DNA of 64,000 bases. Source: a virus. How positions within the stretch are numbered: position 1 is the stretch's first letter; each line of letters starts with the position of its first letter. The stretch is taken from positions 1 through 64,000 of the IMG/VR virus record IMGVR_UViG_3300027861_000001; one strand, written 5' to 3'. Positions 1 through 64,000 of this stretch are shown in pieces. Under the pieces are notes generated by a model. That model was not told where the DNA came from. It saw nothing but the letters and a program-made list of their open reading frames with translations, and did no database searches. The position numbers and the translations under genes were made by a program.

Positions 1-19
1 TTCACCTCCTTCACTGTAT

Positions 20-48
20 ACTATAACAGCTGCCTAACTGGAAGTCAA
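20..48 (-). promoter_or_regulatory. Promoter for a leftward gene beyond the left edge
   Basis: On the minus strand TTGACT (43-48) and TATAGT (20-25) are 17 bases apart. The spacer has GGC at the same place as in eight other promoters here, and an extended -10 TGT. An SD-type GGAGG follows at 3-9, so the driven gene starts just left of base 1. Confidence 0.8.
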
Positions 49-87
49 GTAGTAGTTGGATGCCAGGTATATCCTCTGGCTAATATG

Positions 88-108
88 CCTAGAATGATAT
101 ATTCTAGG
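88..108. repeat. Perfect inverted repeat CCTAGAAT-5-ATTCTAGG
   Basis: Eight-base arms around a 5-base loop. It has no T-run on either side, so it reads more like a protein-binding site than a terminator. It lies between the leftward gene at 161-457 and the promoter at 20-48. Confidence 0.5.
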
Positions 109-160
109 CTGATCTGACATTCACACGCCATCACAGAACAGAACTATTTTCTCTGGCTAA

Positions 161-457
161 TTACTTCCCCATGAATCTTTTCTCCAGTTCAGTTTTCAGA
201 TGTCGAAAGTGCATAATATCTTCGAGCGTGGTTTCTTTTGGTTTCATGAATATGGCTGCTAAGACAGAGCTAGCTTTGAATCCATCAAGTATACCCTCAT
301 CCATCACAGTACTCATAGCTATCACAGCCTGCTGATAGGAGACGGAATCTTCAATCTTCGGTTCTATGTATTCCTCACAATCAGGACATTCCATCCCATT
401 CCCATATTTCAGGCAATCGTCTGTGTTTATGTTCTTCTGGCAACACTCATTTCCCAT
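161..457 (-). CDS. Small cysteine-containing protein, unknown function
   Basis: 98 residues, not recognised. Four cysteines cluster near the N-terminus, including a CPDC knuckle at about residues 24-27, so a small metal site is possible. The rest is predicted helical with a basic end (KTELEKRFMGK). A good AGGAGG site lies 6 bases before the ATG and a strong promoter lies at 478-506, so it is probably a one-gene transcript. Confidence 0.8.
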   Translation of the reverse strand: MGNECCQKNINTDDCLKYGNGMECPDCEEYIEPKIEDSVSYQQAVIAMSTVMDEGILDGFKASSVLAAIFMKPKETTLEDIMHFRHLKTELEKRFMGK

Positions 458-477
458 TGTGTACCTCCTTTATATAT

Positions 478-506
478 AGTATATCACTAGCCTATTAGGA
501 AGTCAA
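478..506 (-). promoter_or_regulatory. Leftward promoter of the 161-457 gene
   Basis: Minus strand TTGACT (501-506), 17-base spacer with GGC and extended -10 TGA, then TATACT (478-483). Same architecture as the other window promoters. The start codon of the driven gene is 21 bases downstream of the -10. Confidence 0.85.
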
Positions 507-808
507 CCACTAATGACAGCCAAGTATCCCACCAGGCTAATATGACAAATGATCAAATTGGCTATTCAGAACCGGAGAGAAAGTACATAATTGTACAAAA
601 AGTAGGGGTAAAAGTGATCACATTGGCTATTATGACAAGGAAAAAGTGTGCGGGTTGGTAGTTTGCTATCGTTTATATACCAACAGGCTATTAAGACAAT
701 ACCCTATATAACAAGAACAAACCCCTCCCTATTGGCTTATATGAACGGAACATTCCCCTATGGCTTCTTTGATGAGAATTTACAGGTAATAGGCTAAGAT
801 GACAATAT
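507..808. repeat. Non-coding stretch with dispersed GGCTAnTATGACA-like motifs
   Basis: I see no convincing gene. Copies or near copies of GGCTAATATGACA occur at 535, 558 (partial), 625, 686, 733 (partial) and 791, spaced 20-70 bases. A GTACA-TAAT-TGTAC inverted repeat lies near 586-599. On the minus strand the motif reads TGTCATATTAGCC, resembling the stop-GCCTA junctions between the leftward genes at 1.4-3.4 kb, so this could be a graveyard of small genes or an array of binding sites. Confidence 0.45.
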
Positions 809-856
809 AAAAAAAGTAGAGAACACCTCTGTCAAAAGAACAGATCATATTCTCTA
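809..856 (-). terminator. Probable Rho-independent terminator of the leftward operon
   Basis: On the minus strand TAGAGAA (850-856) pairs with TTCTCTA (817-823), with a partial inner CTG/CAG pairing, followed by a run of seven T. It lies downstream of the small leftward genes from 4.6 kb down to 1.0 kb. Confidence 0.55.
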
Positions 857-992
857 TTTAGTTTTGGCTCTGGTTATTTGGCTCTGGCTTTTTCTATTTA
901 GCTTTGGGTAGGAATATCCTCTATTTACTTTTTTATCTTATATATGGCTTTGGCTATTTAGTTTTGAACAAGAATATCCTCTATTTGGCTTT
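857..992. repeat. Short degenerate direct repeats
   Basis: GAATATCCTCTATTT occurs twice about 60 bases apart, and CTATTTAG[CT]TTTG occurs three times here and once more, partly, at 1131 at the end of the next gene. The + strand stays open through the repeats (904-1101) only because they are AT-rich. I do not call a gene on +. Confidence 0.5.
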
Positions 993-1091
993 TTACTTTG
1001 AAAGAGCGATAATCTCAATCATTAATAGTAAGAATACTTGGCAAACTAACAAGTACTTTATGTCTTTTAGGTGTTTGTCTGTATTATTCAT
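993..1091 (-). CDS. Possible 32-residue membrane peptide
   Basis: Starts with MNNTDKHLKDIKYLL and continues as one hydrophobic helix (VCQVFLLLMIEIIAL). A GAGG-containing sequence lies about 11 bases before the ATG, within a TGCGGGCTGAGG element that also precedes the next gene. No homology claimed. Confidence 0.4.
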   Translation of the reverse strand: MNNTDKHLKDIKYLLVCQVFLLLMIEIIALSK

Positions 1092-1131
1092 TATAACCTA
1101 ACCTCAGCCCGCAAATTTTTACTTTGTATGG

Positions 1132-1332
1132 CTATTTAGCTTTCTGTAGCTTCTTCAAAGAGCCATTCTTAGCCCATTTAAAGTTACATAGATAATAGGC
1201 ATACTTCTCAGGAGACATAGTTGTTCTGTAGTTACAATCATAACCATATAGGCAAAGAAGCATACTTATTCTTGTTTCTTCGTTCCTTCTAAATAGATCA
1301 TGTTTGAATGTTTGTAGTATCTCTATTGTCAT
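1132..1332 (-). CDS. Small protein, unknown function
   Basis: 66 residues, helical, with three scattered cysteines and a lysine-rich end (SLKKLQKAK). GGAGG lies 9 bases before the ATG, inside the repeated element TGCGGGCGGAGGTTCAT. Not recognised. Confidence 0.65.
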   Translation of the reverse strand: MTIEILQTFKHDLFRRNEETRISMLLCLYGYDCNYRTTMSPEKYAYYLCNFKWAKNGSLKKLQKAK

Positions 1333-1359
1333 GTAATATGAACCTCCGCCCGCACACTT

Positions 1360-1479
1360 TTAAAGAGGCGGAAAATGTCCACCATTATTCTTGTTCCTTC
1401 TTCGTATAACGGCTCTCTTTATGGGTTGGAAGGTTATACAGCCACCTACGAAACCAAGGACAAACAATAGTATATCCAT
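1360..1479 (-). CDS. 39-residue single-pass membrane peptide
   Basis: One hydrophobic segment (residues 2-17, LLFVLGFVGGC) followed by a strongly basic stretch (KRAVIRRRNK). AAGGAGG lies 5 bases before the ATG. The stop-GCCTA-SD junction before it matches other junctions of this block. Confidence 0.6.
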   Translation of the reverse strand: MDILLFVLGFVGGCITFQPIKRAVIRRRNKNNGGHFPPL

Positions 1480-1496
1480 CTAACCTCCTTGTAGGC

Positions 1497-1661
1497 TTAA
1501 GGTTGGGTAATACCTTTGTGCATAGCTAAGGTTTCATGGTAAGTAAGTATGGCATCAATAACACCCAAAGCTGCTTTACATTCTTCTGTTTGTCCTTTGT
1601 CTAAATGTTCTTTGGCTGCATAGACCACGTGTCTAAGTTGAAATAATGTGTTATCTTCCAT
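1497..1661 (-). CDS. 54-residue helical protein, unknown function
   Basis: Starts MEDNTLFQLRHVVYAAKEHL and ends KGITQP. Amphipathic helices throughout with one cysteine. Clear AAGGAG site 8 bases upstream. Not recognised. Confidence 0.65.
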   Translation of the reverse strand: MEDNTLFQLRHVVYAAKEHLDKGQTEECKAALGVIDAILTYHETLAMHKGITQP

Positions 1662-1706
1662 CTATTAGCTCCTTATATAGTAGGTAATAATGGTAATGTA
1701 TGAGCC

Positions 1707-1922
1707 TCAGCCCGCACGATTTTTTCCATAATTGGCTAACCACTCTACTCGTTCTCGTTCTAACTGTTTTTCCTTCTCTCGTTCTGCCTGTTTTTCCTTC
1801 TTATGTCGGCTATAGAAATACCAAGGAACAGACCATATAGGAAACGTAAGTATTAAGACAATCAACAATAAAATGTTAACGCCTGCTTCAACACCTTCAT
1901 CCAAGTTTTCGGCTGTAAGCAT
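1707..1922 (-). CDS. Small single-pass membrane protein with charged tail
   Basis: 71 residues. Residues about 15-35 form a transmembrane helix (VNILLLIVLILTFPIW), followed by a long Lys/Glu/Arg coiled-coil-like helix (KKEKQAEREKEKQLERER). Good AGGAGG site. The layout resembles small phage inner-membrane proteins of the spanin or holin type, but nothing proves that role. Confidence 0.7.
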   Translation of the reverse strand: MLTAENLDEGVEAGVNILLLIVLILTFPIWSVPWYFYSRHKKEKQAEREKEKQLERERVEWLANYGKNRAG

Positions 1923-1993
1923 TCCAACCTCCTTTTTTTGGTAGAGGCATCTTCTTTTACTACGTCTACTTGCAATTTGTAGTATTTAACCAT
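1862..1993 (-). CDS. Possible 43-residue gene overlapping its neighbour
   Basis: An ATG with GGAGG 6 bases upstream opens a frame beginning MVKYYKLQVDVVKEDAS. It runs 61 bases into the downstream gene in another frame. The ribosome site is good but the overlap is larger than elsewhere, so this is uncertain. Confidence 0.4.
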   Translation of the reverse strand: MVKYYKLQVDVVKEDASTKKRRLECLQPKTWMKVLKQALTFYC

Positions 1994-2010
1994 TTGTACC
2001 TCCTTTTAGG

Positions 2011-2277
2011 CTAATAACTACGATTAGTGTAGTTTATGTGTTGTATCGTTATTTTATCCTCATCAATTCCTTTGGCTTTGGCTACCTTCTTCAAAGCCTT
2101 TACTACTTCAGGTATCACTTCAGCATCATCAGTCTCTATTGTGGCTGCTATGCTGATTACATGGGGGTGTGTTACATTACACATGTTATATACATCCTCC
2201 GCCGAAAATCTATTTGTTAGTGCCTTTGGTAAGCCTTTCAGGTCTTGTGGAAAATGCTCAGGATAAATCAACCTCAA
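2011..2277 (-). CDS. Small protein, unknown function (TTG start)
   Basis: 88 residues. Start TTG chosen because GGAGG sits 6 bases before it and no ATG is near. The middle (ISIAATIETDDAEVIPEVVKALKKVAKAKG) looks like a compact alpha/beta fold. Not recognised. Confidence 0.65.
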   Translation of the reverse strand: MRLIYPEHFPQDLKGLPKALTNRFSAEDVYNMCNVTHPHVISIAATIETDDAEVIPEVVKALKKVAKAKGIDEDKITIQHINYTNRSY

Positions 2278-2296
2278 TTTATACCTCCTTCTAGGC

Positions 2297-2392
2297 TTAT
2301 TTGATTATTAAGATAAGCATAATAGCTGTCAACTGTATTGATATTATTACAAGAAGCCAGTTAATATCACATAATTGTCTCTTGATTGGCAT
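2297..2392 (-). CDS. 31-residue membrane peptide
   Basis: Starts MPIKRQLCDINW, then one transmembrane helix (LLVIISIQLTAIMLILII). AAGGGAGG lies 4 bases before the ATG. Its TAA stop merges into the GCCTAGAAGGAGG junction of the next gene. Confidence 0.6.
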   Translation of the reverse strand: MPIKRQLCDINWLLVIISIQLTAIMLILIIK

Positions 2393-2420
2393 TTACCTCC
2401 CTTATTAGGCTAATGTGCAG

Positions 2421-2894
2421 TTACTTCACTTGTAATACTTCTAGGCGTTCAGGTAGGGAAGGATACACTAAGCCCACCCAAAAATTCCCTTTCATCTTCT
2501 CCATTTCCCTCAAATCGCTGTTATAGTTGTTAATGGCATTTCGCCACTCAGCAATCCTGGCACTCACAGCCTGTCCCTGCTCCATCTTTTCAAGCGAGCC
2601 GTCCACCAAGAACCCATCAGTTATGGCAGGGTCACTCAGCAAATCTTCTGTCAACTCAATGGCAGTAATATAATTGGCAGAGTTGGCATCATGAAAGGCC
2701 TCTAACTCGGCTACATCTTTCTGTAAGTCAATACTCATGCAAACAGGGACTAGCAGTAGGGTTACTATGGCACCAATAGAAATACCTATGAGAACTTTCC
2801 AGCCATCCTTATCATATCCTTTATACCTTTTCAGTTTATAGATGCCGAAAATTAACAGTGCGGCAAATATTACCAATAGAATTACGAATAACAT
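2421..2894 (-). CDS. Membrane protein with two N-terminal helices and helical exterior domain
   Basis: 157 residues. Transmembrane helices at about 2-19 and 33-55, then a roughly 100-residue charged helical region (LTEDLLSDPAITDG, NNYNSDLREMEKMKGN). GGAGG lies 7 bases before the ATG. Function unknown; a small signalling or anchoring protein is possible. Confidence 0.75.
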   Translation of the reverse strand: MLFVILLVIFAALLIFGIYKLKRYKGYDKDGWKVLIGISIGAIVTLLLVPVCMSIDLQKDVAELEAFHDANSANYITAIELTEDLLSDPAITDGFLVDGSLEKMEQGQAVSARIAEWRNAINNYNSDLREMEKMKGNFWVGLVYPSLPERLEVLQVK

Positions 2895-2918
2895 TAGACT
2901 ACCTCCATTTTTAGTTAT

Positions 2919-3152
2919 TTAATCATTCAACAGCGCATAAGTTATAGCTGCCAGTATGCACAGTAGTATAAGTGCGGCTAGAACTATCCATAGTGGGGAG
3001 AGTACAAACACCCAAGCCCACGAAATAACTCCTGCCACTTTCATGACGATGAATGCCACTGTCAGGATGGATGATATACCGGCAGAGACAGCGAGCAGTA
3101 CATACAGAACTACAGCAATGGCTCCTGAGAATATACCTAATATTGTTTTCAT
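2919..3152 (-). CDS. Small polytopic membrane protein
   Basis: 77 residues, almost wholly hydrophobic, with about three transmembrane helices (LGIFSGAIAVVLYVLLAVS; ILTVAFIVMKVAG; LSPLWIVLAALILLCILAA). GGAGG lies 4 bases before the ATG. A holin is one possibility from size and topology, but no lysis genes are adjacent. Confidence 0.7.
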   Translation of the reverse strand: MKTILGIFSGAIAVVLYVLLAVSAGISSILTVAFIVMKVAGVISWAWVFVLSPLWIVLAALILLCILAAITYALLND

Positions 3153-3200
3153 GCTACCTCCATTTTATTTGGTAACGGCTATTGTTATATTATCGTTTTA

Positions 3201-3356
3201 TCAATAGAAGCCTCCCCACATCAAGAGTGCGACACAGATAATTGTACCTACCACAGAGCCAAAAAACTGTCCGCCACCCTCTTTGTCGCATTTACCTGCC
3301 GACGTTAGCAGGTTGATGGCTAATATTACCGTATAGATTATTTGTGGTGCGCCCAT
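3201..3356 (-). CDS. 51-residue two-helix membrane protein
   Basis: Starts MGAPQIIYTVILAINLL; a Lys/Gly-rich loop (KCDKEGGGQ) separates it from a second helix (VVGTIICVALLMWGG). Perfect AAAGGAGG site 4 bases before the ATG. Not recognised. Confidence 0.65.
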   Translation of the reverse strand: MGAPQIIYTVILAINLLTSAGKCDKEGGGQFFGSVVGTIICVALLMWGGFY

Positions 3357-3375
3357 GTTACCTCCTTTACTAGGC

Positions 3376-3585
3376 TTATTTGTCAGTTGCTATCCAAACA
3401 CCCAAGTCCACACAAACTAACTTTAGAACTTTGTTGGCTTCAAGCGTGTCGATATACGCATCGAGGCAATCTTTATCTAGTCCTTGTTTTATAGTATCCT
3501 TGGCAAAGTTATGCACCGTTGGATCGGCTAACACATCCTTAATGTGTTTTTTCAGGGTTGGCGATACATAATCAAGATTGCTCAT
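3376..3585 (-). CDS. Small helical protein, unknown function
   Basis: 69 residues starting MSNLDYVSPTLKKHIK. I place the start at 3585 because GGAGG precedes it and its ATGA overlaps the stop of the upstream gene by 4 bases. The text (DTIKQGLDKDCLDAYIDTLEANKVL) suggests a helical DNA-metabolism accessory protein, but this is not proven. Confidence 0.75.
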   Translation of the reverse strand: MSNLDYVSPTLKKHIKDVLADPTVHNFAKDTIKQGLDKDCLDAYIDTLEANKVLKLVCVDLGVWIATDK

Positions 3586-3878
3586 ATAAACCTCCAAGGT
3601 TTTACACTGTTTATAACTGGGGCTAATTGTTTTGAGTGCTTCAGAACGATATGCCTAGCCTTGACCATTTCTGTCTTTGTCAACCCACCGTTGTGTGACT
3701 TCTCAGCCAAGAACGTGCCATAAGGAGCATCAAATCTATTGAAGCCGATACCATTCTTATGGAGGGTTCTGGCTGGTCTTATCTCGTCTGGTGTTTGCCG
3801 ATGATACAATACATTCAGGCAAAATAGCACGAAGTAGTCACCCTGTTGGGCGTAACCTTTGAACTCCGCTGTATTCAT
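3582..3878 (-). CDS. Unknown 98-residue protein
   Basis: Alpha/beta protein with a basic middle (DEIRPARTLHKNGIGFNRFDA) and C-terminal helix (TKTEMVKARHIVLKHSKQL). AGGTAGG-type site upstream. Translation-coupled to the downstream gene by a 4-base overlap. Not recognised; a role on nucleic acid would fit its charge. Confidence 0.7.
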   Translation of the reverse strand: MNTAEFKGYAQQGDYFVLFCLNVLYHRQTPDEIRPARTLHKNGIGFNRFDAPYGTFLAEKSHNGGLTKTEMVKARHIVLKHSKQLAPVINSVKPWRFI

Positions 3879-3883
3879 GGCAC

Positions 3884-3964
3884 CTACCTTTTTCTTCTGT
3901 GATAGAAAGCCCAGCCACTTATTCCAAAAATGGCTAGAACCAACAACACTACACTAATCGGCAT
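3884..3964 (-). CDS. 26-residue membrane peptide
   Basis: Starts MPISVVLLVLAIFGISG and ends FYHRRKR: one transmembrane helix with a basic cytoplasmic end. GAGAAGG site upstream. Sits 5 bases before the next gene's start. Confidence 0.5.
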   Translation of the reverse strand: MPISVVLLVLAIFGISGWAFYHRRKR

Positions 3965-3998
3965 TCCCTTCTCTCCCAGCTTTTTGATTTATAAACCA

Positions 3999-4196
3999 TT
4001 AATTCCTATTAGCTTCAGCGTATGCCATCCAAACGTTGTCTGGTAGTGGTTCAAACTTAGCCATATGAAAGACAATATGTTCCTGCCACTCAGCTAAGTA
4101 ATCTAAGAACTCTGCCACACAACTGAATGTGATACTCTCTCCATTGCGGTTGCGTATAGTTACAGTACCATCGTTGGCTTCATGTATACTTCCCAT
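3999..4196 (-). CDS. Unknown 65-residue protein
   Basis: Starts MGSIHEANDGTVTIRNRNGE, a beta-rich N-terminus, then a helix (CVAEFLDYLAEWQEH). Strong GGAGGGG site 3 bases before the ATG. Not recognised. Confidence 0.7.
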   Translation of the reverse strand: MGSIHEANDGTVTIRNRNGESITFSCVAEFLDYLAEWQEHIVFHMAKFEPLPDNVWMAYAEANRN

Positions 4197-4204
4197 TACC
4201 CCTC

Positions 4205-4663
4205 CTAATCATCCATGTCTAGCTCATCGCTTATTTCGTAGGCATCACCGATATTGAAGAAAATCCACTGCCAACACTTTCTATATGCTTTGTTCCTTAC
4301 TTGCTTGATGGGGTCTTTGGCTGCTTCCTCAAACTCCCTTCGTCTTGCGGCGTGATCTATGATAGGTGTTTCACAACTAACTTTTTCACCTTCATATGGA
4401 ACTTGAATCATTGGCTCTATACCGAGACGAGGTTCATTCCAGTGCTGCCAAGTTTTAGAGGTTTCGGGATGGACAATATCGAAGTGGTGATAGAATAGCT
4501 GCCAACTTAACACATAGTGGACATATTCGTGGTAACCACCACAAACATCGCAGGAATCTCTGCCTATACTTCGATACCATCCCTTCTCTTTGGCTATTAG
4601 TCTCTTCTTTTCCGCAATCCTGTTCTGAGAAGCAGCCAGCGCAGTCCTAACTGTTTTATTCAT
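4205..4663 (-). CDS. Unknown 152-residue protein with one CX2C knuckle
   Basis: Basic helical N-terminus (SQNRIAEKKRLIAKEKGW), then CDVCGG at about 37-42 followed by His-rich text (YHEYVHYVLSWQLFYHHFDIVH), which could bind metal. Acidic end (SDELDMDD). AAGGAG site upstream and a dedicated promoter at 4697-4725, so this is the first gene of the 4.6 to 1.0 kb transcript. Confidence 0.75.
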   Translation of the reverse strand: MNKTVRTALAASQNRIAEKKRLIAKEKGWYRSIGRDSCDVCGGYHEYVHYVLSWQLFYHHFDIVHPETSKTWQHWNEPRLGIEPMIQVPYEGEKVSCETPIIDHAARRREFEEAAKDPIKQVRNKAYRKCWQWIFFNIGDAYEISDELDMDD

Positions 4664-4696
4664 AGCCAGAACGCTCCTTTTTCTTTCTTCTACCTT

Positions 4697-4725
4697 ATTT
4701 TACCATTAGCCAGACATTAAGTCAA
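4697..4725 (-). promoter_or_regulatory. Leftward promoter
   Basis: Minus strand TTGACT (4720-4725), 17-base spacer TAATGTCT-GGC-TAA-TGG, TAAAAT (4697-4702). Fixed GGC and extended -10 as in the other promoters. Drives the 4663 to 993 gene series. Confidence 0.85.
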
Positions 4726-4759
4726 GAGGTAGATTGATGCCACAAAACCACATCGGCTA

Positions 4760-5767
4760 TTATGCGGTGCTGTCTACTTTGGCATCATCTTCAATAACGA
4801 ATCCAGACTTCTTTAAGGCAACACTCATAAAGTCACCAAAAGTCAACATATGGCTCTTAAATGCATCAATTATTGCTTCAATATCATTCTCATGTTCTTT
4901 TAAGAATACGTTAGACGCATCACCATCGACATAAGTGTGTTTTCCTTCTACAACGGAAGTCAACACATCTACAGTAGGCATCACAGAGAACCATCCATTA
5001 ACATAATCAGCACGTTCCATTCTATAATAATAACGGGTAAACTCTCCAGTAGCTTTGTTTACGTAGCCAGATTGTATACCAAGTTTTGTTTTCAATGAGC
5101 TTAATATATATCTACTAAAGTCATCGTAGTCGTGTATATAAGTCTGAGACCTAGATACACCAACCGCCTTTCCATAGAGAGCAGAAAGTAACTTTTGTTT
5201 ATCTTTATAAGGCAGATTTGAGGCTTCTATTTGTTTTGCTCTGATTAACGCTTGTCTAATTTTTGTTTCATCTAAGACTTTTCTGTAACCTTTAGGAGAT
5301 TTCATATGAGCGAGTGCGGCATTTTTCAACCATCGAGCATTATCATTGTATGTCCTATTCATAGTCTTTATCATTTCATCAACCACAGTGGGTTGCTTTT
5401 CTTCTACTTTACGTTCCTTTTTCTTTTTGTATTCAGCAAGTTGCCGTTCTTTCGTAGCTTGTGCTTCTACCCAATATTTGGGGGTAAATGGTGGAAGTAT
5501 TGTTGCCGGTCTACCTGCATAATCAAAGCTACCGTAATGATTTCTTCTTGAAGACACCCCACAAAGCCCACTTGGTTCGTAATCAAGATTACCCAACCTT
5601 TTGATGCCATCTTTTTTACTCGGTATTGTGTTCTCGAAATAAACTAGCAATTCCTTTCTTAGGGTATTAAGGGTTCTCTCGCTGAGACAAGAAAGCCCTT
5701 CTACCAAATGGATTGCTTTTAGTAGTTTTTCTGCCTTTTCATGATCCTCCAGTTGATAGTACCCCAT
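4760..5767 (-). CDS. Unknown 335-residue protein
   Basis: Not recognised. N-terminal helical region (residues 1-50), a Tyr/Pro-rich linker with a Lys/Glu stretch (EYKKKKERKVEEKQ), a middle helical part, and a C-terminal aromatic beta region (FTRYYYRMERADYVNGWF) ending in an acidic helix. GAGGTG site before ATG. It shares a promoter (7551-7579) with two upstream genes, also of unknown function. Confidence 0.75.
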   Translation of the reverse strand: MGYYQLEDHEKAEKLLKAIHLVEGLSCLSERTLNTLRKELLVYFENTIPSKKDGIKRLGNLDYEPSGLCGVSSRRNHYGSFDYAGRPATILPPFTPKYWVEAQATKERQLAEYKKKKERKVEEKQPTVVDEMIKTMNRTYNDNARWLKNAALAHMKSPKGYRKVLDETKIRQALIRAKQIEASNLPYKDKQKLLSALYGKAVGVSRSQTYIHDYDDFSRYILSSLKTKLGIQSGYVNKATGEFTRYYYRMERADYVNGWFSVMPTVDVLTSVVEGKHTYVDGDASNVFLKEHENDIEAIIDAFKSHMLTFGDFMSVALKKSGFVIEDDAKVDSTA

Positions 5768-5782
5768 TATGCACCTCTTTTT

Positions 5783-6478
5783 TTACTTCATTGTGCTACA
5801 GAAGCTCAGGATTTCCCTCAGCGCCGTTCGTGTATCTTCATCCGAAATTGCCAAATTCATCTTAGCAAGCATAGCAAGATCGGTGGCAGTTGCTTTATGT
5901 TCCTTCAACTTACCAAGCATACCTTCCAAATCGCCGAGTAGCTTCTTGATTTCGCTGTGACCTCTTACAGCCCTCTCCCAGGCTCTTTTAGCCCTCTCAG
6001 CCGCAGTTTCAAGCTTTCTTACAGCAAGATCATGAAGTTGCATCTCTATTCGATATGTACCATATGCCTTTTCTTTGTCTTCGATGGTAATGGTAATATC
6101 ACTTACCGGACGCTCAGGTGTTTCGGCTTTTTTGTCCATGACAACCATTTGTGCCTCAACATAAGCATCATAGAGTTTTTGTGTTCCTGAGATTTCAGTG
6201 AGTTTTTCTTTCATTACGTCGAAGCCAGCAGAATCGTGATAGTAGCTATCCTGCTTGTTACGAATGAAATTAACAAGCATAGTAATTTCGCCTTCACGTA
6301 CGCTCAGCTTATCAAGTACATTTGTTTCCCAATCGTTCAGCACTTGGACGCCGGTTTCACGCTGCCCATCTGTCAGTTTATCGCTCTTGCCCAGACCTTC
6401 GATTGTTTTTTGCAATTTGGAGAAGTCAATTTCACTGACTAGGGCTAACGCCGTGGATTTTTCCTTTTTCTCTGCCAA
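5783..6478 (-). CDS. Long helical/coiled-coil protein (TTG start)
   Basis: 231 residues, nearly all helix with heptad-like charge patterns (residues 60-200). TTG start chosen because GGGAGG lies 9 bases upstream and the text MAEKKEKS parallels other starts here. Its base composition is more GC-rich than the surrounding small genes, shared with 6622-7425 and 18186-19418, which may mean strong expression. Function unknown. Confidence 0.75.
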   Translation of the reverse strand: MAEKKEKSTALALVSEIDFSKLQKTIEGLGKSDKLTDGQRETGVQVLNDWETNVLDKLSVREGEITMLVNFIRNKQDSYYHDSAGFDVMKEKLTEISGTQKLYDAYVEAQMVVMDKKAETPERPVSDITITIEDKEKAYGTYRIEMQLHDLAVRKLETAAERAKRAWERAVRGHSEIKKLLGDLEGMLGKLKEHKATATDLAMLAKMNLAISDEDTRTALREILSFCSTMK

Positions 6479-6512
6479 AATATTCCTCCCGTTTTATTTA
6501 GACCTTAAATGC

Positions 6513-6550
6513 AAGTAAGGAGAGGCTATCTTTCAAGTCTCTCCTTACTT
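6513..6550 (-). other. Perfect 12-bp intercistronic hairpin
   Basis: AAGTAAGGAGAG pairs with CTCTCCTTACTT around a 14-base loop, between the genes at 6622-7425 and 5783-6478. The minus strand has no T-run after the stem (TGCATTT), so an RNA-processing or attenuation structure is more likely than a full terminator. Confidence 0.6.
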
Positions 6551-6621
6551 ATTAGGTTTTTTGAACCTTCACCTCTTGATTAGAGGCGTCTGTTGTTAAG
6601 TGTGCTTATTCAGCACTCGGC

Positions 6622-7425
6622 TTATTCAGTTGTAGGTTTATCTTCTTCGGCGTTAAACGTTAGAGTTTTTCCGTCCCAAACTGGGGGAGTCCACAACACG
6701 ATATAACCGCCCGATTTGTTTCGGGAGTCTGGAACCGATTTGCCACTCCCATAAGCATCGGGGAGTTCTGACGGAGTGCCATCATCGGAACCAACCATTG
6801 CACCTTGCTTTGAGCCAACAACGTTAGTTCGTGGACTGGTGTACTGTCCTCGTCCGGCTTCACCATCAGGAACTTTTGACCCGTCACCCCAGCCGACCTG
6901 AGCAACCGAAAGAAGTCTTTCGGGGTTTGCCTTTGTGGCCAGATCAATCACACAGGCTTCTGAAATCTTGGTTGTCTGCATGAGAGTCATAATAATGGGA
7001 TTGGGGTACTCGGCGGAAATCTCAACAAGGTTATTCAACCGGAATTGCATTTCCTTGATAAGATTTTTTGCATCAGCAGCCTTCATATTATCAATGGTTT
7101 CGGTTTTGACGGATAGAAAATAGTTTTCCATTTCCAGCACACCGTTTTGAATTCTGCGTGTAGCATCCCGCCACGCATACTTCCTCTCACTTGTGCCAGG
7201 CTGGGTTGAGGATTCTGCACTCACCAGAAGAATTGCCTCCTCCAGCTCAGGTAAATCAATTCCCTGTAAGCCAGCGAAAGCGGTACTCATCGGAACCCTC
7301 AGAGCTTCATCTGGGATGGCGTCAATCATTGCGATGTGACCCTTGATAGTGTTTTTATGGACATCTTTACCACCAGCGAGCCTGAGCCATCCTTTTTTCG
7401 GTTTGTCTGTAATTACTTGTGCCAC
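6622..7425 (-). CDS. Unknown 267-residue protein (GTG start)
   Basis: GTG start with GGAGG 7 bases upstream. Residues 1-160 are helical, then comes a low-complexity Gly/Ser/Asp/Pro linker (about 175-240) and an aromatic end (YIVLWTPPVWDG). It is the first gene after the leftward promoter at 7551, is GC-richer than average and is followed by a strong hairpin, suggesting an abundant early product. Not recognised. Confidence 0.75.
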   Translation of the reverse strand: MAQVITDKPKKGWLRLAGGKDVHKNTIKGHIAMIDAIPDEALRVPMSTAFAGLQGIDLPELEEAILLVSAESSTQPGTSERKYAWRDATRRIQNGVLEMENYFLSVKTETIDNMKAADAKNLIKEMQFRLNNLVEISAEYPNPIIMTLMQTTKISEACVIDLATKANPERLLSVAQVGWGDGSKVPDGEAGRGQYTSPRTNVVGSKQGAMVGSDDGTPSELPDAYGSGKSVPDSRNKSGGYIVLWTPPVWDGKTLTFNAEEDKPTTE

Positions 7426-7550
7426 TTCGACCTCCTAAAATAAAGATTTGTTAGTGTATAACCATTATCTAACTTGTCGTATAGGCGATCTCCCTTATTT
7501 GTTGTGCTTCTTGGCGTCTCCATTTTCCTCTATCCGTTCCTTACATACTA

Positions 7551-7579
7551 ATCTTATCATATGCCCAGTTAAATGTCAA
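7551..7579 (-). promoter_or_regulatory. Leftward promoter of the 7425-4760 operon
   Basis: Minus strand TTGACA (7574-7579), 17-base spacer TTTAACTG-GGC-ATA-TGA, TAAGAT (7551-7556). Same architecture as the others. Lies 126 bases before the GTG of the first gene. Confidence 0.85.
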
Positions 7580-7776
7580 TACCCTGTTATTAGGCACAGT
7601 TTTACAAAATATTTGTGGCAATGTCAGGGTGCTGTAGGGTATAATATAATGTACCTGTACATTATATAGTTGACATAACGTTATAAAGCTGTGGTCTGGG
7701 CATTATTCCTACCCCCCTAGGCTAATCTGCTATACCAAATACCCTTTGGCTAATATGACAGAGTGAAGCTGTGGGG
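7580..7776. other. Divergent control region
   Basis: No gene seen. Holds the palindrome at 7644-7667, a second small palindrome ATAACGTTAT near 7675-7684, and two GGCTAAT motifs at 7720 and 7748, between back-to-back promoters. Likely an operator region. Confidence 0.5.
7644..7667. promoter_or_regulatory. 24-base palindrome, probable repressor operator
   Basis: Arms ATATAATGTAC and GTACATTATAT around a central CT: 11 base pairs of perfect dyad symmetry. Located between the leftward promoter (7551) and the rightward promoter (7777). The downstream gene at 8080 has HTH-like segments and is a candidate ligand, by inference only. Confidence 0.6.
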
Positions 7777-7805
7777 TTGACGATTTTCTAGGCGTTTGCT
7801 ATACT
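7777..7805 (+). promoter_or_regulatory. Rightward promoter of the 7873-10851 operon
   Basis: TTGACG (7777-7782), 17-base spacer ATTTTCTA-GGC-GTT-TGC, TATACT (7800-7805). Same fixed GGC and TGN as the other promoters. Confidence 0.85.
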
Positions 7806-7872
7806 TAAATTGTAGGGACAGATTTTCAACAGAAAATAACCTGCCTGTATAATCTCAGGCAGAGGAAGTGAA

Positions 7873-8055
7873 ATGACAAAAGCTATATTTATGGTGATTG
7901 AAGCAAGGTGTAGAATCTGTGGCATCCCAATCATTTTAGATATAGAACCCCTCACCAGCCTATTTGAACATAAATCCTTTCCTTGGGCTATCTGTGAGGA
8001 CTGCCAGAACAGGGGTATAAATAGTGAAAAATCACTGAACAGCGCCGAACCCTAG
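7873..8055 (+). CDS. Small zinc-ribbon-like protein
   Basis: 60 residues with CRIC (13-16) and CEDC (41-44) knuckles about 25 residues apart, typical of a four-cysteine zinc ribbon. GGAAGTG site upstream. First gene after the promoter at 7777. Role unknown; an early regulator or host-protein binder would fit. Confidence 0.7.
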   Translation: MTKAIFMVIEARCRICGIPIILDIEPLTSLFEHKSFPWAICEDCQNRGINSEKSLNSAEP

Positions 8056-8079
8056 AGATTTTTTAATTAAGGAGATACT

Positions 8080-9225
8080 ATGATTAAAGAAGATGAAAGG
8101 TTAAAACTAGCTACTCCAGAAGAGCAAGCCTTGCTGCATTTACAGAGGCGGATAAATGATTTAGAGAATGAGTTTAAAAGTTATATAGGAAATAGAAAAG
8201 GGTATTCTGGACACCAATTACCAAAAGATAGTGAAAGCAAGGCACACCTATTTGAAAAACACCTACGACCTATCTACAAACAAGCTATTATTCTTTGTGC
8301 TGAAGATATTTGGAGAAAGGATGAGCATGGCGTAGATGTTGATTCAATGACTAAAAAGATACTTGAACTTGCCAGCTTAGAACATGTTCTAGTCAATACT
8401 AAGGACATTCACAAACTAAAAAACATGGTAAATTTTGTTGAAGAAAGGCGAAACGATTTAACGATAGAAACAAGTGATGAGTGGGCAGAGCTGCTCCTTC
8501 CAACCTTAGAAGGTTCGGAGGAACCAACATTGATTTGTATAGATGGCAATCAATTTTGGAGCCAATCACCTAACACACTTATTTATTTGTTTGAAAAGTT
8601 TCCAAACGCCGATTTAGTCATTACTTTCTTAAATTTATATTATGGAAAGAGTGCTAATTCAATACAGAACCAATGGTCTGAGATTTTATCAGTGTTTGGC
8701 TTAAATCCACCCACATCAACATTTGAGGATATAAGAGAAGTCTATGAAAAAAAGGTAAAAGAAAGATTTCCTCGCATCAAGATTACATGGCAACAATATT
8801 CTAATAACTCGGATGGTAAGTTCTTGATGTTTGCTAGCCTAAAGAATAAAATCTCTAAATCTACGTCTAACAAACATACAGACAAGGAGCAATTAACTAA
8901 TTTAGTTAAGAAAGTTGGATTGGAGACGGCAGCTGAAATGCTTAATTTAAAACCCTACTATGTTAGAGTACTTAGATATCCTACCACAAGAATGTCTACT
9001 GTTGTCAGCGAAAAATTGTGGGCAGTTTGTAATGGGGGTAATCCTGTTAAAGACCTAACCAATTACCAAGTTATTGAACTTATCAATGAGCTAGGAATTA
9101 AAAAAACCGCAGATGTTTGTGACATTCAACCTCAATCAATTTATCAGCAACGAAATGGATATCATCCAATAAGCAGAAACGTTAGAAGAAGGTTATCAGC
9201 ATATAAGGCTCAACTTGATGGATGA
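8080..9225 (+). CDS. 381-residue protein with two C-terminal helix-turn-helix-like repeats
   Basis: The N-terminal 260 residues are not recognised (helical 1-135; then a Rossmann-like text around ICIDGNQFW and NADLVITFLNLYYG). At the C-terminus two similar segments, about 268-312 (LVKKVGLETAAEMLNL) and 330-375 (LINELGIKKTADVCDI), each read like an HTH: G-[LI]-x-x-[TA]-A-[ED]-x-[LC]-x-[LI]. AAGGAG site 7 bases before ATG. Inference: a sequence-specific DNA-binding protein, perhaps acting on the palindrome at 7644. Confidence 0.7.
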   Translation: MIKEDERLKLATPEEQALLHLQRRINDLENEFKSYIGNRKGYSGHQLPKDSESKAHLFEKHLRPIYKQAIILCAEDIWRKDEHGVDVDSMTKKILELASLEHVLVNTKDIHKLKNMVNFVEERRNDLTIETSDEWAELLLPTLEGSEEPTLICIDGNQFWSQSPNTLIYLFEKFPNADLVITFLNLYYGKSANSIQNQWSEILSVFGLNPPTSTFEDIREVYEKKVKERFPRIKITWQQYSNNSDGKFLMFASLKNKISKSTSNKHTDKEQLTNLVKKVGLETAAEMLNLKPYYVRVLRYPTTRMSTVVSEKLWAVCNGGNPVKDLTNYQVIELINELGIKKTADVCDIQPQSIYQQRNGYHPISRNVRRRLSAYKAQLDG

Positions 9226-9622
9226 AGAAGACAAAGAAAAACTAAACCTAATTCATTATCAGGATCAAATAGATGGTTTAATACTAAGCGTAAAGTTTAA
9301 TATAGTGCCTGATCCACCAGACGAAGAAGTCATGAAAGAACTAATTAAACTTTGTGATAGTTTAAAGGAGGGAGAAATGGCATACACTAGAAAAGTCACC
9401 TTTACAAAAACAGGGCTGTATGGTTGCGGGTTGTACGATGAAGATGATGTTTACACAGTAGAGGAGTTTAAGGAGTTTTGTGGTGCAGGTGCATTCATTG
9501 ATTATGATGGATTCGGGCACCCTGTTAAAGATGGTTTTGCTGATGCTTGTATTAATATTAAACCATCTAGATTGAGTGCAATTCCTGAAGATGCTACACA
9601 CATTGTTTGGTATAATCGTTAG
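9215..9622 (+). CDS. Acidic small protein with a strong internal start at 9377
   Basis: 135 residues if begun at TTG 9215 or ATG 9218, overlapping the previous gene by about 10 bases. An in-frame ATG at 9377 has a near-perfect AAAGGAGG site, giving an 81-residue product starting MAYTRKVTFTKTGLYGCG. Both forms may be made. The C-terminal part is a compact aromatic/acidic alpha-beta text (DEDDVYTVEEFKEF). Not recognised. Confidence 0.7.
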   Translation: MMDEEDKEKLNLIHYQDQIDGLILSVKFNIVPDPPDEEVMKELIKLCDSLKEGEMAYTRKVTFTKTGLYGCGLYDEDDVYTVEEFKEFCGAGAFIDYDGFGHPVKDGFADACINIKPSRLSAIPEDATHIVWYNR

Positions 9623-9632
9623 GAGGAATAAA

Positions 9633-9782
9633 ATGGGCAAGGAAGAAATAGTACGTATACTCGTTGTTGGTGCAGTGGTTTGTGCTTTAGCTTTTGCCTG
9701 CTCAACTTGTATAATAAGTATGGACAACAACGAAACTGAGAAATACTTAGAAGAACTACGCCTTGAACACGAGTGTGAATAA
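9633..9782 (+). CDS. 49-residue single-pass membrane peptide
   Basis: Starts MGKEEIVRILVVGAVVC; one helix (residues 7-27) then an acidic cytoplasmic or outer tail (ETEKYLEELRLEHECE). AGGAGG site 8 bases before ATG. Stop overlaps the next start as TAATG. Confidence 0.7.
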   Translation: MGKEEIVRILVVGAVVCALAFACSTCIISMDNNETEKYLEELRLEHECE

Positions 9783-9985
9783 TGAAGTCAGATAAATATC
9801 ACCCAGACGGCAGCAGAAAAATTCCTGATGATATATTTAAGGCACCAGGACCTTTTGCGGCTATAGCTAACGATGAGTTTGACTTTGAAGATGTGTGGGC
9901 AGCTATTGTTATAGATATGCTTTGTGCATCTGAACTTCAAGAAGCTGAACTAGAAAATAATATACCGTTTCATGTCTTTTATTAA
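9782..9985 (+). CDS. Unknown acidic 67-residue protein
   Basis: Coupled to the previous gene by TAATG. Very acidic C-terminal half (DEFDFEDVWAAIVIDML; ELQEAELENN). Not recognised. Such small acidic phage proteins can be host-protein inhibitors, but that is only a guess. Confidence 0.65.
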   Translation: MKSDKYHPDGSRKIPDDIFKAPGPFAAIANDEFDFEDVWAAIVIDMLCASELQEAELENNIPFHVFY

Positions 9986-9995
9986 GGAGGCACAT

Positions 9996-10175
9996 ATGAA
10001 TTGTCCAACATGTGGTTGTAATGGAGAAAAACTACTGAAGGCTCTAAACTATGCTCTAAACTGTCTTGAAGTAATGGCACTGAACATGGATGGGGAAGCT
10101 AATGTGCTGGATCGTTGGAGAGAAGTTAGAGAAGCCAGAACAGACCTTGAACGTGAACACTATGGGGAGGAATAA
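9996..10175 (+). CDS. Small protein with N-terminal CX2CXC knuckle
   Basis: 59 residues, MNCPTCGCNGEKLLKALNYAL, then a charged helix. Start at 9996 chosen for the AAGGAGG site; a longer frame upstream lacks one. Likely binds a metal. Not recognised. Confidence 0.7.
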   Translation: MNCPTCGCNGEKLLKALNYALNCLEVMALNMDGEANVLDRWREVREARTDLEREHYGEE

Positions 10176-10177
10176 GT

Positions 10178-10270
10178 TTGAACATAATTCTTGGGTTTTT
10201 AGTGCATGAACTTTTACATATGAAGTATAGAAAAATATGCCAAAAGGAGATAAAGACATGGGTTCTATGA
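10178..10270 (+). CDS. Possible 30-residue peptide (TTG start)
   Basis: TTG preceded by GGGGAGG. Text MNIILGFLVHELLHMKYRK. It contains HELLH, but it is far too short to be a peptidase. Overlaps the next start by 13 bases. Uncertain. Confidence 0.35.
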   Translation: MNIILGFLVHELLHMKYRKICQKEIKTWVL

Positions 10271-10536
10271 AAAGACTAGCCGAAGATATAATGGAAGACC
10301 TAGATGCCATAGTTAAGAAGCACAAAATGACACCGATTGAGTTAATATCAGTGTTTGAGCTGTGGCAAGAGCATAACGAAGATGGGTGGGAAATGAAACT
10401 ACAATGGACTAATAAAACTTGTCCATGCAAATCTCCTGGCGGAATATGTGAGTATCCTCTAAACGGGCTTCCTTCTCACAGATTATGTAGGTTTGATACC
10501 TGCCCTGATGAAAGTAAAAAACTAATAGAGAAATAA
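10258..10536 (+). CDS. Unknown 92-residue protein with Cys-rich C-terminus
   Basis: Start at 10258 (MGSMKRLAEDIME), because AAGGAG lies 11 bases upstream. N-terminal helix, then CPCKSPGGIC and CRFDTC segments that could form a metal or disulfide site. Not recognised. Confidence 0.65.
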   Translation: MGSMKRLAEDIMEDLDAIVKKHKMTPIELISVFELWQEHNEDGWEMKLQWTNKTCPCKSPGGICEYPLNGLPSHRLCRFDTCPDESKKLIEK

Positions 10537-10547
10537 GGAGGCAGAGC

Positions 10548-10613
10548 ATGAACAAGAGAGATTCTGCTGGTGTATTTGTTTGCCTAGTAATCATCATTCT
10601 TCTAATTACTTAG
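10548..10613 (+). CDS. 21-residue membrane peptide
   Basis: MNKRDSAGVFVCLVIIILLI then Thr-stop: a single short hydrophobic helix. Perfect AAGGAGG site 7 bases before ATG, and the next gene's AGGAGG follows its stop directly. Translation looks real although the product is tiny. Confidence 0.5.
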   Translation: MNKRDSAGVFVCLVIIILLIT

Positions 10614-10623
10614 GAGGTAGAAT

Positions 10624-10851
10624 ATGCCAACTACTGGTAAATATTCACTGAAGGATTATAAATGTACTCGGTGTGGAAGGATAGAAAAACACGGCACAAA
10701 TCACTGGGGTGAAATCTATCCTAGATGTAGTGGCTGTTCTTTGAAACATCCCCTTGACCCTAATGTTGTGTGGGAATGCCTTGAACAGATGCCTGAAGGA
10801 TACACTAAACCTGAACAGTGGCAAAAGGTAAGGCTTGGTGACATTAGTTAG
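10624..10851 (+). CDS. Zinc-ribbon protein
   Basis: 75 residues with CTRCGR (14-19) and CSGCS (36-40), a classic four-cysteine ribbon. AGGAGG site before ATG. Last gene of the rightward operon; its 3' end overlaps the convergent minus-strand gene by 8 bases. Role unknown. Confidence 0.75.
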   Translation: MPTTGKYSLKDYKCTRCGRIEKHGTNHWGEIYPRCSGCSLKHPLDPNVVWECLEQMPEGYTKPEQWQKVRLGDIS

Positions 10852-11092
10852 TTGTATAACACCAAAACCTAGAAGGGCATTCATAACACTTATCTAACAC
10901 CGGTTGCAAATTCCTATGTTTATAACACCACTCAAAAGTATCAGTGTTATTACAAACATCACAGTGCCATTTACCATATCTACCTAGGTTATAAGCTTCA
11001 CGCCATAATACATTTTTGTATTCAGCATACGGCATCACATTACCACAAGTTAGACACACTACCTTCAAGTCTTCACTAAGACGATCAACCAT
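10844..11092 (-). CDS. Zinc-knuckle protein ending in a CX2CX5C tail
   Basis: 82 residues. Two internal pairs, CLTC and CDVC, then the family tail CYECPSRFWCYTTN at the very end. Last gene of the leftward array; converges on and overlaps the + strand gene at 10624. The tail is shared with about 55 proteins here. Confidence 0.8.
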   Translation of the reverse strand: MVDRLSEDLKVVCLTCGNVMPYAEYKNVLWREAYNLGRYGKWHCDVCNNTDTFEWCYKHRNLQPVLDKCYECPSRFWCYTTN

Positions 11093-11320
11093 TCAACTTG
11101 TCCAACACGCAAATCTTTGTCTACACTTCCCACACTTACCTCTTGCCGCTTGTTCGTGCCTAATTGTCATACACCTAACTATACTTCTACATTTACACTT
11201 GTCGCAGGCAGTAATTCCCGCACTTGTAGACGTGGATGATAGTTCCCATACGTCTACATAATGAAATCGTGACTCTCCACAGTCTGCACAAACATAACTC
11301 GTAGGGTATAAATTATCCAT
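11093..11320 (-). CDS. Zinc-knuckle protein with CX2CX5C-WT tail
   Basis: Start MDNLYPTS at 11320, one base after the upstream stop. Internal CADC and CDKCKC knuckles, tail CGKCRQRFACWTS. No separate SD; probably re-initiation from the upstream gene. Similar in layout to its neighbours at 10844 and 11322. Confidence 0.8.
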   Translation of the reverse strand: MDNLYPTSYVCADCGESRFHYVDVWELSSTSTSAGITACDKCKCRSIVRCMTIRHEQAARGKCGKCRQRFACWTS

Positions 11321-11321
11321 T

Positions 11322-11537
11322 TTAATTTGTCCAGCACCTGTACCTTTCGTTACACAAATCACATTTACCCCTTGCCATTTGTTCGTCTTTAATTAAGTGG
11401 CACCACTCTAAATTTTGGCTACCACAAGAAGGGCAAGAATAATCGTTTTTGTGATAAGTTAGATACTCTCTATATGTTAGATGTTCTCCGCACACAGAGC
11501 AAGCCACTGACCACAAATCTAGATAGTTTATTGCCAT
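11322..11537 (-). CDS. Zinc-knuckle protein with CX2CX5C-WT tail
   Basis: 71 residues: CSVC, CPSCGSQ, then tail CDLCNERYRCWTN. The text HLIKDEQMARGKC before the tail parallels IRHEQAARGKC in the next gene, so the two are tandem duplicates. No strong SD seen; a 148-base non-coding AT-rich gap lies upstream. Confidence 0.8.
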   Translation of the reverse strand: MAINYLDLWSVACSVCGEHLTYREYLTYHKNDYSCPSCGSQNLEWCHLIKDEQMARGKCDLCNERYRCWTN

Positions 11538-11685
11538 TTCTAAAAATATTTTGCCTTTTTAAGCAAATCTCCCCATAAAATACTACTGTTTTGAAGCTAA
11601 ACCACAACCAGAAATAGGAAAATAATAGGTATTAAATGGCTATTTTTTACCCTTTTTTTCCTCTTTTTTGACACTTTTTACCCAT

Positions 11686-11844
11686 TTAATTCCAATTAAA
11701 TTCATCAAAAAATACTTCATAAGCTACAGTACCACGTACCAGTTTAGGTGTTGATATGTCTATATATCCAATGCCATTCTCCTCGCAAAACTTTTTAACT
11801 ATGTCTGACTTGGTTGTTCTGGGTTTCCTCCATTCCATCTCCAT
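11686..11844 (-). CDS. Unknown 52-residue protein
   Basis: Start at 11844 (MEMEWRKPRTTKSDI), because AAGGAGAAAATT precedes it; it overlaps the upstream gene by 46 bases. Helix plus beta hairpin text, no cysteine tail. Not recognised. Confidence 0.6.
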   Translation of the reverse strand: MEMEWRKPRTTKSDIVKKFCEENGIGYIDISTPKLVRGTVAYEVFFDEFNWN

Positions 11845-12182
11845 AATTTTCTCCTTAATCTTTCTTTCCAAGAATATTTAATGGCTACTATATGTATGAA
11901 TCTCCATGTTCCAATTTTGAATATGTCCTCATTTTCTACGGCATATTCAATAGTATCTACCTTTCTCCAATACCATTCAAAGTGTTCAAAGTCTTCGGTT
12001 AGCCTAGTGTCCTTTATTTTGACAGCACCACTCTTTATTAACTGTTTAGCGTAGGCTCTAGAATAACCTATTGATTCCATAACATCTACCATATTCAAGG
12101 TTAAAAAGTCACTGTAATAAAAATCACAGTGATGATAGAACTGCATAAAACCGTATCCTTTGGGTGCTTTTTGTTGTGCCAT
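11799..12182 (-). CDS. Protein with S4-like RNA-binding segment
   Basis: 127 residues from ATG 12182, which overlaps the upstream stop as TAATG. Residues about 35-60 (IGYSRAYAKQLIKSGAVKI) read like an S4 RNA-binding loop-helix. Aromatic middle and strongly basic end (KERLRRKLWRW). Could bind structured RNA, by inference from the S4 resemblance. Confidence 0.6.
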   Translation of the reverse strand: MAQQKAPKGYGFMQFYHHCDFYYSDFLTLNMVDVMESIGYSRAYAKQLIKSGAVKIKDTRLTEDFEHFEWYWRKVDTIEYAVENEDIFKIGTWRFIHIVAIKYSWKERLRRKLWRWNGGNPEQPSQT

Positions 12183-12352
12183 TATTTTACATTTACTCCG
12201 TGAGTAGTACATATAAACTTATGTTGGCAGGAGTTACATTTAGTGTTACACAAAATAATAGAAGTGGTTTGTACATAAAGAATCATACGATCACAAGCAA
12301 CAGTGGGTTCTAATGCAGTAATGTTAGTTCCATCAAACTCACGTGGAGTCAT
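12182..12352 (-). CDS. 56-residue CX2CX5C protein, apparent 3' half of a split gene
   Basis: Starts ATG 12352 overlapping the TGA of the preceding short frame. It matches the C-terminal half of the 12699-13037 protein (SIILCNTKCNSCQHKFIC against SVILCEKVCKECHNRFIC) and ends CTTHGVNVK like CITHGVKIDE. Too short to be a full family member, so probably the second half of a gene broken by a frameshift. Confidence 0.65.
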   Translation of the reverse strand: MTPREFDGTNITALEPTVACDRMILYVQTTSIILCNTKCNSCQHKFICTTHGVNVK

Positions 12353-12459
12353 CACACATTATAATGCTTAAAAAGAAGCTCATCAATATCGCGTAGACTT
12401 GCCGTGGCTCTATCACTATATATCAATACAACAATATCGCCTTCTTTAAATTTAGACAC
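12352..12459 (-). CDS. 35-residue SH3-like N-terminal fragment (GTG start)
   Basis: GTG start overlaps the upstream stop. MSKFKEGDIVVLIYS matches the [KE]-x-GD-x-V-x-[IL] opening of the tailed SH3-like proteins (compare MSELKVGDTVVITT next door). Ends at TGA overlapping the ATG of the tail-bearing half. Reads as the first half of a split gene, or as coupled subunits. Confidence 0.55.
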   Translation of the reverse strand: MSKFKEGDIVVLIYSDRATASLRDIDELLFKHYNV

Positions 12460-12706
12460 CCATCTTTACTCCCATTGTCATACATCTAAACCTGTGCTGG
12501 CATTCTTTGCAGTTGGGTACACATTTAAGTAAAGTTGATTTTGTATACGTGTATGCTTCCCAATCTTCTTTACCAGCTCGAACTAACTTATAACTGAAAA
12601 TCTTAAAAACTTTAGCTTTAGTTCCTATATATTGTTCCGTATCTTTTGAATCATATACGTTAATAGTAGTTATGACAACAGTATCGCCAACTTTTAATTC
12701 ACTCAT
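12452..12706 (-). CDS. SH3-like protein with CX2CX5C motif
   Basis: 84 residues. N-terminal MSELKVGDTVVITTINVYD reads as a KOW/SH3-like barrel strand, followed by CKECQHRFRCMTMGVKMGV. The extension after the motif (GVK) is shared with the two flanking paralogues. Overlaps the upstream gene by 8 bases. Confidence 0.8.
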   Translation of the reverse strand: MSELKVGDTVVITTINVYDSKDTEQYIGTKAKVFKIFSYKLVRAGKEDWEAYTYTKSTLLKCVPNCKECQHRFRCMTMGVKMGV

Positions 12707-13037
12707 CTATTTTTACTCCATGTGTAATACAAATAAACCTGTTATGGCACTCCTTACAAACCTTTTCGCAAAGGATTACAGATGTTTTTAAAACAACAAA
12801 ACTTCGCAGAGCTATAGCAACATCATGTTTTGCATCTGTTCTGAAAATCTTATCAATCCAACCTCGACGATGATGGCCGTAGATGCTTTTATTCATTATA
12901 ATAAGATAGCTACCAAGGTCACGAATAACAACATAGTGTCCGGCTAAACTAATACTCTTGTATCTACCGATTTTTCTTTCTGTAAACATGTCGTAATGCA
13001 GCAAAATTACAGTGTCTTTCTCCTTTATCTCTGTCAT
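12699..13037 (-). CDS. SH3-like protein with CX2CX5C motif
   Basis: 112 residues, the longest of three adjacent paralogues: KEKDTVILLHYD opening, extra basic loop (GHHRRGWIDK), motif CKECHNRFICITHGVKIDE. The start overlaps the upstream stop by 4 bases. Serves as the intact reference for the split pair at 12182-12459. Confidence 0.8.
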   Translation of the reverse strand: MTEIKEKDTVILLHYDMFTERKIGRYKSISLAGHYVVIRDLGSYLIIMNKSIYGHHRRGWIDKIFRTDAKHDVAIALRSFVVLKTSVILCEKVCKECHNRFICITHGVKIDE

Positions 13038-13297
13038 TTCTTCCTGTTCTTCCTTTTAACAGCCTCTATCATCTCGTCTACTGTAGTTGCGACACTTATT
13101 TTAGCTTTCTTAACAGCATCTTCAAATGACATACCTTCTATCTCTTTGAAGTGGGTATAATAACACCCCCACGCTTCTTTCTGACCGTCAAACCCACCAG
13201 AGAATACAGACTCGTAGTGTGCCTTGCACAGAGGTAACCTACCTAAAGGCTGTAGGTTCTCAATTACTTCTTCTTCACAGTAAATACATTTTTTCAT
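13034..13297 (-). CDS. Zinc-knuckle protein, unknown function
   Basis: 87 residues from ATG 13297, overlapping the upstream stop by 4 bases. Starts MKKCIYCEEEVIENLQ with a CX2C and a later C-x2-H (LPLCKAHYESVF), as in small FYVE/treble-clef-like ribbons. Basic tail (VKRKNRKK). Lacks the common tail. Confidence 0.75.
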   Translation of the reverse strand: MKKCIYCEEEVIENLQPLGRLPLCKAHYESVFSGGFDGQKEAWGCYYTHFKEIEGMSFEDAVKKAKISVATTVDEMIEAVKRKNRKK

Positions 13298-13509
13298 GAC
13301 GTACAACACCTAAATCTTTCTTCGCAAGTTTCACAAGCTTTTAAATGCCCAAACATTAGTCTTTTTATAACAAAATCAAGACACTCACTACAATTTTCAC
13401 CTATGTTTTCACAGAAGTCATCCATATTATCTGCAAATGATGGACAAGGCATTGCTTGTGCTAGACTATCCCTTTCCATAATAGAATAAACAATTTCTAA
13501 ACATTTCAT
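13294..13509 (-). CDS. CX2CX5C-tailed small protein
   Basis: 71 residues, MKCLEIVYSIMERDS, with extra cysteines CEN and CSEC before the tail CETCEERFRCCTS, where Trp is replaced by Cys. Stop and start overlap both neighbours (TAATG upstream, ATGA downstream). Confidence 0.75.
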   Translation of the reverse strand: MKCLEIVYSIMERDSLAQAMPCPSFADNMDDFCENIGENCSECLDFVIKRLMFGHLKACETCEERFRCCTS

Positions 13510-13928
13510 TATTCAGTCCAACATTGAAAACGACGCTTACAGTTCTCACATAAATTTAAAGAATTATCAATTTCAAAATCATTCTTCCATCTAATAACAT
13601 AATATTCCTTTCCGGTTACGTTTGCTCTAAAGCTATTAATTACATAACTTTTATCGGTTCGGTGAGCAACAATTTTTCCATAAAGGCAACTAAAATAGGG
13701 ATGTTTGAGCTTAACAATAGTTTCATTTTCTACCGCAGCAGACAAAATTGATTCTTCAATAAATCTCTTAAGATCACTTGGGTGTATATTATACCCATCA
13801 CTCTCTATAGAAGAAATGAGTGGTGAATATCTTTTCTTGTTAGGTTTTGGTGATATTATATCAGCGTGCCATCCACCTATATAATACATCCACTCTTGCC
13901 CATTAATGTGTAACTTTCTATACTTCAT
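13509..13928 (-). CDS. CX2CX5C-WT tailed protein, unknown N-terminal domain
   Basis: 139 residues. Beta-rich N-terminus (LHINGQEWMYYIGGWHADI) and a helix (PSDLKRFIEESILS), then tail CENCKRRFQCWTE at the exact end. Starts one base after the upstream stop. Not otherwise recognised. Confidence 0.8.
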   Translation of the reverse strand: MKYRKLHINGQEWMYYIGGWHADIISPKPNKKRYSPLISSIESDGYNIHPSDLKRFIEESILSAAVENETIVKLKHPYFSCLYGKIVAHRTDKSYVINSFRANVTGKEYYVIRWKNDFEIDNSLNLCENCKRRFQCWTE

Positions 13929-14276
13929 TTAGCTTGTCCAACATTGAAATCTAAAGTAGCATACGGCACAAAGGTCTGGTGGGTCGTCTTTTTCTGGATA
14001 TATTTTCTCCAATTCTTTGTAGTATACTTCATAAGATGGATAGGAACCTTTAGCCATTGCATTACAATATACTCCACACTCTTTAAAAATGGGACATGTT
14101 TTACAAGTATTTAGGTTACTTGGTTTTGTTGTGTTTATTGTGTTTAACCAATAGTAACAATATATATTAACAGCACACTTATCAATTATAAATTTCAAAC
14201 AAGGGTTATTCTTTCCTTCAGATAATAGTTTTTGGTTTCGTCGCTCTATACGAGCCATTATCTCGTCTTGATTCAT
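13929..14276 (-). CDS. CX2CX5C-WT tailed protein, tandem paralogue of 14273-14635
   Basis: 115 residues from MNQDEIMARIERRNQ. Middle region has CKTCPIFKECGVYC, then tail CAVCYFRFQCWTS. Clearly a duplicate of the upstream gene (same YPEKDDPPDLCAVCYFRF). ATGA overlap with it. Confidence 0.85.
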   Translation of the reverse strand: MNQDEIMARIERRNQKLLSEGKNNPCLKFIIDKCAVNIYCYYWLNTINTTKPSNLNTCKTCPIFKECGVYCNAMAKGSYPSYEVYYKELEKIYPEKDDPPDLCAVCYFRFQCWTS

Positions 14277-14635
14277 GATGTTACACACTTAAATCTAAAG
14301 TAACAAACAGCGCACAAGTCCGTCGGATCATCTTTCTCTGGATAGTTTTCTTCTAAAACAGTATAAAACTTTAATGAACCTTCTTCATCAGTGACATGAT
14401 CTTCACAATACATATCACATGCATACTTAATGGGGCACCTAATACATCTAACCTCACCATTATTTACTGCAACAAAATACTCACAAAACACAAAATCATA
14501 CGTGTTTGCTACGTTAGTCATCATGTCTACACAATGGTTGTGGGTATTAGTAGCCATACATTTTTGGTTGTTTCGTTCTATACGAATCATAATTTCTTCT
14601 TGACTCATGGTGTTGGTGCCTATCAAATAATTCAT
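14273..14635 (-). CDS. CX2CX5C tailed protein, first gene of the leftward array
   Basis: 120 residues from ATG 14635, chosen for its GAGGGAG site. The paralogue would instead begin at MSQEEIMIRIERNNQ (14608). Contains CIRCPIKYACDMYC, itself a second CX2CX5C-like motif, and ends CAVCYFRFKCVTS with Val for Trp. Two tail-like motifs in one protein suggest internal duplication. Confidence 0.8.
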   Translation of the reverse strand: MNYLIGTNTMSQEEIMIRIERNNQKCMATNTHNHCVDMMTNVANTYDFVFCEYFVAVNNGEVRCIRCPIKYACDMYCEDHVTDEEGSLKFYTVLEENYPEKDDPTDLCAVCYFRFKCVTS

Positions 14636-14655
14636 ATACCACTCCCTCTAATGTA

Positions 14656-14684
14656 ATGATATCATATGCCCACCGAGTTGTCAA
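14656..14684 (-). promoter_or_regulatory. Leftward promoter of the 14635-10844 array
   Basis: Minus strand TTGACA (14679-14684), spacer ACTCGGTG-GGC-ATA-TGA, TATCAT (14656-14661). Same fixed layout as the rest. Lies 21 bases before the first ATG. Confidence 0.9.
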
Positions 14685-14729
14685 CTGATATGCCGCTGAG
14701 AGTGCAGTTAGGCTCGTCCGAGTGGGTCA

Positions 14730-14758
14730 TTGACATTTCGTCAGGCATATGATATTAT
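14730..14758 (+). promoter_or_regulatory. Rightward promoter of the long 14796 block
   Basis: TTGACA (14730-14735), spacer TTTCGTCA-GGC-ATA-TGA, TATTAT (14753-14758). From the GGC onward nearly identical to the promoter at 36393. A small CTCG-TC-CGAG dyad lies just upstream (14713-14722). Confidence 0.9.
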
Positions 14759-14795
14759 AGTAGTGTAAAGGTCAATCTGAAGGAGCATATTCTTA

Positions 14796-15017
14796 ATGAA
14801 GAAAAAAAGTACGATTAAAGTAGGCTTTCATTGTGATGGTTTTTACAGTGCATGTGAAAATAGAGGATTTCGTGACTCAGCAGACGTTAAAAAGAGAGCT
14901 TTCTGTGAGTCTGGTGGGCAATATACAGATAGAACCATGTGTAGGCATTGCGTAGAACTAAAAAGTAGGTTCCGTAATAAACCACAAAAAAGGATTTGGA
15001 ACTCCAAGAAAAAGTAG
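14796..15017 (+). CDS. Small basic Cys-containing protein
   Basis: 73 residues starting MKKKSTIKVGFHCDGFYS; CRHC knuckle near 46-49 plus two earlier cysteines; very basic end (RNKPQKRIWNSKKK). AAGGAG lies about 11 bases upstream. First gene of the long rightward block. A nucleic-acid binder would fit but is not shown. Confidence 0.7.
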   Translation: MKKKSTIKVGFHCDGFYSACENRGFRDSADVKKRAFCESGGQYTDRTMCRHCVELKSRFRNKPQKRIWNSKKK

Positions 15018-15025
15018 GGGTAAAA

Positions 15026-15142
15026 ATGAAAATAACTAAGAAAACTATTGTAAATGGAATAACTCGTCAACTATTAAGATTTGTTGTTGGGACAATTATC
15101 GTTTTGGTTTTATTGTGTATTATTGTTTCTTTTTTAGATTAA
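15026..15142 (+). CDS. 38-residue membrane peptide
   Basis: MKITKKTIVNGITRQLLRF then one long hydrophobic helix (VVGTIIVLVLLCIIVSFL). AGGGG upstream. Next gene's AAGGAG follows the stop. Confidence 0.6.
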   Translation: MKITKKTIVNGITRQLLRFVVGTIIVLVLLCIIVSFLD

Positions 15143-15158
15143 GGAGATATACATAGTT

Positions 15159-15503
15159 ATGCTGGAAGAAGCTTCAACAGAAATACTAAATAATATACAC
15201 ACCAACGAGATAACCTTAAGAGCTAAAACTAGAAAAGTATTTAATGAAGCAAACAGTATATATGCAAAAGCTAGGGAAACTTATACTTCCCACTATCGTA
15301 TAGATACTACAGCAAATGGTGGCAAGGAGTTTAAAAAACTGTTAAAGGTGTCAGGATGGTTGTACAAAAGGGGAGATGTTACTTTTAACGAGTATTTAAA
15401 ATTACAAAGCAAAGTAGACGACGTAGTGAATACCAAAAATAACTTAACAAACCTGTTTACTGTTTTGGAGTTTTACTATGTGAGAGGGAATGTACTATGC
15501 TAA
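15159..15503 (+). CDS. Unknown helical 114-residue protein
   Basis: All-helical text (EITLRAKTRKVFNEANSIY; NEYLKLQSKVDDVVNTK). Overlaps the radical SAM gene by 7 bases, so the two are probably translated together and may work together. Not recognised. Confidence 0.7.
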   Translation: MLEEASTEILNNIHTNEITLRAKTRKVFNEANSIYAKARETYTSHYRIDTTANGGKEFKKLLKVSGWLYKRGDVTFNEYLKLQSKVDDVVNTKNNLTNLFTVLEFYYVRGNVLC

Positions 15504-16078
15504 AACATATCATTACAACAAAGTGTGACAGGGAATGTCCGTATTGTATTACAAAAAACGTTCCTGCTGGGTGTACTACAGACTTTAAATTGCTTAAGGA
15601 AACTTATAAAAGGCTGACAAAACAGGGACACAAACAAATAATGTTAACAGGTGGAGAACCTACACTCGCCGAAGACTTTCAAACACTAGCATTTTGTGCT
15701 AAGATGTGGTTTGATAAAATACATATAACAACACAGAATGAGTCAATGCTGGATTGGGTGGCAATGTACATGGACTCGGTAAATTTCTCCATACACGATA
15801 GAGGTATAATACCAAAAGCTCCTTCCAGTAATGCACCAATTTATGCGGCAGTTATGGTGTCTTCATATTATGCTGACCTACCAAATGAACTGAACAAGTT
15901 AGGTTACAGTGGGCTAACAATAAATGAAGACTACCGAGGTACAGAAGATTTTGAAAGACCTATTCCCCAAATAGAAAACTTTTCAATAAGAATAAATAAG
16001 AGAGGATATTGTATTACTGATGAAACAATTATCCTCCCTAGTTTAGAAGTTATAACAGACTTTAGACCTTATCTGTAG
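15497..16078 (+). CDS. Short radical SAM protein
   Basis: 193 residues. CDRECPYC (10-17) is the CX3CX2C motif binding the SAM [4Fe-4S] cluster; MLTGGEPTL (about 49-57) is the GGE SAM-binding motif; later HITTQNES and SVNFSIHD fit the barrel strands. It is shorter than usual (no SPASM domain), similar in size to activases. The helical protein just upstream is a possible partner. Substrate unknown. Confidence 0.85.
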   Translation: MLKHIITTKCDRECPYCITKNVPAGCTTDFKLLKETYKRLTKQGHKQIMLTGGEPTLAEDFQTLAFCAKMWFDKIHITTQNESMLDWVAMYMDSVNFSIHDRGIIPKAPSSNAPIYAAVMVSSYYADLPNELNKLGYSGLTINEDYRGTEDFERPIPQIENFSIRINKRGYCITDETIILPSLEVITDFRPYL

Positions 16079-16088
16079 GAGAAAAAAA

Positions 16089-16217
16089 ATGAATGTTAAC
16101 TACATCGGTCAAGGATTAGCCACAGTCGGAGTGTGCGCGCTAGTTGGATTTCTAATTCATACTACTGGTACAGATGCGTGGGCTTGGTTACTCTTGGTGC
16201 TTTTGATAGTTTGGTAA
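16089..16217 (+). CDS. 42-residue two-helix membrane peptide
   Basis: MNVNYIGQGLATVGVCALVG, a short loop (HTTGTDAW), then AWLLLVLLIVW. AGGAG upstream; next gene's AGGAGG begins at its stop. Confidence 0.6.
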   Translation: MNVNYIGQGLATVGVCALVGFLIHTTGTDAWAWLLLVLLIVW

Positions 16218-16229
16218 GTAGGAGGAAAA

Positions 16230-16445
16230 ATGTTTAGATGTGCTGATTGTGGAAACGTGTCAAAACCTAGGGAAGCTCGTAACTTGGTGGTTACTAAAAC
16301 TAGGAAAAAAGAGTATCCATACAGACCAAAAGCTTTTAAGTTTTGGCAGAATGGTAAAGAAGAAAGAAGGGATGATTCTGGTGGAACCGGAGTTGAGATC
16401 GTTGCTGAAAAAGCAATTTGTAAATCTTGTTTAGAGGCATATTGA
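16230..16445 (+). CDS. Zinc-ribbon protein
   Basis: 71 residues with CADCGN at 4-9 and CKSC near the C-terminus, enclosing a basic loop (KTRKKEYPYRPKAFKFW). AGGAGG site. Probably structural zinc; possible nucleic-acid contact. Function unknown. Confidence 0.75.
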   Translation: MFRCADCGNVSKPREARNLVVTKTRKKEYPYRPKAFKFWQNGKEERRDDSGGTGVEIVAEKAICKSCLEAY

Positions 16446-16446
16446 C

Positions 16447-16794
16447 ATGGATAGAGACTATCTCGAAAAAAGATTAGCTAAAATTTGGAGAGAAGTCATC
16501 CTTTTAATGATGAAACGATTTGTTACCTACGATGAAAAAAAGAAAAATGAATTGAATGATAAAATAAATAAGCTACGAGAAGAAGCTAATAGAATAATGG
16601 AAACTTTGGATATGGCGGAAGTGTCATTACCCAGCGTAAAAACTGAACCAAAGTACATCAGGAGACGATGGTTGTTTCTTGCTTATGTAGTTTGTTGTAT
16701 TCTTGTCTTTACGATGCATCCAATATTCGCTATTCCAGCATTTATTTTTCTAGCTTATGAGATTAAATCCATGTACAAAAAGTTACCATTTTAG
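16447..16794 (+). CDS. Membrane protein with N-terminal coiled coil
   Basis: 115 residues. Residues 1-60 are a charged helix (KKKNELNDKINKLREEANRI), then two transmembrane helices (about 76-92 and 95-108). Starts one base after the previous stop. Function unknown. Confidence 0.7.
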   Translation: MDRDYLEKRLAKIWREVILLMMKRFVTYDEKKKNELNDKINKLREEANRIMETLDMAEVSLPSVKTEPKYIRRRWLFLAYVVCCILVFTMHPIFAIPAFIFLAYEIKSMYKKLPF

Positions 16795-16804
16795 GAGAAA
16801 TTAA

Positions 16805-17011
16805 GTGGAAGAAGAAAAAGTAATTACAAGTGTCAGAGGTTCTACTAAAAATGAAGGCAAAGCAAGTCTAATCAAAAGAGGTTATGATGTAAATTGCCCT
16901 GTGTGTGCGAAAAAGTTTAACGACAGTTCCACACAAAAAAGGGTTACTTGCCCAAACTGTAGACACAGCTGGCGAGTTAATTTCAGTGGAAAACCTGAAT
17001 GGGGGAAATAA
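16805..17011 (+). CDS. Zinc-ribbon protein (GTG start)
   Basis: 68 residues, basic. CPVC (31-34) and CPNC (50-53) form a four-cysteine ribbon like those of transcription and translation accessory factors. GTG start follows AGGAG. Stop overlaps the next start (TAATG). Confidence 0.75.
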   Translation: MEEEKVITSVRGSTKNEGKASLIKRGYDVNCPVCAKKFNDSSTQKRVTCPNCRHSWRVNFSGKPEWGK

Positions 17012-17100
17012 TGGAAAATAAAGATTTACTACAAGATACGCTAGACAGAATGAGGTCTATGTTGGCTAAATTAGATGCATTATTGAAGGACAAAAAATGA
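17011..17100 (+). CDS. 29-residue helical peptide
   Basis: MENKDLLQDTLDRMRSMLAK continues as one amphipathic helix with Leu heptads. TAATG overlap upstream and ATGA overlap downstream leave little doubt it is read. Possibly an oligomerising or partner-binding peptide. Confidence 0.55.
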   Translation: MENKDLLQDTLDRMRSMLAKLDALLKDKK

Positions 17101-17462
17101 GTTGGTTGTCTTTTAAAGAGTTACAAATTGTTGGAAAAGTAAATGATAGGGTTATAATTACTGCAAGTAATTATTCCACAACCTGCCCTTGTCCTATTTG
17201 CAAATCACTTTCAGAACATGTTACCAAACTAATAATTGAGTCTTTTGAGATTGGTCTAAATGAGTTAATGGTGCATCTTAAGGTTAATAAGCTAGAAGGA
17301 AACCCTACTTTTGACGAAAATTACATTTCGTTATCGTTGGACGCCGCTCGTTGTTGCGAGGCAGATATAAAGTTTCTTATTTGTAATAACTATTGTGGTT
17401 GTTGTAAAGCAAGGTTTCTTTGTAAAACAACAAGTGACTTTTTTTGGACGGGGGAAGAATAA
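17097..17462 (+). CDS. Protein with CPCPIC knuckle and CX2CX5C motif
   Basis: 121 residues. CPCPIC near 25-30, then an alpha/beta middle, then CGCCKARFLCKTTSDFFW, the family motif set 12 residues before the end. First copy on the + strand of the long block. ATGA overlap with the upstream gene. Confidence 0.75.
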   Translation: MSWLSFKELQIVGKVNDRVIITASNYSTTCPCPICKSLSEHVTKLIIESFEIGLNELMVHLKVNKLEGNPTFDENYISLSLDAARCCEADIKFLICNNYCGCCKARFLCKTTSDFFWTGEE

Positions 17463-17463
17463 A

Positions 17464-17922
17464 ATGAGTAACATGAGAGCAGACAGGGATAGGCGGGCAG
17501 ACGATCAAGAAAGAGACTTAGTAAAACGAGCCAGAGATAATGGGTGTATCTCTAATAGAGTTGATGCTGAGATAGATGTTGAGATATTTTCAGAAGGGCA
17601 TATACAAGTAATAGATTGTAAACAGACTGATGATTCAGTTTTTTATGTAGCAAAAACAGACATAGAGAAAGGATTGGACTATACACAGCGGCTGAGAAAT
17701 TGGTATGCAGGTGTGGAAGTCACATTCCTAGTGGAAATGTTCTTTCCTAAGTATAAAAATAAAAACAAACAACTGTTGGAAATTACGGAAGAAAATCGTG
17801 GGATTAGTATTAAGGTATTAAAAACAAAAGAAGGTATGCTTGCTGTAAGGGCAGATAAAACTCACGGTAAAGGTGTTGGAACCGTAGAAGAATTAAGGAA
17901 AGAGCTAGAAAAGGTGGATTGA
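17464..17922 (+). CDS. Possible PD-(D/E)XK-fold nuclease-like protein
   Basis: 152 residues from ATG 17464 (GGGGGAAG site). Text RVDAEIDVEIF...IQVIDCKQTD has the Asp-x(n)-Asp-x-Lys spacing of the PD-(D/E)XK nuclease core, with Asp for Glu. N-terminus is strongly charged (RADRDRRADDQERD). Resemblance is by motif only; it could be a resolvase-like or degenerate protein. Confidence 0.55.
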   Translation: MSNMRADRDRRADDQERDLVKRARDNGCISNRVDAEIDVEIFSEGHIQVIDCKQTDDSVFYVAKTDIEKGLDYTQRLRNWYAGVEVTFLVEMFFPKYKNKNKQLLEITEENRGISIKVLKTKEGMLAVRADKTHGKGVGTVEELRKELEKVD

Positions 17923-17923
17923 G

Positions 17924-18112
17924 ATGGAATGTCCTTATTGTGAAATGGAAAATTTTGTTCCAGAGGTAGTTTTTACCCATACAGAATATTATGGTGGTGG
18001 TATAAAATACTTTAGATGCCTACACTGTGAGCGTGTTGTTCAGGTAGTTTGTCAAAGAACTGTTCGCCTTAGCGAACCACGTAAAACAGACCACGAAAGT
18101 GACTGGGGATAG
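17924..18112 (+). CDS. Zinc-ribbon protein
   Basis: 62 residues, CPYC (3-6) and CLHC (32-35), basic end. Starts 2 bases after the upstream stop with GGTGG as ribosome site. Function unknown. Confidence 0.75.
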   Translation: MECPYCEMENFVPEVVFTHTEYYGGGIKYFRCLHCERVVQVVCQRTVRLSEPRKTDHESDWG

Positions 18113-18185
18113 TTGGAGGTGAGTAATGACTAAATAGTAAGTTAAAAACTACTAATAAAATCTAAAAAGGAGAAAAGAAGAAACA

Positions 18186-18539
18186 ATGGCTGAAAAAACA
18201 CAAAAAGACAACAGCATGAAAGGGGCATTCATCGATTCCCTGAAAAGAACCAACAAAGAAATCAAGTCAGATCGCGCAGAGGCAATTGGTGAAGATGCTC
18301 AAATCATGTACAGGCGCACAGTCGAGGACTTGGAAGTTGATTTGAAAAGGTTGAAAAGAAATCGAGAAAACATGCTTGACATGAGCCCCGCCAATACTAT
18401 GAGCTTGATGGTAGCTCAGGACTTCGATTCCAGAAAGTTTGTCGAAGATGATATTCAACTGGGCATCGAAATCAGAAATACCGAGATCAAGCTCGAAATC
18501 GCCCAAGAACAGTACGAATTTCTGTTCGGTGTTAGCTAA
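18186..18539 (+). CDS. Helical/coiled-coil protein
   Basis: 117 residues, nearly all charged helix (TVEDLEVDLKRLKRNREN; IRNTEIKLEIAQEQYEF). MAEKTQKDN start resembles MAEKKEK at 6478. GC-richer codons than neighbours, shared with the following VWA gene; the pair could be strongly expressed. Role unknown. Confidence 0.75.
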   Translation: MAEKTQKDNSMKGAFIDSLKRTNKEIKSDRAEAIGEDAQIMYRRTVEDLEVDLKRLKRNRENMLDMSPANTMSLMVAQDFDSRKFVEDDIQLGIEIRNTEIKLEIAQEQYEFLFGVS

Positions 18540-18566
18540 ATTTAATTCAGAAAGGAGAAATTATTT

Positions 18567-19418
18567 ATGGGACATGGAACTTATTCATTCAACAGTCGGT
18601 CAGTCAGAGCGTCTACTATGGGATATAGTACAAAATCAACCCAAGAGCTTTTTCCACAACGTGATATAAATAGTGCTATGAGTCCTGATGGGGTCACTCT
18701 GCGTGAGGCTAGGGACTCAGACGACCATCCAGACTCATTTCCTATTGTTCTTGCGTTGGATGAAACTGGTTCAATGGGATCAATTCCTCACTTCTTGGTA
18801 AAAGAAGGCTTACCAAATATGATGGACAAAATCATCAAAAGTGGTGTGAACAGTCCTCAAATTCTTTTTCTGGGTATCGGAGATCATAAATGTGATAGGT
18901 CGCCGTTACAGGTAGGACAGTTTGAATCTTCGGATGACCTATTGGATAAGTGGCTTACTGATCTGTACCTTGAAGGTGGTGGTGGTGGAAATGCTGGTGA
19001 GAGTTACCATCTGGCATGGTTCTTTGCTGGTAGATACACCTTTACGGACAGCCTGGAGAAACGCGGGAAGAAGGGCGTGCTCATCACTATTGGTGACGAA
19101 CCTACTTTAAAGAGCATTTCGTCAAGCTCACTAAAATCTATTATGGGTGATGGTGAGTATTCCGACGTATCTGCTGCCGAGCTGTTGGATAGTGCTAGGG
19201 AGAAATATCACGTATTTCATCTGCACATGCTCCAAGGGCACAACGGTAACCGGCAAGACGTAAAGGACGGCTGGAAAGAATTAATGGGGGATGATGCAAT
19301 CTTTGTACAGCGTCGGGAAGATGTTGCAGATATTATAGCCGACATTGTTTCAAATGTAGCATTATCGACCAGCAACCAAACAACCAAAGTCAAAGCAACC
19401 ACAGAGGAAATGCTCTAG
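18567..19418 (+). CDS. von Willebrand factor A (VWA) domain protein
   Basis: 283 residues. LALDETGSMGSIP (about 64-76) is the D-x-[ST]-x-S MIDAS metal site with Thr first (DETGSM), followed by GDHKCDR and ITIGDEPT strands that complete the fold. A Gly-rich loop (LEGGGGGNAGES) is unusual. The N-terminal 55 residues are an unrelated leader. VWA proteins usually partner AAA+ ATPases; a MoxR/VWA pair lies at 36-39 kb. Strong AAAGGAG site. Confidence 0.85.
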   Translation: MGHGTYSFNSRSVRASTMGYSTKSTQELFPQRDINSAMSPDGVTLREARDSDDHPDSFPIVLALDETGSMGSIPHFLVKEGLPNMMDKIIKSGVNSPQILFLGIGDHKCDRSPLQVGQFESSDDLLDKWLTDLYLEGGGGGNAGESYHLAWFFAGRYTFTDSLEKRGKKGVLITIGDEPTLKSISSSSLKSIMGDGEYSDVSAAELLDSAREKYHVFHLHMLQGHNGNRQDVKDGWKELMGDDAIFVQRREDVADIIADIVSNVALSTSNQTTKVKATTEEML

Positions 19419-20560
19419 TGAATACAGCAGTCGTTGGGCTTGGGTTCGGAGATGAGGGCAAGGGTGTAGTAACAGATTATCTCTGTTCTCTAAGCCCGCG
19501 TTCTGCTGTGCTAAGATTTTCTGGCGGACATCAAGCAGCACATACCGTATTTTATAACGGCACAAACCACGTATTCTCAAACTTTGGTTCAGGCACACTA
19601 CGAGGATGTGAGACATATTGGAGTGAATTTTGTACATTTGAACCTAGAGGGTTTTGTAACGAACTTAACATTCTAAGAAAAAAAGGTATTTCACCTATAC
19701 TACATATACATAATAATTGTATGGTGACTACACCCTACGATATAATAGCTAATTGGTTATCATCTGAGAGAGCACACGGCACAACCGGAGTAGGTATTTG
19801 GAAGACGATAGAGAGAAATAATAATAACTTTCATCTATCAGCCACACAAATACTTACACAAAATGAGAAAACAACGAAAGCACACATAAAAGAAGTAGCT
19901 AATTACTACAGTAATCTTCAACATGAAAATTTATCTGATATGCTAGAAGAATTTTACGATGCAGTTAAGCAAATTCAGAATGATGACAGTATACAACTGT
20001 TTTATAACTACCCACACGCAAATTCTATGGTGTTTGAAGGAAGTCAAGGATTGCTTTTGGATAAAGACATAGGATTCTGGCCTTATGTAACACCATCAAA
20101 GACTAATATGGAAAATGTATTTAAGTTGGGATATTCTCCAAGTGATGTATTTCTAGTTACTAGAGCATATCAAACTCGTCATGGCACTGGGCCTATGACA
20201 AACGAGGATAAACCTTTCCTCACACGTCAGGTTGAAGCTGCCACACAGGACAACGTATTTCAGGGAAAACTTCGTAAAACTATGCTTGATTTGGACTTAC
20301 TAGAAAAAGGGGTAAGGCTAGGAATTGACCCTGCGTGTGGACAGCGTGGAATAAAAAAGAATTTAGTAATCACATGCTTAGATCAAATAGATGAGTATAC
20401 TCTTACACACAACGAGACGGTACTGTCGTTTGATGGGGTTGGTGAGTTCATTAGTTATATTGGGGAAACTTTGGGAATAACGGGTGAGTTGTATGGTAAT
20501 TACAGTCCTTATTCTGATACGGTTAGTAAAGTGTTGGAGGTTATAGGATGCCAGACATAG
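19418..20560 (+). CDS. Adenylosuccinate synthetase-like (PurA/PurZ family)
   Basis: 380 residues, GTG start overlapping the VWA stop (TAGTG). Family reaction: GTP-dependent joining of aspartate to IMP (or dGMP in PurZ). Visible motifs: GFGDEGKG (9-16) phosphate loop with the catalytic Asp kept; FSGGHQAAHT with the catalytic His; FEGSQGLLLDKDIG; RAYQTRHGTGPM; TCLDQID for GTP. Shorter than bacterial PurA (about 430) and divergent in the TGRxRRxG segment (QGKLRKTML). Classical PurZ replaces the Asp, so this is either a PurA or an intermediate type. See findings for the Z-base question. Confidence 0.85.
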   Translation: MNTAVVGLGFGDEGKGVVTDYLCSLSPRSAVLRFSGGHQAAHTVFYNGTNHVFSNFGSGTLRGCETYWSEFCTFEPRGFCNELNILRKKGISPILHIHNNCMVTTPYDIIANWLSSERAHGTTGVGIWKTIERNNNNFHLSATQILTQNEKTTKAHIKEVANYYSNLQHENLSDMLEEFYDAVKQIQNDDSIQLFYNYPHANSMVFEGSQGLLLDKDIGFWPYVTPSKTNMENVFKLGYSPSDVFLVTRAYQTRHGTGPMTNEDKPFLTRQVEAATQDNVFQGKLRKTMLDLDLLEKGVRLGIDPACGQRGIKKNLVITCLDQIDEYTLTHNETVLSFDGVGEFISYIGETLGITGELYGNYSPYSDTVSKVLEVIGCQT

Positions 20561-20712
20561 TAATACATGACAGAATTAAAATAGGATTTGCGAATAGCGG
20601 TAGTAGGCTTGTTGTTGATGAGGATGGAAATGTTACTTTAATCCAAGACAATGGGAAAAATTCAGAAGAAGAAACTTTCAAAATAGTATTAAAAGGAACT
20701 ATTATAATATGA
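20548..20712 (+). CDS. Unknown 54-residue protein
   Basis: Overlaps the PurA-like gene by 13 bases, with TTGGAGG 8 bases before ATG. Beta-rich text (MPDIVIHDRIKIGFANSGS). Stop overlaps the next start. Not recognised. Confidence 0.6.
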   Translation: MPDIVIHDRIKIGFANSGSRLVVDEDGNVTLIQDNGKNSEEETFKIVLKGTIII

Positions 20713-20978
20713 TTCCTAGGTTACATACGGACTCTTTTGACTGGATTACTTGGAGAGGTGGTCGTTTAGCCGACTTAGGTATTCCTTGTAGAGAAGAGGC
20801 ATTAATAACCAGTGCTGAAATACTAAAGAAGCATATTGTGGGTTATTTAGAGGGAGAAAGATTAACCTGTCGCCCGAAAGCAGGACACACTGCAATTATG
20901 TTGTTGAAAAACGATGAATTTTTCTGGTTCCATTTACGCAACATAGAATTTCAACGTATATTTAAGGAGGTATTATGA
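20709..20978 (+). CDS. Unknown 89-residue protein
   Basis: Compact alpha/beta text (ITWRGGRLADLGIPCREEA; GEFFWFH-like strand). Lies between a PurA-like and a radical SAM gene, overlapping both by 4 bases, so probably a partner of one of them. Not recognised. Confidence 0.7.
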   Translation: MIPRLHTDSFDWITWRGGRLADLGIPCREEALITSAEILKKHIVGYLEGERLTCRPKAGHTAIMLLKNDEFFWFHLRNIEFQRIFKEVL

Positions 20979-21937
20979 AATTAGAAGAAATAGGATTCTA
21001 CACACTGTCGGATGCCAGAGTTAAGCAGGTAGCTTCAACTTCACCTATGTGGAGGGGTGAAATACTTATAACCGACAAATGTAATTTTAAGTGTCCATAC
21101 TGTCAAGGAATAAGAAAAGATTGTGCTGGTGTTTTAACTTTGGATGAGGTAAAAAACATAATTGACTACTGGAGAATGACTGGGTTAAAACATATTAGAT
21201 TTTCTGGTGGTGAACCTACCCTCCACGAAAATTTAATAGATATGGTAGCTTATGCAAAAGTCAAAGGAGTTGAAAGAATCGCCATATCCACCAACGGGTC
21301 TAATGATATTGAAGTTTACAAACAGCTTACTTCTGTCGGTGTTAACGATATGTCAATATCGTTAGATGCCTGCTGTTCTTCTTTTGGTGAACAAATGTGT
21401 GGTGGAATTACAGGAATGTGGGAAAAGGTAGTAGATAATATTAAAGAATTATCTAAGTTAACTTACGTATCACTTGGTATGGTATTCACAAAGGACACGA
21501 TCAGAGATGCCGTTGAAACTATTGAGTTTGGACATTCTCTAGGGGTGTCAGACATAAGAATTATTTCCGCATCACAAGAAGATCAGCTAATCGAAGGTTT
21601 AGGTGGGTTAGCTGATACATTAAAAGAACATCCAATTTTGAATTACAGAATCAACAACTACCTAAACGGCAGAAATGTGAGAGGTATAAGACCTACTGAT
21701 GCAAACAGGTGTGGGTTGGTTGTAGACGACAGTGCCATAGCTGGTAACTATCACTTTCCTTGCATCATATACTTGCGAGAAAAAGGAGAACCTATAGGAA
21801 AGGTTAGTGCTAATATGAGGCAGGAAAGAATGGAATGGTCATTAACTCACGACATTCAAAAAGACCCTATTTGTAGAGAACAGTGTTTGGACGTGTGTAT
21901 AGATTACAACAACAAATACAGGGAGTATCATGATTAA
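20975..21937 (+). CDS. Radical SAM protein with C-terminal cysteine cluster
   Basis: 320 residues. CNFKCPYC (36-43) is the CX3CX2C cluster site; FSGGEPTL the SAM motif; ISTNGS and MSISLDAC the barrel strands, much like MoaA/SPASM proteins. The C-terminal ICREQCLDVC, with Cys at about 246 and 261, could hold an auxiliary cluster. Perfect AAGGAGG site. Substrate unknown; the neighbours are nucleotide enzymes. Confidence 0.85.
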   Translation: MKLEEIGFYTLSDARVKQVASTSPMWRGEILITDKCNFKCPYCQGIRKDCAGVLTLDEVKNIIDYWRMTGLKHIRFSGGEPTLHENLIDMVAYAKVKGVERIAISTNGSNDIEVYKQLTSVGVNDMSISLDACCSSFGEQMCGGITGMWEKVVDNIKELSKLTYVSLGMVFTKDTIRDAVETIEFGHSLGVSDIRIISASQEDQLIEGLGGLADTLKEHPILNYRINNYLNGRNVRGIRPTDANRCGLVVDDSAIAGNYHFPCIIYLREKGEPIGKVSANMRQERMEWSLTHDIQKDPICREQCLDVCIDYNNKYREYHD

Positions 21938-22352
21938 CCCTATAGGAATGATAAAAGAACTGCACTATTTGGCATATCATGACTCATTGACAGGATTATT
22001 TAATCGAAATTACCTGTATAACAAGTTGTGTATTAAAAAGTTCCAGTACGTTTACTTTGTTGATATAAACGGGTTGAGAAAAATTAACAAGTTAGGGCAT
22101 AGTTATGGTGATAGTTATATAAAAAATTGTGTAACTGACATAGTAGGTAAGATGCTTGTGGATGATTGCCTAGTAAGATATGCTGGTGATGAGTTCTTGC
22201 TGTTTTCAACGACAGACAATCTTATTGAAACTAATGATATGTATACTGTGGGGTTGGCTCCGATAGAGAGCGACCTTTACACATCGATTAACGAAGCTGA
22301 CAAAGTAATGCTAGAGCAAAAAGCCGGTGGTTATAGAAGATATATTTATTAG
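21930..22352 (+). CDS. Stand-alone GGDEF-like (diguanylate cyclase fold) protein
   Basis: 140 residues. YHDSLTGLFNR (14-24) is the N-terminal GGDEF-domain signature, FVDINGLRKINK the metal strand, YAGDEFLLF (82-90) the active-site loop with Ala for the first Gly. AGDEF enzymes are sometimes active. It lacks the last helix and strand and any sensor domain, so it is shorter than usual (about 170). Could make or bind c-di-GMP, or be a degenerate nucleotidyltransferase. Confidence 0.8.
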   Translation: MINPIGMIKELHYLAYHDSLTGLFNRNYLYNKLCIKKFQYVYFVDINGLRKINKLGHSYGDSYIKNCVTDIVGKMLVDDCLVRYAGDEFLLFSTTDNLIETNDMYTVGLAPIESDLYTSINEADKVMLEQKAGGYRRYIY

Positions 22353-22728
22353 AGTTTTCCTTGGTCATTTAGTTGGTGACTTTCTATTGCAAAGTCGTGC
22401 AATGGCTCTAGGAAAATCAGAGAAAGGATGGAATGGACACAAATGGTGTACGTTCCATTGCGTGGTTTACACGTTGGCAGTGTGTCTCTTTGCGTGGACT
22501 GCTAATCCTTTATTTATAGTACTTGTTTTTCTTAGCCATTGGCCAATAGATAGATGGTCATTGACTTCATATTGGCTTAAATTAATCAGGAGTAGAAATT
22601 TAGTTGGTGCATATCTATCTGAAGAAAAGTTTAGAGAGTTTGACATAGCATTTTCAGCTATTGTTTACACGGTTGCTGATAATACTTTGCATTTAGTAGC
22701 TCTTTGGGCTATTGTTAACTATATTTAG
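22327..22728 (+). CDS. DUF3307-like membrane protein
   Basis: 133 residues (GTG start), about four transmembrane helices. Opening HLVGDFLLQSRAMALGKSE, then HKWCTFHCVVYTLA and LSHWPIDRWSLTSYW match the DUF3307 family by memory: conserved GDF.LQ, H, and H..ID. Overlaps the GGDEF gene by 26 bases. Family function unknown. Confidence 0.75.
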   Translation: MVIEDIFIRVFLGHLVGDFLLQSRAMALGKSEKGWNGHKWCTFHCVVYTLAVCLFAWTANPLFIVLVFLSHWPIDRWSLTSYWLKLIRSRNLVGAYLSEEKFREFDIAFSAIVYTVADNTLHLVALWAIVNYI

Positions 22729-22739
22729 TAGGGGGAATA

Positions 22740-23951
22740 ATGAACAAAATTCAACGACTCATTGATGAAGGTGTTGCTTATTCTGTAGCTGAGGCGCAGG
22801 GTATACTCGGAGCAGATAAATACGAAGAAGCCCTAAATTATAGGGTAATAAACAGATATCGGCAGTATGCTGATAAATATTTCCTTCGTTCTAACCAGAT
22901 ATTAAAAGCTGAAGGGCTTAATCCTTGGGTTAACATGCAAATTTTCATAAGAAAAGGACCTGGAATTGTTGGTGGCGTATGGGAAGCGTTGGAGAAGGTA
23001 ACAAGCAACGCAAATGTTACTTCCGATTGGAGAGTATATTCCAAGAATGATGGTGACAGGTATGAGGCTGAAGAAACTATAATAAACATCATAGCTCCAA
23101 TTCAAGAGATAATGGAGCTAGAAACATTATATCTAGGAATTATATCTTATGGAACCTCTGTAATTAACGGAAAGGCTCTTGACCTTAAAAGAATCAGAGA
23201 AAACGTTGAAAAAGTGGTTGAGCTTGCTTATCCTAGACTTGTTTTCTATTTTGGTGCTAGACATTGGCACTGGGAAATGGATTACGAAATATCTAAAATT
23301 GCTATGAAAGCTGGTTGTTCTGATTGTTCTACAGACAACGGAGCAAAGAAGTTTGGAAAAGAAGGTATAGGAACCATACCACACGCACTTGAAAATATCT
23401 ATGCGTATTATTATGGAGTTGAAAATGCTGTTGTTGAGTCTACAAAGGCATTTGATAGGTACATGTCACCAGAAATTCCAAGGATAGCTTTAATTGATTA
23501 CGCAAATAAAGAAATTACTGATACAATAACACTGATAAGGGAAATGGGGTCTGGCTTGTATGGTGTGAGAGTAGACACGTGTGGTGAAAACTTCATGCAA
23601 GGTGCAACCGCCAAAAGAAGTGTTTCTATTGACGGAGTTCATGGGGTAGTAAAAGCAATACAAAACCAATCAGGCGCACCGGAAGCTAAAGTAATTCTTA
23701 GTAGCGGATTTGGTAATCCAGATAAAGTACAAATGTTTAACAAAGCTGAAGATTTTTTAGGAATACAGCTATACGATTCTATAGGTGCTGGATTTATGTA
23801 TGATACAATTACTGCTACAGCAGATATAATTGCGGTTGGAGATTCTCCTGATGATGTAGATTACATTGCAGGAAATCCTAATAGTAACAATATAATTCAT
23901 AAAGTAGGTAGACCACCAAAAGTAAACAGAAATATAAGGAGAGTAGTATGA
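22740..23951 (+). CDS. pncB: Nicotinate phosphoribosyltransferase
   Basis: 403 residues. Makes nicotinate mononucleotide from nicotinate and PRPP, the entry of the Preiss-Handler NAD route. Motifs: FYFGARHWHWEMDYE, GCSDCSTDNGAKKFG and GIGTIPHALEN (family RxxHxxxG and GTxxH regions), VDTCGENFMQG and SSGFGN for the phosphate site. GGGGG site. It overlaps the nicotinamidase gene by 4 bases, so the two make a salvage pair. Confidence 0.88.
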   Translation: MNKIQRLIDEGVAYSVAEAQGILGADKYEEALNYRVINRYRQYADKYFLRSNQILKAEGLNPWVNMQIFIRKGPGIVGGVWEALEKVTSNANVTSDWRVYSKNDGDRYEAEETIINIIAPIQEIMELETLYLGIISYGTSVINGKALDLKRIRENVEKVVELAYPRLVFYFGARHWHWEMDYEISKIAMKAGCSDCSTDNGAKKFGKEGIGTIPHALENIYAYYYGVENAVVESTKAFDRYMSPEIPRIALIDYANKEITDTITLIREMGSGLYGVRVDTCGENFMQGATAKRSVSIDGVHGVVKAIQNQSGAPEAKVILSSGFGNPDKVQMFNKAEDFLGIQLYDSIGAGFMYDTITATADIIAVGDSPDDVDYIAGNPNSNNIIHKVGRPPKVNRNIRRVV

Positions 23952-24478
23952 AATCAGCACTCTTAGTGGTAGATATGATTAATGACTTTGTGGAAGAAAA
24001 TGGAGCACTTTATGTTAAAGGAGCGAGTGATTTAATTCCGAACATTGAAAAAGCAATGAAAGTTTCAAGCAATTTTACCATATTCTGTAACGATTGTCAC
24101 GATGAAAACGATCCAGAGTTTGAACAATTTCCTAAACATGGTATATGGGATACGTGGGGTTCTAACCTTTCTAAACAATTTGAGCTTGTGTTTCCCCCAA
24201 TGATTTTGAGTAAGAATACTTTTTCAGCCTTCTCTAACGAACTGTTGCATCCTCTGTTAAATGGTATGAAAGTTGATAGAGTTTATGTTTGTGGAGTCGT
24301 AACTGAAATATGTGTATTTAAAACTGTGATTGATTCTATAAAGCATGGATTCAAAACATATGTTATTGTAGATGGAATCACTGGTCTTAATGCAGAAAAA
24401 GGTGACGCCGATGTTTCTTTAATGTTAATGGGAAACGCAGGAGCAATACCTATAGTAGCTTCTGATATAAAAGTTTAA
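23948..24478 (+). CDS. pncA: Nicotinamidase (isochorismatase-like hydrolase)
   Basis: 176 residues. Converts nicotinamide to nicotinate. LVVDMINDF gives the catalytic Asp, SKNTFSAF the Lys, CGVVTEICVF the nucleophilic Cys (last C), and CNDCHDENDPEF...KHG the metal-binding Asp/His set. The adjacent phosphoribosyltransferase uses its product, supporting nicotinamidase over other isochorismatases. Confidence 0.88.
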   Translation: MKSALLVVDMINDFVEENGALYVKGASDLIPNIEKAMKVSSNFTIFCNDCHDENDPEFEQFPKHGIWDTWGSNLSKQFELVFPPMILSKNTFSAFSNELLHPLLNGMKVDRVYVCGVVTEICVFKTVIDSIKHGFKTYVIVDGITGLNAEKGDADVSLMLMGNAGAIPIVASDIKV

Positions 24479-24498
24479 ATAATAAGGAGTGAAAAGTT

Positions 24499-24852
24499 AT
24501 GAGAATTAACAGATATCTAGTAATAGGCTCAGCGGCAGCAGTTATTGTATTTATATGTATGTTAATAGCTTTTATTGGTTGTAATGATTGTGACTATCCG
24601 CCTGGTCATCACGACGAAACATATGATTACTTATATAGAATAAAAGTAAACGGCAGTAAGTATTACACAGATACCGAACCGGAACAAATCAGTAAACTAA
24701 CTAGCGACAGTGCTGGTACATATAAGTTGTATAATGTAAGACAAGGTGCCGGTTGCTGTAGTGCTACGTATTCAGAGGAAATTACCATTGATTATACAGA
24801 CAATATAATTATAATTAAAAGATATGGGGAGTATGATTATGGAAGTAATTAA
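24499..24852 (+). CDS. Membrane-anchored or lipoprotein-like small protein
   Basis: 117 residues. N-terminal helix (YLVIGSAAAVIVFICMLIAF) ends IGC, a weak lipobox. The exported part is acidic and beta-rich with paired cysteines (GCCSA; CNDC). AAGGAG site. Could act at the cell surface, for instance in exclusion; not shown. Confidence 0.7.
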   Translation: MRINRYLVIGSAAAVIVFICMLIAFIGCNDCDYPPGHHDETYDYLYRIKVNGSKYYTDTEPEQISKLTSDSAGTYKLYNVRQGAGCCSATYSEEITIDYTDNIIIIKRYGEYDYGSN

Positions 24853-24964
24853 GAAAGTATACGGAAAAGTGATTGGACAAATGTGTTTTCGTTCTTTTGC
24901 TTTGGGTGCTGTGTCTTGGGCTATAGCATATGAAATAACGAGGTGTATTGGTTTAGTACCATAG
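24833..24964 (+). CDS. 43-residue membrane-associated peptide
   Basis: ATG 24833 or 24839. MIMEVIKKVYGKVIGQ then a hydrophobic helix (SFALGAVSWAIAYEI). Overlaps the previous gene; TGGGGAG site. Function unknown. Confidence 0.5.
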   Translation: MIMEVIKKVYGKVIGQMCFRSFALGAVSWAIAYEITRCIGLVP

Positions 24965-24973
24965 GAAGGAACA

Positions 24974-25249
24974 ATGAAACTAAGAACAGGGCAGTGTGTA
25001 AAAGTTACAGAAATTAAATATCTTACCTACAATGCACTTGCTGATACACGCACCAAAGAAAAGTTTGCGTGGGCTATAGGAAGATTAGGTAGGATTAAAA
25101 CCTCTCTACGTAACGATTGGTACGAAGTAAATGTAGAAAAAGAAGGATATCCATCGCCAATCAACATAAACTTAAGTTCAGAAGAATTTGAGGTTATGGA
25201 AGAAGATTGTAATAGTTGCAAAATAAGATTCAAATGTTGGACTGAATAA
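24974..25249 (+). CDS. SH3/KOW-like protein with CX2CX5C-WT tail
   Basis: 91 residues. TGQCVKVTEIKYLTYNALAD, then GRLGRIKTSLRNDWYEV, the usual barrel text, then CNSCKIRFKCWTE. Strong AGGAAGG site: first of a tailed pair. Its closest relatives in the window are at 25249, 33501, 33753 and 34794 (shared [IV]-x-[IVT]-x-[IQ]-[KL]-Y). Confidence 0.85.
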   Translation: MKLRTGQCVKVTEIKYLTYNALADTRTKEKFAWAIGRLGRIKTSLRNDWYEVNVEKEGYPSPININLSSEEFEVMEEDCNSCKIRFKCWTE

Positions 25250-25539
25250 TGAAATACGAAATTGGTAGTTGTGTAAAAATAGTACAAATAAAATATAAAG
25301 ATTATGATACTTTAGTTGACGATGAAACAATAAAAAGGTACTTACATTTCGTAGGTAAGGTGGGCAAAATTACTGACCATCTTAGATTGAACTGGTTTCA
25401 GATATCTTTTGTGGAACCAATTAAAGTAAACGAGTATATACACAACATGCTACGGGTTCATCCAGAAGAAATAAGACTAACATCAAAAGAAGATTGTAAT
25501 AATTGTTCAATTCGTTATAAATGTTGGACTGAAAAGTAG
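25249..25539 (+). CDS. SH3/KOW-like protein with CX2CX5C-WT tail
   Basis: 96 residues. IGSCVKIVQIKYKDYDTLVD and FVGKVGKITDHLRLNWFQI parallel the previous gene; tail CNNCSIRYKCWTEK. Start overlaps the previous stop as TAATG and no SD is present beyond the GGA in the tail codons. Confidence 0.85.
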   Translation: MKYEIGSCVKIVQIKYKDYDTLVDDETIKRYLHFVGKVGKITDHLRLNWFQISFVEPIKVNEYIHNMLRVHPEEIRLTSKEDCNNCSIRYKCWTEK

Positions 25540-25550
25540 GAGGTAAGATA

Positions 25551-25814
25551 ATGGAAGATAAACGACCAGAAGAGTGGTTTGAGGTTAAGTATTCTTATGT
25601 TGACTTCTTAGAAATGCGAAATATTGATGAACCTTGCCCTGTGTGTAATGGGTTCGGTTGCAGAGCGTACGCCAACACAACCCAGTGGAAAGGTGGTATT
25701 GGAGGACAAATGATAACAAACGGTGTCTGTGACTATTGTTGGGGGTCAGGTGACAGATACAGGCATGGTGCTAACTTAAATGAGTTAATGAACCAACCAA
25801 AAGGAGGTAAATAA
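25551..25814 (+). CDS. DnaJ-type zinc-finger protein
   Basis: 87 residues. CPVCNGFG and CDYCWGSG are two CXXCXGXG repeats about 33 residues apart, the pattern of the DnaJ central zinc domain. No J domain. AGGAGG site. May bind unfolded or partner proteins; function in phage unknown. Confidence 0.75.
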   Translation: MEDKRPEEWFEVKYSYVDFLEMRNIDEPCPVCNGFGCRAYANTTQWKGGIGGQMITNGVCDYCWGSGDRYRHGANLNELMNQPKGGK

Positions 25815-26077
25815 TGAGCAGAGCCTTAGTTACTGCGGTGTATTATGAAGTAAAGTATGTTGTTGACAAACTGTTAACAAAAGATCAAACTGAAAGAGTG
25901 TTGAATCTGTATTGCGTATCAGAAGTTAAGACTGTAGCATTTAGTACATATATTACTTTTAAACTTGATACTTCTTTAACCACCAAGCCAGAATATTGGA
26001 AGGTTGGTGGTTTAACAGGTGTTCGAAATGACATAGAGTCTATAGTAAATGAAAAACAGGAGGATAATAATGGATAA
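25814..26077 (+). CDS. Unknown 87-residue protein
   Basis: Alpha/beta text (ALVTAVYYEVKYVVDKLLTK; VAFSTYITFKLDTSL). TAATG overlap with upstream gene. Not recognised. Confidence 0.65.
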   Translation: MSRALVTAVYYEVKYVVDKLLTKDQTERVLNLYCVSEVKTVAFSTYITFKLDTSLTTKPEYWKVGGLTGVRNDIESIVNEKQEDNNG

Positions 26078-26366
26078 AGATGTAGTAGTAAAGTTCACAG
26101 AGGGTAACATAGTGACAGCCGTCTGTCATTATAAAGGTTCAGATGTGTGTGATGAGTGTAAGCTTCGCTTTGATTGTTATCTACATGAAAATCTAATAAT
26201 TGAGGCAGCAACACTAGGATTCAAAAAGGATAAGGTAATCACTGAACCACTTACTGAGCTGACAGAAAGGTATTTAAGAGCACAGAATGGGCAGAAAGAA
26301 GAGGGTGATGATGATATGGTTGTTACTGTCAGCCAGAGAAGGTATCTTACAGATGAAGATGAATGA
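26070..26366 (+). CDS. Protein with internal CX2CX5C motif
   Basis: 98 residues from ATG 26070 (AGGAGG site). Motif CDECKLRFDCYLH at about 25-37, followed by helices and an acidic segment (EEGDDDM). Here the motif stands without the WT end, in the N-terminal half. Confidence 0.75.
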   Translation: MDKDVVVKFTEGNIVTAVCHYKGSDVCDECKLRFDCYLHENLIIEAATLGFKKDKVITEPLTELTERYLRAQNGQKEEGDDDMVVTVSQRRYLTDEDE

Positions 26367-26539
26367 TGGAGTGGATTAAGCGATTATTCTGTGGCCCTAA
26401 GTGTCCACAATGTAAAGAAAGGCAAGCGTTGCTAATACAAGAGGGGTTATTTCCAGCATATTATGAGTGCTTTAATTGTTTTACTAAGTGGTTCGTTCTT
26501 ACAGGTGAACGATTTTATTGGACGTTTGGAGGAAAATAG
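26366..26539 (+). CDS. Small zinc-ribbon protein
   Basis: 57 residues between TGATG and TAGTG overlaps. CGPKCPQCKE and CFNC give a four-cysteine ribbon, then an aromatic end (FYWTFGGK). Directly precedes RtcB and might assist it; no direct evidence. Confidence 0.7.
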   Translation: MEWIKRLFCGPKCPQCKERQALLIQEGLFPAYYECFNCFTKWFVLTGERFYWTFGGK

Positions 26540-27717
26540 TGTTAACATTCAAAGGTAAATATAGTACCGCCATAGTAATGATTGACGAGATAGACGAAAC
26601 CACCGAAGAACAAATACGTACTTTCATCAATCATCCAGCCTTTGCGGGAACCTATATCGTAATCATGCCAGACTGTCATGCTGGTAAGGGTGCTGTGATA
26701 GGGTTTACTTCTACTTTGAATGACTACATAATTCCAAATGTTGTTGGGGTAGACATCGGTTGTGGTATGTTAGGTTATAAACTTAATGTATCAGAAATAG
26801 ATTTTGCAAAGTTAGATAAATTCATTAGGAAACAAATTCCAAGCGGTTTTAACATAAGACCTAGAACCCACAAACTTGTAGGAAATAATAAACCGTTGGT
26901 GGGTGAGATTACGGAGATAGTAGAAAAACTTGATTTAGTTCCAAGCAGAGTCTTTGATTCCCTTGGAAGCCTTGGTGGTGGAAATCATTTCATTGAGGTA
27001 GATAAAACAGAAGAAGGTGATTTGTGGTTGGTAGTTCATTCAGGTTCCAGAAACTTTGGGTTACAAATAGCTAACTATCACCAAAAGATAGCAAAGAATA
27101 ATTTGGTAGACAGAGACGTTAAAGATATGCTACGAGTCTTAAACTTGACAGAAGTAATAAAGGATGCTGAATTTCTTGAAAACTATGAGGCTGAAGAATA
27201 TTTGGAAGACATGAAGGTGGCACAGAAGTATGCTATCCTTAATAGAAAGATAATGATGCACGTTATGATTGAAGATTTCTTTGGGTTGAAATACGATGCT
27301 GGTAGAACGCTAGAAACAGTACATAACTATATAGACTTCTCTGCCGGTGTAGTAAGAAAAGGAGCTATATCAGCCCAGGAAGGTGAGCAACTTATTATAC
27401 CTTTCAACATGCAAGATGGTATCATCATAGGAACTGGAAAAGGTAATAGCGATTGGAACTACTCTGCTCCACACGGGGCTGGACGTATTTTATCAAGGAC
27501 ACAGGCAAAGAAACAACTTTCAGTGGACGATTTTAAAGAATCAATGAAAGGTGTTTGGACTTCTTGTGTATCAGAAAATACTCTTGATGAAGCTCCTATG
27601 GCATACAAAGACACGCAAGTAATCCTTAATGCTATAAAAGATACTGTTGACATAAATTTCTGGATGAAACCAACGTACAACTTTAAAGCAGATGAGGTAA
27701 AAAAATTCAAGAAATGA
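26539..27717 (+). CDS. rtcB: RtcB-type RNA ligase
   Basis: 392 residues from GTG 26539, chosen because GGAGG lies 6 bases upstream and the preceding gene stops there. Joins RNA 2',3'-cyclic or 3'-phosphate ends to 5'-OH with GTP and Mn. Motifs: DCHAGKGAVIGFT, GVDIGCGM (metal Cys), GGGNHFIE, HSGSRNFG, and SAPHGAGR with the guanylated His. Complete. In phage it can mend tRNAs cut by host anticodon nucleases; window tRNAs and a CCA-adding enzyme agree with that. Confidence 0.92.
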   Translation: MLTFKGKYSTAIVMIDEIDETTEEQIRTFINHPAFAGTYIVIMPDCHAGKGAVIGFTSTLNDYIIPNVVGVDIGCGMLGYKLNVSEIDFAKLDKFIRKQIPSGFNIRPRTHKLVGNNKPLVGEITEIVEKLDLVPSRVFDSLGSLGGGNHFIEVDKTEEGDLWLVVHSGSRNFGLQIANYHQKIAKNNLVDRDVKDMLRVLNLTEVIKDAEFLENYEAEEYLEDMKVAQKYAILNRKIMMHVMIEDFFGLKYDAGRTLETVHNYIDFSAGVVRKGAISAQEGEQLIIPFNMQDGIIIGTGKGNSDWNYSAPHGAGRILSRTQAKKQLSVDDFKESMKGVWTSCVSENTLDEAPMAYKDTQVILNAIKDTVDINFWMKPTYNFKADEVKKFKK

Positions 27718-27839
27718 CTGATGACGAAGAAATTCCCAGAAAATACAGAGTAATTTTAGCAGTAATTTTTGTTTATGTGATAATGGCTCCTGCTTCTCTG
27801 TTTGCATTCTTGGGAATAATAAAATTAATACTTGGTTAA
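27714..27839 (+). CDS. 41-residue membrane peptide
   Basis: MTDDEEIPRKYRVILAVIF then one or two hydrophobic segments. ATGA overlap with rtcB. Stop lies one base before the next start. Confidence 0.55.
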   Translation: MTDDEEIPRKYRVILAVIFVYVIMAPASLFAFLGIIKLILG

Positions 27840-27840
27840 A

Positions 27841-28110
27841 ATGAAAGAAAACTGTCGAGTTATCGTAAAGGACAACTGCCCAATCAGCGAAGAATACGAA
27901 TCAACAGAATATTTTGTTGGTCTTAGGGGTAAAAAAGGAACCGTAAGAAGAGCTTATTATGAGGTAGACACAGACTTTGGAGCCATGCATTCGGTTACTA
28001 TAGACGAACATAAGTTATCTACAGACTTATATTCTCAAGAATTACAACCTTTATCAGAAGAAAATGATTGTAATAACTGCAAAATAAGATTTCAATGTTG
28101 GACAGAGTAA
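27841..28110 (+). CDS. SH3-like protein with CX2CX5C-WT tail
   Basis: 89 residues. ENCRVIVKDNCPISEEYEST, GLRGKKGTVRRAYYEV, tail CNNCKIRFQCWTE. First of three tailed genes joined by TAATG overlaps. Confidence 0.85.
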   Translation: MKENCRVIVKDNCPISEEYESTEYFVGLRGKKGTVRRAYYEVDTDFGAMHSVTIDEHKLSTDLYSQELQPLSEENDCNNCKIRFQCWTE

Positions 28111-28370
28111 TGAGGGGTACAAAAGTAGTAGTTTGTCCAAAATGTAAAATACAATATTACTACAAGTGTTGGATTGCTCTTGAAAAAAGACCGCAACCAA
28201 CGTATAATGGAGATAAGTTCCACATAGTTACTTGCCCTAATTGTAATTTTATGGAAAAGGTTAAAAAAGGAAGCCTTGATTTAGAGTGGGAGTGGGGTAC
28301 GATACTGCACCCAGTAGAAGAACAAGACTGTAATGAGTGTGTAGATAGGTTTAAGTGTTGGACAGAATAA
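28110..28370 (+). CDS. Zinc-ribbon protein with CX2CX5C-WT tail
   Basis: 86 residues from ATG 28110 (TAATG). CPKC and CPNC form a ribbon, then tail CNECVDRFKCWTE. Shows the tail attached to a fold other than the SH3-like one. Confidence 0.85.
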   Translation: MRGTKVVVCPKCKIQYYYKCWIALEKRPQPTYNGDKFHIVTCPNCNFMEKVKKGSLDLEWEWGTILHPVEEQDCNECVDRFKCWTE

Positions 28371-28591
28371 TGGAATATAAAGTTGGAGATGTCGTTCGAT
28401 TAAACTTTCTTCATGATAGCTATAAATACGCATATAAAATAGTTGAGGTTAATCATAGTAGAGAACATCCATACAAAATAGAACGAATACTAACCAATAG
28501 AATTTCAGATTTTAACTGGAGTGGTAATGAGTTAGAACCATGCGCTAGTTGCGACAAATGTGAACTTAGATTCAAATGTTGGACAGAGTAA
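28370..28591 (+). CDS. SH3-like protein with CX2CX5C-WT tail
   Basis: 73 residues from ATG 28370 (TAATG). MEYKVGDVVRLNFLHDS barrel start, FNWSGNELEPC then CDKCELRFKCWTE with an extra cysteine 4 before the motif. Confidence 0.85.
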   Translation: MEYKVGDVVRLNFLHDSYKYAYKIVEVNHSREHPYKIERILTNRISDFNWSGNELEPCASCDKCELRFKCWTE

Positions 28592-28767
28592 TGAAAATAT
28601 GGGGTATGCTCACTGATGAACAAATAGACGAGGGATATAGTATTGAAGTTAAAGGTGAGGTTTACTTTTTGTATAAGTGCGGAGAAGAAATTCACAGATG
28701 GGCAGAAACAATTACTAAACCTGATGTACAAGATGCAATAGAATCATTTGGTGGTAACTATGAGTAA
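28591..28767 (+). CDS. Unknown 58-residue protein
   Basis: Starts MKIWGMLTDEQIDEGYS at the TAATG end of the previous tailed gene. Alpha/beta, acidic. No tail. Not recognised. Confidence 0.65.
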   Translation: MKIWGMLTDEQIDEGYSIEVKGEVYFLYKCGEEIHRWAETITKPDVQDAIESFGGNYE

Positions 28768-28779
28768 AGGGGAAAATTA

Positions 28780-29571
28780 ATGCGAAGAAGATTTCCTTCA
28801 GATAATGCATTGATACAGTACTTCAAAGATGGAGGCACTTTTGGTTATACTAGAAGTATGAGTATAGAAGAAGATAAGCTGTACTCATATTCTAAATGTA
28901 TTGCTGTTAGGTTGAGAGGTGGTTCTTTCATAGTTAGTAATAAGTCATCTACTATGGGTGGTGGTTGTCATTCCATGAGCACCAGCCAACACATCCATAA
29001 AGTTTATGATAAGTTGGATAATGTAATATTAGTTGATGGTTGGGCATCAGTTGACGGAGTAGTAGTAAACTACGAAAAAGCACAAGGAACACATAAAACT
29101 GTTTGGGGTGTTGTGAAAGCTTTTAGTTCGTGGAAGAGTTATTCTTCTCATAATAGCAGATACTTTGACGAAAATAACACTTTAATCATAAACTCTACTG
29201 GATTTTCCGATACACAACCAGCCAAACTGTTGCTAGGTAGTGATAATACTATACTTGTAGAAAAATATAACATTCGTAATTGTGCAATGAAATCAATAAA
29301 TCTAACTTACCCTGACGTACCTTATTACAAAGCATATAACAAACAGGATGCATACGTACATATGGGTGCTTTTGAGTACTGTGTGAGGTGCCCAAGAAGA
29401 TTCAGGTGTATTACTGGTGACACACACTACATAAACTCAGGTAGTGTTTATTATTTAAATCCAATCTTACACGAAAGAGATGATTTAAAAGACGTTCTTC
29501 GTTATTGTAAGTCATTTCTTAACCCACACGGTTGGAAGGAGGAATTACGTGGAACTACTGATACAATTTAG
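28780..29571 (+). CDS. 263-residue protein with internal CX2CX5C motif
   Basis: Paralogue of 51598-52446: shared VDGWASVDGVVV, THKTVWGVVKAFSSW and the segment CVRCPRRFRCITGDTHYI...YYLN. A Gly/His-rich patch (GGGCHSMSTSQHIHK) lies near 65-80. Motif at about residues 203-214, 50 residues before the end. AGGGG site. Function unknown. Confidence 0.8.
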   Translation: MRRRFPSDNALIQYFKDGGTFGYTRSMSIEEDKLYSYSKCIAVRLRGGSFIVSNKSSTMGGGCHSMSTSQHIHKVYDKLDNVILVDGWASVDGVVVNYEKAQGTHKTVWGVVKAFSSWKSYSSHNSRYFDENNTLIINSTGFSDTQPAKLLLGSDNTILVEKYNIRNCAMKSINLTYPDVPYYKAYNKQDAYVHMGAFEYCVRCPRRFRCITGDTHYINSGSVYYLNPILHERDDLKDVLRYCKSFLNPHGWKEELRGTTDTI

Positions 29572-29764
29572 ATGTATGGATTGTGGTACAATCTATGAAG
29601 TAGAGATGGATTCTTTTATGGCTGAGTCATTCTCAGATATAAAAGATGAGTTCGGTGAGCTTGAGGGCATCTGCCCACTGTGCGAAAAAGTGAATGGAAA
29701 GCACAGTAGAGAAAAAGTAGAAATTTCATTTTCAGAGTTAGAAAATGGTTGGGAAAGAGAGTAG
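29549..29764 (+). CDS. Zinc-ribbon protein (GTG start)
   Basis: 71 residues. GTG with AAGGAGG 7 bases upstream, overlapping the previous gene by 23. CMDCG (9-13) and CPLC (42-45). Acidic overall. Function unknown. Confidence 0.75.
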   Translation: MELLIQFRCMDCGTIYEVEMDSFMAESFSDIKDEFGELEGICPLCEKVNGKHSREKVEISFSELENGWERE

Positions 29765-29993
29765 AGCTATTTTAGTCCATATCTCTGACTACTTGTATGA
29801 TGATGTGAGAGTAAAAGAGTGGAGGCATTTTAGGTGTCCTAGATATCAAATCCTTTGTGACGATTGTAAATTAAAATTTCAATGTGCAACTACACCAGAT
29901 AAAGAGACACTTTCTGTGGATGTTCCTGAACTACAAAAAGATGATACACACCTAGAACATAGGCTTTGGAGTTGGTGTAAAATAAAGAAATGA
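29745..29993 (+). CDS. Protein with internal CX2CX5C motif
   Basis: 82 residues. CDDCKLKFQCATT at about 38-50 with a Cys 8 residues earlier (RCPRYQILC). C-terminal acidic and Trp-rich helix. Overlaps both neighbours. Confidence 0.75.
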   Translation: MVGKESRAILVHISDYLYDDVRVKEWRHFRCPRYQILCDDCKLKFQCATTPDKETLSVDVPELQKDDTHLEHRLWSWCKIKK

Positions 29994-30229
29994 GTAAACA
30001 GAAATTTAAAGTTGGTGATAGGGTTGTAGTGAACAGAAAATACCTTAATCCTAATCATAACAATTATATGATTGGTTGCAAAGAAATCACACACACCAAA
30101 AACTGTAAAGGGGAAAACAGAATTACGTATTTTGTTCTAGGTGTTTGGTTTTTCAGTTATCACCTTGATATGTGGACAGAAGATTCGTGTAGTTTTTGTC
30201 TTAAACGCTTTAAGTGTTGGACAAATTAA
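29990..30229 (+). CDS. SH3-like protein with CX2CX5C-WT tail
   Basis: 79 residues, first of six head-to-tail tailed genes. QKFKVGDRVVVNRKYLNPNH, IGCKEITHTKN, tail CSFCLKRFKCWTN. ATGA overlap upstream; next ATG follows its TAA directly. Confidence 0.87.
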   Translation: MSKQKFKVGDRVVVNRKYLNPNHNNYMIGCKEITHTKNCKGENRITYFVLGVWFFSYHLDMWTEDSCSFCLKRFKCWTN

Positions 30230-30487
30230 ATGAAAAGAAAGTTTAAACCAGGCAACATGGTTGTGTTCAGAGCAAAATATCCTAGCACTGAAAGCATGTA
30301 TTATTTTGTTGGGTGTGCCAAAGTTACTGATGTATGGAAAAACCTCGACGGAAGGGCTGTTTATTCGTTAGAGAGTGTATCAGGACTTCACAGATTTACG
30401 ATTGGTTATTATAGTTATGAATTAGATGAAGCACCAAAGGATAAATGTAATATCTGTGAAGTTAGATTCAAATGTTGGACAAGCTAA
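30230..30487 (+). CDS. SH3-like protein with CX2CX5C-WT tail
   Basis: 85 residues. MKRKFKPGNMVVFRAKY, VGCAKVTDVWKNLDG, tail CNICEVRFKCWTS. Close paralogue of both flanking genes (MKRKF, YYSYELD and YYSWELN). Confidence 0.87.
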   Translation: MKRKFKPGNMVVFRAKYPSTESMYYFVGCAKVTDVWKNLDGRAVYSLESVSGLHRFTIGYYSYELDEAPKDKCNICEVRFKCWTS

Positions 30488-30742
30488 ATGAAAAGAAAAT
30501 TTAACTTAGGAGATATGGCTCTCATAAGTCCTAAGTATATTAGGTATATTATTGATTGGAAATATTTCGAAGGATGTAGAAAGGTTACAAGAATTAAGAC
30601 AAAGGAGTCTGGATATACGAAGTATAGTATAGAAGTCATAGAACACGCTATTCACCGCGAATACTATAGTTGGGAACTGAATAAACCAACAAAAGAAGAT
30701 TGTAATAAGTGTAAAGAAAGATTTAAATGTTGGACTAGTTAA
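30488..30742 (+). CDS. SH3-like protein with CX2CX5C-WT tail
   Basis: 84 residues. MKRKFNLGDMALISPKY, EGCRKVTRIKT, YYSWELNKP, tail CNKCKERFKCWTS with no fourth cysteine nearby. Tandem duplicate of 30230. Confidence 0.87.
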   Translation: MKRKFNLGDMALISPKYIRYIIDWKYFEGCRKVTRIKTKESGYTKYSIEVIEHAIHREYYSWELNKPTKEDCNKCKERFKCWTS

Positions 30743-31051
30743 ATGGAAAGAAAATTTAAAGCTGGAGATAAGGTTAAAATATTTGATATAGGTGTTCTAC
30801 CTTATACATATGATTATATTGTAGGGCAAGTTGGTATAGTATCTGGGACAGGAAATGTTCTAGGGGTATCAGAGGTACTTGTTGGAGGTTTGAGCCTACA
30901 TGCAGGATTTAACGAAGATTCAAAGGGTATGATAGCTGGAGGTTGGGATATTTCTAGTGGTACTTTTTTATATATAAAGGAAGAAGGGTTAGAACTTTGC
31001 ACTGAGAAGTGTGAAACTTGTAACTTTAGATTTCGTTGTTGGACTAGTTAA
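30743..31051 (+). CDS. SH3-like protein with CX2CX5C-WT tail
   Basis: 102 residues. MERKFKAGDKVKIFDIG, VGQVGIVSGTGNVLG, a glycine-rich insert, then LCTEKCETCNFRFRCWTS with a fourth cysteine 5 before the motif. Confidence 0.87.
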   Translation: MERKFKAGDKVKIFDIGVLPYTYDYIVGQVGIVSGTGNVLGVSEVLVGGLSLHAGFNEDSKGMIAGGWDISSGTFLYIKEEGLELCTEKCETCNFRFRCWTS

Positions 31052-31333
31052 ATGTCAGATGAATATATAAATTTTAGTTGTAGAGCCGAGTATCGTATTC
31101 CTATGAGTAATACTAGATGTTACTTAGTGAATGAGTGTATTAGAGAGGAAAGAGAAGCTTGTGGTGCAGTGTGGGCAGAGTATGATTTTTTGGAAGATAA
31201 AATTAATAGACTTTGGATGTATAACCCAAATGTTCAAACACGTATACTACAGCAATATAAAAGATACTGTAAAGAATTAGAAAAGGATAATTGTGATGAA
31301 TGTAAATTACGTTATCTTTGTTGGACTACCTGA
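31052..31333 (+). CDS. Helical protein with CX2CX5C-WT tail
   Basis: 93 residues. N-terminal part is not SH3-like: helical, acidic (NECIREEREACGAVWAEYD). Tail CDECKLRYLCWTT. ATG follows the previous TAA directly. Confidence 0.83.
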   Translation: MSDEYINFSCRAEYRIPMSNTRCYLVNECIREEREACGAVWAEYDFLEDKINRLWMYNPNVQTRILQQYKRYCKELEKDNCDECKLRYLCWTT

Positions 31334-31542
31334 TGAGTAAATTAAAAGTAGGAGACAAAGTTCGTTTAAAATATGCTTCTAATTTTTGGCAATATAAAGT
31401 AAGAACGATAACTAAAATTCTTAACGAGTTAGATGAACCATACTTTCTCAACCATTCGTTTATAGGGTGGGCAGAAGAAGAATTGGTACTGTGTAAAGAC
31501 TGTGATCAATGTGAAGAAAGATTTCGTTGTTGGACAAATTAA
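31333..31542 (+). CDS. SH3-like protein with CX2CX5C-WT tail
   Basis: 69 residues, one of the shortest. MSKLKVGDKVRLKYASN, GWAEEELVLC, tail CDQCEERFRCWTN. TGATG overlap with the upstream gene. Confidence 0.87.
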   Translation: MSKLKVGDKVRLKYASNFWQYKVRTITKILNELDEPYFLNHSFIGWAEEELVLCKDCDQCEERFRCWTN

Positions 31543-31911
31543 ATGGATATGAGAAAAGAAGAAAAGTTTGCTATACTTTGTACATTTGCATATGGTGGTT
31601 ATTTTTTTTATATAATAAATACTCCACTTAGCCATGTAATGATACGTAGAGTTGAACATAATTACTCGAACGTTGCAAAATTTGAAAACAGTAGCTATCC
31701 ACGCGAACAAATTGATCGTACATGGGAAAAGTTTGTAGAGTGGCGTGATAATGGTAAACAAAACATACCAATACAATGTAAAGGTTGTGAAAATATATTT
31801 AAATGTTTAACTTTCTACGGACAAGGAATTTCTCTGGCACTAAATAGAGATATTCCATTTAGTATTAAAGAATCTGTAGTAGGAGAAGATAGTGAGTGGT
31901 TACTTAAATAA
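31543..31911 (+). CDS. Protein with degenerate internal CX2CX5C motif
   Basis: 122 residues. CKGCENIFKCLTF at about 82-94: the usual Arg before Phe is Ile. Beta-rich N-terminus (FAYGGYFFYIINTPL), extended C-terminus. ATG follows the previous TAA directly. Overlaps the CCA-enzyme gene by 20 bases. Confidence 0.75.
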   Translation: MDMRKEEKFAILCTFAYGGYFFYIINTPLSHVMIRRVEHNYSNVAKFENSSYPREQIDRTWEKFVEWRDNGKQNIPIQCKGCENIFKCLTFYGQGISLALNRDIPFSIKESVVGEDSEWLLK

Positions 31912-33229
31912 AATAGCAGATGATTTTAATAAGGCTGGGTATGAGATATACGAGGTTGGTGGTATGGTAAGAGATTCTATTTTAGGTAGACCTTCCAACG
32001 ACATTGACCTATGTACAGACGCAGTACCAGAAGAAACTATTAGGTTATTAAAACCATTTGGTTCTGTCTATACTATAGGCAGGAAGTTTGGTACTGTGGG
32101 AGTGTTGTTGGCTGATGAAACAAAAGTAGAAGTAACAACCTACAGAACAGAAACCTATAGCAAAGACTCTAGGAAACCAGAAACTGTTTTCGAAAAGAGC
32201 TTGATTAAGGATTTATGTAGGAGGGACTTCACCATAAACGCCATAGCACGTGACATAAAAACTGGTGAATTGATTGATCCTCGTAATGGAAAGAGAGACA
32301 TAGGAAATAAAATTATAAGATGTACTCAACACAGAGATACGACATTTAGTGACGATCCTCTTAGAATGATGCGTGCTGTGAGGTTTGAGGCACAACTTCC
32401 TGGTTTCAGTTTTGTAGAAAAAATAGATAACCCAGAAAGGTTAGAGATTGTGTCAATGGAAAGAATCAGGGAAGAATTAGATAAAATAATGAAAACTGAC
32501 GAACCACACAGAGGAATTAGGAGGTTATGTTCTTTAGGGCTTATGAAGTATATAATACCTGAGTTGTTAGAATTGAAAACGATACCCCACGGAAAGCATC
32601 ATTTCAAAGACCCATTTGATCATACAATGTTAGTTTTACAAAAAGGGGCTGTTGTTTCAAACGAATTATCATTTAGATATGCTTGTTTATTTCATGATAT
32701 TGCTAAACCAGACACCATAAGTATGGATGAAACTGGGGTGCATTTCAATAACCATAACATTGTAGGTGCAGGTAAAGCAAAAACAATCATGAAACGGCTC
32801 AGGTTCGACAAAAAGACTATTACAACCGTCAGAACTTTGGTTAACCATCATATGGAACCTTTACACTCACAAAAACTATTAGAAGACGCAACTGATAAGC
32901 GTAAAGATTATTTGGTGGGTAGAATGGTGCGTAGGATTGGAAGGGAAAACATATATGACTTAATCAATTTGGTTAGGTGTGATATTCGTTCATCCAAAAA
33001 TCCAAAGCTTGATTTCTTAGATATCTTAGAAGAGGCAGTAAATAATCACTTTATTGTGGTTCCAGTTGTTAAGTCTCCTTTAAGCGGTAATGAAATTATG
33101 GACTATTTAAACATAAAACCTAGCCAAGAGGTTGGTAGATTAAAGAGTATCTTAGTTCAAAAGGTAATTGACGGGGAGCTAGGGTTTGATGATAAGGAAG
33201 CTGCCAAGAAACTTATCAAGGAATTGTGA
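31892..33229 (+). CDS. cca: CCA-adding enzyme (tRNA nucleotidyltransferase) with HD domain
   Basis: 445 residues, GTG start with AGGAG 5 bases upstream. Adds or repairs the 3' CCA of tRNA. Motifs: VGGMVRDSIL (GGxVRD), NDIDLCTDA (catalytic DxD), RRDFTINAIA, and DPLRMMRAVRF. C-terminal HD phosphohydrolase domain: DPFDHTMLV, CLFHDIAKP, FNNHNIVGA. Full length for a bacterial class II enzyme. The three phage tRNAs lack an encoded CCA, so they need this activity. Confidence 0.93.
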   Translation: MSGYLNKIADDFNKAGYEIYEVGGMVRDSILGRPSNDIDLCTDAVPEETIRLLKPFGSVYTIGRKFGTVGVLLADETKVEVTTYRTETYSKDSRKPETVFEKSLIKDLCRRDFTINAIARDIKTGELIDPRNGKRDIGNKIIRCTQHRDTTFSDDPLRMMRAVRFEAQLPGFSFVEKIDNPERLEIVSMERIREELDKIMKTDEPHRGIRRLCSLGLMKYIIPELLELKTIPHGKHHFKDPFDHTMLVLQKGAVVSNELSFRYACLFHDIAKPDTISMDETGVHFNNHNIVGAGKAKTIMKRLRFDKKTITTVRTLVNHHMEPLHSQKLLEDATDKRKDYLVGRMVRRIGRENIYDLINLVRCDIRSSKNPKLDFLDILEEAVNNHFIVVPVVKSPLSGNEIMDYLNIKPSQEVGRLKSILVQKVIDGELGFDDKEAAKKLIKEL

Positions 33230-33501
33230 TGATAGACAAAGACCTACCAGCGTATGAACACTTCCTTATATGGTCAGAAAAGTATAAAATGGCACTCCAC
33301 TACCGATGTAATACTTGTGGAACAGTTTGTACATACGAATGGGTAGATAACGTTAAGCAAGATAGAACACCATGCCCTGTTTGCAAAGATTCACAGATTC
33401 CAACTTCTTCTCTTTGGGTAACAGCCTGTACTTTAGATGAGGAATTTCCAGTAGATGTTTGTGAGAAATGTGAACTTAGGTTTGTTTGTTGGACAGGATG
33501 A
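33229..33501 (+). CDS. Zinc-ribbon protein with CX2CX5C-WT tail
   Basis: 90 residues from ATG 33229 (TGATG; a GTG lies just before). CNTCG and CPVC give a ribbon, then CEKCELRFVCWTG. Translation coupled to the CCA enzyme. Confidence 0.85.
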   Translation: MIDKDLPAYEHFLIWSEKYKMALHYRCNTCGTVCTYEWVDNVKQDRTPCPVCKDSQIPTSSLWVTACTLDEEFPVDVCEKCELRFVCWTG

Positions 33502-33752
33502 TGAAGCATAAAAACAGGTGTATAAGAATCACGCAAATTAAATATAGTACTCCATTTTGCTTGGCTGATGACAATGTCAAGAAGCATTTCTCACACTGCG
33601 TAGGAAGAAAGGGAAAGATAGTTGGTGGGACAGATGATTGGGTAAACATCGAGTTCTTAGACACCGGTGGTAAATTTCACTTTCATCCAGACGAGATTGA
33701 GTTATTTCCTTGTGAAGAATGTGAAAAAAGATTTAAATGCTGGACAACTTAA
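33501..33752 (+). CDS. SH3/KOW-like protein with CX2CX5C-WT tail
   Basis: 83 residues from ATG 33501 (or 33498). RCIRITQIKYSTPFCLADD, VGRKGKIVGGTDDWVNIEF, FHPDEIELFP, tail CEECEKRFKCWTT. Subfamily with 24974, 25249, 33753, 34794. Confidence 0.87.
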   Translation: MKHKNRCIRITQIKYSTPFCLADDNVKKHFSHCVGRKGKIVGGTDDWVNIEFLDTGGKFHFHPDEIELFPCEECEKRFKCWTT

Positions 33753-34019
33753 ATGAAACAACCTAAAGATGGGCAACGGGTAATTATTACACAGATTAAA
33801 TACGGTTCTGTGGATATTCTTGCCAACGACAGTACAAAAACTAACCATGCTGATTTCGTGGGAAAAGTAGGAATAATACATCGGGAAGCTGGTGATAAAG
33901 ATTGGTATTTGGTACAACTACCGTCTGGAAGTTGGAACCGCTTTCATCCAGAAGAATTTGTGTTATGTACAGAGAAGTGTAATGAGTGCAAAGCTAGATT
34001 TGTTTGTTGGACAGGGTGA
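33753..34019 (+). CDS. SH3/KOW-like protein with CX2CX5C-WT tail
   Basis: 88 residues. GQRVIITQIKYGSVDILAND, VGKVGIIHREAGDKDWYLV, FHPEEFVLC, then CNECKARFVCWTG. Direct tandem relative of 33501. Confidence 0.87.
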   Translation: MKQPKDGQRVIITQIKYGSVDILANDSTKTNHADFVGKVGIIHREAGDKDWYLVQLPSGSWNRFHPEEFVLCTEKCNECKARFVCWTG

Positions 34020-34291
34020 TGAAAAAAATAAAGGTGGGAGATAGGGTTAGACTTAAAAAGATACACAAGGGGTATCTTCCAGCCAACCTTGATGTAGAGT
34101 TTGCGTGGGAACGATGTTATATCGTATCTGAGGTATTTTTTAGACCATTAATAGGTTCTAAAACAGGGAACTATGTAACACTTATAAAGTTTAAAAGTTA
34201 CAACACCGGTGCGAGCAAAGCCAATCATTTTTCTCACACTAAAAAGACTTGTGAAAAGTGTAAATATAGATTTAAATGCTGGACTGAATGA
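34019..34291 (+). CDS. SH3-like protein with CX2CX5C-WT tail
   Basis: 90 residues from ATG 34019 (TGATG). MKKIKVGDRVRLKKIHKG, basic middle, tail CEKCKYRFKCWTE. Confidence 0.87.
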   Translation: MKKIKVGDRVRLKKIHKGYLPANLDVEFAWERCYIVSEVFFRPLIGSKTGNYVTLIKFKSYNTGASKANHFSHTKKTCEKCKYRFKCWTE

Positions 34292-34545
34292 TGAATAGAA
34301 AATTTAAAATTGGAGATTTTTCTACAGTAAATAGAGTCGGATGCTACCCAAATGAGTTGGGGCGTATTGTACGGATTACAAGAAGCTGGAATGACAATAT
34401 TCTATATGAAGTAAAAATATGTGCTAGAGTTAAGAATGGTTTTATTTATGATAAAAAACTACATCCTGCAAGAAGGTTGTGTAAAGTAGACAACCCACCA
34501 AAATGTGAAGAATGTGAAAAAAGATTTAAATGCTGGACTACGTGA
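34291..34545 (+). CDS. SH3-like protein with CX2CX5C-WT tail
   Basis: 84 residues from ATG 34291 (or 34288). MNRKFKIGDFSTVNRVG, GRIVRITRSWND, RLCKVDNPPKCEECEKRFKCW then TT: fourth cysteine further upstream than usual. Confidence 0.87.
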   Translation: MNRKFKIGDFSTVNRVGCYPNELGRIVRITRSWNDNILYEVKICARVKNGFIYDKKLHPARRLCKVDNPPKCEECEKRFKCWTT

Positions 34546-34793
34546 TGCTAAAAGAAGGTGATAAAGTATTTATAACAGGTATGGATGATTGGTGTGATTG
34601 TGTAGACTGCGTGGAAACATACTGGCAAGATGTACACAACAAACAAGCAACTGTAGTAATGTCGGTAATAAACGCACCAACTCTTGTCTTTACTACAAGC
34701 GATGGTATTAGATTTAGCATTAAAGACGTAACTTATGACGTTTGTGAGAAATGCGATGAATGCAAACATCGTTTCATATGTTGGACTAGTTGA
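34545..34793 (+). CDS. SH3-like protein with CX2CX5C-WT tail
   Basis: 82 residues from ATG 34545 (TGATG). LKEGDKVFITGMDDWCDCVD closely matches the last tailed gene at 57453 (KVFITGKTEDWCDCESC), showing duplication over 23 kb. Tail CDECKHRFICWTS. Confidence 0.87.
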   Translation: MLKEGDKVFITGMDDWCDCVDCVETYWQDVHNKQATVVMSVINAPTLVFTTSDGIRFSIKDVTYDVCEKCDECKHRFICWTS

Positions 34794-35084
34794 ATGATAA
34801 AAAAAAGAATTAAAAAAGGAAGCTGTGTAATAGTAACACAAATACTGTATGGTTCATATGGAGTAAAAGCGTCTGACAGAATACTCCAAGACTACGCTCA
34901 ATACGTAGGAAAAGTGGCAACAGTTGAGGCATCAGATGTTGAAAAAGATGGTTTTTCAATTAAACATACACTAAAATTCAAATCTTTCGACGAAATAGTA
35001 GGAGGATTTTTTGTAGAGGAGCTTGAGGAGCTGGAAAAACCATGTGAAGAGTGCCCTGCAAGATTTCAATGTTGGACTAGTTAA
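34794..35084 (+). CDS. SH3/KOW-like protein with CX2CX5C-WT tail
   Basis: 96 residues. KKGSCVIVTQILYGSYGVKA, YVGKVATVEASDVEKDG, tail CEECPARFQCWTS. ATG one base after the previous stop; no SD. Confidence 0.87.
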   Translation: MIKKRIKKGSCVIVTQILYGSYGVKASDRILQDYAQYVGKVATVEASDVEKDGFSIKHTLKFKSFDEIVGGFFVEELEELEKPCEECPARFQCWTS

Positions 35085-35333
35085 ATGTTTTACGAGTTGG
35101 ATGAAATAGTAGATTCACTTGGTAAAACTAAATACTCGTCATGCTTAGTTATAAAGTATTGGTATTCTATAGTAGATTACAAAGAATATGTATTAGTCAA
35201 AAGAGGTTGCGAGGAATGTGAAGAACGTTTTAAATGTTTTACATCGAACACAAACATTCCACCACGAACAACACTAATGTCTAGAAATAGATTTAGTTTA
35301 TATAATACTTGGGTAATAGAAAGGGAGGATTAA
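35085..35333 (+). CDS. Protein with internal CX2CX5C motif
   Basis: 82 residues. CEECEERFKCFTSNTN at about 45-60, followed by about 25 residues (SRNRFSLYNTWVIERED), a variant in which the tail was extended. Last of the 33-35 kb run. Confidence 0.8.
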   Translation: MFYELDEIVDSLGKTKYSSCLVIKYWYSIVDYKEYVLVKRGCEECEERFKCFTSNTNIPPRTTLMSRNRFSLYNTWVIERED

Positions 35334-35675
35334 ATGAAACATATACCTAGAATACAAAAGGACTCTATTAAAAAGCTTAACTTGGAAATGAAAGAAGCTC
35401 AAGAGAGTGACCTTGTTAGCTGGTTAACAAACCAACTAGACACAATGAAAAATGAGAATCCAAAACTATACGAATACTTTACAATTCGTGCTCAAAGGTT
35501 CTCAGAGTCAACTATAGGTAGGCCAGATACTAATTTCATGGCAACATTTGCTTCTGAAATGTTGTTCATGTTGACTCTAATAGACCTATCATTAGATAAG
35601 CAAAAAAAGCTAGACAAAACGAATAAAAACTTGGAAACATTTATAAATGATATCGAAGGGCTGGACGAGTTCTGA
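35334..35675 (+). CDS. Unknown helical protein
   Basis: 113 residues, helical, starts MKHIPRIQKDSIKKLNLE and ends in an acidic helix. GGGAGG site. Coupled to the next gene by TGATG; the two may form a complex. Not recognised. Confidence 0.7.
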   Translation: MKHIPRIQKDSIKKLNLEMKEAQESDLVSWLTNQLDTMKNENPKLYEYFTIRAQRFSESTIGRPDTNFMATFASEMLFMLTLIDLSLDKQKKLDKTNKNLETFINDIEGLDEF

Positions 35676-36184
35676 TGAATGGGTTTGGTAAGGCAATTGA
35701 TAAAGTTGAAGCTTTTATCAACGCAGCAGAACAGAACAAAAACCTATGGACAATGTTAGAGGACATAGAAAAAATTCCTTGGTATAAACCTGTAGCTGAA
35801 AACCTGAAAGATTATGTTAGAAGAAAAGGCAGGTTATCAGACAAGCAAAAAAGCTATGTAACTTCCATGTATTTAGATTATTGTGTGATAACAGACAACG
35901 AAATAGAAAAGCAACGGGAAGCTAGAAAGTTGCTTTGGCGGATGCGAACAATGGAGTCAGACGCGTTTACGTTTAAGACGTGGAATAGAAGGTTTATATC
36001 TAGTTTGTGGGCACAGCATAAACCTTACACATTTGCACAGCTAGATACACTAAACAAAATTGCTACAAAATATAAACTAAGACTTTCTAGAGTTCCAGAA
36101 GTTGCTGATGAAGCATTTGATGGTTGGAACGTAGATTATCTTAAACAGAGGGAAGCAGAGAATGGAACCGTACATAAAGATTGA
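35675..36184 (+). CDS. Unknown 169-residue helical protein
   Basis: Contains LSDKQKSYVTSMYLDY and FAQLDTLNKIATKY, two related helix-turn segments of a kind seen in phage replication accessory proteins, plus aromatic-basic text (WNRRFISSLWAQHKPY). No catalytic motif. Not firmly recognised. Confidence 0.7.
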   Translation: MNGFGKAIDKVEAFINAAEQNKNLWTMLEDIEKIPWYKPVAENLKDYVRRKGRLSDKQKSYVTSMYLDYCVITDNEIEKQREARKLLWRMRTMESDAFTFKTWNRRFISSLWAQHKPYTFAQLDTLNKIATKYKLRLSRVPEVADEAFDGWNVDYLKQREAENGTVHKD

Positions 36185-36374
36185 ACGTACAGTAATAGAG
36201 TTAAAGTATAACCCACAATATGGAGATAAAAGAATATGTATTTGTGGACATACTTACTACAGACACTTTGACACATACGAAGATATGTTAGCAGTTGGGT
36301 GCAAATATTGTATGTGTCGTGAGTTTAAGGAGGCAGAGCATGAAACGCAGTTAGGCTCGGATAGATTAGAGTAA
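36162..36374 (+). CDS. Small CxCGH zinc-knuckle protein
   Basis: 70 residues. CICGHTYYRHFD and CKYCMCREF match the common C-x-CGH...C-x2-C-x-C-x2-F pattern of small phage/plasmid zinc proteins. Overlaps the upstream gene by 23 bases. Last gene before the next promoter. Confidence 0.75.
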   Translation: MEPYIKIERTVIELKYNPQYGDKRICICGHTYYRHFDTYEDMLAVGCKYCMCREFKEAEHETQLGSDRLE

Positions 36375-36392
36375 AGCTCAATAGGCTATCCG
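36358..36392. repeat. Inverted repeat abutting the -35 of the promoter at 36393
   Basis: CGGATAG (36358-36364) and CTATCCG (36386-36392) with a 21-base loop. Could be an operator or a weak terminator of the upstream operon. Confidence 0.45.
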
Positions 36393-36421
36393 TTGACATA
36401 TACTCAGGCATATGATATTAT
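36393..36421 (+). promoter_or_regulatory. Internal rightward promoter
   Basis: TTGACA (36393-36398), spacer TATACTCA-GGC-ATA-TGA, TATTAT (36416-36421). Nearly identical to the promoter at 14730. Drives the MoxR/VWA genes. Confidence 0.9.
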
Positions 36422-36463
36422 AAGGGTGTTGAGGTCAAACTAAAATTAATTGGAGGTCGAATA

Positions 36464-37651
36464 GTGGACAATATTCCGGTAATGACTCAGATCATAAAAA
36501 AGTGCATCGAAGTAAAAAGGACGCCCCTGTTGTGGGGTAAACATGGTATTGGTAAATCTGATATCATAAGAGACATTGGAGAACAGTTGGGATTCGATAA
36601 GGTAATTGACTTGCGGCTGGGGCAGTTGGAAGTTGGTGACCTTATTGGGATGCCGGACAGAGAGTATTACTGTCCATCATGTAAAACTTCATTTGGAACA
36701 AAAGGTGATTTAATCTTTTGTCCTGTGTGTGAGGATGAAGGCAGAGGAAAGGTAGCAATCGCAGGCAGAACAATCTTTCTACCTCCAGATTGGTTACCAC
36801 AAAACGGAGAAAAGTATTTACTATTCTTCGACGAATTTAATAGAGGAAGGTTGGATGTTCAGCAGGCAGCTTTCCAAATTGTGTTGGATAGAAAAATCCA
36901 TCGTCACGTAATTCCTGACAATTGTGCAATTATTTGTGCTTGTAATCCTTCTGGTGGAAATTACAATGTTGAGGAATTGGATGAGGCTTTGATCGATAGG
37001 TTCATCAACATTAAGTTTTCTCTGAGGGCTGATGAATGGTTGAAGTGGGCTACTGATCATAATATTAATGAAAATATTGTGGACTTTATTATGACAGACA
37101 ATACCGCCCTCGGTGCTGATCCTATTGAAATTCCTGTTGAAATTAAACCTTCTCCACGCTCTTATGAGTTCCTTAGCAACGTAATTACAGGACTCGACAG
37201 GAACTATTGGTCAGCAACTGCGGCAATGATTGTTGGAGAAACCACCGCTTTACAGTTTATGGCAAGCCTTAAAACAGACCTTGATAAACCTGTTAGAGCA
37301 AAAGACATATTCGACAAATTCAACGATAAGAAAGACCCTTCAAAAGCTACTCCAACAAGAAGGAAAGTTATTGCTCAATGCAGAAAAACAGAAGGACAAA
37401 CAAGGTTTGATTTGCTTGACCAAACTATAAAAGAAATTGTGCGTGACTTGAAAGATGACCAAAGCAAAAAATACAATGAAAGTCAGCTTAACAATCTCGG
37501 CGATTTCCTTTTGTTGATTCCTAAAGACTTGGCATTTACTGCAATAAAAGACCTTTCCTTGATGAACGACGTAAACATGAGACTTCTATTGATTAGAACT
37601 GACCTATTCGACCTCATCAAAGGGGCTAGGGGAACTGACAAAGACGGTTAA
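36464..37651 (+). CDS. MoxR-type AAA+ ATPase with inserted zinc ribbon
   Basis: 395 residues, GTG start with TGGAGG upstream. Walker A GKHGIGKS (about 24-31), Walker B LLFFDEFNRG, sensor ACNPSGGNYNVEELDEAL and arginine-containing DRF. Between Walker A and B a CPSC...CPVC ribbon (about 69-90) is inserted, unusual for MoxR. Such ATPases work with VWA proteins, and the next gene is one. Probably a chaperone-like remodeller of a target not visible here. Confidence 0.88.
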   Translation: MDNIPVMTQIIKKCIEVKRTPLLWGKHGIGKSDIIRDIGEQLGFDKVIDLRLGQLEVGDLIGMPDREYYCPSCKTSFGTKGDLIFCPVCEDEGRGKVAIAGRTIFLPPDWLPQNGEKYLLFFDEFNRGRLDVQQAAFQIVLDRKIHRHVIPDNCAIICACNPSGGNYNVEELDEALIDRFINIKFSLRADEWLKWATDHNINENIVDFIMTDNTALGADPIEIPVEIKPSPRSYEFLSNVITGLDRNYWSATAAMIVGETTALQFMASLKTDLDKPVRAKDIFDKFNDKKDPSKATPTRRKVIAQCRKTEGQTRFDLLDQTIKEIVRDLKDDQSKKYNESQLNNLGDFLLLIPKDLAFTAIKDLSLMNDVNMRLLLIRTDLFDLIKGARGTDKDG

Positions 37652-37662
37652 TTCCCCAAAAC

Positions 37663-37703
37663 AAGCTGGTGGTGTGTGTTAGCGAGGCATGCGCCACCAG
37701 CTT
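37663..37703 (+). other. Intercistronic hairpin between the MoxR and VWA genes
   Basis: AAGCTGGTGG (37663-37672) pairs perfectly with CCACCAGCTT (37694-37703), 21-base loop, no T-run. Likely RNA stability or partial attenuation that sets the ratio of the two proteins. Confidence 0.6.
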
Positions 37704-37724
37704 ATCAATAAAGGAGAGAGAATA

Positions 37725-39269
37725 ATGGCAGAGAAAAAACAAGACACAAGCTATCTTGATAAGGTAGATGTTACTTCTCCAATTATAACTGATGCTTGCA
37801 TTGACCAAGAAATTATTCAGTTAGTATTGCTACATAAGTATTTTTATTCACACTTTTTACAGCAGTTTAGACGGCACATCATTAAAAAAGGTGACCCGTT
37901 GTGGGATAAAGTACCAACACTTGGTGTAAACATCACAGATGATTTACGTCCAAATTTATTTGTAAATGAGGCTTGGTATGGTAGTTTAACACCAGATGAG
38001 AAGCTAGCCGTGCTAGAGCATGAGGTTCTTCACATACTAAATAAACACTTAATAAGAAAAGAAGGCAGAGAACCTTATCTGTGGAATCTTGCTAGCGATG
38101 TTGCTATTAATCAATACATAAAAGGATTACCAAACGAGGGGCTTTGCCCTGATTGTAATATACTAGTCAGGCGCACAAGTGACGGTAAGTTACCAACACG
38201 TTGTAATGTATGTAACAGAGAGCTTGACCCTAAAAAAGATAAATGGGAAGCACTAGACTATCAAACTTTCAAGTTACTAAAAGATAAGAAATTACCTAAA
38301 GAAGAACCAACAGAATGTTATTATGACCTTATGAATGAAAACTTACCAAAAGAAACTATCCAACTTGGCATAAAAATGACTAAGGAAAAAACAAAAGGAT
38401 GTAAGGAGTGTGGTGGGTTTGGTAACTCAAACGATCCGCAACCAAGCGAAGAGCCACAAGACGGTGAGGGAAGTGGAGGACAGGGTGAAGAAGAATCCGA
38501 TAAGCACGGTTGTGGGCAGTTAGAAATAGATGGCGTAAAAGTTCCTATGACTATGGACCCACATGAAATTTGGGAAACTGGTTCTGATAATCAGGAAATG
38601 GCTCATGAAAAGATTAAAGAAATGGTTAGGTCTGCTCTTGATGAATCAAACCAAAGACAACAAGGGCATCTTCCAGACTTCTTAAGAGGTTTGATTGATT
38701 CGTGTATTGCTCATAAGATTCTTAACTGGAAATCAGAACTTCGTAGGTTCGTTGGTTATGAGGAATTTGCGAAGATGGAATCTACCAGAAAGAAAACCAA
38801 CAGACGATATGGTGTGTATCAGCCTGGAACTAGGGTAGTAAGGAAAGCACACATTGCTGTAATTGTAGATAGTTCTGGTTCTGTTTCTAATGACGAATTT
38901 GCTAAATTCTTTAAAGAAATAGAGTTTATGAAGAAGGCTGGTGTTGGTATCACTATTATTGAATGTGATGCTGATGTCCAATCTGTTTATGAGTATAAGA
39001 AACGACCAACTATCGAAAGAATTGGATATGGTGGCACAGACTTTAGACCACCTTTCAAGTTACTTGTTGATAAGAAGTATACACAAGGAAGGCATGGAAA
39101 CAACAAAACGTTTGAACTAAGAAAAAGTGTTGACTGCATCATTTACTTGACAGACGGTTATGGTAGTTTTCCTACGTTTGTTCCAAAACCTACTATTTGG
39201 GTTATGACTCCTAACTACCAAGACCCAAAGAATCCAGCTCTTGGTAAGGTTATAGTAATGAAAGACTAA
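37725..39269 (+). CDS. Metallopeptidase-like/VWA protein, partner of MoxR ATPase
   Basis: 514 residues from ATG 37725 (AAGGAGAG site). N-terminal DUF2201-like peptidase fold with LEHEVLHILNKH (HExxH). CPDC...CNVC ribbon (about 139-164). Acidic linker with CKECGGFG. C-terminal VWA-like domain: AVIVDSSGSVS gives the MIDAS DxSxS, and IYLTDGYG the second metal loop. The MoxR gene upstream and this one form a standard ATPase/VWA pair. Confidence 0.85.
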   Translation: MAEKKQDTSYLDKVDVTSPIITDACIDQEIIQLVLLHKYFYSHFLQQFRRHIIKKGDPLWDKVPTLGVNITDDLRPNLFVNEAWYGSLTPDEKLAVLEHEVLHILNKHLIRKEGREPYLWNLASDVAINQYIKGLPNEGLCPDCNILVRRTSDGKLPTRCNVCNRELDPKKDKWEALDYQTFKLLKDKKLPKEEPTECYYDLMNENLPKETIQLGIKMTKEKTKGCKECGGFGNSNDPQPSEEPQDGEGSGGQGEEESDKHGCGQLEIDGVKVPMTMDPHEIWETGSDNQEMAHEKIKEMVRSALDESNQRQQGHLPDFLRGLIDSCIAHKILNWKSELRRFVGYEEFAKMESTRKKTNRRYGVYQPGTRVVRKAHIAVIVDSSGSVSNDEFAKFFKEIEFMKKAGVGITIIECDADVQSVYEYKKRPTIERIGYGGTDFRPPFKLLVDKKYTQGRHGNNKTFELRKSVDCIIYLTDGYGSFPTFVPKPTIWVMTPNYQDPKNPALGKVIVMKD

Positions 39270-39565
39270 TGAAAATCTTTAAAGTAAAAACATTTGGTAG
39301 TGGTATATCTATTAGGTGTAGTGCCGAAGATTGTGGTAATTGCAACATTAGGTTTAGGTGTTGGACAACTAACTACTTGGACTATACCGAAGCATATTAC
39401 TACTTTGAAATTGATAAATCTAGGCTACCGGCTGAGGATTGGGCAGTAAAAAAATTGAACCTTGGAAATAAATATGACACAAGAGGTTATTTCGCAGTAG
39501 TAAAAATACTTGAACTGTATTTGTTTGGTAGGGTAGTAAACAAATTCAAATCTGTGAGTAGTTAA
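39269..39565 (+). CDS. Protein with N-terminal CX2CX5C-WT motif
   Basis: 98 residues. CGNCNIRFRCWTTNYLD at about 21-37, the rest an alpha/beta region unlike the SH3 group. TAATG overlap with the VWA gene. Shows the module fused at the front of another domain. Confidence 0.8.
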   Translation: MKIFKVKTFGSGISIRCSAEDCGNCNIRFRCWTTNYLDYTEAYYYFEIDKSRLPAEDWAVKKLNLGNKYDTRGYFAVVKILELYLFGRVVNKFKSVSS

Positions 39566-39567
39566 GT

Positions 39568-39858
39568 ATGGGAAAATCTATACCAATTCGAAAAGAATGC
39601 TTAGATAATAAGTTTATGTGTAATAGTTGTTCTGTGAGATACCTTTGTTACACAAACAGCTTACCTAGTAGAAAGTGCAGTGACTTAGAATATGCTTTTG
39701 ACTATAACAACACACCTTTTGAGTATGAAGATATTCTAGCTATTTGGGCAGCTGTTTATGGAGCAAATGACGGTTCCGACTGGTTTTGGGTAGTACAATT
39801 ATCTGGAAATAAATATTCATTAGTACGTGGTGGTTGTGACTATACAGGTTGGGACTGA
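39568..39858 (+). CDS. Protein with N-terminal CX2CX5C motif, ends at an in-frame TGA
   Basis: 96 residues to the TGA. CNSCSVRYLCYTN at 18-30, then DWFWVVQLSGNKYSLVRGGC and DYTGWD. From memory, related phage proteins continue GWDCQS, so TGA stands where Cys is expected. The frame stays open for 45 more codons (separate entry), so this is a truncated, read-through or selenocysteine gene. Confidence 0.7.
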   Translation: MGKSIPIRKECLDNKFMCNSCSVRYLCYTNSLPSRKCSDLEYAFDYNNTPFEYEDILAIWAAVYGANDGSDWFWVVQLSGNKYSLVRGGCDYTGWD

Positions 39859-39996
39859 CAGAGTTGGGTTAGTTGCGAGTTCGCAACATCAACAGAAGAG
39901 GCAGCTAAGTTGTCACCTATTAAAGACGACGGCAGACCTATACAAGACACTTTGTTGAAACAAATAAAAGGTGAAATTCCTTATGGGACTGTTTAA
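39856..39996 (+). other. In-frame extension after TGA with SECIS-like hairpin
   Basis: TGA 39856-39858, then 45 sense codons (QSWVSCEFATSTEEAAKLSP ... GEIPYGTV) to TAA 39994-39996, whose last A begins the next ATG. Hairpin GTTGCG-AGTT-CGCAAC at 39872-39887; its loop starts 19 bases after TGA with G in the second loop position, as in bacterial SECIS elements. The composition and the TAATG junction say this part is, or recently was, coding. Confidence 0.65.
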
Positions 39997-40223
39997 TGGA
40001 ATTACCAAAAATAGGTACTAGACTTATAGTGGTAAGCAACGAAGGAAGATGGTTGCCTAAAGGTGAGGTTGTAATATTTGATGGTACGTCTTACTCAGGT
40101 AACTGGATGATTATTACACCAGATGGTAGACGTTCGGGTGGGTGGTTGCCAGGAAGATTTAAAGTATGCCCAGCTAATACCTGTGATACATGTAAACAAC
40201 GATATAGGTGTTGGACTACTTAG
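39996..40223 (+). CDS. SH3-like protein with CX2CX5C-WT tail
   Basis: 75 residues. IGTRLIVVSNEGRWLPKGE, FDGTSYSGNWMIITPDG, tail CDTCKQRYRCWTT. Start overlaps the TAA of the extension upstream (TAATG), not the earlier TGA. Confidence 0.87.
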   Translation: MELPKIGTRLIVVSNEGRWLPKGEVVIFDGTSYSGNWMIITPDGRRSGGWLPGRFKVCPANTCDTCKQRYRCWTT

Positions 40224-40235
40224 GAGGAAAACACT

Positions 40236-40487
40236 ATGGATTTAAATGATATTTCAACAGAAGAATTAGAAGAAGAAGTCGAGAAAAGAAAGCGAGATGC
40301 CATACCAAAACCATTAAGTGTGATAGGTCTAACCGCTTTGACACGAATATGTAACGAATATATCAATGGATTAGCAGGTGGTTACCAAATTAAAGACGGT
40401 GAACATTACATCTTTGAAACAGCAATAGAAGCTGTATACGGTAAAGATGTGTGGGATTGGGTTAATTCACAAGACTGTATGTTGTAG
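40236..40487 (+). CDS. Unknown 83-residue protein
   Basis: Acidic/basic helix (STEELEEEVEKRKRDA) followed by a helical domain (ICNEYINGLAGGYQIKDGE). AGGAGG site. Resembles small phage proteins of unknown role. Confidence 0.7.
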   Translation: MDLNDISTEELEEEVEKRKRDAIPKPLSVIGLTALTRICNEYINGLAGGYQIKDGEHYIFETAIEAVYGKDVWDWVNSQDCML

Positions 40488-40497
40488 GAAAATAAAA

Positions 40498-40620
40498 ATG
40501 AAAAAGATAATAAACCTAATTAAAAACCTGTTAAACAGTAAACCAAAACAATCAAAGTATAATAACGTAGAAAAGAACGTGATGGATACGATAAAAGAAT
40601 ATGATAAAGGGCATCGTTAG
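40498..40620 (+). CDS. 40-residue basic peptide
   Basis: MKKIINLIKNLLNSKPKQSK, then a charged helix. Weak GGA site. Stop lies 1 base before the next ATG. Confidence 0.5.
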   Translation: MKKIINLIKNLLNSKPKQSKYNNVEKNVMDTIKEYDKGHR

Positions 40621-40621
40621 T

Positions 40622-40969
40622 ATGAGTAAAACACACGTAAAAGCATTTTTTAAGTTGTTTCTGGGTGTAGTAATAGTTCAATTACTGCTGGCACTGCTTT
40701 TTGTACCGTTCTGGAATATGTCTGTAGCTGAAACATTTACCTTTGCTAACAGTATAGAATATATTCAGGCACTTGGTGCGCTAGGAATATTTTGGTGCTT
40801 TTTACTTGTTACTCTAGTAATTAAATCGTTCGTAAGTTTGGTAACAGGTGCTATTGCTACTGTTCACATTACTAAAGCGTGGGAAACTGCCAAAGAAGAA
40901 GCTAGAAAAAAGATGGAAGAAAATATGGAAAAACTGGGCAAACATTTCCCTGATGATAATGATGAATAA
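40622..40969 (+). CDS. Two-helix membrane protein with charged tail
   Basis: 115 residues from ATG 40622. Helices at about 10-30 and 48-80, then a Lys/Glu coiled coil (EEARKKMEENMEKLGK). Function unknown. Confidence 0.7.
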   Translation: MSKTHVKAFFKLFLGVVIVQLLLALLFVPFWNMSVAETFTFANSIEYIQALGALGIFWCFLLVTLVIKSFVSLVTGAIATVHITKAWETAKEEARKKMEENMEKLGKHFPDDNDE

Positions 40970-41315
40970 AAACGGATCGGGGTTAGGCGTGGAAAGTAAG
41001 TTTTTATGTTGTTACACTGAAGGAAACCCTTTGGAACTTGAATTTAAGTTTATTATAAAATTAGTTTACCGTGGTGTTTTCCAAAAGTATATACTTTACA
41101 AACGTGAAAACTTTCTTAATTACTTTGGTGATAAACGAAATCCATTCGAAAAAGATACGTACACGCATTTAGATTTAATGTACGAAAAGTTTTATATGGC
41201 AGGTTATACAGTAGATAAAAATTGTGATGATTGTAACTACAGGTTCTTCTGTTTTACTGATGAACCTATTTCGATAACTATCGACGCATCAGGGAAAAAT
41301 TGGATACTTTTATGA
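40962..41315 (+). CDS. Protein with internal CX2CX5C motif
   Basis: 117 residues from ATG 40962; GTG 40989 is an alternative start. CDDCNYRFFCFTDEP at about 88-102, then a short beta end. Basic aromatic N-terminal domain (VFQKYILYKRENFLNYFGDK). Overlaps both neighbours. Confidence 0.7.
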   Translation: MNKNGSGLGVESKFLCCYTEGNPLELEFKFIIKLVYRGVFQKYILYKRENFLNYFGDKRNPFEKDTYTHLDLMYEKFYMAGYTVDKNCDDCNYRFFCFTDEPISITIDASGKNWILL

Positions 41316-41662
41316 AAAAGAAGTATTATCCTATAGTAACATTTCCAAGTAAATCCAGTAGTAAGGTTTATACTGTCTCAATGGATAATGATGGAGGATT
41401 AAGTTGTGATTGTCCTGCTTGGGTATTTAAAAAAGCTGGAGAAAGAATTTGTAGGCATATAAAAGAAGTCACAGCACAAGGTTTTGGTACAGTAGAAGGA
41501 AAGTTTGTTGTGTTAGTAGATTCATTGTCAAACAAAGAACCTATCTTCTGTAAAAAATATCCAAGGCAGTGTGATACTTGTAGTTTAAGATTTCCATGTT
41601 ATACAGCTAATACACCTGAGTTTTCTATTAAAGAATTGAGAAAAGAAGGTATTGTTAAGTGA
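41312..41662 (+). CDS. SWIM zinc-finger protein with CX2CX5C motif
   Basis: 116 residues. LSCDCPAWVFKKAGERICRHIK (about 29-50) fits SWIM, C-x-C-x(n)-C-x-H, a zinc module for DNA or protein contacts. Then CDTCSLRFPCYTA about 20 residues from the end. Two metal modules in one small protein. ATGA and GTGA overlaps on its sides. Confidence 0.82.
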   Translation: MKKKYYPIVTFPSKSSSKVYTVSMDNDGGLSCDCPAWVFKKAGERICRHIKEVTAQGFGTVEGKFVVLVDSLSNKEPIFCKKYPRQCDTCSLRFPCYTANTPEFSIKELRKEGIVK

Positions 41663-41982
41663 ATTGGAATGATCAAACAAAGGAACAAAAACGGTATGCG
41701 TTAAATAAATTAGCGGCTGATGGTTCTGCTTTAGAACGAGGATATAAAGTTTGTATAGTAAACCAATCTGACCTTTCACATGAAGATTATACACACAAAA
41801 TATTTTGTGTAACTGGTTTTCGACCCATAAACGAGTCTTTATGCACAGATGATTCACTGGTTGTAGAATTACAAAGCGAAAAAATGGGAGGACTTAGTTG
41901 TTACGCTTGGCGTCTTCACATTATGGAAGATGAAGAAAGTTGTAATAATTGTCCAGCTAGGTTTAAATGTTGGACAGGATAA
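41659..41982 (+). CDS. SH3-like protein with CX2CX5C-WT tail (GTG start)
   Basis: 107 residues. Helical start (DQTKEQKRYALNKLAAD), then RGYKVCIVNQSDLSHEDYTH and CVTGFRPIN barrel text, tail CNNCPARFKCWTG. GTG overlaps the upstream stop. Confidence 0.85.
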   Translation: MNWNDQTKEQKRYALNKLAADGSALERGYKVCIVNQSDLSHEDYTHKIFCVTGFRPINESLCTDDSLVVELQSEKMGGLSCYAWRLHIMEDEESCNNCPARFKCWTG

Positions 41983-41991
41983 TGAATTATT

Positions 41992-42210
41992 ATGAGAAAG
42001 TTTTTTGAAAGAGTAGCTGACCACATACTGGTTTTTGCCTTTGGAATGGTATTAGGAGCAGCTGTGGCATGTACGACGTGCTTCTCTTTGTTTCTACTCA
42101 CCAACGAAACAAAAGAAGGTTATGCTAATGGATATGAAGATTGCAAAACAAGTATCATAGAGGCTATAGATTGCTTACCCAAATATAATTTAGAGGTGAA
42201 TAATGATTAG
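41992..42210 (+). CDS. Small membrane protein
   Basis: 72 residues, one transmembrane helix (LVFAFGMVLGAAVACTTCFSLFLL), then an acidic exterior part with two cysteines. Weak ribosome site. Overlaps the next gene by 8 bases. Confidence 0.6.
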   Translation: MRKFFERVADHILVFAFGMVLGAAVACTTCFSLFLLTNETKEGYANGYEDCKTSIIEAIDCLPKYNLEVNND

Positions 42211-42802
42211 GTTACGAACAAAAAAATCCAAAGGAACAACAGTGAAAGTAGTGGAAGAAATAGTAGAGAAAGTAGAAGTTCCACTCAAAGAAAAAATATC
42301 AATTGAAAAACTGGAAAATTTGTACATTACTAAGAATGTGAGAAGTTTGGAGTTATCAACTAAAGACATTACCGAACATGCTCGCACCTCATTAAAAATA
42401 ATGCAGGCAATTGAGAGTGTTGGACTTGATCCAATTGAAATAAATTCAAAATGGTACACTTATGCAATAACAGGAGATTGGCTTAGTGAAAGTATAATGG
42501 CTCCAAATCAACTTATACGCTTTCAATATGCTTACCCTATTCCAAAATTTGTTCAAGAAAACATGCAAAAAGTTCTTAAAGTCGTTGGATTACCGAACAA
42601 AGACAGAACTACAAAACACTGCTCTGCTTATATATATTCTGCTTCTCCTGTGTTAGGGTATTCACCAGATATCGACAGACGACCCGCCACAATATTAGCT
42701 GATCCGATAATGGCAGTTCATGTTTATGTACTTGGTAACTCCTACACCTACGAAGTGGGAACGTGGGATTTATCCATTGACTTAGATAATCTACCAGAAT
42801 AA
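42203..42802 (+). CDS. Unknown 199-residue protein
   Basis: Basic start (RLRTKKSKGTTVKVV), a charged coiled coil (VEEIVEKVEVPLKEKIS), then a globular C-terminal domain with PIPKFVQENMQKVLK and DIDRRPATILADPI. GAGGTG site. Immediately precedes the GFVSNSSS gene cluster. Not recognised. Confidence 0.72.
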   Translation: MIRLRTKKSKGTTVKVVEEIVEKVEVPLKEKISIEKLENLYITKNVRSLELSTKDITEHARTSLKIMQAIESVGLDPIEINSKWYTYAITGDWLSESIMAPNQLIRFQYAYPIPKFVQENMQKVLKVVGLPNKDRTTKHCSAYIYSASPVLGYSPDIDRRPATILADPIMAVHVYVLGNSYTYEVGTWDLSIDLDNLPE

Positions 42803-42821
42803 AAAAAAAAGGAGAACAACA

Positions 42822-43151
42822 ATGAAAATTCGTAAAGGTTTTGTCAGTAATAGTAGTAGCACAAGTTTCTGTATCTTTGGAGCCTGTGTCAAGGAAGGTT
42901 GGGGAGAAAGTTTAGTAACTTTGAGTGCTGAGGAAATTGAAGATAGGTTACAAAATACTACCTTAAGATATGCAACTGGTGAGTCAGATGAAATTTATGT
43001 TGGGTTAAATTGGCATGATATGGACGACAACGAAACCAAACAAGACTTCATGCGACGAATAAGAAAGCTAATCTTGGACGCATTTCCAGAAATAACTGAC
43101 CAAGAATCCTTAAAAGTATATATGGAAGTGCAGGGGTGGTATGACGGATGA
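42822..43151 (+). CDS. GFVSNSSS-family protein 1
   Basis: 109 residues. N-terminus MKIRKGFVSNSSSTSF then CIFGACV; the rest is acidic and unrelated to the other six (LSAEEIEDRLQNTTLR; DAFPEITDQESLKV). AAGGAG site. Closest to member 7, which shares STSFC. Confidence 0.85.
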   Translation: MKIRKGFVSNSSSTSFCIFGACVKEGWGESLVTLSAEEIEDRLQNTTLRYATGESDEIYVGLNWHDMDDNETKQDFMRRIRKLILDAFPEITDQESLKVYMEVQGWYDG

Positions 43152-43711
43152 AAATAAGAAATGGTTTTGTGTCTAACAGTTCTACAGCTAGCTTTATTGT
43201 TTTAATAAAACCTAAAAGAATTAAAGATGTAGAGTTTGTTTTGCGGTATGCAACAGGTGAGTATCCTGTATGTAAAACTGTGTCTAAAAGAAAGAAAGAA
43301 TTAAATAAAGAAATAAGTAAGCTGGACGAAGATATACTTTACGTTAAGGAAAAATACAAGGAACTAGATTCGCTTTATAGTGAGAATGCTTTTGATTTTC
43401 ATGAGTTGTGCCATGACATATCAAACATAAATAATTATAGAAAATCTATATTCGCTATTAGGACAATGAGAGAGCATCCATCAAAAATTAAGCTAAAAAG
43501 AACTTTCTACCACGACAAACTCAAAAATGTAATTGAAAACATTAAGGAAGCAAAGGTTGATTGCCAAAATGAGTTGAAAAGTCTAACTGGTAATGAAACT
43601 TGGAGTATTGTTAGTTTTCAAGATGATGCCAATTTCGGTAGAATGCAAGGAATGGTAGACGAGTTAGTTAAAGATGGAGACGCTATAATTATTTTGGAGG
43701 AAAGAACATGA
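43148..43711 (+). CDS. GFVSNSSS-family protein 2
   Basis: 187 residues, longest of the seven. MKIRNGFVSNSSTASF, then IVLIKPK, a coiled-coil centre (KELNKEISKLDEDILYVKE) and an acidic end (DGDAIIILEE). ATGA overlap upstream. Confidence 0.85.
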   Translation: MKIRNGFVSNSSTASFIVLIKPKRIKDVEFVLRYATGEYPVCKTVSKRKKELNKEISKLDEDILYVKEKYKELDSLYSENAFDFHELCHDISNINNYRKSIFAIRTMREHPSKIKLKRTFYHDKLKNVIENIKEAKVDCQNELKSLTGNETWSIVSFQDDANFGRMQGMVDELVKDGDAIIILEERT

Positions 43712-44250
43712 AAACTAGAACAGGGTTTGTATCAAACAGTTCCAGTAGCTCTTTCGTAGTTTTATTTCCAAAAGTTCCAAAAACTGTTGAAGATGTTAAG
43801 AAGATGGTTTTTTCGAAAGATGAATCATTCTACCCTCGTCCATCTGGTTCAGACTTAAAAACGTGGAGAATAAACAAAGAATATTGGGAAGTTGAGGAAG
43901 TTGCCAAAACAATATTCAGTGATATACAAGAGCAGGAAGTAAATAATAAAGAAGCCATGCTTAATGAGGTGGATGGTGGTGTAAATCCAGATGATTTTAG
44001 GTCTGGTGTAGCAACCACTTATGAGAGAGGAGACGGAACTTCTTACACAATAAATGAGATAGATTGGAAAGCGTATTATAAAGCTGAACACAAACAAAGC
44101 AAGAGAATATTAGAGGCATTTTTAAAGAATAATACAGAAACGGCAGGTTATGTGTTTGAGTATTCAGACAACGATAGTGGTTATTCCAGTGCATTAGAAC
44201 ACGATGGTTTGTTTGAAAATCTTCCACACATCAAAACCAGTAAACACTAA
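43708..44250 (+). CDS. GFVSNSSS-family protein 3
   Basis: 180 residues. MKTRTGFVSNSSSSSF then VVLFPKVP; the C-terminal region is acidic and Tyr-rich (FEYSDNDSGYSSALEHDG). TTGGAGG site and ATGA overlap. Confidence 0.85.
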   Translation: MKTRTGFVSNSSSSSFVVLFPKVPKTVEDVKKMVFSKDESFYPRPSGSDLKTWRINKEYWEVEEVAKTIFSDIQEQEVNNKEAMLNEVDGGVNPDDFRSGVATTYERGDGTSYTINEIDWKAYYKAEHKQSKRILEAFLKNNTETAGYVFEYSDNDSGYSSALEHDGLFENLPHIKTSKH

Positions 44251-44264
44251 AAAGGAGAAAGTAA

Positions 44265-44588
44265 ATGAAAGTAAGGCAGGGATTCGTAAGCAATAGTTCA
44301 AGTAGCTCGTTCATAGTGTTGGTAAAAGATGAAACCATGTCGGCAGAAGAGCGAAGAGAAAAAAACATAGCAATATACAGAGAAGAATATGGAGAAGACT
44401 TCGACGAAGTTGCAGAGGATGGTTACATAAACAAGTGGTTAGCTGGGTACGAGAAAGAACACCAATATATTCTTCTAAAACAAAGTGTTGAGTATGGCGG
44501 AGAAGACTCGGTGACCGCTATAGTAACTGCTTTGTTAGATAAGCTAGGAGTTGCTACAGAAAATATAACGTTTGCGTGGGATGAGTAA
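44265..44588 (+). CDS. GFVSNSSS-family protein 4
   Basis: 107 residues. MKVRQGFVSNSSSSSF then IVLVKDE; charged helical middle (SAEERREKNIAIYREEYG). AAAGGAG site. Confidence 0.85.
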   Translation: MKVRQGFVSNSSSSSFIVLVKDETMSAEERREKNIAIYREEYGEDFDEVAEDGYINKWLAGYEKEHQYILLKQSVEYGGEDSVTAIVTALLDKLGVATENITFAWDE

Positions 44589-44589
44589 C

Positions 44590-44847
44590 ATGAAAATTAG
44601 AACAGGTTTTGTATCAAACAGTAGCAGTAGTAGTTTTGTTCTAACAAAAATGAATTTGTCACAACAACAACTTCAAAAAATTAGTGAGAAGATACGTTTA
44701 TTTGAAGGTGCGAGTAGTGATATGTACATTTATAATGGAAAAAGATTTTTTCACGGTGAGATGTCAATGCATGACATCGAAGCATTTGAAAATTTTCTTG
44801 TGAATCAACTAGGGGTTAGTGAGGAAGATTTCGAATTTAATCAGTAG
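44590..44847 (+). CDS. GFVSNSSS-family protein 5
   Basis: 85 residues from ATG 44590. MKIRTGFVSNSSSSSF then VLTKMNLSQQQLQKIS; a small alpha/beta domain follows. Starts one base after the previous stop. Confidence 0.85.
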   Translation: MKIRTGFVSNSSSSSFVLTKMNLSQQQLQKISEKIRLFEGASSDMYIYNGKRFFHGEMSMHDIEAFENFLVNQLGVSEEDFEFNQ

Positions 44848-44856
44848 GAGAACGAA

Positions 44857-45183
44857 ATGAAAATAAGACAAGGATTTGTGTCCAATAGTTCTAGTTCGTC
44901 TTTTATAGTTCTGAAAGAGAACTTGAATAATTGGCAGCTTAAACAACTGTATGAACATATGTCTGTTGGGAAAACATTGGGAGTGTATATTCCTTATAGA
45001 CCAATAGATAAACCATTCACAGATGACGATAGAATGTATGAAGGTATGGACGCTTGGAGCATAAATGAAGAAGTTAAAGACGACGGTAATACTTACATAA
45101 CAGGATATACTTCTATGAATAATTTTCCAATGGAGGATTTCTTAAAGAAAATTGGTGTTAAGGGTGTACTTTGGGATTACTAA
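44857..45183 (+). CDS. GFVSNSSS-family protein 6
   Basis: 108 residues. MKIRQGFVSNSSSSSF then IVLKENLNNWQLKQLY, similar in plan to member 5 (LSQQQLQKI). AGGAG site. Confidence 0.85.
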   Translation: MKIRQGFVSNSSSSSFIVLKENLNNWQLKQLYEHMSVGKTLGVYIPYRPIDKPFTDDDRMYEGMDAWSINEEVKDDGNTYITGYTSMNNFPMEDFLKKIGVKGVLWDY

Positions 45184-45198
45184 AAAAGGAGTAAAATA

Positions 45199-45558
45199 AT
45201 GAAAATAAGAAAAGGTTTTGTGAGTAATAGTAGCTCAACTTCGTTCTGTGTTTATGGTGATATTATCGAAGAAAGTGAATTAAAAGATATCTTTTCAAAA
45301 CTTGTAGATACGTGGAGTGATGAGGATGATTTGTATGCAATTTGTGAAGATTTGGAACTTGTGTTTCAAGACACGGGAATAGAAGTTATAGCCGGAGAAG
45401 ACTGTCTAGTGATTGGTAGAGGTTATGACACGCTACGCGACAACGAAACTGGGGCAGAATTCAAAACCTCCGTAGAGACAGCTTTAAAGGCAAAGCTTGG
45501 AGATGAAGCTGTAGGTAAAATGCACCTCAGTTATAACGAGGGAGAAATTTATAGTTAA
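45199..45558 (+). CDS. GFVSNSSS-family protein 7
   Basis: 119 residues. MKIRKGFVSNSSSTSF then CVYGDII; acidic remainder. AAAGGAG site. Followed 11 bases later by the radical SAM gene. Confidence 0.85.
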   Translation: MKIRKGFVSNSSSTSFCVYGDIIEESELKDIFSKLVDTWSDEDDLYAICEDLELVFQDTGIEVIAGEDCLVIGRGYDTLRDNETGAEFKTSVETALKAKLGDEAVGKMHLSYNEGEIYS

Positions 45559-45569
45559 AGGAGTAAGTC

Positions 45570-46589
45570 GTGGGAACAAAAACAGTTAAGTCACCAGAGT
45601 ATAATTATATCTTTAATGACGAAACAGGGTTCTTTTTAAGGTGGGGAAAGTCTCTAGAGGACGACCCACTTTACTCACCATACGGCCCAGAGATACTAGA
45701 TATAGAAATATCAACAATTTGCTCTCATGGGTGTTCGTTCTGTTATAAAACAAACAAGAGTGAAGGAATTAATATGACTTATGAAACCTTTACTAGTATG
45801 TTTGAAAAGTTCCCAAGTAACTTGACTCAGATTGCCTTTGGAATTGGGGATATTGACGGGAATCCAGACTTATATGATATTATGGATTATTGCAACCTAA
45901 AAAAAGTAATCCCCAACATTACTATCAACGGTACTAGGATGACTCCTGGGCATTATGACTCTCTATCACAGTTGTGTGGAGCAGTAGCAGTAAGTCTCTA
46001 TGATTATGACACCTGTTATAACGCTGTTAAGGAATTGACAGATCGAGGAATGAAACAAGTAAACATTCACTGTCTCTTGGCTGTTGAGACTTTGGAAAAA
46101 TGTTACCAAGTACTTAAAGATGTAAAAACTGATGAAAGACTGAGTGGTCTTAACGCTGTAGTGTTTTTAATTTTGAAACCAAAAGGAGAAAGAAACCACT
46201 TCACACAAGTAAAAGATAAAGAAGAATTTAAACGTCTTATTGATTTTGCTTTAAAGGCCGAAGTTGGTTTTGGATTTGATTCATGTACTGCTTCAAGTTT
46301 TCTAGAGGCAGTTAGCACAGAACCTAACTATGATACGTATAATTTGTTGTCTGAACCATGTGAATCTACTTTATTTTCATACTACATTAACGTTGAAGGT
46401 AAAGGATTTCCTTGCAGTTTCACCGAATCAGTTTCACCGTACAACGGTATTGACATCTTGAAAGTGGAAGACTTTATGCTTGAGGTGTGGAACCATGAAG
46501 AAACTTTATCTTTTAGAAATAAAGTATTAAGCAATCTTGATTGTAGAGGATGCAGAATGTGTCCTCAATATGATTTACAAATGGTATAA
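45570..46589 (+). CDS. Radical SAM/SPASM-like protein
   Basis: 339 residues, GTG start with AAGGAG. CSHGCSFC (about 52-59) is the CX3CX2C cluster; AFGIGDIDG is a GGE-like SAM segment, altered; TINGTR and VSLYDYDT fit barrel strands. C-terminal cysteines: PCEST, GFPCSF, then CRGCRMCPQYD, SPASM-like auxiliary-cluster ligands used by peptide-modifying enzymes. Directly follows seven genes with one shared N-terminal peptide, so it is a candidate modifier of them. Substrate unproven. Confidence 0.85.
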   Translation: MGTKTVKSPEYNYIFNDETGFFLRWGKSLEDDPLYSPYGPEILDIEISTICSHGCSFCYKTNKSEGINMTYETFTSMFEKFPSNLTQIAFGIGDIDGNPDLYDIMDYCNLKKVIPNITINGTRMTPGHYDSLSQLCGAVAVSLYDYDTCYNAVKELTDRGMKQVNIHCLLAVETLEKCYQVLKDVKTDERLSGLNAVVFLILKPKGERNHFTQVKDKEEFKRLIDFALKAEVGFGFDSCTASSFLEAVSTEPNYDTYNLLSEPCESTLFSYYINVEGKGFPCSFTESVSPYNGIDILKVEDFMLEVWNHEETLSFRNKVLSNLDCRGCRMCPQYDLQMV

Positions 46590-46606
46590 ACAAGAGGAGA
46601 TTTGTT

Positions 46607-48079
46607 GTGAAAGCAGTTGTAAGAGAAGGTGTCGCACAAGGTAGCTACAGAGGTGGTGCTTACTATAACTATGATATGGTAAGAATACAGGGCAAAACTA
46701 TCGAAGTATCTACAATCAAAAACAGTGAATATGATTATATAACTATACCAAACGGAACTGACGAGCGTAGTTGGAGTTGGTTGAGAGAATGGCTTGTAAT
46801 CAACTCTGCCGGAGAGGTGCGAGAGGCAAGAGTAAGGTTACTAAAAGCTTTTGATGATGTTGATGTTAATACACCTGTTGTACTAGACATTTATACAGCT
46901 TTGAGGCTTGGTGTAGGTAAAGATCAAATGGTTGGGTTCAGTGTTGAAAGGGAAGGTAGGATTGCTTACGCCAGTAAACCTGAACACTTGTACGACATTA
47001 CAAAAAGACAACGAAGCTCACTACAGAGATATATACGTAGACAATTGAAATTTGGCACATCTCGTATCAAAGATCATGAGTTGGATTTACTTTGTCGTCA
47101 AGTTGTAAAAGTGTGTTATGACGGACAATTTACACTATTAAAAGGTGTTGCTATAGCAGATGCATACGAACGTCACGCTGGGTGCGACTCATGTATGACA
47201 GGTGATAGAACTTTAGTAGAAATGTACGCTATTAATAGTAATATTGAACTGGCTCTGTATCAATTCAACGGACGAGAAGCAAGGGCACTGTTGTGGACTT
47301 GTGATGACGGTATGAAAGTTCTTGATCGTATATATCCAAATGATGGTGGTCATATTGAAATTATGAAGGCGTGGGCAGCGGAGAATGGGTGGATATACAG
47401 AGTTAGTAACTCATTACCTGAAGACGATACTATAGAGTTATCAGATCGTAGTTTAAGGTATATAACTGTTAAACCTACACAAAATATACCATATTTGGAT
47501 ACTTTTTACCACGGAGAAGGAGTCAACGGTGGTATGATGGTATTGTCAAATGACGAAGATCATGGTCATTTTGTAGGTGACGGAGAGGGTGGATATACAT
47601 GTGAGTTTTGTGGCGCATATGTTAACCCAGATGATTGTTTTTGTGATAATGATGACTATATATGTGATTCTTGTCAAGATGAGTATTATGTACTATGTGA
47701 CAGATGTGATGAGTATGTTAATATTGAGAGTAGCCGAGCTACTGTAGAGGTAGATAATGAGATAATATGTCGTGACTGTCGCTCTGAATTAGATATAGTA
47801 GAGTGCTATCACTGTGGTTCTTTCACGCTCGATTATGTTGAAGTAGACAATAAGTATAATTATTGTGAATGTTGTGCTGATATTTATGCTGATGAGTGTG
47901 ATAAGTGTGGTAACCTTACAACTAATATAAAGGTTACTAATGATGATAGTTCTATCTGTCCTGATTGTTGGGACGAAAAGGCATACATATGTGATGGGTG
48001 TGGTAGTTTATTCGACGTAGATAATACAGAAGGAGGTTACTGTGTGGAATGTCAGTCAACCAGAAAAGAAACCATATAA
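46607..48079 (+). CDS. 490-residue protein with C-terminal multi-zinc-knuckle region
   Basis: GTG start with GAGGAG. Residues 1-320 globular, unrecognised, with CDSCMTGDR near 194. From about 340 to 484 come nine or more CX2C knuckles in series (CEFC, CDSC, CDRC, CRDC, CYHC, CECC, CDKC, CPDC, CDGC, CVEC), enough for about five zinc ribbons. Such strings often bind nucleic acid or partners. Overlaps the peptidase gene by 38 bases. Confidence 0.8.
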   Translation: MKAVVREGVAQGSYRGGAYYNYDMVRIQGKTIEVSTIKNSEYDYITIPNGTDERSWSWLREWLVINSAGEVREARVRLLKAFDDVDVNTPVVLDIYTALRLGVGKDQMVGFSVEREGRIAYASKPEHLYDITKRQRSSLQRYIRRQLKFGTSRIKDHELDLLCRQVVKVCYDGQFTLLKGVAIADAYERHAGCDSCMTGDRTLVEMYAINSNIELALYQFNGREARALLWTCDDGMKVLDRIYPNDGGHIEIMKAWAAENGWIYRVSNSLPEDDTIELSDRSLRYITVKPTQNIPYLDTFYHGEGVNGGMMVLSNDEDHGHFVGDGEGGYTCEFCGAYVNPDDCFCDNDDYICDSCQDEYYVLCDRCDEYVNIESSRATVEVDNEIICRDCRSELDIVECYHCGSFTLDYVEVDNKYNYCECCADIYADECDKCGNLTTNIKVTNDDSSICPDCWDEKAYICDGCGSLFDVDNTEGGYCVECQSTRKETI

Positions 48080-48953
48080 AAAAAACTTACCAGAGGTTAT
48101 GAGGGCAACGTCTTTAAAAAACCTATCGTGGTACTGTCATGCAGACATACCAACGTTGTTTAACGCTACAGGTGGAAACCATAACGACGAGTATGCGTTC
48201 AAAGATAACGGAAGTAAGATTCTAGCTGTTGCTCATTGTGACGTATCAAGAATCATAGAAAAGCAACGTCATTTTAGCGTAGCCAAACTTACAACTGATA
48301 CACTTATATACTCAACTTATTTAGATGATAGATTAGGTGTATACACAATACTTGAAGTGTTACCAAGGCTTGGTATTAATGTTGATGTTTTATTGACCAC
48401 AGACGAGGAAATAGCTAAGTCTACAGCTACGTTGTTTACACCTAAAAAAGAATACAATTGGATGGTAGAGTTTGATAGAAGGGGTGATGATGCCGTAACG
48501 TATCAATACGATTGGGAAGATATTATAGGAGATTATTTCCAAGTTGGTACTGGCACATTCTCTGATTTGAATGATTTAGACCATGTTGGTGTATGTGGAG
48601 TAAACGTTGGAGTAGGTTACCAAGATGAACATTCACCTTTTTGCTATATGTCAGTTGCGGAATATAGGCACCAACTAGCAAGGTTTGTGTCGTTCTGGGA
48701 TTACGAAAAAGATAATAGGTACGAACACTTTGAACAAGCCAGTCCAACTTTGTTAAATGATATCCCTTCAGTTGATATAACAGACGATGGGTGTGTTACG
48801 TGTCCTAGGTGTGCATCTCACTTTAATGTTGCAGACCTATACGAATGGCATAAATGGTTGTGTTGTCCTATGTGTGGTGAAGATATTGTAGAAACGAAAG
48901 AACACCTAGGCAACAGGGTTATAGATGATTGGGATGAGATATGGGAGCTCTGA
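48042..48953 (+). CDS. M28/M20-like zinc peptidase with C-terminal zinc ribbon
   Basis: 303 residues, GTG start with GGAGG 6 bases before. AVAHCDVS (metal His, Asp), YLDDRLGVYT (bridging Asp), TTDEEIAKST (catalytic Glu-Glu), MVEFDRRGDD (metal Asp) and DEHSPFCYMSV (metal His) follow the order of M28/M20 co-catalytic zinc peptidases. A CPRC...CPMC ribbon ends the protein. Substrate unknown; cytosolic, no signal peptide. Confidence 0.82.
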   Translation: MWNVSQPEKKPYKKNLPEVMRATSLKNLSWYCHADIPTLFNATGGNHNDEYAFKDNGSKILAVAHCDVSRIIEKQRHFSVAKLTTDTLIYSTYLDDRLGVYTILEVLPRLGINVDVLLTTDEEIAKSTATLFTPKKEYNWMVEFDRRGDDAVTYQYDWEDIIGDYFQVGTGTFSDLNDLDHVGVCGVNVGVGYQDEHSPFCYMSVAEYRHQLARFVSFWDYEKDNRYEHFEQASPTLLNDIPSVDITDDGCVTCPRCASHFNVADLYEWHKWLCCPMCGEDIVETKEHLGNRVIDDWDEIWEL

Positions 48954-48954
48954 A

Positions 48955-49248
48955 ATGCACGAAATATATACTCTTACTACTATCAGAAATAAAGCTTGGG
49001 ACACTGACACACGATGTGTTGGATGGTTCCCAAACTACGAAGATGCCGAATCAACAATAATTAGGTCTGGTGAACTATTGAATGAAGCTGGTTATTATGA
49101 ATATGCTGTCATAGAATGTATTAAGGCAGGTATCTACCAATACGACGATAACCCAGCTTGGTTTGCTTATAACTATAACCTTGAAACTTATGGAAAAATA
49201 GAAAGACCAGAAGACTTTGAACATGTTTGCGGGTTTGGAATAGGATGA
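48955..49248 (+). CDS. Conserved small phage protein, unknown function
   Basis: 97 residues from ATG 48955. YTLTTIRNKAWDTDTRCVGW, EDAESTIIRSGELLNEAGYY and YAVIECIKAGIYQYD look like a family I have seen often in phage genomes without assigned role. No metal motif. ATGA overlap with the next gene. Confidence 0.75.
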   Translation: MHEIYTLTTIRNKAWDTDTRCVGWFPNYEDAESTIIRSGELLNEAGYYEYAVIECIKAGIYQYDDNPAWFAYNYNLETYGKIERPEDFEHVCGFGIG

Positions 49249-49520
49249 AAAACCATAAAGTGCTGTGTACCTACACTAAGGATGGTAGTTATTACTACAT
49301 GCTCTGGGATGAGGACGAACGTCGATTAAAGAAGTATTCACACGATAGGTATCCTTTGGATATGGTTGATAGTCTATTCAACAACACTCTTTATTATACG
49401 TATAGCCAACTAGAGTATATGAATATTCGTTACACAGAATGGATAAACGGTGGAGAAGATTTAGAACCAGAAAATTGTGACGCTTGTAAGTATAGATTCA
49501 TATGTTGGACTGAGGAATGA
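49245..49520 (+). CDS. CX2CX5C-WT tailed protein
   Basis: 91 residues from ATG 49245. Beta-rich start (VLCTYTKDGSYYYMLWDEDE), then helix, then CDACKYRFICWTEE. Overlaps the next gene by 4 bases. Confidence 0.83.
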   Translation: MKNHKVLCTYTKDGSYYYMLWDEDERRLKKYSHDRYPLDMVDSLFNNTLYYTYSQLEYMNIRYTEWINGGEDLEPENCDACKYRFICWTEE

Positions 49521-49837
49521 GGGTATTAAACCAAACTAAATATTCAAGGTTCGTATGTTACTACGACGACTGTAATAGTTGTAAAATAAGATATAAGTGT
49601 TGGACTGGGGATATCACCGCATACGGCACCCTATATTACAAAATAAAAATAGAAGCATATGCTTTCTTTAGAGAAAAGTACGGTGCTGAAATAGACGACT
49701 ATGCTATTAGCGAAGCTTTTGAAGGTAAAAAAAGTAACCTTTTGAGCTTTTTTATTACAGGAGACCTTGATAGTACTGTTATTGCTTGTGAAGTGTTTCA
49801 CAGCAAAGAATGGAAAAGTTTTAGAGAAGGAGAATAA
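49517..49837 (+). CDS. Protein with N-terminal CX2CX5C-WT motif
   Basis: 106 residues. CNSCKIRYKCWTGDITAYG at about 19-37, near identical to a C-terminal tail (CNSCKIRFKCWTE at 25249) but here at the front. Remainder alpha/beta. Confidence 0.82.
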   Translation: MRVLNQTKYSRFVCYYDDCNSCKIRYKCWTGDITAYGTLYYKIKIEAYAFFREKYGAEIDDYAISEAFEGKKSNLLSFFITGDLDSTVIACEVFHSKEWKSFREGE

Positions 49838-49838
49838 T

Positions 49839-50066
49839 ATGGCAACACTAATCTTAGCAGTAGCATCTACATCAATATTAATTACTTTGTTAATTACTGT
49901 TCCATCGTTGATTTGGTTATTTACTAGACCAGCCACGGAGTTAAAAGTACCTAGAAAAATAGAGGCTTGTCCAGAGTGTGGAAAGGATATTTCAATTATT
50001 GGTACTTTGGATAAAAAAAGTAACACTATAAAAAACGAAAAAAAGTGCGGTTTTATAAAAAATTAA
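49839..50066 (+). CDS. Membrane-anchored zinc-knuckle protein
   Basis: 75 residues from ATG 49839 (AAGGAG). One or two helices (TLILAVASTSILITLLITV; LIWLF), then CPECGKD and a lysine-rich end with one more Cys. Confidence 0.7.
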   Translation: MATLILAVASTSILITLLITVPSLIWLFTRPATELKVPRKIEACPECGKDISIIGTLDKKSNTIKNEKKCGFIKN

Positions 50067-50098
50067 TTGAGCCTCACTCCAGCACGATGGTGAGATAA

Positions 50099-50398
50099 AT
50101 GTATAGAAAGATTGATAGAATACCTCCCAAAACATTTCCAAAAGACGATTGTGATACATGCTTAATTCGTTTTAAATGTCATTCTTCTGCTGTAGATGAA
50201 GCTGGTTGTCGATTATCAGCAGAAGAGGCAGCAGATAGAATCTTCAAAACTATAGATGAAAATGGTGCTTACTGGAATAATATTGTCTCAAGTATTTTGA
50301 GAGTAGTAGCTGAAGATTGTGGGTATGATGTTGCTAATCATGTAATAGATTTATGTGGATTAGAAAGTTTGGGTTGGTGTCATGAAAGTGGATTGTAG
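50099..50398 (+). CDS. Protein with N-terminal CX2CX5C motif
   Basis: 99 residues. CDTCLIRFKCHSSAVDEAG at about 18-36, then a helical domain (LSAEEAADRIFKTIDENGAY). Upstream short stretch GCCTCACTCC-AGC is not coding. Overlaps the next gene by 17. Confidence 0.8.
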   Translation: MYRKIDRIPPKTFPKDDCDTCLIRFKCHSSAVDEAGCRLSAEEAADRIFKTIDENGAYWNNIVSSILRVVAEDCGYDVANHVIDLCGLESLGWCHESGL

Positions 50399-50672
50399 TG
50401 TAAAACTTAATGCTAATTATCCAGTTGAGTATACTGTAGATGGAGATGAATTGCTTCCTAGTGATACGAAAATTATTGAGCAAAGCGCAGGTAAAGTGTA
50501 CAAAATATTAAATATAAAAGAGGATAATCCAGACGAGCAGTTTGGAATAATCTACGAGGTTGGACAACTTAATGAAATTCCCGTAGTTTTCGCATACAGA
50601 CTAGAAATAGACCCAGCCTATATGAACGTATGCAACATTTGTGAAGAAAGGTTTAAATGTTTCTGTGAATAA
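50382..50672 (+). CDS. CX2CX5C-tailed protein, variant end
   Basis: 96 residues, beta-rich SH3-like text (KVYKILNIKEDNPDEQFG), tail CNICEERFKCFCE, where WT is replaced by FC. Last gene before the promoter at 50717. Confidence 0.82.
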   Translation: MKVDCSVKLNANYPVEYTVDGDELLPSDTKIIEQSAGKVYKILNIKEDNPDEQFGIIYEVGQLNEIPVVFAYRLEIDPAYMNVCNICEERFKCFCE

Positions 50673-50716
50673 GACGAAGGAAGGTACATTCTAATATAGA
50701 GTGATTAGGCTTGGAC

Positions 50717-50745
50717 TTGACAAATTCATAGGCGTATGCTATTCT
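50717..50745 (+). promoter_or_regulatory. Internal rightward promoter
   Basis: TTGACA (50717-50722), spacer AATTCATA-GGC-GTA-TGC, TATTCT (50740-50745). TAGGCTTGGAC just upstream parallels TAGGCTATCCG before the 36393 promoter. Confidence 0.87.
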
Positions 50746-50782
50746 TAGAGTATGACTAAGGGTCTACTCGGTAGGTTGATAT

Positions 50783-51598
50783 ATGAGTATTACGAAGTTT
50801 ATAGAGATACACGATTACAGCACCCTTAACAAATATATGGCAGCTTTCTCACTAAAACATATGGGACTGCTAATTATCGTGTCAAGGGCGGGACTTGGAA
50901 AATCATACCTAGTAGAACAGAATCTCGAAGTAGAGGCACCGTTGTTACTAAACTCACACGTAACCCCACTTCGATTCTACCAACTGTTATATGAAAGAAC
51001 CCAAGAAGAAAAAGATTGTTTACTAATTATTGACGAAGCAGAAATGATGTTTCAAAACCCAAAATTAAAAACAATGCTGAAAATAACCTGCGATACACGC
51101 GATGAAAAGATAATTAAATACGATTCTACTTCTCCGTTGTTAGCAGGAGTTCCTAAAGAATTTTCCACAGAGGTAAAAACTGTTCTTTTACTTAACACAT
51201 TAAACCCATCAGACGAGCACATAAAAGCCATAATGTCAAGAGGACATTTAGTTTATTTTAATCCTCCAGATGTAGAAATATTAAATTACTTAAAAGGGTG
51301 GGGAGAAGATAAGGAAGTTATAAAGTTTATTGGTGACTTTGCTTCACACTCAAAATCTCTCAACCTAAGAACTTATGTTAAAGCCGTAGAATCTAAGAAA
51401 GCTGGGTTAAATTGGGAACAAGAGGTAATAAACGAACTTGATCTAGATAATCGTTTTCTTGTTATAAGAAGTTTAATAAAAAATTACAAGACAGACAAAG
51501 AGCGAATAATTGGTTGGACTAAGATTACCAGAGAATCACGTGCTAACTACTTTCGTTGGAAAAAACTATACGACAACAAAAACAAGAGAGGTAATTAA
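50783..51598 (+). CDS. P-loop ATPase (AAA-type)
   Basis: 271 residues. IIVSRAGLGKSYL (about 33-45) is Walker A, CLLIIDEAEMMF Walker B, VLLLNTLNP sensor 1, MSRGH an arginine finger candidate. C-terminal helical and basic part could contact DNA or RNA. First gene after a promoter; start not backed by a clear SD. Confidence 0.8.
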   Translation: MSITKFIEIHDYSTLNKYMAAFSLKHMGLLIIVSRAGLGKSYLVEQNLEVEAPLLLNSHVTPLRFYQLLYERTQEEKDCLLIIDEAEMMFQNPKLKTMLKITCDTRDEKIIKYDSTSPLLAGVPKEFSTEVKTVLLLNTLNPSDEHIKAIMSRGHLVYFNPPDVEILNYLKGWGEDKEVIKFIGDFASHSKSLNLRTYVKAVESKKAGLNWEQEVINELDLDNRFLVIRSLIKNYKTDKERIIGWTKITRESRANYFRWKKLYDNKNKRGN

Positions 51599-52446
51599 TG
51601 GGTTATAGAGGAAGAGGAAGAAAGATTAGGAACCACGCCAGAGAAGGTGTAGGAGATTCCTATTGGTATAAGAATGCGATTAACGATTTTATGAACGATA
51701 TAAAGCATGAAAAGGCCTATTCTACTAGCTACGGACTTAAAGTTCATTGGGAGTCTCCAACACGGTTGGTGTATAACGGAAATCCCATTCTTGTAAAAGA
51801 CGAAGCTGGGCAAATATTCATAACCAACAAAATTACACATCTTGGTGGAGTAAGTAATGATATTCCTAGAACATACTCCGACGCTATAGAAATGGTTTGG
51901 AGAGAATTAGTAACAAAAGGAATAGATTATAAGGTAGTAAATGGTTGGGCATCTCTGAACAATGAGGTTGTTGATCCACCACCAACTCACAAAACGGTTG
52001 GCGGATTGATCAGAAGTTTTGGTAAATATACAACTGACCAACTAAATGAAAAATATTGTTGGTGTGGAACACCTCCAGAATATATTATTGAAACACCATT
52101 AAATTTACTGTGGAGAGCTAAAAGACCTATTAGTTATCTAAAAAAGGTTGATGGTAATTTAACTATGGCAGCTAGGTATCACAACATATATAAGTGCGAA
52201 GACAAAGATACTTATATGTGTGATGTGTGTCCTGCTAAGTTTCAATGTCTTACACAAACTGAAACCTACAAAGGAGAAATCTTTTATATTAATGTCGATG
52301 CTTTTGTAGACTTAGAAATATTTAAGCTATACCCAGCAATGAAAAATAGCTTGCCATGTAGTGTACTGCAAAGTTTTTCTAAGTTGGGAGACTTATCCTT
52401 GACCGTTGCTGAAAGAGAAGCTACAGCAGAGGGAACTGATGAGTAA
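51598..52446 (+). CDS. 282-residue protein with internal CX2CX5C motif
   Basis: Paralogue of 28780-29571: VNGWASLNNEVV, THKTVGGLIRSFGKY, then CDVCPAKFQCLTQTETYKGE and FYINVD. Basic start (YRGRGRKIRNHAREG). TAATG overlap with the ATPase. Motif about 65 residues before the end. Function unknown. Confidence 0.8.
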   Translation: MGYRGRGRKIRNHAREGVGDSYWYKNAINDFMNDIKHEKAYSTSYGLKVHWESPTRLVYNGNPILVKDEAGQIFITNKITHLGGVSNDIPRTYSDAIEMVWRELVTKGIDYKVVNGWASLNNEVVDPPPTHKTVGGLIRSFGKYTTDQLNEKYCWCGTPPEYIIETPLNLLWRAKRPISYLKKVDGNLTMAARYHNIYKCEDKDTYMCDVCPAKFQCLTQTETYKGEIFYINVDAFVDLEIFKLYPAMKNSLPCSVLQSFSKLGDLSLTVAEREATAEGTDE

Positions 52447-53053
52447 AGCAACAGCCGCACTTTGTGATAAGTGTCCTCTAAATACAGAAGATGACACTGC
52501 TCTAAAGAATATTTTTGTTCCTAGTGAAATACACGACAAGTCTAGCATTATTCTTTTAGTTGAAGCCCCTGGATACTACGAGGCTAAGGCTGGAATTCCA
52601 TTGGTTGGACAGGCAGGTAATGACTTAATGGATGTAATTTATAACTTAGAGCTTAATCGTTCAGACTTCAACTTAGTAAACAGTGTAAGTTGTAGACCAA
52701 CAGCCATGAAGAACGAAAGAGTTATAAATAGAACACCGACGGACAAAGAAATCTATTGTTGCAATCAAAGATTGCTAGGTGAAATAAATAATATAGCTCC
52801 AGTGTCAATTGTTGCGATGGGTAAAGTACCTTACATTGCTTTAGGAGGAAGTAAGGAAGCTAAAGTAAAAGACATAGCAGGAACTACTTTTGATTTACAA
52901 GGTAATTATAAAGTGTTTGTTACTTACCATCCGGCAGCTATAGGTTATAACAAAAAAACACAGCTTGGAGAAATGATAAAGAAAAATATCTATGACCAAA
53001 TCTTAGCAGCAACTCTATTAAAACCAAAAGTAAAACAGTTTAGATTGCTATGA
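52439..53053 (+). CDS. Uracil-DNA glycosylase, family 4-like
   Basis: 204 residues from ATG 52439. Removes uracil from DNA. CDKC near residue 9-12, SCRP and a Cys 19-20 residues later fit the four [4Fe-4S] ligands of family 4. LVEAPGYYEAKAGIPLVGQA is the active-site motif A and TYHPAAI the C-terminal HP motif. Overlaps the upstream gene by 8 bases. Suggests repair of phage DNA or a uracil-free genome. Confidence 0.87.
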   Translation: MSKATAALCDKCPLNTEDDTALKNIFVPSEIHDKSSIILLVEAPGYYEAKAGIPLVGQAGNDLMDVIYNLELNRSDFNLVNSVSCRPTAMKNERVINRTPTDKEIYCCNQRLLGEINNIAPVSIVAMGKVPYIALGGSKEAKVKDIAGTTFDLQGNYKVFVTYHPAAIGYNKKTQLGEMIKKNIYDQILAATLLKPKVKQFRLL

Positions 53054-53277
53054 AAAAAGAGTTTAACGTTGGTGACAAGGTTTGTATGTTCCCTAACGAA
53101 ATGTCAGCTGCTGGTAAAAAGGTAGGAGTAGGTGTAGTAATAGACACTAAGTCATACCGAGCCGATTACCCATACGAAGTAAGAGGTACTGGTTTTGTTT
53201 GGTCATCAGAAGAATTAAACCTTTGTTTAGGAAATTGTGATACTTGCAAAGCTAGATTTGTTTGTTGGACGAGCTAA
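53050..53277 (+). CDS. SH3-like protein with CX2CX5C-WT tail
   Basis: 75 residues. KKEFNVGDKVCMFPNEMSA, SEELNLCLGN, then CDTCKARFVCWTS. ATGA overlap with the glycosylase gene. Confidence 0.86.
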   Translation: MKKEFNVGDKVCMFPNEMSAAGKKVGVGVVIDTKSYRADYPYEVRGTGFVWSSEELNLCLGNCDTCKARFVCWTS

Positions 53278-53370
53278 ATGAAAAAGAAAAAATCAGTAAA
53301 AGATATAAAAAAGCAAAAGAAAACAAGAACCAAACGAAGAAGAAAGAATCGGTTAGGTGGAAAACGATGA
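53278..53370 (+). CDS. 30-residue extremely basic peptide
   Basis: MKKKKSVKDIKKQKKTRTKR followed by RRKNRLGGKR: 18 of 30 residues are Lys or Arg. ATG follows the preceding TAA directly and its TGA overlaps the next ATG, exactly as for real genes here. Likely binds nucleic acid. Confidence 0.6.
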   Translation: MKKKKSVKDIKKQKKTRTKRRRKNRLGGKR

Positions 53371-53681
53371 CAGACGAAACCATTGCTGAGAAAACTAGAA
53401 TACTTACGTGTCAACTGGAATACAAAAATACTAAGTATTCTAAACCTTGTTTAACATGTAATGATAGGTTCAAATGCCATACAATGGTTGCGAAAGAGTT
53501 TGTAATGACAGAAATGTACTCAGGGTGGAAAGATCATTATATTGTAGCAGAAACTAAAGAAGAAGCACAGAACTGGTTCGATAAATTAGGATTTGAGTTG
53601 TTTGAAGAATATGGTGAATATAATCGTTTGGGTGACGAGTACGGTGAAAATACAGAGTGGAAAGAAATAGATTATAGATAA
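53367..53681 (+). CDS. Protein with internal CX2CX5C motif
   Basis: 104 residues from ATG 53367. CLTCNDRFKCHTM at about 28-40, then a helical/acidic domain (AETKEEAQNWFDKLGFELF). Confidence 0.78.
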   Translation: MTDETIAEKTRILTCQLEYKNTKYSKPCLTCNDRFKCHTMVAKEFVMTEMYSGWKDHYIVAETKEEAQNWFDKLGFELFEEYGEYNRLGDEYGENTEWKEIDYR

Positions 53682-53693
53682 AAGGAGGTAGAC

Positions 53694-53930
53694 ATGTTCA
53701 ACAGAGGAGTAGAAAGTAGGGTAGGTAAGACAGCAGCCAAAATAGATAAGGTTTTGAGTGGATTCAACAAAATCGTATCTGACTTGGAAACAGCACAGGA
53801 AAAGTTCGCTGAAGCAGTAGATGAAGCAAATGTAGAAATTGCTAGGCTCAGCAATGTTGTTGCAGCGGCTGAAGATGGGATCAAAAGGACTGAAAAAGTC
53901 AAAAATAACATCAAAAAACTGGTAAGTTAA
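53694..53930 (+). CDS. Coiled-coil protein
   Basis: 78 residues, almost entirely Ala/Val/Glu/Lys heptads (KIVSDLETAQEKFAEAVDEA). Perfect AAAGGAGG site 5 bases before ATG. Probably an oligomer; role unknown. Confidence 0.78.
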   Translation: MFNRGVESRVGKTAAKIDKVLSGFNKIVSDLETAQEKFAEAVDEANVEIARLSNVVAAAEDGIKRTEKVKNNIKKLVS

Positions 53931-53941
53931 AGGAGCATATA

Positions 53942-54352
53942 ATGGTAGTTCAAACAGAGTGGATACGTACGCCTAAAGAGTTGAGAGAGGATGGGTACAA
54001 CGTATTGTTCTATAACATATCTGGTTTCATCAAAGTTTGTCTTATTAGGAAAGAAGGACAGAACTTGGCTCGCGGTATAGCTATCTGTTCTTATTTTGAC
54101 AAATATGATAAACTTGAGGGTGCTAAACAGGCATTCAATAGAGCAGTAGCTGCGTTGGATACTGGTATTGGTAGTGAACCAATTAATACTTTCGGGAGAA
54201 AAGGTAAACTCAAAAAGCGACTTTCTTTAGCAAATGACTTTTTCTTTTGGAAGTCTGAACCTAATCCATACCTAAAAACTGCACACGAACAAGAGCTGGT
54301 TGAGAGACGGTTATGGCGAATAGAAAAGCGGTTGCAAGCAAAAAAGAAATAA
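53942..54352 (+). CDS. Unknown 136-residue protein
   Basis: Alpha/beta N-terminus (GYNVLFYNISGFIKVCLI), strongly basic C-terminal helices (RRLWRIEKRLQAKKK). AAAGGAG site. Overlaps the next gene by 40 bases. Not recognised. Confidence 0.72.
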   Translation: MVVQTEWIRTPKELREDGYNVLFYNISGFIKVCLIRKEGQNLARGIAICSYFDKYDKLEGAKQAFNRAVAALDTGIGSEPINTFGRKGKLKKRLSLANDFFFWKSEPNPYLKTAHEQELVERRLWRIEKRLQAKKK

Positions 54353-54573
54353 GAAAGCCCACAGTTGGACAAACTCTTATAGTAATTGAAGGTAAGGCGG
54401 GTATACCTACCGGAGAACTGGCTCATTTTCGTGATTCTTACAAGCACAACGGTGTAACTCTCTGGGTTGTAGACGGTATAAAAAACGGAACTTCTTTCTT
54501 TTCTTGGAGATTTGTCATTTGTGAAAAACCTTGTGAAACTTGTAAAGAAAGATTTAGGTGTTGGACAGCATGA
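54313..54573 (+). CDS. SH3-like protein with CX2CX5C-WT tail
   Basis: 86 residues. Basic start (NRKAVASKKEIRK), GQTLIVIEGKAGIPTGE, FFSWRFVICEKP, then CETCKERFRCWTA. Related to 57136 (LFSWRLAKC) and 39996. Confidence 0.86.
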   Translation: MANRKAVASKKEIRKPTVGQTLIVIEGKAGIPTGELAHFRDSYKHNGVTLWVVDGIKNGTSFFSWRFVICEKPCETCKERFRCWTA

Positions 54574-54761
54574 AAATAAAAAAGTATTTTACATTGAAGC
54601 TGTTCTGGACGTTCATTTTCATTTATGTAATACATAATGGTTGTGACTTTGTCTGGTTCACAGTGGGTAGATGGACAGATATACATGTAGCCATAGTAAT
54701 TGCTGGTATAATTTTATGGTCGTTTGTAGCTGCTTTGGTATTGGAAAAATGGCATCATTAA
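54570..54761 (+). CDS. Two-helix membrane protein
   Basis: 63 residues from ATG 54570 (ATGA overlap). Helices FTLKLFWTFIFIYVI and HVAIVIAGIILWSFVAALVL. Function unknown. Confidence 0.65.
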   Translation: MKIKKYFTLKLFWTFIFIYVIHNGCDFVWFTVGRWTDIHVAIVIAGIILWSFVAALVLEKWHH

Positions 54762-55003
54762 AACTAACAACACCTTCTGGAAAATTGCTGTGGTGGCAAG
54801 TAGTGTTTGGTATCATTGGATTATGCTTATATTTTAAAGTTTGGAAATTTTGGGGAGTAAAAGAAAGAATAAACTTAACAATTTCTATGAGAAAATCTAT
54901 AGGTATAATACATAAAGACGAAAAATTAACTAAGGCAAAAGCTGTCGGGTTTGGATACTTTGTAATCACAGGAAGAATATTTAATTTACTAAGGTATAGA
55001 TAA
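54749..55003 (+). CDS. Small membrane protein
   Basis: 84 residues from ATG 54749, overlapping the previous gene. One helix (WWQVVFGIIGLCLYFKVW), then a basic cytoplasmic part. TTGGA ribosome site only. Confidence 0.6.
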   Translation: MASLKLTTPSGKLLWWQVVFGIIGLCLYFKVWKFWGVKERINLTISMRKSIGIIHKDEKLTKAKAVGFGYFVITGRIFNLLRYR

Positions 55004-55048
55004 AACGAAACCAATTGATGTAGTAATAATAACTGCGAGTTGTAAACA

Positions 55049-55360
55049 ATGAGAAAGAGAACTAGAAAAACTAGAGTAACTCTTACAGAAGCGGAAAGAA
55101 AACAAAGAGATTTTCATAACACCGCATGGTTAGATGATCACTGGGGTATGCAAGGAACAGTGATGTTTTACCTTGGTAAGTATTGGGGGGTCAAAATAAA
55201 GGAAGATGGTGTATGTGTGCCTACCTTCTGGACAGAGGAAGCATGGGAGAAAAGAAAAACAGACATAGCTGAAGGTAAAAAGAAAAAGGAAAAAGAATCC
55301 ACCCCCAAAAGAAGAAAAAAAGTAAAAACTACTAAGAAGGCAAAGAAGAATGCAAGTTAG
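55049..55360 (+). CDS. Very basic protein, possible nucleic-acid binder
   Basis: 103 residues. MRKRTRKTRVTLTEAERKQR, an aromatic middle (HWGMQGTVMFYLGKYWGVKI), then a Lys/Arg tail from about 75 onward. No clear SD. DNA or RNA binding is an inference from charge. Confidence 0.65.
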   Translation: MRKRTRKTRVTLTEAERKQRDFHNTAWLDDHWGMQGTVMFYLGKYWGVKIKEDGVCVPTFWTEEAWEKRKTDIAEGKKKKEKESTPKRRKKVKTTKKAKKNAS

Positions 55361-55853
55361 TATAAGAGCATATGGGTGGTTTTGTATTGCTTGTGACTGC
55401 CCAAAACCTGTAGAGAAAGTAAGAGTAGTCAAGGCACCAAATAAAGAATTTATAGGTGTAATTTGTAATGATTGTTCTACAGAACTACACGATTGTTTCT
55501 TATATAAAAAGGGTGTAGAGTGCGATAGCTGTAAAGACAGATTCCATTGCTTCACAATGTCAGGAGCTACTGTACCTAAACCTTTGGAAAATGTTAAAAG
55601 CCATGAAATACAAAGTATTGCTCCTATAAAAACCGACAATAAAAGCATGGGGATTAAATCGTACACAGGACATTATCACTATAAATTAGACCAATCTTAT
55701 TGTGCTTATCCATATAGAGACGACTGTAATCACAGTTGGATGAGAGCCAATTACAGTGGAACCTCTTATACACGGTGTGAATATATGGAATATGCTATTA
55801 AAGAAGAAAAGTGGTATTGTTTGTATGGAGAAACAGTAAGGGGCAACAGATAG
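55350..55853 (+). CDS. Multi-cysteine protein with internal CX2CX5C motif
   Basis: 167 residues. CIACDCP near 12-18, CNDC, then CDSCKDRFHCFTMSGAT at about 62-78 and a Cys/His/Tyr-rich C-terminal half. Overlaps upstream by 11. Confidence 0.75.
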   Translation: MQVSIRAYGWFCIACDCPKPVEKVRVVKAPNKEFIGVICNDCSTELHDCFLYKKGVECDSCKDRFHCFTMSGATVPKPLENVKSHEIQSIAPIKTDNKSMGIKSYTGHYHYKLDQSYCAYPYRDDCNHSWMRANYSGTSYTRCEYMEYAIKEEKWYCLYGETVRGNR

Positions 55854-55855
55854 GT

Positions 55856-55984
55856 GTGGTTATCAGAAGGTTAATCTGTTGTTTTAGGTGTAACAATATA
55901 GTCCCAAAAGCATCTTATTGTATACACTGTGGGGTTATGTTAATAAATAGACAAGAGAGGTTAGAAAATGGAAAACATGAGTAA
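55856..55984 (+). CDS. 42-residue zinc-ribbon peptide (GTG start)
   Basis: GTG three bases after the previous stop. CCFRC and CIHCG make a compact four-cysteine ribbon (double-zinc-ribbon style). Ends inside the start of the next gene. Confidence 0.55.
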   Translation: MVIRRLICCFRCNNIVPKASYCIHCGVMLINRQERLENGKHE

Positions 55985-56402
55985 TAAATGTTACGAGTGT
56001 CAATATAGGAGAGACCTGCCAGGATCAGCACACTCAAAATGTGTTCATCCTAATCTTCCTAAAGTAGTGGCAGACAACCCTATGATGGAAATGTTTTCTA
56101 TTTTAGGTGGAGTAGGTAGAACATTGGTTACTGGTGGTAAAGAGATAGATTTAAAAACAGCCTTACCAGCAGTTTCTGAGTTTCTAATGGATTCAGACGA
56201 GACCTCAATAAAAGTAAAGGGACACGAACATGGAATTAAAAATGGTTGGTTCATGTTCCCATATAACTTTGACCCAACGTGGTTATTAGAGTGTGATGGT
56301 TTTGAGGGGTGTGAATCTTGTGAACATAGATTTATTTGTGCAACCGAGTCTCCTAAAAAATGTTATAAACAGAAAGGTATTACACCTAATGATGCACATT
56401 AA
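55968..56402 (+). CDS. Conserved Cys-rich protein with CX2CX5C motif
   Basis: 144 residues. N-terminal KCYECQYRRDLPGSAHSKC is a widespread phage/bacterial motif of unknown role. Near the end CESCEHRFICATESPKKC. The middle is mixed. GAGAGG site 7 bases before ATG. Confidence 0.78.
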   Translation: MENMSNKCYECQYRRDLPGSAHSKCVHPNLPKVVADNPMMEMFSILGGVGRTLVTGGKEIDLKTALPAVSEFLMDSDETSIKVKGHEHGIKNGWFMFPYNFDPTWLLECDGFEGCESCEHRFICATESPKKCYKQKGITPNDAH

Positions 56403-56622
56403 AGATATTGGTTATGAGGATGGATGGAAAGAAAGACGTATATCACGTGAATCAGAAGAAGAAAGATTCATGAGGAAATGTAAAGAAATTTCCACCAACA
56501 CAGAAAAGTGTGATAAATGTGAGTTTCGTTATAAGTGTTATACGCTAGAACATAAAGAAACAACTTTATTTGGTGAGGATTTAGGTGCTAAATATCAAAA
56601 AATACGTCACGTAAAGAAATAA
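56389..56622 (+). CDS. Protein with internal CX2CX5C motif
   Basis: 77 residues from ATG 56389 or 56392. Charged helix (WKERRISRESEEERFMRK), motif CDKCEFRYKCYTL at about 43-55, short tail. Motif nearly identical to that at 57692 (CDKCEFRYKCWTS). Confidence 0.75.
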   Translation: MMHIKDIGYEDGWKERRISRESEEERFMRKCKEISTNTEKCDKCEFRYKCYTLEHKETTLFGEDLGAKYQKIRHVKK

Positions 56623-56636
56623 GTTGGAGAAAAAAA

Positions 56637-57134
56637 ATGAGAACTTTAATATCGGTGAACACGGTTGGTGGGAAAGAGCTTCTATCAAAGAGAAGTAAGC
56701 CAGTAAAGAAAGTAACTAAGGAAATAAGAAGCATAGTCGAAGACATGGTAAGAATCCGTGATGAAAGTCATGGAGAAGGTATAGCCGCTCCACAGGTAGG
56801 AGAATTGAAACGTATAATCGCATTGCGGTTAGGCTCGCGGGAAGTCATAGTAATAAATCCACGAATCGAAAGAAGGGATGCAGACACAGATGTAATTGAA
56901 GGTTGCTTAAGTGTTCCTTATTATTATTACACAGTAAGAAGACCTAATAGGTGTGCATTGATTGGAACTGACTTAGAGGGCAATGAAATAAGAATACAAT
57001 GTTATAATTCATTTCGCGCATCATTAGCTTGTCATGAAGTAGACCACTTAGACGGTATAACAATAGATAGAATAGGAATACAAGCACACGAAAAAGAACA
57101 AAAAGAGGAATCAAAACTTGCTTGGGCAGAATAG
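56637..57134 (+). CDS. def: Peptide deformylase
   Basis: 165 residues. Removes the formyl group from nascent proteins. All three motifs present: GIAAPQVG (about 43-50), EGCLSVP (about 84-90) with metal Cys, HEVDHLDG (about 129-136) with the HExxH metal site. Complete, with a lysine-rich end. Phage deformylases are known and thought to help translation-linked processing. Confidence 0.93.
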   Translation: MRTLISVNTVGGKELLSKRSKPVKKVTKEIRSIVEDMVRIRDESHGEGIAAPQVGELKRIIALRLGSREVIVINPRIERRDADTDVIEGCLSVPYYYYTVRRPNRCALIGTDLEGNEIRIQCYNSFRASLACHEVDHLDGITIDRIGIQAHEKEQKEESKLAWAE

Positions 57135-57135
57135 T

Positions 57136-57453
57136 ATGATTGATCGTACCGGTTATGGTTTAGAGGACTTAAACACAGAAAGGTTTGAGAAAAGTAAAAA
57201 CCAACTTGATTTTTACTACCAAAAACTATCGTCTGGTGACAACTTTGTAGTTGTGGACAACGAAGGTGTAGACGTACCTAGTGGTACAGCTGGTAGTATA
57301 CTATATTTTAAGGGGAACGAGAATTGGGTTTGTGAGGTTAGATTGAATGAAGCTTCTGGACGCAAAGAAAGAGGTTTATTTTCTTGGCGCCTAGCTAAGT
57401 GTACAAAAGATTGTAATGCTTGTAATGCAAAGTTCTGGTGCTGGACAAACTGA
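57136..57453 (+). CDS. SH3-like protein with CX2CX5C-WT tail
   Basis: 105 residues from ATG 57136. Helical start, then GDNFVVVDNEGVDVPSGTAG and LFSWRLAKC, tail CNACNAKFWCWTN (Lys for Arg). Coupled to the next gene by TGATG. Confidence 0.85.
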   Translation: MIDRTGYGLEDLNTERFEKSKNQLDFYYQKLSSGDNFVVVDNEGVDVPSGTAGSILYFKGNENWVCEVRLNEASGRKERGLFSWRLAKCTKDCNACNAKFWCWTN

Positions 57454-57704
57454 TGAAATTAGAGAAGGCTGAAAAAGTATTCATAACAGGAAAAACAGAA
57501 GATTGGTGTGATTGTGAGTCTTGCCAAGCACTTTTTGAGGAAGAAGTAATAAATAGACAAGCTATTGTAGCACACAGTAGAAAGTCTTTCATACTTAAGT
57601 TGTTGTCTGGTCGTAGTGTACATATTAATTCCGTAACATATATACAGTGCAAAACACAACCCTGCGACAAGTGTGAATTTAGGTATAAATGCTGGACTAG
57701 TTAA
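57453..57704 (+). CDS. SH3-like protein with CX2CX5C-WT tail, last gene of the block
   Basis: 83 residues from ATG 57453. KVFITGKTEDWCDCESC is shared with 34545 (KVFITGMDDWCDCVDC); tail CDKCEFRYKCWTS. A terminator follows 20 bases later. Confidence 0.87.
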   Translation: MKLEKAEKVFITGKTEDWCDCESCQALFEEEVINRQAIVAHSRKSFILKLLSGRSVHINSVTYIQCKTQPCDKCEFRYKCWTS

Positions 57705-57723
57705 AAGGAAGTTCAGGCATAAA

Positions 57724-57753
57724 AATAGCTCGGTGAAAGCCGAGCTATTGTTT
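57724..57753. terminator. Bidirectional Rho-independent terminator
   Basis: AATAGCTCGG (57724-57733) and CCGAGCTATT (57740-57749), 10 perfect pairs, 6-base loop, followed by G-TTTT on + and by TTTTT on -. Ends both the long rightward block and the convergent leftward block. Confidence 0.92.
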
Positions 57754-57833
57754 TATCTATGGCGATGAGTCTCAAAGTCTCACCCATTCCCAAAAATGCA
57801 TGTGACAACAGTGGGTCTAAGCCTAGTGAGTTG

Positions 57834-57907
57834 CAAGGGTAATAGGATTCGAACCTATAATCTTCTCGGTCAAAGCGAGATGCATTAGCCAGTTATGCTA
57901 TACCCTT
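57834..57907 (-). tRNA. tRNA-Gln(UUG)
   Basis: Minus strand cloverleaf: acceptor AAGGGTA/TACCCTT (7 pairs), D-stem GCAT/ATGC, anticodon stem TCTCG/CGAGA with loop CTTTGAC (anticodon TTG), T-stem ATAGG/CCTAT with loop TTCGAAT, discriminator G. The next bases are CAA, so the CCA end is not encoded and must be added, for example by the phage enzyme at 31892. Confidence 0.93.
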
Positions 57908-57946
57908 ATTTGGTTTTCTTCTCATATCTACACCACAGCGGAATAA

Positions 57947-58651
57947 TTAAATATCTAAAAAGTACAACTCCCAAGTATTGTCTTGTATTTCTACCCAACT
58001 GAAACTATCTTCAAAGTCACCACTATCTGCCAGTAACCCATCAAATTCAGTAGGACAGTGCGAGTGATTAACACATATTTTACTATTATGTTTTTTTGCA
58101 TATTCTCTTGCTCTAAGGTGCATTATACCTACGTTCGTACTCCAATCACCTACATAATCATGTTTCTTATCAGAAAGTGTTTTTCCTTTGAACGGTCTGT
58201 TAGTATGAAGATTGTATAGGAATACTAAAGAGTTAGGAAAACGATCAGCCCACCAGAACAGGAAGTTTCCTATGACTTTATAGAATCCTCCCCATATAAG
58301 GTCAAACTCCCATCCATGTCTGAACATCAGATTTCCATCATCATATTTCTTACACAGTTGTGTTCCTGGTAAATATTCTTGTTTTGCGTTAGAATCATGA
58401 TTTACGGCAACCCACACAGTTGTTAAACCAAGTAAGTTTCTTTGTTTACATGTTTCTTTCAACCGCAACCAAGTCTTAGATTTAAGTATGTTCTTCCACT
58501 TAGCCTTCCAAGGGTCTCCTATATCTCCGTTTAGTACGAGAACATCCGGTTTCTTCTGGTCTACTTTATCTAAGAACTTTGAGATTGGTATGAATCTTTC
58601 ATCTTTATCGTCTATATGAAAGTCACCACAAACAAGATAGTATTTATTCAC
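57947..58651 (-). CDS. Calcineurin-like metallophosphoesterase
   Basis: 234 residues. VCGDFHIDD, LNGDIGDPW, VAVNHDSN and CVNHSHCPT follow the five-motif order of the metallophosphoesterase fold (GDxH, GDxxD, GNH-like with Ala-Val-Asn, H, HxH). Possible substrates are nucleic acid ends or nucleotides; not determinable. Last gene before the terminator. Confidence 0.85.
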   Translation of the reverse strand: MNKYYLVCGDFHIDDKDERFIPISKFLDKVDQKKPDVLVLNGDIGDPWKAKWKNILKSKTWLRLKETCKQRNLLGLTTVWVAVNHDSNAKQEYLPGTQLCKKYDDGNLMFRHGWEFDLIWGGFYKVIGNFLFWWADRFPNSLVFLYNLHTNRPFKGKTLSDKKHDYVGDWSTNVGIMHLRAREYAKKHNSKICVNHSHCPTEFDGLLADSGDFEDSFSWVEIQDNTWELYFLDI

Positions 58652-58655
58652 TCTC

Positions 58656-58988
58656 TCACCTCTTTCCTACTATTATAAACTCCTGTAAATCTCTTGGAGA
58701 CACATACCACATCCCAATTTTGTAATCAGCATAATCAACTTCTTTCTTCTGTAAATAAAATTTTACATTATCATCAGTCCTATACTCTATATAATATGCA
58801 CGATTACTATCAATTCTCCAACGCTGATCAACTGGTATATGTAAAGCATTTTTAATTATTTGATTATTAGATATCTCTACATAATCACCACGCCCACCAT
58901 GAACTATTCTTTTAAACCCAATTGTTACCTGTACATCGGTGTTTGTGGTTAACCAAAAGTTGCCACCGTTATGTGCATAGTTGTTCAT
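58656..58988 (-). CDS. Conserved small protein, unknown function
   Basis: 110 residues. DYVEISNNQIIKNALHIP, WRIDSNRAYYIEYRTDD and LQKKEVDYADYKIGMWYVSP have the look of a recurring phage family. Beta-rich. Weak GAAAG site. Confidence 0.7.
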   Translation of the reverse strand: MNNYAHNGGNFWLTTNTDVQVTIGFKRIVHGGRGDYVEISNNQIIKNALHIPVDQRWRIDSNRAYYIEYRTDDNVKFYLQKKEVDYADYKIGMWYVSPRDLQEFIIVGKR

Positions 58989-58998
58989 TGCTTTCCTA

Positions 58999-59208
58999 CT
59001 AAAGTCTTATTACTTCACTAACACCATGTCCACAACAGGCACTCGCTATTCCTTTCAGAGTACCAAGACAGGCATCTTGTCCTTTGTAAGGAAATCTATT
59101 ACACTTCTTACACGGTCTTGAATCATCATAAAGTTGATGGGTATCCTCATACAACCACTTATCACCTTCATACACAATAACCCATCCTCTAGAGTATGAT
59201 CGTATCAT
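58999..59208 (-). CDS. Small Cys-rich conserved phage protein
   Basis: 69 residues. RPCKKCNRFPYKGQDACLG and SACCGHGV match a frequent phage pattern (C-x2-C...DACLG...ACCGHG), probably metal-binding. TAATG overlap with upstream gene. Confidence 0.77.
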   Translation of the reverse strand: MIRSYSRGWVIVYEGDKWLYEDTHQLYDDSRPCKKCNRFPYKGQDACLGTLKGIASACCGHGVSEVIRL

Positions 59209-59396
59209 TATTCCTCTCCTAAACGCTTATTCCAAAGTCTAATTGCCTCATATTTATTATCATCACTTACGCACGGTGTAACATCACACACATCGCTTCT
59301 ACATTCAACATAGAAAGTTGCAAATCCTTCATATCCACTACCAGCCCATACAGTAGGTAATTCTCCACAGAACGGACATGGTTTCAAGTCATCCAT
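59208..59396 (-). CDS. Lar-like (restriction alleviation) zinc-finger protein
   Basis: 62 residues. LKPCPFCGELPTVW, VECRSDVCDV and EAIRLWNKRL follow the Lar/Rac pattern PCPFCG ... C-x(n)-C ... A-x2-WN-x-R. Lar proteins modulate host type I restriction; similarity alone does not prove that activity here. GGAGG site upstream. Confidence 0.72.
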   Translation of the reverse strand: MDDLKPCPFCGELPTVWAGSGYEGFATFYVECRSDVCDVTPCVSDDNKYEAIRLWNKRLGEE

Positions 59397-59560
59397 TACC
59401 TTTCCTCCCCTAATTGCTTAATCAGTGCTTGCCAACCCTCGCTTCGTTTATGCCCCTCAATAAGACCATCAGCTATTATTTTGTTGTTTACCTTGACAAT
59501 ATATTTATAGTTCGAAATTTCAGCTAGCTCACTAATATTCCACATGTGAATTATTAACAT
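59396..59560 (-). CDS. 54-residue protein, unknown function
   Basis: MLIIHMWNISELAEISNYKY, then a short alpha/beta end (EGWQALIKQLGEER). Stop overlaps the next start as TAATG and contains its GGGGAGG site. Start lies 3 bases after the upstream stop. Confidence 0.65.
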   Translation of the reverse strand: MLIIHMWNISELAEISNYKYIVKVNNKIIADGLIEGHKRSEGWQALIKQLGEER

Positions 59561-59562
59561 AT

Positions 59563-59892
59563 CTACTTCCCACCATTATCCACCGTTAACTTCCAACCTT
59601 CTTCTTTCATATCTTTTACTACGGTTTTCTCCATATTTACAAACCAGTTGCTTAGGTGGTTGCTTTCATGCTTTTGCTTCTTCGCTATCACTCCCAACAT
59701 GCGTGAGCCATCAGGTCGTTTGAGGGCTAGGATGGCACTGATATCACCATCTCTTGAACATTCCACAAGTATACATGTGCGGTTGTAATTCGGACTTCTA
59801 GGGTTTTCTCTGTCAGTCTTAAATGTCCTACTCCCACACTTTAAACAGAGAACATCCCTTATCGCCTCCTTTACTTCTTCATATTCGCTCAT
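59563..59892 (-). CDS. Unknown 109-residue protein
   Basis: CLKCGS near residue 16-21 with further Cys at about 40 and 45, then basic and acidic helices (VVKDMKEEGWKL). Possibly a small zinc site. Overlaps upstream by 14 bases. Confidence 0.7.
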   Translation of the reverse strand: MSEYEEVKEAIRDVLCLKCGSRTFKTDRENPRSPNYNRTCILVECSRDGDISAILALKRPDGSRMLGVIAKKQKHESNHLSNWFVNMEKTVVKDMKEEGWKLTVDNGGK

Positions 59893-60169
59893 CTTTCACC
59901 ACCTTATAAATTGTATCTGCGAGGGTATCAAAATAGTTTTTATCACCATAAATAAAAACACCTTCACACAGATTAAAAACTTTTAACCTTTGACTGACAG
60001 TAAGCTTAGGCCACATCCACTCAAACAGTATATTCATATCTTGAGGTGGGAGTTGCATCAAAACCTCACCGTCAGGAGTGTTGTACGATATTACCTTGCA
60101 CGGTCCCATATGAGAACTCCATTCCCACCCCGCCCACTCGCATAGCTCTTGCCATTGCCCATCTTCCAT
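59879..60169 (-). CDS. Unknown 96-residue protein
   Basis: Start at 60169 because AGGAGG lies 7 bases before it. WQELCEWAGWEWSSHMGPC then LPPQDMNILFEWMWPKL: aromatic, helical. Not recognised. Confidence 0.7.
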   Translation of the reverse strand: MEDGQWQELCEWAGWEWSSHMGPCKVISYNTPDGEVLMQLPPQDMNILFEWMWPKLTVSQRLKVFNLCEGVFIYGDKNYFDTLADTIYKVVKDERI

Positions 60170-60189
60170 CAGATACCTCCTGTTATGAA

Positions 60190-60219
60190 ATTGCACCCCT
60201 AAACCAATAGAGGTGCAAT
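60190..60219 (-). terminator. Possible terminator hairpin
   Basis: ATTGCACCCCT and AGAGGTGCAAT pair with one mismatch around an 8-base loop. On the minus strand only a short TTTC follows, so termination may be partial. Confidence 0.45.
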
Positions 60220-60222
60220 CGT

Positions 60223-60315
60223 CTACCTATCATTCTTGATATAATGCCTTACGACACATATTGTTGTTATAAATATTACAACTGACACCACAAGTATACT
60301 AGCTAATACTACCAT
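60223..60315 (-). CDS. 30-residue membrane peptide
   Basis: MVVLASILVVSVVIFITTIC then VVRHYIKNDR: one transmembrane helix with a basic end. AGAGGAG site; overlaps the upstream gene by 17 bases. Confidence 0.5.
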   Translation of the reverse strand: MVVLASILVVSVVIFITTICVVRHYIKNDR

Positions 60316-60556
60316 TCGTCTCCTCTGTTGTTACCGCTAAAGCTTCAACACCGTATAGTGCAACTAGCTTTATCTTTTCATCCGAAAGTTTACCAGTACC
60401 TTTTTTAAATCCCCATTTAGCTCTTAACCTCCCATTTTTCTTAATTTCTTCTTTAATATACCTTAATTCTGTTAAGACAAGCTTCCCTGCCCAACCAGGA
60501 ATTAATAATCTTTTAGCATAAAACTCAGTAAGATGTTTGTCTTTACCTTTACTCAC
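60299..60556 (-). CDS. Unknown small basic protein
   Basis: 85 residues, starts MSKGKDKHLTEFYAKRLLIP; basic helices with GRLRAKWGFKKGTGK. Overlaps the HNH gene by 8 bases, so it may assist it. Not recognised. Confidence 0.68.
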   Translation of the reverse strand: MSKGKDKHLTEFYAKRLLIPGWAGKLVLTELRYIKEEIKKNGRLRAKWGFKKGTGKLSDEKIKLVALYGVEALAVTTEETNGSIS

Positions 60557-60887
60557 AGCAGACCAACTCCCCTATATAGTTTGGAGGATTGTTTCGATTA
60601 TTACGTCTATCAACAGCTCGTTGTTGCGGAGTTTTGGCTGGTGGAGGTGGATGCTTTTTAATATGACACTCTGGACACAAAACTTGTATATTATCTCTGT
60701 CATCATGACCACCATCCTCAAGGTGAACTATATGATGACATTGCAATTCCTCAACCTCACTACACTCTTCACACTTACCAACCTCTGAACGTATCTCTTG
60801 TAGTTTTTTACTCCTCTCAATACCAGCTAATTCTAATATAACACGTTCACGATTAGTAAGTAGCTCTTTTGGGCCAAATCTATTCAT
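60549..60887 (-). CDS. HNH endonuclease
   Basis: 112 residues. CEECSEVEELQCHHIVHLED then GGHDDRDNIQVLCPECHIKK: the CX2C zinc pair, HH catalytic pair, D-N and C-x2-C-H of the HNH fold. The C-terminal Pro/Arg-rich extension may bind DNA. Could act in packaging, homing or host DNA cleavage; no intron or intein context seen. Confidence 0.85.
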   Translation of the reverse strand: MNRFGPKELLTNRERVILELAGIERSKKLQEIRSEVGKCEECSEVEELQCHHIVHLEDGGHDDRDNIQVLCPECHIKKHPPPPAKTPQQRAVDRRNNRNNPPNYIGELVCCE

Positions 60888-61146
60888 CCTCTACTTCCTT
60901 TACAAGTTGGTTCCAATCTTCTTCTCTCAGCGATAACTCTTGAGTACGACAATCTCTAAACAAGCTATACTCGTTTCCTGACATACACGGGTACAAAGCG
61001 TTAACTACTTTTTTAAGTTGCGCTTTGGCTACAACATCAAACAGTCCTATAGCGTCTACTTCCCAATGTGGGTTCTTGTCTAATGCCTCAGTCCACACTT
61101 TTTCTGTCTCTTCCTTAGTTAATAAATAAGATACTTCTTTATCCAT
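60880..61146 (-). CDS. Unknown 88-residue protein
   Basis: Helical (LTKEETEKVWTEALDKNPHW; KAQLKKVVNALYP). Acidic end. AGGATGG ribosome site. Not recognised. Confidence 0.68.
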   Translation of the reverse strand: MDKEVSYLLTKEETEKVWTEALDKNPHWEVDAIGLFDVVAKAQLKKVVNALYPCMSGNEYSLFRDCRTQELSLREEDWNQLVKEVEDE

Positions 61147-61244
61147 TTTACCATCCTATTCGATTTTCGTTCTTCAAACATATAACAGTCACCGAACGAG
61201 TTTTGATTCATACAGGAATAAATACACCTACCACAATCTTTCAT
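61119..61244 (-). CDS. 41-residue Cys-rich peptide
   Basis: MKDCGRCIYSCMNQNSFGDC, then a basic end. CX2CX3C followed by a fourth Cys. ATG overlaps the upstream TGA (TGATG), so translation is likely. May be a shortened relative of the CX2CX5C module. Confidence 0.5.
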   Translation of the reverse strand: MKDCGRCIYSCMNQNSFGDCYMFEERKSNRMVKWIKKYLIY

Positions 61245-61708
61245 CAAATACTCTCCCATTTATCATCAAGCCACCGCTTACCAAACTTTTCTTCCATTAC
61301 AAACGCTAACCAAAGTTTCTCACCTGAATCGAATACATTTGTTGGAACACAAACATAAGCCTCATCACAGTACTGCTCATTCATCCACGCAACGAAACAC
61401 AAGAAAGCTGCTTCGATGTAGAAGGAAGAATACACTATCTCATCCTGTAATGCATAATATTGTCCAATAATTTCCTGTAGTTGGTCTTGCCGTGGAAGCC
61501 AAATATGGTACGCATCGTCCGGTATTACTTGTGCAAAACAACTTCCATTAACTATAGTTTTACAACTGCACACTGGACAACCTGTATAATCAAGGTTTGT
61601 TACTTCAAGGCATTTCGTGCATCCGTGGAAATTTCTACTCTCGATTACATACTTCTCTTGTACCTCAGCACAGTTGCACATCTTAATATAAGTTTTTGAA
61701 TTATCCAT
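61244..61708 (-). CDS. Zinc-ribbon plus conserved phage domain, unknown function
   Basis: 154 residues. N-terminal CNCAEVQ, CTKCLE and CPVCSC ribbons, then DDAYHIWLPRQDQLQEIIGQ and a helical end (KLWLAFVMEEKFGKRW). The PRQDQLQE segment recurs in phages with no assigned role. Confidence 0.75.
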   Translation of the reverse strand: MDNSKTYIKMCNCAEVQEKYVIESRNFHGCTKCLEVTNLDYTGCPVCSCKTIVNGSCFAQVIPDDAYHIWLPRQDQLQEIIGQYYALQDEIVYSSFYIEAAFLCFVAWMNEQYCDEAYVCVPTNVFDSGEKLWLAFVMEEKFGKRWLDDKWESI

Positions 61709-61711
61709 TAC

Positions 61712-61978
61712 TTATCTCCATTCTACTTTTACACCAAAAACCTTAGACATTAACCAGTATCTAACCCTGTTTCTTTTACTCCTTTCTATGTGATAACAAA
61801 ACTTTAAAGTACCAAAATTATCACCAAAAGAAACTTCAATATTGTGATTTTCTAAATTAACCGACAGTGATCCCCAGTGATCATCTTGCTCACAAATATT
61901 TTCTACTTGTGTGAAGCACCTAAACCTATCTATACACGTATCACACTTGTTCTTTTTTTTTCTCCAAGGCTTTCTCAT
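61712..61978 (-). CDS. Protein with N-terminal CX2CX5C motif
   Basis: 88 residues. Basic start (RKPWRKKKNK), motif CDTCIDRFRCFTQ at about 12-24, then a beta-rich domain (SVNLENHNIEVSFGDNFG). Another front-end copy of the module. Overlaps upstream by 4. Confidence 0.8.
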   Translation of the reverse strand: MRKPWRKKKNKCDTCIDRFRCFTQVENICEQDDHWGSLSVNLENHNIEVSFGDNFGTLKFCYHIERSKRNRVRYWLMSKVFGVKVEWR

Positions 61979-62262
61979 AATCCCGCTTCTTTAACTTTGC
62001 GAACTGCTTCCTCTTCTGTTAGTTTTCCTTTCTCAACATCTCGAATCAAAGGATAGAGAACCCAGTGAATATCGACACACACAGCTAATAAGTCGTTTAT
62101 CTCGTCATACAACTCCTTAATGTTAGTAGACTCAGGTCGATCTGGATGCCAATTAAAGTAACCAAACCGTCTAGCTTTGCCAAGAGCTTTGAACACTTCC
62201 CCTACTTCTTCCAATAACTTGTCCTGAAGTCCACCTATATTCTTATAATCTTTATGACTCAT
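61975..62262 (-). CDS. MazG-like nucleotide pyrophosphohydrolase
   Basis: 95 residues, all helical. KLLEEVGEVFKALGKARRFG supplies the ExxE helix and ELYDEINDLLAVCVDI the ExxD helix of the MazG/dUTPase all-alpha NTP pyrophosphatase fold. Single-domain size fits phage MazG. May clear dNTP or (p)ppGpp; in Z-base phages a MazG relative makes dGMP from dGTP. Confidence 0.78.
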   Translation of the reverse strand: MSHKDYKNIGGLQDKLLEEVGEVFKALGKARRFGYFNWHPDRPESTNIKELYDEINDLLAVCVDIHWVLYPLIRDVEKGKLTEEEAVRKVKEAGL

Positions 62263-62282
62263 AATCTACTCCATTTCTTTTG

Positions 62283-62364
62283 CGGAAGGTGAGAGATTCG
62301 AACTCCCAAGGCTTTTATACCTGCTGTTTTCAAGACAGTTTACTTCACCAATAGCAGACCTTCC
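62283..62364 (-). tRNA. tRNA-Ser(UGA)
   Basis: Minus strand: acceptor GGAAGGT/ACCTTCC, anticodon loop CTTGAAA (anticodon TGA) on stem CTGT/ACAG, long variable arm with AGG/CCT pairing, T-loop TTCGAAT, discriminator G followed by CAA. CCA not encoded. Confidence 0.9.
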
Positions 62365-62367
62365 ATC

Positions 62368-62652
62368 TTAACTCGTCCAACAGACAAATCTTGCAATACA
62401 ATCTTCACAATCAGGACACGGTAGTTTATCTATCTTTTCATGAAAATGCCTTAGCACTTCATACTTTATACCATTCTTCACTTCTTCATGAGTTTCGTAA
62501 CAATTGTTACAATCCCAGCATTCGTGTATCCAAGAGTCATAATCAACTATATCCCAAGAATTTAATTCGTTGTGTCTGTCTTTAGAAGTATAAACCCAAC
62601 CCCAACACACCCAAACTGAACCACAATAGTCGCATGTTCTTAAATTATTCAT
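62368..62652 (-). CDS. Multi-knuckle protein with CX2CX5C-WT tail
   Basis: 94 residues from ATG 62652. CDYCG near the front, CWDCNNC in the middle, CPDCEDCIARFVCWTS at the end. Trp-rich. Its start overlaps the upstream stop by 8 bases; the stop lies 4 bases from the tRNA-Ser 5' end. Confidence 0.82.
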   Translation of the reverse strand: MNNLRTCDYCGSVWVCWGWVYTSKDRHNELNSWDIVDYDSWIHECWDCNNCYETHEEVKNGIKYEVLRHFHEKIDKLPCPDCEDCIARFVCWTS

Positions 62653-62929
62653 AATATAACATATCCAAGCTGTCAGTCCAGCACGGAAACTTATATTTAC
62701 ATTCGTCACAATTATAAGGTACTATTTCCCACGGATACATCCACACACTAAAGAAGAATGATGGATTGCTGGTTGTAATACTTACCAAATACAATTCACC
62801 TCTTGGTGCTTTAGTTTCAGCTGTTACGATTCTTACATCAAACTCTCTACTTGTAAATGTACCCTGCCAAGTCTCGTCCAAATGAACTCCATTTGGTAAA
62901 CAGACCTTGTCGTCAACTTCAAACTTCAT
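62645..62929 (-). CDS. SH3-like protein with CX2CX5C-WT motif
   Basis: 94 residues. KFEVDDKVCLPNGVHLDE barrel start, SVWMYPWEIVPYN, motif CDECKYKFPCWTDSLDM followed by LYYE: tail lengthened by about eight residues. Flanked by tRNA genes. Confidence 0.83.
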   Translation of the reverse strand: MKFEVDDKVCLPNGVHLDETWQGTFTSREFDVRIVTAETKAPRGELYLVSITTSNPSFFFSVWMYPWEIVPYNCDECKYKFPCWTDSLDMLYYE

Positions 62930-62933
62930 TTTG

Positions 62934-63006
62934 AGCCCCCAGTAGGAATCGAACCCACAACCTATCGCTTACAAGGCGATTGCTCTTCCAGTTGAGCTAT
63001 GGAGGC
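62934..63006 (-). tRNA. tRNA-Thr(UGU)
   Basis: Minus strand: acceptor GCCTCCA/TGGGGGC, D-stem GCTC/GAGC, anticodon stem ATCGC/GCGAT with loop CTTGTAA (anticodon TGT), T-loop TTCGATT, discriminator T followed by CAA. CCA not encoded. Confidence 0.92.
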
Positions 63007-63011
63007 GTAGT

Positions 63012-63257
63012 TTACTTTCCTCTTATAGCAAGTATGAACAAAACTAACCACGCTGTTGCGTTTATGCATGTTGCCACTATTGATGCCACCAATCCCATAC
63101 TACCAAATACACCAGCCAAACAAAACAAGCACAATGCTGTCATACCTGAACTAAACTTACTTACATAAATACCCTGCAAAGCCATTTTAATTTGTGGGAT
63201 TAGCATAAATCCCAAAGACATTATCAAGACAGTAGTTACATAGTCCTGCCAAATCAT
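63012..63257 (-). CDS. Small polytopic membrane protein
   Basis: 81 residues from ATG 63257 (TGATG). Three hydrophobic helices (TVLIMSLGFMLIPQI; MTALCLFCLAGVFGSMGLV; CINATAWLVLFILAI). Resembles SemiSWEET-like or phage membrane proteins in size; not assigned. Confidence 0.65.
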   Translation of the reverse strand: MIWQDYVTTVLIMSLGFMLIPQIKMALQGIYVSKFSSGMTALCLFCLAGVFGSMGLVASIVATCINATAWLVLFILAIRGK

Positions 63258-63397
63258 CACTTACCCTTCTTTTTCTTATTCCTTTTAGTAACGGCGTTTT
63301 TATACATTTCTCCTAAACCACCACCGTGCCTAGGTATATTCTCTTTTTTAGTTTTTTGTTTCCTGTCTCTTCTTTGCCACTTGTATTCGCTTGACAT
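63257..63397 (-). CDS. 46-residue very basic protein
   Basis: MSSEYKWQRRDRKQKTKKEN, a GGGLGEMYKN turn, then KRNKKKKGK. Overlaps both neighbours by 1-3 bases (TAATG, TGATG). Probably binds DNA or RNA; could be virion-associated since the upstream gene may be structural. Confidence 0.65.
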   Translation of the reverse strand: MSSEYKWQRRDRKQKTKKENIPRHGGGLGEMYKNAVTKRNKKKKGK

Positions 63398-64000
63398 TAT
63401 GTTATCTCGTTTATAGATTCTATATTCGCTATGGTTATACCATTTATAGTGTCTGCGTGAACTAGTTGTATACCGTTCCTATAATGGTCAGCTAACGGAT
63501 TACCAACATCACCACCAGCCCAAGGATATGGTAGAAAGCAAGGTACTGGTGATTGATCATATGTTACCTCTAACGCAAACTTGGCTTTAGCAAGTACCGA
63601 AACAGAAGTACTCCATGCTACTGGTGGTTCCTGCCTTTGTGGATCACTATAAGTACTAACTTGAGATGTGAATCCAAACCCAAGAGTTGTGAACCCAGAC
63701 GTGTCAACCCAATCTGCTGCATATTGATTTCCAGTAAGCCTGTACCACTTATTTGTTGTTATTTCGTCTAAATGACAGGCTCCTATACTTAGTAGATGAT
63801 CATCACCTACAAACTGCATTGCGTTTCCGAAATTAAAAGAACCATCCAACCAACTTGGTAAGAATATACCCAAGTCACACTCATATACCCCTAAGTAAAG
63901 ATTTGGTAATGGTAAGGTTAACGTTTCAAAATTAAAAAGAAACCTAACATTTGTAATTGTAACTGAGCCTATAGTGCTTGTGTCAAAGCAGCAAACACTC
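63397..64000 (-). CDS. 3' part of a larger beta-rich protein, cut by the window edge
   Basis: The frame is open from the stop at 63397 to the right edge (at least 200 residues), so an apparent TTG start near 63873 is internal. Thr/Val/Phe-rich strands (VTITNVRFLFNF; LTLPLPNLYLGVYECD) and FGFTSQVSTYSDP suggest a structural or fibre-type virion protein, unproven. Confidence 0.6.
   Translation of the reverse strand, partial: SVCCFDTSTIGSVTITNVRFLFNFETLTLPLPNLYLGVYECDLGIFLPSWLDGSFNFGNAMQFVGDDHLLSIGACHLDEITTNKWYRLTGNQYAADWVDTSGFTTLGFGFTSQVSTYSDPQRQEPPVAWSTSVSVLAKAKFALEVTYDQSPVPCFLPYPWAGGDVGNPLADHYRNGIQLVHADTINGITIANIESINEIT

Follow-up and report, generated by a model that had tools for sequence, protein, structure and literature searches.

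Why should one phage equip dozens of its proteins with the same cysteine-rich mini-module? The window, i.e., the whole 64,000-nucleotide stretch of viral DNA analyzed here, contains 55 genes on both strands, from 10844 to 62929, that encode the motif C-x2-C-x2-[RK]-[FY]-x-C (Table 1), in agreement with the number given by a first-pass annotation. Of the 57 matches found in a six-frame scan, a single one (37861) fell in the wrong frame and contained an internal stop, and one gene (14273-14635) holds two copies. The same scan found neither the reversed motif nor the control patterns with [DE][FY] or [RK][VI]. In open frames of at least 50 aa the motif occurred 56 times versus zero for its reverse; any C-x2-C-x5-C was found 61 times, and the spacing controls C-x5-C-x2-C, C-x2-C-x4-C and C-x2-C-x6-C were found 3, 3 and 4 times, respectively. 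The synonymous spelling of the motif varies: both TGT and TGC occur at all three Cys, the window uses five Arg and two Lys codons, and the phage clade as a whole uses every one of the six Arg codons at the motif Arg; therefore the constraint acts at the protein level, as had been proposed. Since the three Cys were the search criterion, their conservation is not independent evidence.

Table 1. Genes of the window carrying the module, in order of position.
Coordinates	Strand	Module	Place in protein	Remarks
10844..11092	-	CYECPSRFWCYTTN	C-terminal	zinc-ribbon-like family
11093..11320	-	CGKCRQRFACWTS	C-terminal	
11322..11537	-	CDLCNERYRCWTN	C-terminal	
12182..12352	-	CNSCQHKFICTT	near-C-terminal	
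12452..12706	-	CKECQHRFRCMT	near-C-terminal	
12699..13037	-	CKECHNRFICIT	near-C-terminal	
13294..13509	-	CETCEERFRCCTS	C-terminal	
13509..13928	-	CENCKRRFQCWTE	C-terminal	
13929..14276	-	CAVCYFRFQCWTS	C-terminal	
14273..14635	-	CIRCPIKYACD; CAVCYFRFKCVTS	second copy C-terminal	two copies
17097..17462	+	CGCCKARFLCKT		
24974..25249	+	CNSCKIRFKCWTE	C-terminal	SH3-like domain, remote fourth Cys (C8)
25249..25539	+	CNNCSIRYKCWTEK		SH3-like paralogue, remote fourth Cys
26049..26366	+	CDECKLRFDCY	internal	
27841..28110	+	CNNCKIRFQCWTE	C-terminal	
28095..28370	+	CNECVDRFKCWTE	C-terminal	zinc-ribbon-like
28370..28591	+	CDKCELRFKCWTE		fourth Cys at -3
28780..29571	+	CVRCPRRFRCIT	internal	family common to G033 and G036
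29745..29993	+	CDDCKLKFQCAT	internal	
29990..30229	+	CSFCLKRFKCWTN		array member
30230..30487	+	CNICEVRFKCWTS		array member, single remote fourth Cys (-44)
30488..30742	+	CNKCKERFKCWTS		array member, single remote fourth Cys (-42)
30743..31051	+	CETCNFRFRCWTS		fourth Cys at -4
31052..31333	+	CDECKLRYLCWTT		
31333..31542	+	CDQCEERFRCWTN		fourth Cys at -3
31543..31911	+	CKGCENIFKCLT		probable degenerate carrier, Arg/Lys lost
33229..33501	+	CEKCELRFVCWTG		zinc-ribbon-like cysteines
33498..33752	+	CEECEKRFKCWTT		SH3-like paralogue
33753..34019	+	CNECKARFVCWTG		SH3-like paralogue, swapped fourth Cys (GQRV in core, Cys at -4)
34019..34291	+	CEKCKYRFKCWTE		single remote fourth Cys (-45)
34288..34545	+	CEECEKRFKCWTT		same module as 33498..33752
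34530..34793	+	CDECKHRFICWTS		
34794..35084	+	CEECPARFQCWTS		SH3-like paralogue, remote fourth Cys
35085..35333	+	CEECEERFKCFT	internal	
39269..39565	+	CGNCNIRFRCWT	N-terminal	
39568..39858	+	CNSCSVRYLCYT	N-terminal	
39996..40223	+	CDTCKQRYRCWTT		fourth Cys at -5
40953..41315	+	CDDCNYRFFCFT	internal	
41312..41662	+	CDTCSLRFPCYT	after weak SWIM match	orthologues in five other phages
41659..41982	+	CNNCPARFKCWTG	C-terminal	GTG start
49245..49520	+	CDACKYRFICWTEE		single remote fourth Cys (-70)
49517..49837	+	CNSCKIRYKCWT	N-terminal	
50099..50398	+	CDTCLIRFKCHS	N-terminal	
50382..50672	+	CNICEERFKCFCE	C-terminal	
51598..52446	+	CDVCPAKFQCLT	internal	
53050..53277	+	CDTCKARFVCWTS		fourth Cys at -4
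53367..53681	+	CLTCNDRFKCHT	N-terminal	family in G033 and G034
54313..54573	+	CETCKERFRCWTA		fourth Cys at -4
55350..55853	+	CDSCKDRFHCFT	internal	
55968..56402	+	CESCEHRFICAT		
56296..56622	+	CDKCEFRYKCYT		
57136..57453	+	CNACNAKFWCWTN		
57453..57704	+	CDKCEFRYKCWTS		
61712..61978	-	CDTCIDRFRCFT	N-terminal	fourth Cys downstream (+17)
62368..62652	-	CEDCIARFVCWTS	C-terminal	
62645..62929	-	CDECKYKFPCWT		single remote fourth Cys (-64)

The whole 149-kb phage has 67 modules, with 12 more copies outside the window, and relatives with a ~72% identical terminase have 21-50 modules each. Across the clade we found 297 non-redundant carriers, which after masking form about 183 families. Forward and reversed motif matches numbered 286 and 0 in 844 kb of clade DNA versus 5 and 4 in ~960 kb of other viral DNA. 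Matches in viral DNA outside the clade lay in Cas4-type nucleases and shadow frames only, and the Cas4-domain exonuclease arm was the sole kind of genuine out-of-clade match among the frames inspected. About 900 cellular genomes in three phyla yielded two matches, both in apparent shadow frames. The module profile retrieved nothing relevant from PDB sequences, and, as the first-pass annotation had supposed, no description of the module was found. In these collections, the module is restricted to one phage clade, within which it is spread over mostly unrelated carrier proteins. These include uracil-DNA glycosylase (UDG), L7/L12-like and ParB-like proteins besides the SH3-like, zinc-ribbon and SWIM carriers noticed earlier. 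UDG orthologues in G000 and G033 are without the module. No relatives of the SH3-like family were found outside the window's phage, and no defence families were found.

What the carriers share beyond the motif is a fourth cysteine. It had been described as common but not constant 3-6 residues upstream; it is indeed often near, but 293 of the 297 non-redundant carriers have at least one further Cys somewhere in the chain. The number of carriers with no further Cys was 4 versus 22 expected (minimum of 12 in 1000 permutations), mostly short frames with an uncertain start (20-60 aa), and the number with exactly one was 96 versus 47 expected (permutation maximum of 65). The position of this Cys is not fixed, being either just upstream of the motif or far off in the chain, and a near Cys stands in for a remote one and vice versa: both are present in 131 carriers, only a near one in 78, only a remote one in 83 and neither in 5 (p = 2.4e-9; p = 4e-6 without the window's phage). 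Such exchange is also seen within families. In the SH3-like carrier at 33753-34019, Arg replaces the core Cys of four paralogues and a Cys is gained at -4, and in a family resembling the L7/L12 C-terminal domain three phages place the Cys at -72, -73 and -76 and two place it at -4. In Cys-rich carriers (zinc ribbons), it is ambiguous which Cys would be the fourth ligand. Overall, the carriers have a four-Cys pattern with a floating fourth position, the footprint to expect if four Cys formed a metal site and one of the ligands were free in position. AlphaFold modeling of single carriers succeeded for the core of an SH3-like carrier (pLDDT 84; tail disordered), for which Foldseek gave weak matches to SH3-like barrels, core only, and produced a poor model for a carrier of an 11-member family. 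In both models pLDDT was below 50 at the Cys site, so neither shows the fourth Cys coming together with the other three.

Among known cysteine motifs, the nearest in sequence is found in phage Cas4-type iron-staple exonucleases, whose C-terminal C-x2-C-x5-C arm binds [4Fe-4S] or, in some cases, Zn. The module aligned to the arm of phrog_1990 with an hhalign probability of 97% (E 8e-11), and the A1 module profile found the Cas4-type exonuclease arm at 2.9e-7; the arm-bearing exonucleases belong to the Cas4-domain phrog_1990 (E to 1e-35; arm CNFCEFRFSCWTS). As in Cas4-domain and iron-staple nucleases (phrog_1990, phrog_1706; AddB, Dna2, Cas4), carriers have aromatic and basic residues between the Cys, C-W after the motif and, in many carriers, a remote fourth Cys, the C-x2-C-x5-C itself being present in all carriers by motif definition. 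Where these nucleases would predict a remote N-terminal Cys, carriers nearly always have a fourth Cys, but its place varies; in Cas4-type exonucleases the extra Cys is likewise not at one place (GRPxCQLW or ERC[YF]). The clade's own PD-(D/E)XK nuclease has the textbook pattern, C14 with C226/C229/C235. Unlike these nucleases, the carriers have no nuclease domain, and their module is free-standing; it occurs in about 183 families and anywhere in the chain, and its fourth Cys floats. A similarity over 14 residues may reflect common descent or convergence alike.

WhiB-like (Wbl) proteins share the C...C-x2-C-x5-C spacing and small size and carry a [4Fe-4S] cluster, but have one fixed architecture; carriers lack their G[VI]WGG turn and have [YWF]-T after the third Cys. 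The SPASM domain of radical SAM enzymes, from which the first-pass annotation drew its hint of Zn or Fe-S binding, shares C-x2-C-x5-C and Arg/Tyr-like residues ahead of the third Cys. SPASM continues with x3-C, with seven Cys in all, whereas position +13 of carriers is R/K, with Cys in about 1% of the first 130 carriers. Metal binding is the likely chemistry, but a specific SPASM link is not supported. No match to a PDDEXK or Cas4 domain, the WhiB/Wbl family or Pfam SPASM was found among 92 carriers tested. The N-terminal motif of RseC/RnfF, compared by published spacing, is also C-x2-C-x5-C; RseC is a membrane protein with no reported R-[FY]-x-C-[WFY]-T shell, and its motif forms an O2-sensitive Fe-S cluster (PMC11729352). 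Characterized sites with this layout bind [4Fe-4S] in SSO0001 (C32 with C188/C191/C197) and [2Fe-2S] in Pcal_0546 (C64 with C200/C203/C209) (PMC4176176), and [4Fe-4S] in WhiB1 (C9 with C37/C40/C46) (PMC6282962).

The module looks as if the Fe-S-binding arm of a DNA nuclease had been made into a portable unit. Our combined findings suggest that it is probably a portable metal-binding mini-module, spread by fusion and duplication. The C-x2-C-x5-C would provide three ligands of one metal site, completed by a fourth Cys elsewhere in the chain, and R-[FY]-x-C-[WFY]-[TS] would form a packing shell around the cluster. The site would most likely hold [4Fe-4S], as in the Cas4/AddB/Dna2-type arm, with Zn less likely. 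The cluster would act as a staple that holds the module to a distant region of a small protein, and it may sense oxygen, NO or iron. Fusion and gene duplication would have spread copies of the module among the accessory genes of a single phage clade. What we infer is the metal binding itself, the kind of cluster, the stapling and a possible sensor function. The floating fourth Cys and the match to the nuclease arm, both read from sequence, are additions to the first-pass annotation. If the module binds Fe-S, each genome of this clade, a little-known phage group, would encode dozens of candidate Fe-S proteins; we know of no phage with nearly so many. The floating ligand would be a natural experiment in which a metal site is rebuilt with one ligand from anywhere in the chain. 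Models of stapling, sensing and docking become directly testable, with a concrete route to functions for some 180 phage protein families.

The same four-Cys site may instead bind Zn, as a minimal zinc finger serving fold stability only. This is a possible reading, if not a likely one: many carriers have zinc-ribbon-like or SWIM-like cysteines, and DUF3799 (3L0A) has Zn in the same four-Cys layout, replacing Fe-S (PMC3466216), but it is Fe-S families (Cas4, Dna2-like, WhiB, RseC) that have C-x2-C-x5-C with a remote Cys, and the phage's gene content, with an iron-staple nuclease, a B12-dependent RNR and two radical SAM proteins, suits low oxygen. A docking role, in which one shared partner from host or phage reads the metal-bound R-F-x-C-[WFY]-T face of all carriers, seems rather doubtful. 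WhiB-like proteins do bind a sigma factor via their cluster-bearing domain, each phage has 21-67 copies on the mostly unrelated backgrounds named above, and the outer residues of R-F-x-C-[WFY]-T appear more constant than stability alone would need. However, the partner is putative, the module may sit at either end of the protein or inside it, and UDG does without it in G000 and G033; a shared-partner tag is not needed to explain the module. Only tentatively might the cluster be a common handle on dozens of early or accessory proteins. One and the same face would then serve to assemble them, to switch them in response to O2, NO or iron, or to dock them to a single hub, much as clamp-binding peptides and similar short linear motifs do, but with a cofactor. 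It is highly improbable that the motif is a RiPP-like modification target, with many substrates, of the phage's radical SAM/SPASM enzyme (window 45570-46589). The SPASM-like protein is encoded in the same region and kept in G007, G032 and G034, but the reading is weakened by G033, where about 50 modules occur and no orthologue was detected; moreover, the reading gives the floating fourth Cys no role, and the carriers resemble folded proteins rather than leader-core peptides.

The proposal of a phage-wide C-terminal tail fits most carriers of the window but not the clade. As reported, about 35 copies lie at a protein end: 34 of the 55 window carriers end no more than three residues past the motif, nearly all of them as CWT plus one residue. 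A targeting tag needs a constant C-terminal position, and the module was C-terminal in 38 of 67 copies in the window's phage versus 26 of 230 in relatives, where it is mostly internal or close to the N-terminus. The module is not mainly a C-terminal tag. DNA needs may have shaped the terminal copies, with TGG-AC (Trp-Thr) acting as a weak Shine-Dalgarno sequence for the next, overlapping gene and arrays being recent duplications; as an account of the module this is improbable. The three Cys are spelled with both codons, internal copies have no such role, and only the uniform CWT-x ending in the window's phage would be accounted for. In this phage Trp follows the third Cys in 33 of 38 terminal versus 6 of 29 internal copies (p = 5e-8), and 24 of the 38 terminal copies lie 2-4 nt before the ATG of a frame of at least 40 aa, 23 of these 24 having Trp and 23 ending exactly in CWT+1. 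Trp is nevertheless frequent at uncoupled ends too (10/14, p = 0.05).

Across the window, a six-frame scan returned 57 matches to C..C..[RK][FY].C, compared with none for reversed and residue-swapped controls, and open frames of at least 50 amino acids gave 56 matches against none. Nearly all C-x2-C-x5-C occurrences there (56 of 61) are the motif itself. The module is found in 55 genes, agreeing with the roughly 55 proposed in the first-pass annotation; 34 of these, with start codons that are estimates, finish no more than three residues past the motif, close to the approximately 35 previously thought to end at it. The full phage record is 149,053 bases long, of which the window comprises bases 1-64000, and a further 12 copies lie beyond the window. 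Several codons are used for each of the Cys, Arg and Thr of the module, and constraint therefore acts on the protein, as had been proposed from the variable DNA spelling.

We then asked how widely the module occurs, a profile search of this genome and of phage DNA having been suggested earlier. A terminase search retrieved 17 contigs at 67-76% identity. Profile A1, built from 67 module copies, detected the module 33 times in G007 (148 kb), 21 times in G013 and four times in G016, all phages of the same clade, and a degenerate DNA scan added G032 (36 copies), G033 (50), G034 (44), G035 (17; a near-duplicate of G007) and G036 (31). Phages in this clade have in common a terminase (~72%), a class II ribonucleotide reductase (~70%) and a DNA polymerase (~52%). 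Beyond the clade, the DNA scans, which were exact degenerate scans and possibly omitted records very close to the window, returned only chance or shadow-frame matches and Cas4-domain exonucleases. Two matches, both spurious, were found in ~900 cellular genomes of three phyla.

Over 298 copies the consensus is C-[DEN]-x-C-x2-[RK]-[FY]-x-C-[YWF]-[TS]-x-[RK]. The Cys, R/K and F/Y residues were search criteria, and their conservation alone is thus not independent proof; at positions outside these criteria we found [YWF] at +10 in 82%, T/S at +11 in 97%, D/E/N at +1 in 73% and R/K at +13 in 51%. With the module masked, the carriers fall into ~183 families, including 131 singletons. The module is present in 246 of the 280 homologues found with such masking, and several of the remainder are artefacts of the chosen frame. 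Most carriers match no recognised family. Those that do include a family-4 uracil-DNA glycosylase (UDG), in which the module is C-terminal and separate from the enzyme's own cluster cysteines, L7/L12-like, ParB-like and zinc-ribbon proteins, SH3-like barrels and a SWIM-like protein (a weak match, below cut-off), consistent with the SH3-like, zinc-ribbon, SWIM and unrecognised partners named at first reading. Neither the window's phage nor G033 has the module in its UDG orthologue, so it is added or lost as a unit.

A fourth cysteine had been described as common, 3-6 residues upstream. A near cysteine (-2 to -14 from the module) is indeed frequent, but the broader regularity is that 293 of 297 carriers have a further cysteine, near or remote. 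Only four carriers have none, where 22 were expected and the permutation minimum was 12, and those with exactly one are twice as numerous as expected (96 versus 47). Near and remote cysteines substitute for one another (131 carriers with both, 78 near only, 83 remote only, 5 neither; p = 2.4e-9 by a Fisher test that assumes independence among carriers, some of which are related), also when the window's phage is left out (p = 4e-6, on the same assumption). We know of no explanation for this bookkeeping except a shared ligand. Relocation of the cysteine is visible in two families, the SH3-like family and the L7/L12-C-terminal-domain-like family (PF00542, 3e-10); in the latter, three phages have it at -72 to -76 and two at -4. 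Other families keep the fourth cysteine in place from one phage to another, as with YLGCP at -48 to -55 or RC[LM] at -8 or -10.

The C-terminal end of phage Cas4-domain exonucleases has the module's sequence (CNFCEFRFSCWTS), the two scoring 97% in a profile-profile comparison, and, as in the carriers, the extra cysteine of these exonucleases has no one fixed place. The clade's own PD-(D/E)XK nuclease was read in five distinct phages, and in four of them it has precisely the four staple cysteines (C14, C226, C229, C235). AlphaFold modelling, proposed earlier as a check on tailed proteins, did not resolve the putative metal site. Proteins with this cysteine spacing that have been solved or studied bind Fe-S (PMC4176176, PMC7430649, PMC6282962, PMC11729352), with one exception that binds zinc (PMC3466216). 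Because of this precedent we favour Fe-S as the module's probable metal, with zinc the less likely candidate.

The module had also been seen as a phage-wide tail, which does not extend to the relatives, where its position is mostly internal. In the window's phage, Trp occurs at 33 of 38 terminal copies versus 6 of 29 internal ones, and 24 of the 38 terminal copies lie 2-4 nt ahead of the next start, with TGGAC ~9 nt upstream of that start. The uniform CWT-plus-one ending may be explained by a second use as a weak ribosome-binding site.

Features of the window's phage and its relatives (L-numbers are locus handles; other positions are those of the window)
Position	Feature	Remark
19418-20560	Adenylosuccinate-synthetase homologue	
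20975-21937	Radical SAM protein	Found only in the window's phage
22740-23951	Nicotinate phosphoribosyltransferase-like protein	
26518-27717	RtcB-like ligase	
31892-33229	CCA-adding-enzyme-like protein	
L002	23 tRNA genes	
33753-34019	SH3-like carrier	Fourth Cys moved relative to paralogues
41312-41662	Carrier with weak SWIM-like match	
43148-43711	MKIRxGFVSNSSSSSF protein	
44572-44847	MKIRxGFVSNSSSSSF protein	
44857-45183	MKIRxGFVSNSSSSSF protein	
L206:12130-12543	MKIRxGFVSNSSSSSF protein	
L361:14301-14735	MKIRxGFVSNSSSSSF protein	
45570-46589	Radical SAM protein	Weak SPASM-like C-terminus; conserved in G007, G032, G034
52406-53053	Family-4-like UDG	Without module
53050-53277	Carrier	Directly after the UDG
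L003:1406-3340	DNA polymerase	Sub-threshold similarity to DpoZ
L207:6192-7625	Orthologue of 41312-41662 in G007	Intein-like insertion
L347 near 6108	UDG of G036	Apparent intein-like insertion

Among the other genes, the adenylosuccinate-synthetase homologue and the polymerase with sub-threshold similarity to DpoZ suggest a possible modified-purine genome. With its 23 tRNA genes, RtcB-like ligase, CCA-adding-enzyme-like protein and nicotinate phosphoribosyltransferase-like protein, the phage is heavily equipped for RNA repair and NAD. A second recurrent short module, the N-terminal MKIRxGFVSNSSSSSF, stands at the head of several otherwise different proteins; the string SNSSSSSF had no match in the literature searched, and both modules occur together in two families. 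The intein-like insertion in G007 splits the SWIM-type cysteines, and the G013 orthologue is without it.

Follow-up and report, generated by a model that had tools for sequence, protein, structure and literature searches.

A serine-rich N-terminal tag shared by unrelated phage proteins and its linkage to a radical-SAM enzyme

Introduction

Why does a virus begin seven consecutive proteins with the same 16 residues and encode a radical-SAM enzyme immediately behind them? The question is raised by a window of 64,000 nucleotides (positions 1 to 64,000 of virus record IMGVR_UViG_3300027861_000001), for which a preliminary description had proposed a ribosomal-peptide (RiPP) maturation locus. We consider it likely that the locus is instead a protein-tagging operon, in which the adjacent radical-SAM enzyme modifies the N-terminal tag. 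If true, a modification tag with its own enzyme, spread across unrelated viral proteins, would represent a new layer of phage biology. More broadly, the data reported here point to an undescribed tagging system used by both phages and bacteria in their conflict; full-text literature searches, run with the motif and with radical-SAM in combination with NACHT, SMEK or phage, found no description of such a system.

Organization of the locus

All seven adjacent genes with a common 16-residue start, as described earlier, were found as open reading frames at 42822-45558, with N-termini of the form MK[IVT]R[KNTQ]GFVSNSS[ST][SAT]SF. The radical-SAM/SPASM-like gene reported behind them starts, with a good Shine-Dalgarno sequence, 11 bases past gene 7, and its assignment is borne out by matches to PF04055 and PHROG 7293 (Table 1). 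In the complete 149,053-base record, a degenerate form of the tag motif gives seven matches, all within the same interval and on the plus strand, and reversed-pattern controls give none. For gene 5, a longer open reading frame with a TTG start was rejected in favour of the ATG. Shine-Dalgarno sites are clear for most genes at the locus and, given these sites, the short spacing and the 4-base overlaps between genes 1 and 2 and between genes 2 and 3, the locus is read as a single operon.

Table 1. Tagged genes and enzyme gene of the locus, in window coordinates.
Feature	Position	Strand	Length	Remarks
Tagged gene 1	42822..43151	+	109 aa	MKIRKGFVSNSSSTSF
Tagged gene 2	43148..43711	+	187 aa	MKIRNGFVSNSSTASF; 4-base overlap with gene 1
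Tagged gene 3	43708..44250	+	180 aa	MKTRTGFVSNSSSSSF; PHROG 7397 (1.7e-11); 4-base overlap with gene 2
Tagged gene 4	44265..44588	+	107 aa	MKVRQGFVSNSSSSSF
Tagged gene 5	44590..44847	+	85 aa	MKIRTGFVSNSSSSSF; ATG start 44590
Tagged gene 6	44857..45183	+	108 aa	MKIRQGFVSNSSSSSF
Tagged gene 7	45199..45558	+	119 aa	MKIRKGFVSNSSSTSF
Radical-SAM/SPASM-twitch enzyme	45570..46589	+	339 aa	GTG start; PHROG 7293

A constant tag in front of different bodies

The tag is strictly N-terminal, as the invariant glycine is residue 6 in 279 of 282 tagged proteins, whose median length is 134 aa (85-187 aa in the window). Its serines are encoded by both codon families, with AGY to TCN ratios of 136:143 at S12 and 129:150 at S15. 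Serine being conserved across the two families, the tag is selected at the protein level; the same free switching rules out a DNA- or RNA-level cause of the motif as well as a recent DNA duplication of the tag. An apparently tag-less homologue in phage CPRSA proved to be a frameshift within the tag, and a tblastn search with the tag as sole query returned no matches, probably because of low-complexity masking.

Dozens of unrelated bodies stand behind the tag. Specifically, the 282 proteins fall into 65 body clusters, some with zinc-ribbon-like CxxC pairs; no residue pattern common to the bodies was seen, and 38 of the proteins are devoid of cysteine. As for the window, the claim that the seven proteins share only their start and then diverge completely holds for the start but not for the divergence, since the body of gene 1 is a paralogue of that of gene 7 (E 0.004). 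For most of the seven, tagged members of the same body family are also encoded by other phages: the gene 1 family comprises 26 tagged proteins in 24 loci, the gene 3 family was found at 22-24 loci, with the tag on 21 of its 24 members, and the gene 6 family at 24-27 loci, with the tag on 27 of 28. Gene 2 has one tagged homologue (L116), no relatives of the gene 4 body were detected, and the named phage collection contains no relatives of gene 1 or gene 3. The bodies are conserved families, and one of them, that of gene 6, is predicted to fold. In its AlphaFold2 model, a disordered tag continues directly into the first beta strand of a small alpha/beta body, whose predicted fold has no significant match among solved structures; residues 1-10 are the least structured (pLDDT 44) and yet among the most invariant.

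Linkage of tag and enzyme in viruses

The frequency of the enzyme near the tag, proposed earlier as a check, was determined in both directions. Starting from the tag, the enzyme was found in 35 of 50 large viral records among the matches listed, against 0 of 29 tag-free large control phages (Fisher 8e-11), although the sequences in these linkage counts are not independent, some contigs being near-copies. The tag was found in 0 of 29 control phages and gave no match across 662 kb of DNA from control phages. The median gap in the 37 viral records that hold both partners is 875 bases. Starting from the enzyme, with a query alignment restricted to closer enzyme sequences and the tag looked for within fetched flanks of at most 10 kb, tag genes were recovered in 40 of 48 other, independent viral loci, and all of them (153/153) lie on the same strand as the enzyme. 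In addition, 10 of the 11 commonest neighbour families in 81 enzyme loci are tagged families, and the pairing is preserved on both sides of the deepest branching in the enzyme tree. A widespread tag with no linked enzyme, the outcome named in the preliminary description as a refutation, did not occur: among the matches listed, no enzyme was detected in 15 of 50 large and 9 of 25 smaller tagged viral records, many of which are fragments.

The system is directly testable, since tag and enzyme occur together in Escherichia phage RB16 and Klebsiella phage KP15; in these two phages and in RB43, the nearest detected tag gene is about 19 kb from the enzyme. PHROG 7293, the family of the enzyme, and PHROG 7397, which spans gene 3 together with its tag, are both uncharacterised families with no assigned function, and the family records examined contain no link between them. 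The present findings suggest a function for the two families and for many phage proteins annotated as 'hypothetical'.

The enzyme and its relation to known maturases

The enzyme matches PF04055 (1.1e-8, above the cut-off), SPASM (1.3e-3, below the SPASM cut-off) and PHROG 7293 (2.6e-88). A CxxxCxxC motif in a radical-SAM fold, together with cysteines for a predicted auxiliary cluster, assigns it to the radical-SAM SPASM/twitch proteins. In particular, C51 and C58 of the SAM-cluster motif C51-x3-C55-x2-C58 are invariant and C55 is present in 56 of 58 family sequences; C239, C264, C282 and C331 are invariant across all 58, and these four would be enough for one auxiliary cluster. Host-clade enzymes retain the full SPASM pattern C-x2-C-x5-C-x3-C...C, whereas in many of the viral enzymes little of the second set is left. 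The AlphaFold2 model (pLDDT 96) matches solved radical-SAM folds, the best being SuiB (streptide; 1e-10), SkfB, CteB and anSME, which share with it the radical-SAM core and the SPASM/twitch cysteines and are its best matches by profile as well. The window enzyme is, however, only about 11-17% identical to these proteins, and no RRE or other recognition domain was found in the 339-aa model.

As with RiPP maturases, the partner gene lies in the operon of the enzyme. Unlike them, the enzyme has several partners of about 100-190 aa, each with an invariant N-terminal tip and a body from a conserved family, in place of a short precursor with a leader and a modified core, and no protease (leader peptidase) or exporter family is conserved in the 81 enzyme neighbourhoods. 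RiPPs can also be made without an RRE. Recognition domain, protease and exporter being all absent, the locus is not a classic RiPP cluster, and the original proposal of a ribosomal-peptide maturation locus is not sustained, the invariant part being a tag rather than a core; what survives of it is a conserved N-terminal signal coupled to an enzyme of a peptide-modifying type, with modification as its probable outcome. The same observations make it unlikely that the tag is only a handle, at which the enzyme docks in order to modify residues of the body as in leader-guided RiPP maturation. Such a reading draws on the fact that the closest folds of the enzyme are RiPP maturases, and one promiscuous maturase acting on constant leaders with variable partners is the design of the prochlorosins; but the bodies are unrelated families with no common residue pattern, and those proteins that have no cysteine could not form thioethers.

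A further parallel is offered by the VMAP ternary conflict systems, whose FxSxx/radical-SAM modules carry a C-terminal motif that is freed by a metallopeptidase (PMC7159879). The two systems have in common a radical-SAM-SPASM enzyme, small proteins that vary except for a single conserved motif and, in predicted immunity, coupling to STAND-type ATPases; they differ in that here the motif is N-terminal, a metallopeptidase is absent, the NACHT protein is Avs2-type and large phages commonly carry the system.

Proposed mechanism

For the tagging operon, we infer that the flexible, invariant N-terminus MK-x-R-x-GFVSNSSSSSF would serve as both docking and modification site. SAM would be bound on the CxxxCxxC cluster of the enzyme, next to one fully ligated auxiliary cluster, and a radical-based change would be made within the tag. 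A serine-directed change or a crosslink within FVSNSSSSSF appears the most plausible chemistry, and the tag could also be recognised without being changed. One enzyme would serve all tagged proteins of a phage, like precursors that share a promiscuous maturase; in other words, the modified part would be the constant tip, and the bodies would be different working domains.

Relatives in bacteria, plasmids and immune operons

Among cellular genomes with the tag, an enzyme relative is present in 29 of 32, usually adjoining; no enzyme was detected in three bins, two of them Lokiarchaeota, and many of the viral and cellular records with a tag but no enzyme are fragments. At the four plasmid loci recovered with the enzyme as sole query, a variant tag, MKxKxDFVSNSSSTSF, lies directly upstream in every case (4/4). 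The host enzymes form a deep sister clade and reside in NACHT/AVAST-like defence operons together with a tagged protein, whose body is remotely homologous to a phage tagged family. A NACHT-type STAND NTPase occurs in 9 of 14 host-clade cellular loci (trypsin-, SMEK- or Avs2-type) and in 4 of 4 plasmid loci (SMEK); it was found in 0 of 13 viral-clade cellular loci. The NTPase has about 845-985 aa in most immune operons and is followed by two small proteins and the enzyme. That the untagged small neighbour is a paralogue of the tagged protein is unsupported (hhalign 0.4%).

Judging from their relatives, these operons may protect against phage. Since the enzyme and one tagged protein have relatives in immune operons, the tagged proteins of phages most likely play a part in the conflict with the host. 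In the NACHT/AVAST-like operons, the tagged protein would probably be a sensor or regulator of the NTPase. The presence of the pair in these operons points to a specific trigger for a class of immune receptors for which the sensed signal is in many cases not known. More tentatively, and with some doubt on our part, the phage enzyme might mark the N-termini of many unrelated phage proteins, and NACHT operons might have captured the enzyme and a homologue of one tagged phage protein as an integrated decoy or sensor of the tag state in infected cells.

The immune operons also bear on the idea that the tag serves for targeting, directing proteins into the head or into a phage compartment, with the enzyme merely co-inherited. 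In its shortness and constancy ahead of varied bodies, the tag resembles the internal-protein targeting sequences of T4, and a flexible tag with a basic start in front of acidic bodies would suit such a role. The tag, however, differs from the T4 sequences, which are cut by the prohead protease, in not being confined to head proteins; with the enzyme it occurs in chromosomal and plasmid NACHT operons, where no capsid exists, and the high recovery of the tag in the enzyme-first search speaks against mere co-inheritance, so that targeting appears decidedly unlikely. Finally, it is very improbable that the tag is the conserved opening stretch of a single, diverged domain family on whose fold the enzyme acts: it does lead straight to a beta strand, and remote relationships exist between some of the bodies (genes 1 and 7; host and phage families), but the number of body clusters, the CxxC pairs found in some of them and the invariance of the least structured residues argue otherwise.

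Among 391 genomes from the class to which Acetatifactor belongs, the seed genome was the sole match, and the bacterial form is accordingly rare. In the Acetatifactor and Veillonella operons, an MBL-fold protein is encoded upstream of the trypsin-NACHT protein, a resemblance to the MBL nuclease-trypsin protease pairs of AVAST/STAND systems (PMC12799240); the text of that work does not mention radical SAM, and here two small proteins and the enzyme stand behind a short NTPase. The MBL-fold protein of Acetatifactor matches LmuA (3e-62) and Avs1a (5e-52).

The tagged gene array and the adjacent enzyme

Seven consecutive ORFs open with the motif MK[IVT]RxGFVSNSS[ST][SAT]SF, hereafter the tag, and no other copy of a degenerate version of this motif was found in the 149,053-base viral record. 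The reading frames of tagged genes 1 and 2 share 4 bases, as do those of genes 2 and 3, Shine-Dalgarno sites are clear for most genes of the array and, as the preliminary description had reported, a radical-SAM gene (339 aa, GTG start) follows tagged gene 7 after 11 bases. Its product matches PHROG 7293, an uncharacterised family, at 2.6e-88 and Pfam Radical_SAM above the cut-off, the SPASM match being sub-threshold. The bodies, that is, the parts of the proteins following the tag, had been said to diverge completely; they are indeed of many types, but those of genes 1 and 7 are paralogous (E 0.004). Downstream of the enzyme lies a gene for an M42-like peptidase that carries a zinc ribbon at its C-terminus; it does not belong to the gene families that recur close to the enzyme in other phages.

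Features of the viral record and of related loci
Feature	Position	Strand	Remark
Tagged genes 1-7	42822-45558	+	
Radical-SAM enzyme	45570-46589	+	
M42-like peptidase	48042-48953		Two genes downstream of enzyme; PHROG 4191, 5.6e-12
Small proteins/ORFs with C-terminal element	10888-62710		About 43 ORFs; element on about 40 small proteins
Example ORFs with C-terminal CWT element	28329, 31010, 34752, 40182, 41941, 53236, 57663		
Enzyme gene of phage RB43 (L074 record, 180,500 bases)	92715-93864		Apparently split over two frames
GFVSNSSS-tagged protein of another phage (locus L116)	976-1374		
Acetatifactor and Veillonella operons			MBL hydrolase - trypsin-NACHT - small protein - tagged protein - enzyme

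Linkage between tag and enzyme

A DNA pattern for the tag matched at least 120 stretches of viral contigs and, among the matches listed, the enzyme was present in 35 of 50 tag-bearing records of at least 46 kb and in 16 of 25 further, mostly shorter ones. Neither tags nor enzymes occurred in 29 large control contigs picked by the unrelated GPAGTGKT motif (Fisher 8e-11). Tag and enzyme occur together in 37 viral records, with a median gap of 875 bases and 31 of the 37 gaps within 5 kb, a proximity hardly attributable to random placement (combined p about 1e-14.7, with some contigs being near-copies). In the opposite direction, a scan with enzyme peptides retrieved 80 loci, 48 of them from contigs outside the tag set; tag genes were found within the fetched flanks (up to 10 kb) in 40 of these 48. 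All 153 tag genes of these 40 loci match the strand of the enzyme, and the loose tag regex used there gave no match in 662 kb of control sequence. How often a radical-SAM gene accompanies the tag, the question raised at the outset, was examined from both sides, starting from the tag (35/50) and from the enzyme (40/48); the samples are non-random, their contigs are partly redundant and some tag-bearing records lack the enzyme. Moreover, 10 of the 11 commonest gene families within 10 kb of the enzyme are tagged (81 loci). The sole untagged one is an IMPDH/GuaB-like gene, observed in 11 loci, including L393.

Tag gene and enzyme lie further apart in Straboviridae such as KP15 and RB16, with about 19 kb between the enzyme and the closest tag gene detected; the tagged gene occurs in 174 and the enzyme in 173 of 50,697 records, and the two record sets are very similar. 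RB16 and KP15 carry the enzyme gene in a single open frame, whereas that of RB43 appears to be split.

In cellular genomes, the tag pattern matched 33 stretches in 32 species genomes, 29 of which hold an enzyme relative, usually as the neighbouring gene. Four plasmid loci were found solely by similarity to a bacterial enzyme, and in all of them a gene starting MK[IL]K[ML]DFVSNSSSTSF, a variant that none of the tag searches had covered, lies immediately upstream of the enzyme. Taken together, the tag-first, enzyme-first, cellular, plasmid and neighbour-family results therefore speak against a tag that occurs widely without a linked enzyme.

Nature of the tag

The enzyme-first loci, independent of the DNA pattern, give the consensus M-K-x-R-x-G-F-V-S-N-S-S-[ST]-[STAC]-S-[FY], with N10, S11 and S12 in 119/119 sequences, part of this consensus being fixed by the regex itself. 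The invariant G stands at position 6 in 279 of 282 distinct tagged proteins. S12 and S15 are specified by AGY and TCN serine codons in near-equal numbers, so that selection acts at the protein level. The bodies of the 282 proteins form 65 clusters, and recurring body families, nearly all of whose members are tagged, are found in at least 20 loci. In the AlphaFold2 model of tagged gene 6, residues 1-10 have a pLDDT of 44 and precede a confident small alpha/beta body opening with a strand at residue 14. An invariant, flexible tip placed on unrelated domains would resemble a docking or modification site.

The enzyme

C51 and C58 are common to 58 enzyme homologues and C55 to 56 of them; C239, C264, C282 and C331, also common to all 58, could ligate one auxiliary cluster. 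The full SPASM set (C-x2-C-x5-C-x3-C...C) is kept in host-clade enzymes and mostly lost in many viral ones. Within the viral clade (enzyme alignment A1) the ligands of the second SPASM cluster have been lost repeatedly, with four Cys invariant, and this represents a natural series for asking what role the second auxiliary cluster plays. The best structural matches of the AF2 model (pLDDT 96) are SuiB (1e-10), SkfB, CteB and anSME, in agreement with the profile search (SuiB 1e-8, SkfB 6e-8, BtrN 1e-6); with the exception of BtrN, these enzymes act on peptides or proteins. No N-terminal recognition domain was found in the enzyme. Candidate chemistries would be an oxidation directed at Ser, of the kind carried out by anSME, or the formation of an intramolecular link within FVSNSSSSSF.

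Bacterial relatives

In a maximum-likelihood tree the enzymes fall into a viral clade, with 40 sequences labelled viral and 6 labelled cellular, and a cellular clade of 18 sequences. A NACHT NTPase lies within a few genes in 9 of 14 cellular-clade loci in genomes, against none of the 13 loci from cellular genomes that belong to the viral clade; SMEK-NACHT NTPases are found in all four plasmid loci and in a Verrucomicrobia locus, and the NTPase of a Prevotella locus is Avs2-like (9e-48). In the Acetatifactor and Veillonella operons an MBL hydrolase gene precedes that of a trypsin-NACHT protein; pairs of MBL nuclease and trypsin are well known as an effector module in AVAST, Hachiman and Lamassu systems (PMC12799240). 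Since most NTPases of these loci are short, the matched span covering roughly the first 700 of 1,500 Avs2 positions, a separate sensor is plausible. Once the tag is taken off, the bodies of the tagged proteins in these operons prove homologous to a family of tagged phage proteins (hhalign 98%, E 1e-13; hmmsearch up to 1.7e-11, on a small set). Relatives of the phage enzyme and of one of its tagged proteins thus sit together in bacterial operons with the architecture of immune receptors.

The candidate immune operon (loci L132, L149, L369, L372, L348 and L379-L382), observed also on Agrobacterium pAt plasmids, comprises a NACHT NTPase with a trypsin-, SMEK- or Avs2-type effector, a tagged protein, the radical-SAM enzyme and, in most loci, an untagged small protein; no name for it was found in PADLOC or in the searched open-licence papers. 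In Myxococcota bins (L143/L356, L158/L370) 3-4 paralogous tagged genes lie beside the enzyme with no NACHT gene nearby, an arrangement resembling the phage arrays.

Interpretation and known systems

The best-supported reading is that of a tag served by a dedicated modifying enzyme, deployed on many proteins in large phages and on one or few in bacteria, where tag and putative modifying enzyme often stand within NACHT operons. A role in phage-host conflict is suggested by the immune-like context of the bacterial relatives. The bacterial pair might be a decoy for phage tags, or phages might have borrowed an immune module, the present data favouring neither. The ribosomal-peptide (RiPP) maturation locus initially proposed finds no support in those defining RiPP features that were testable. 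Among published ideas, the FxSxx radical-SAM module of the VMAP conflict systems (PMC7159879) comes nearest; the position of the tag, the protease and the type of ATPase set it apart from the present system.

A second, C-terminal shared element

Small proteins of the window also share a C-terminal element, C-x2-C-x4-[RK]-[FY]-x-C-W-T, mostly followed by one residue and the stop. Its DNA pattern has 37 matches in the viral record G000, 10 in G037 and 7 in G127 (close enzyme relatives), while a test of 53 further large viral records gave no match. It looks like another tag-on-many-proteins system of this phage clade. The tagged protein of locus L116 likewise carries C-x2-C...RFxCYT near its C-terminus.
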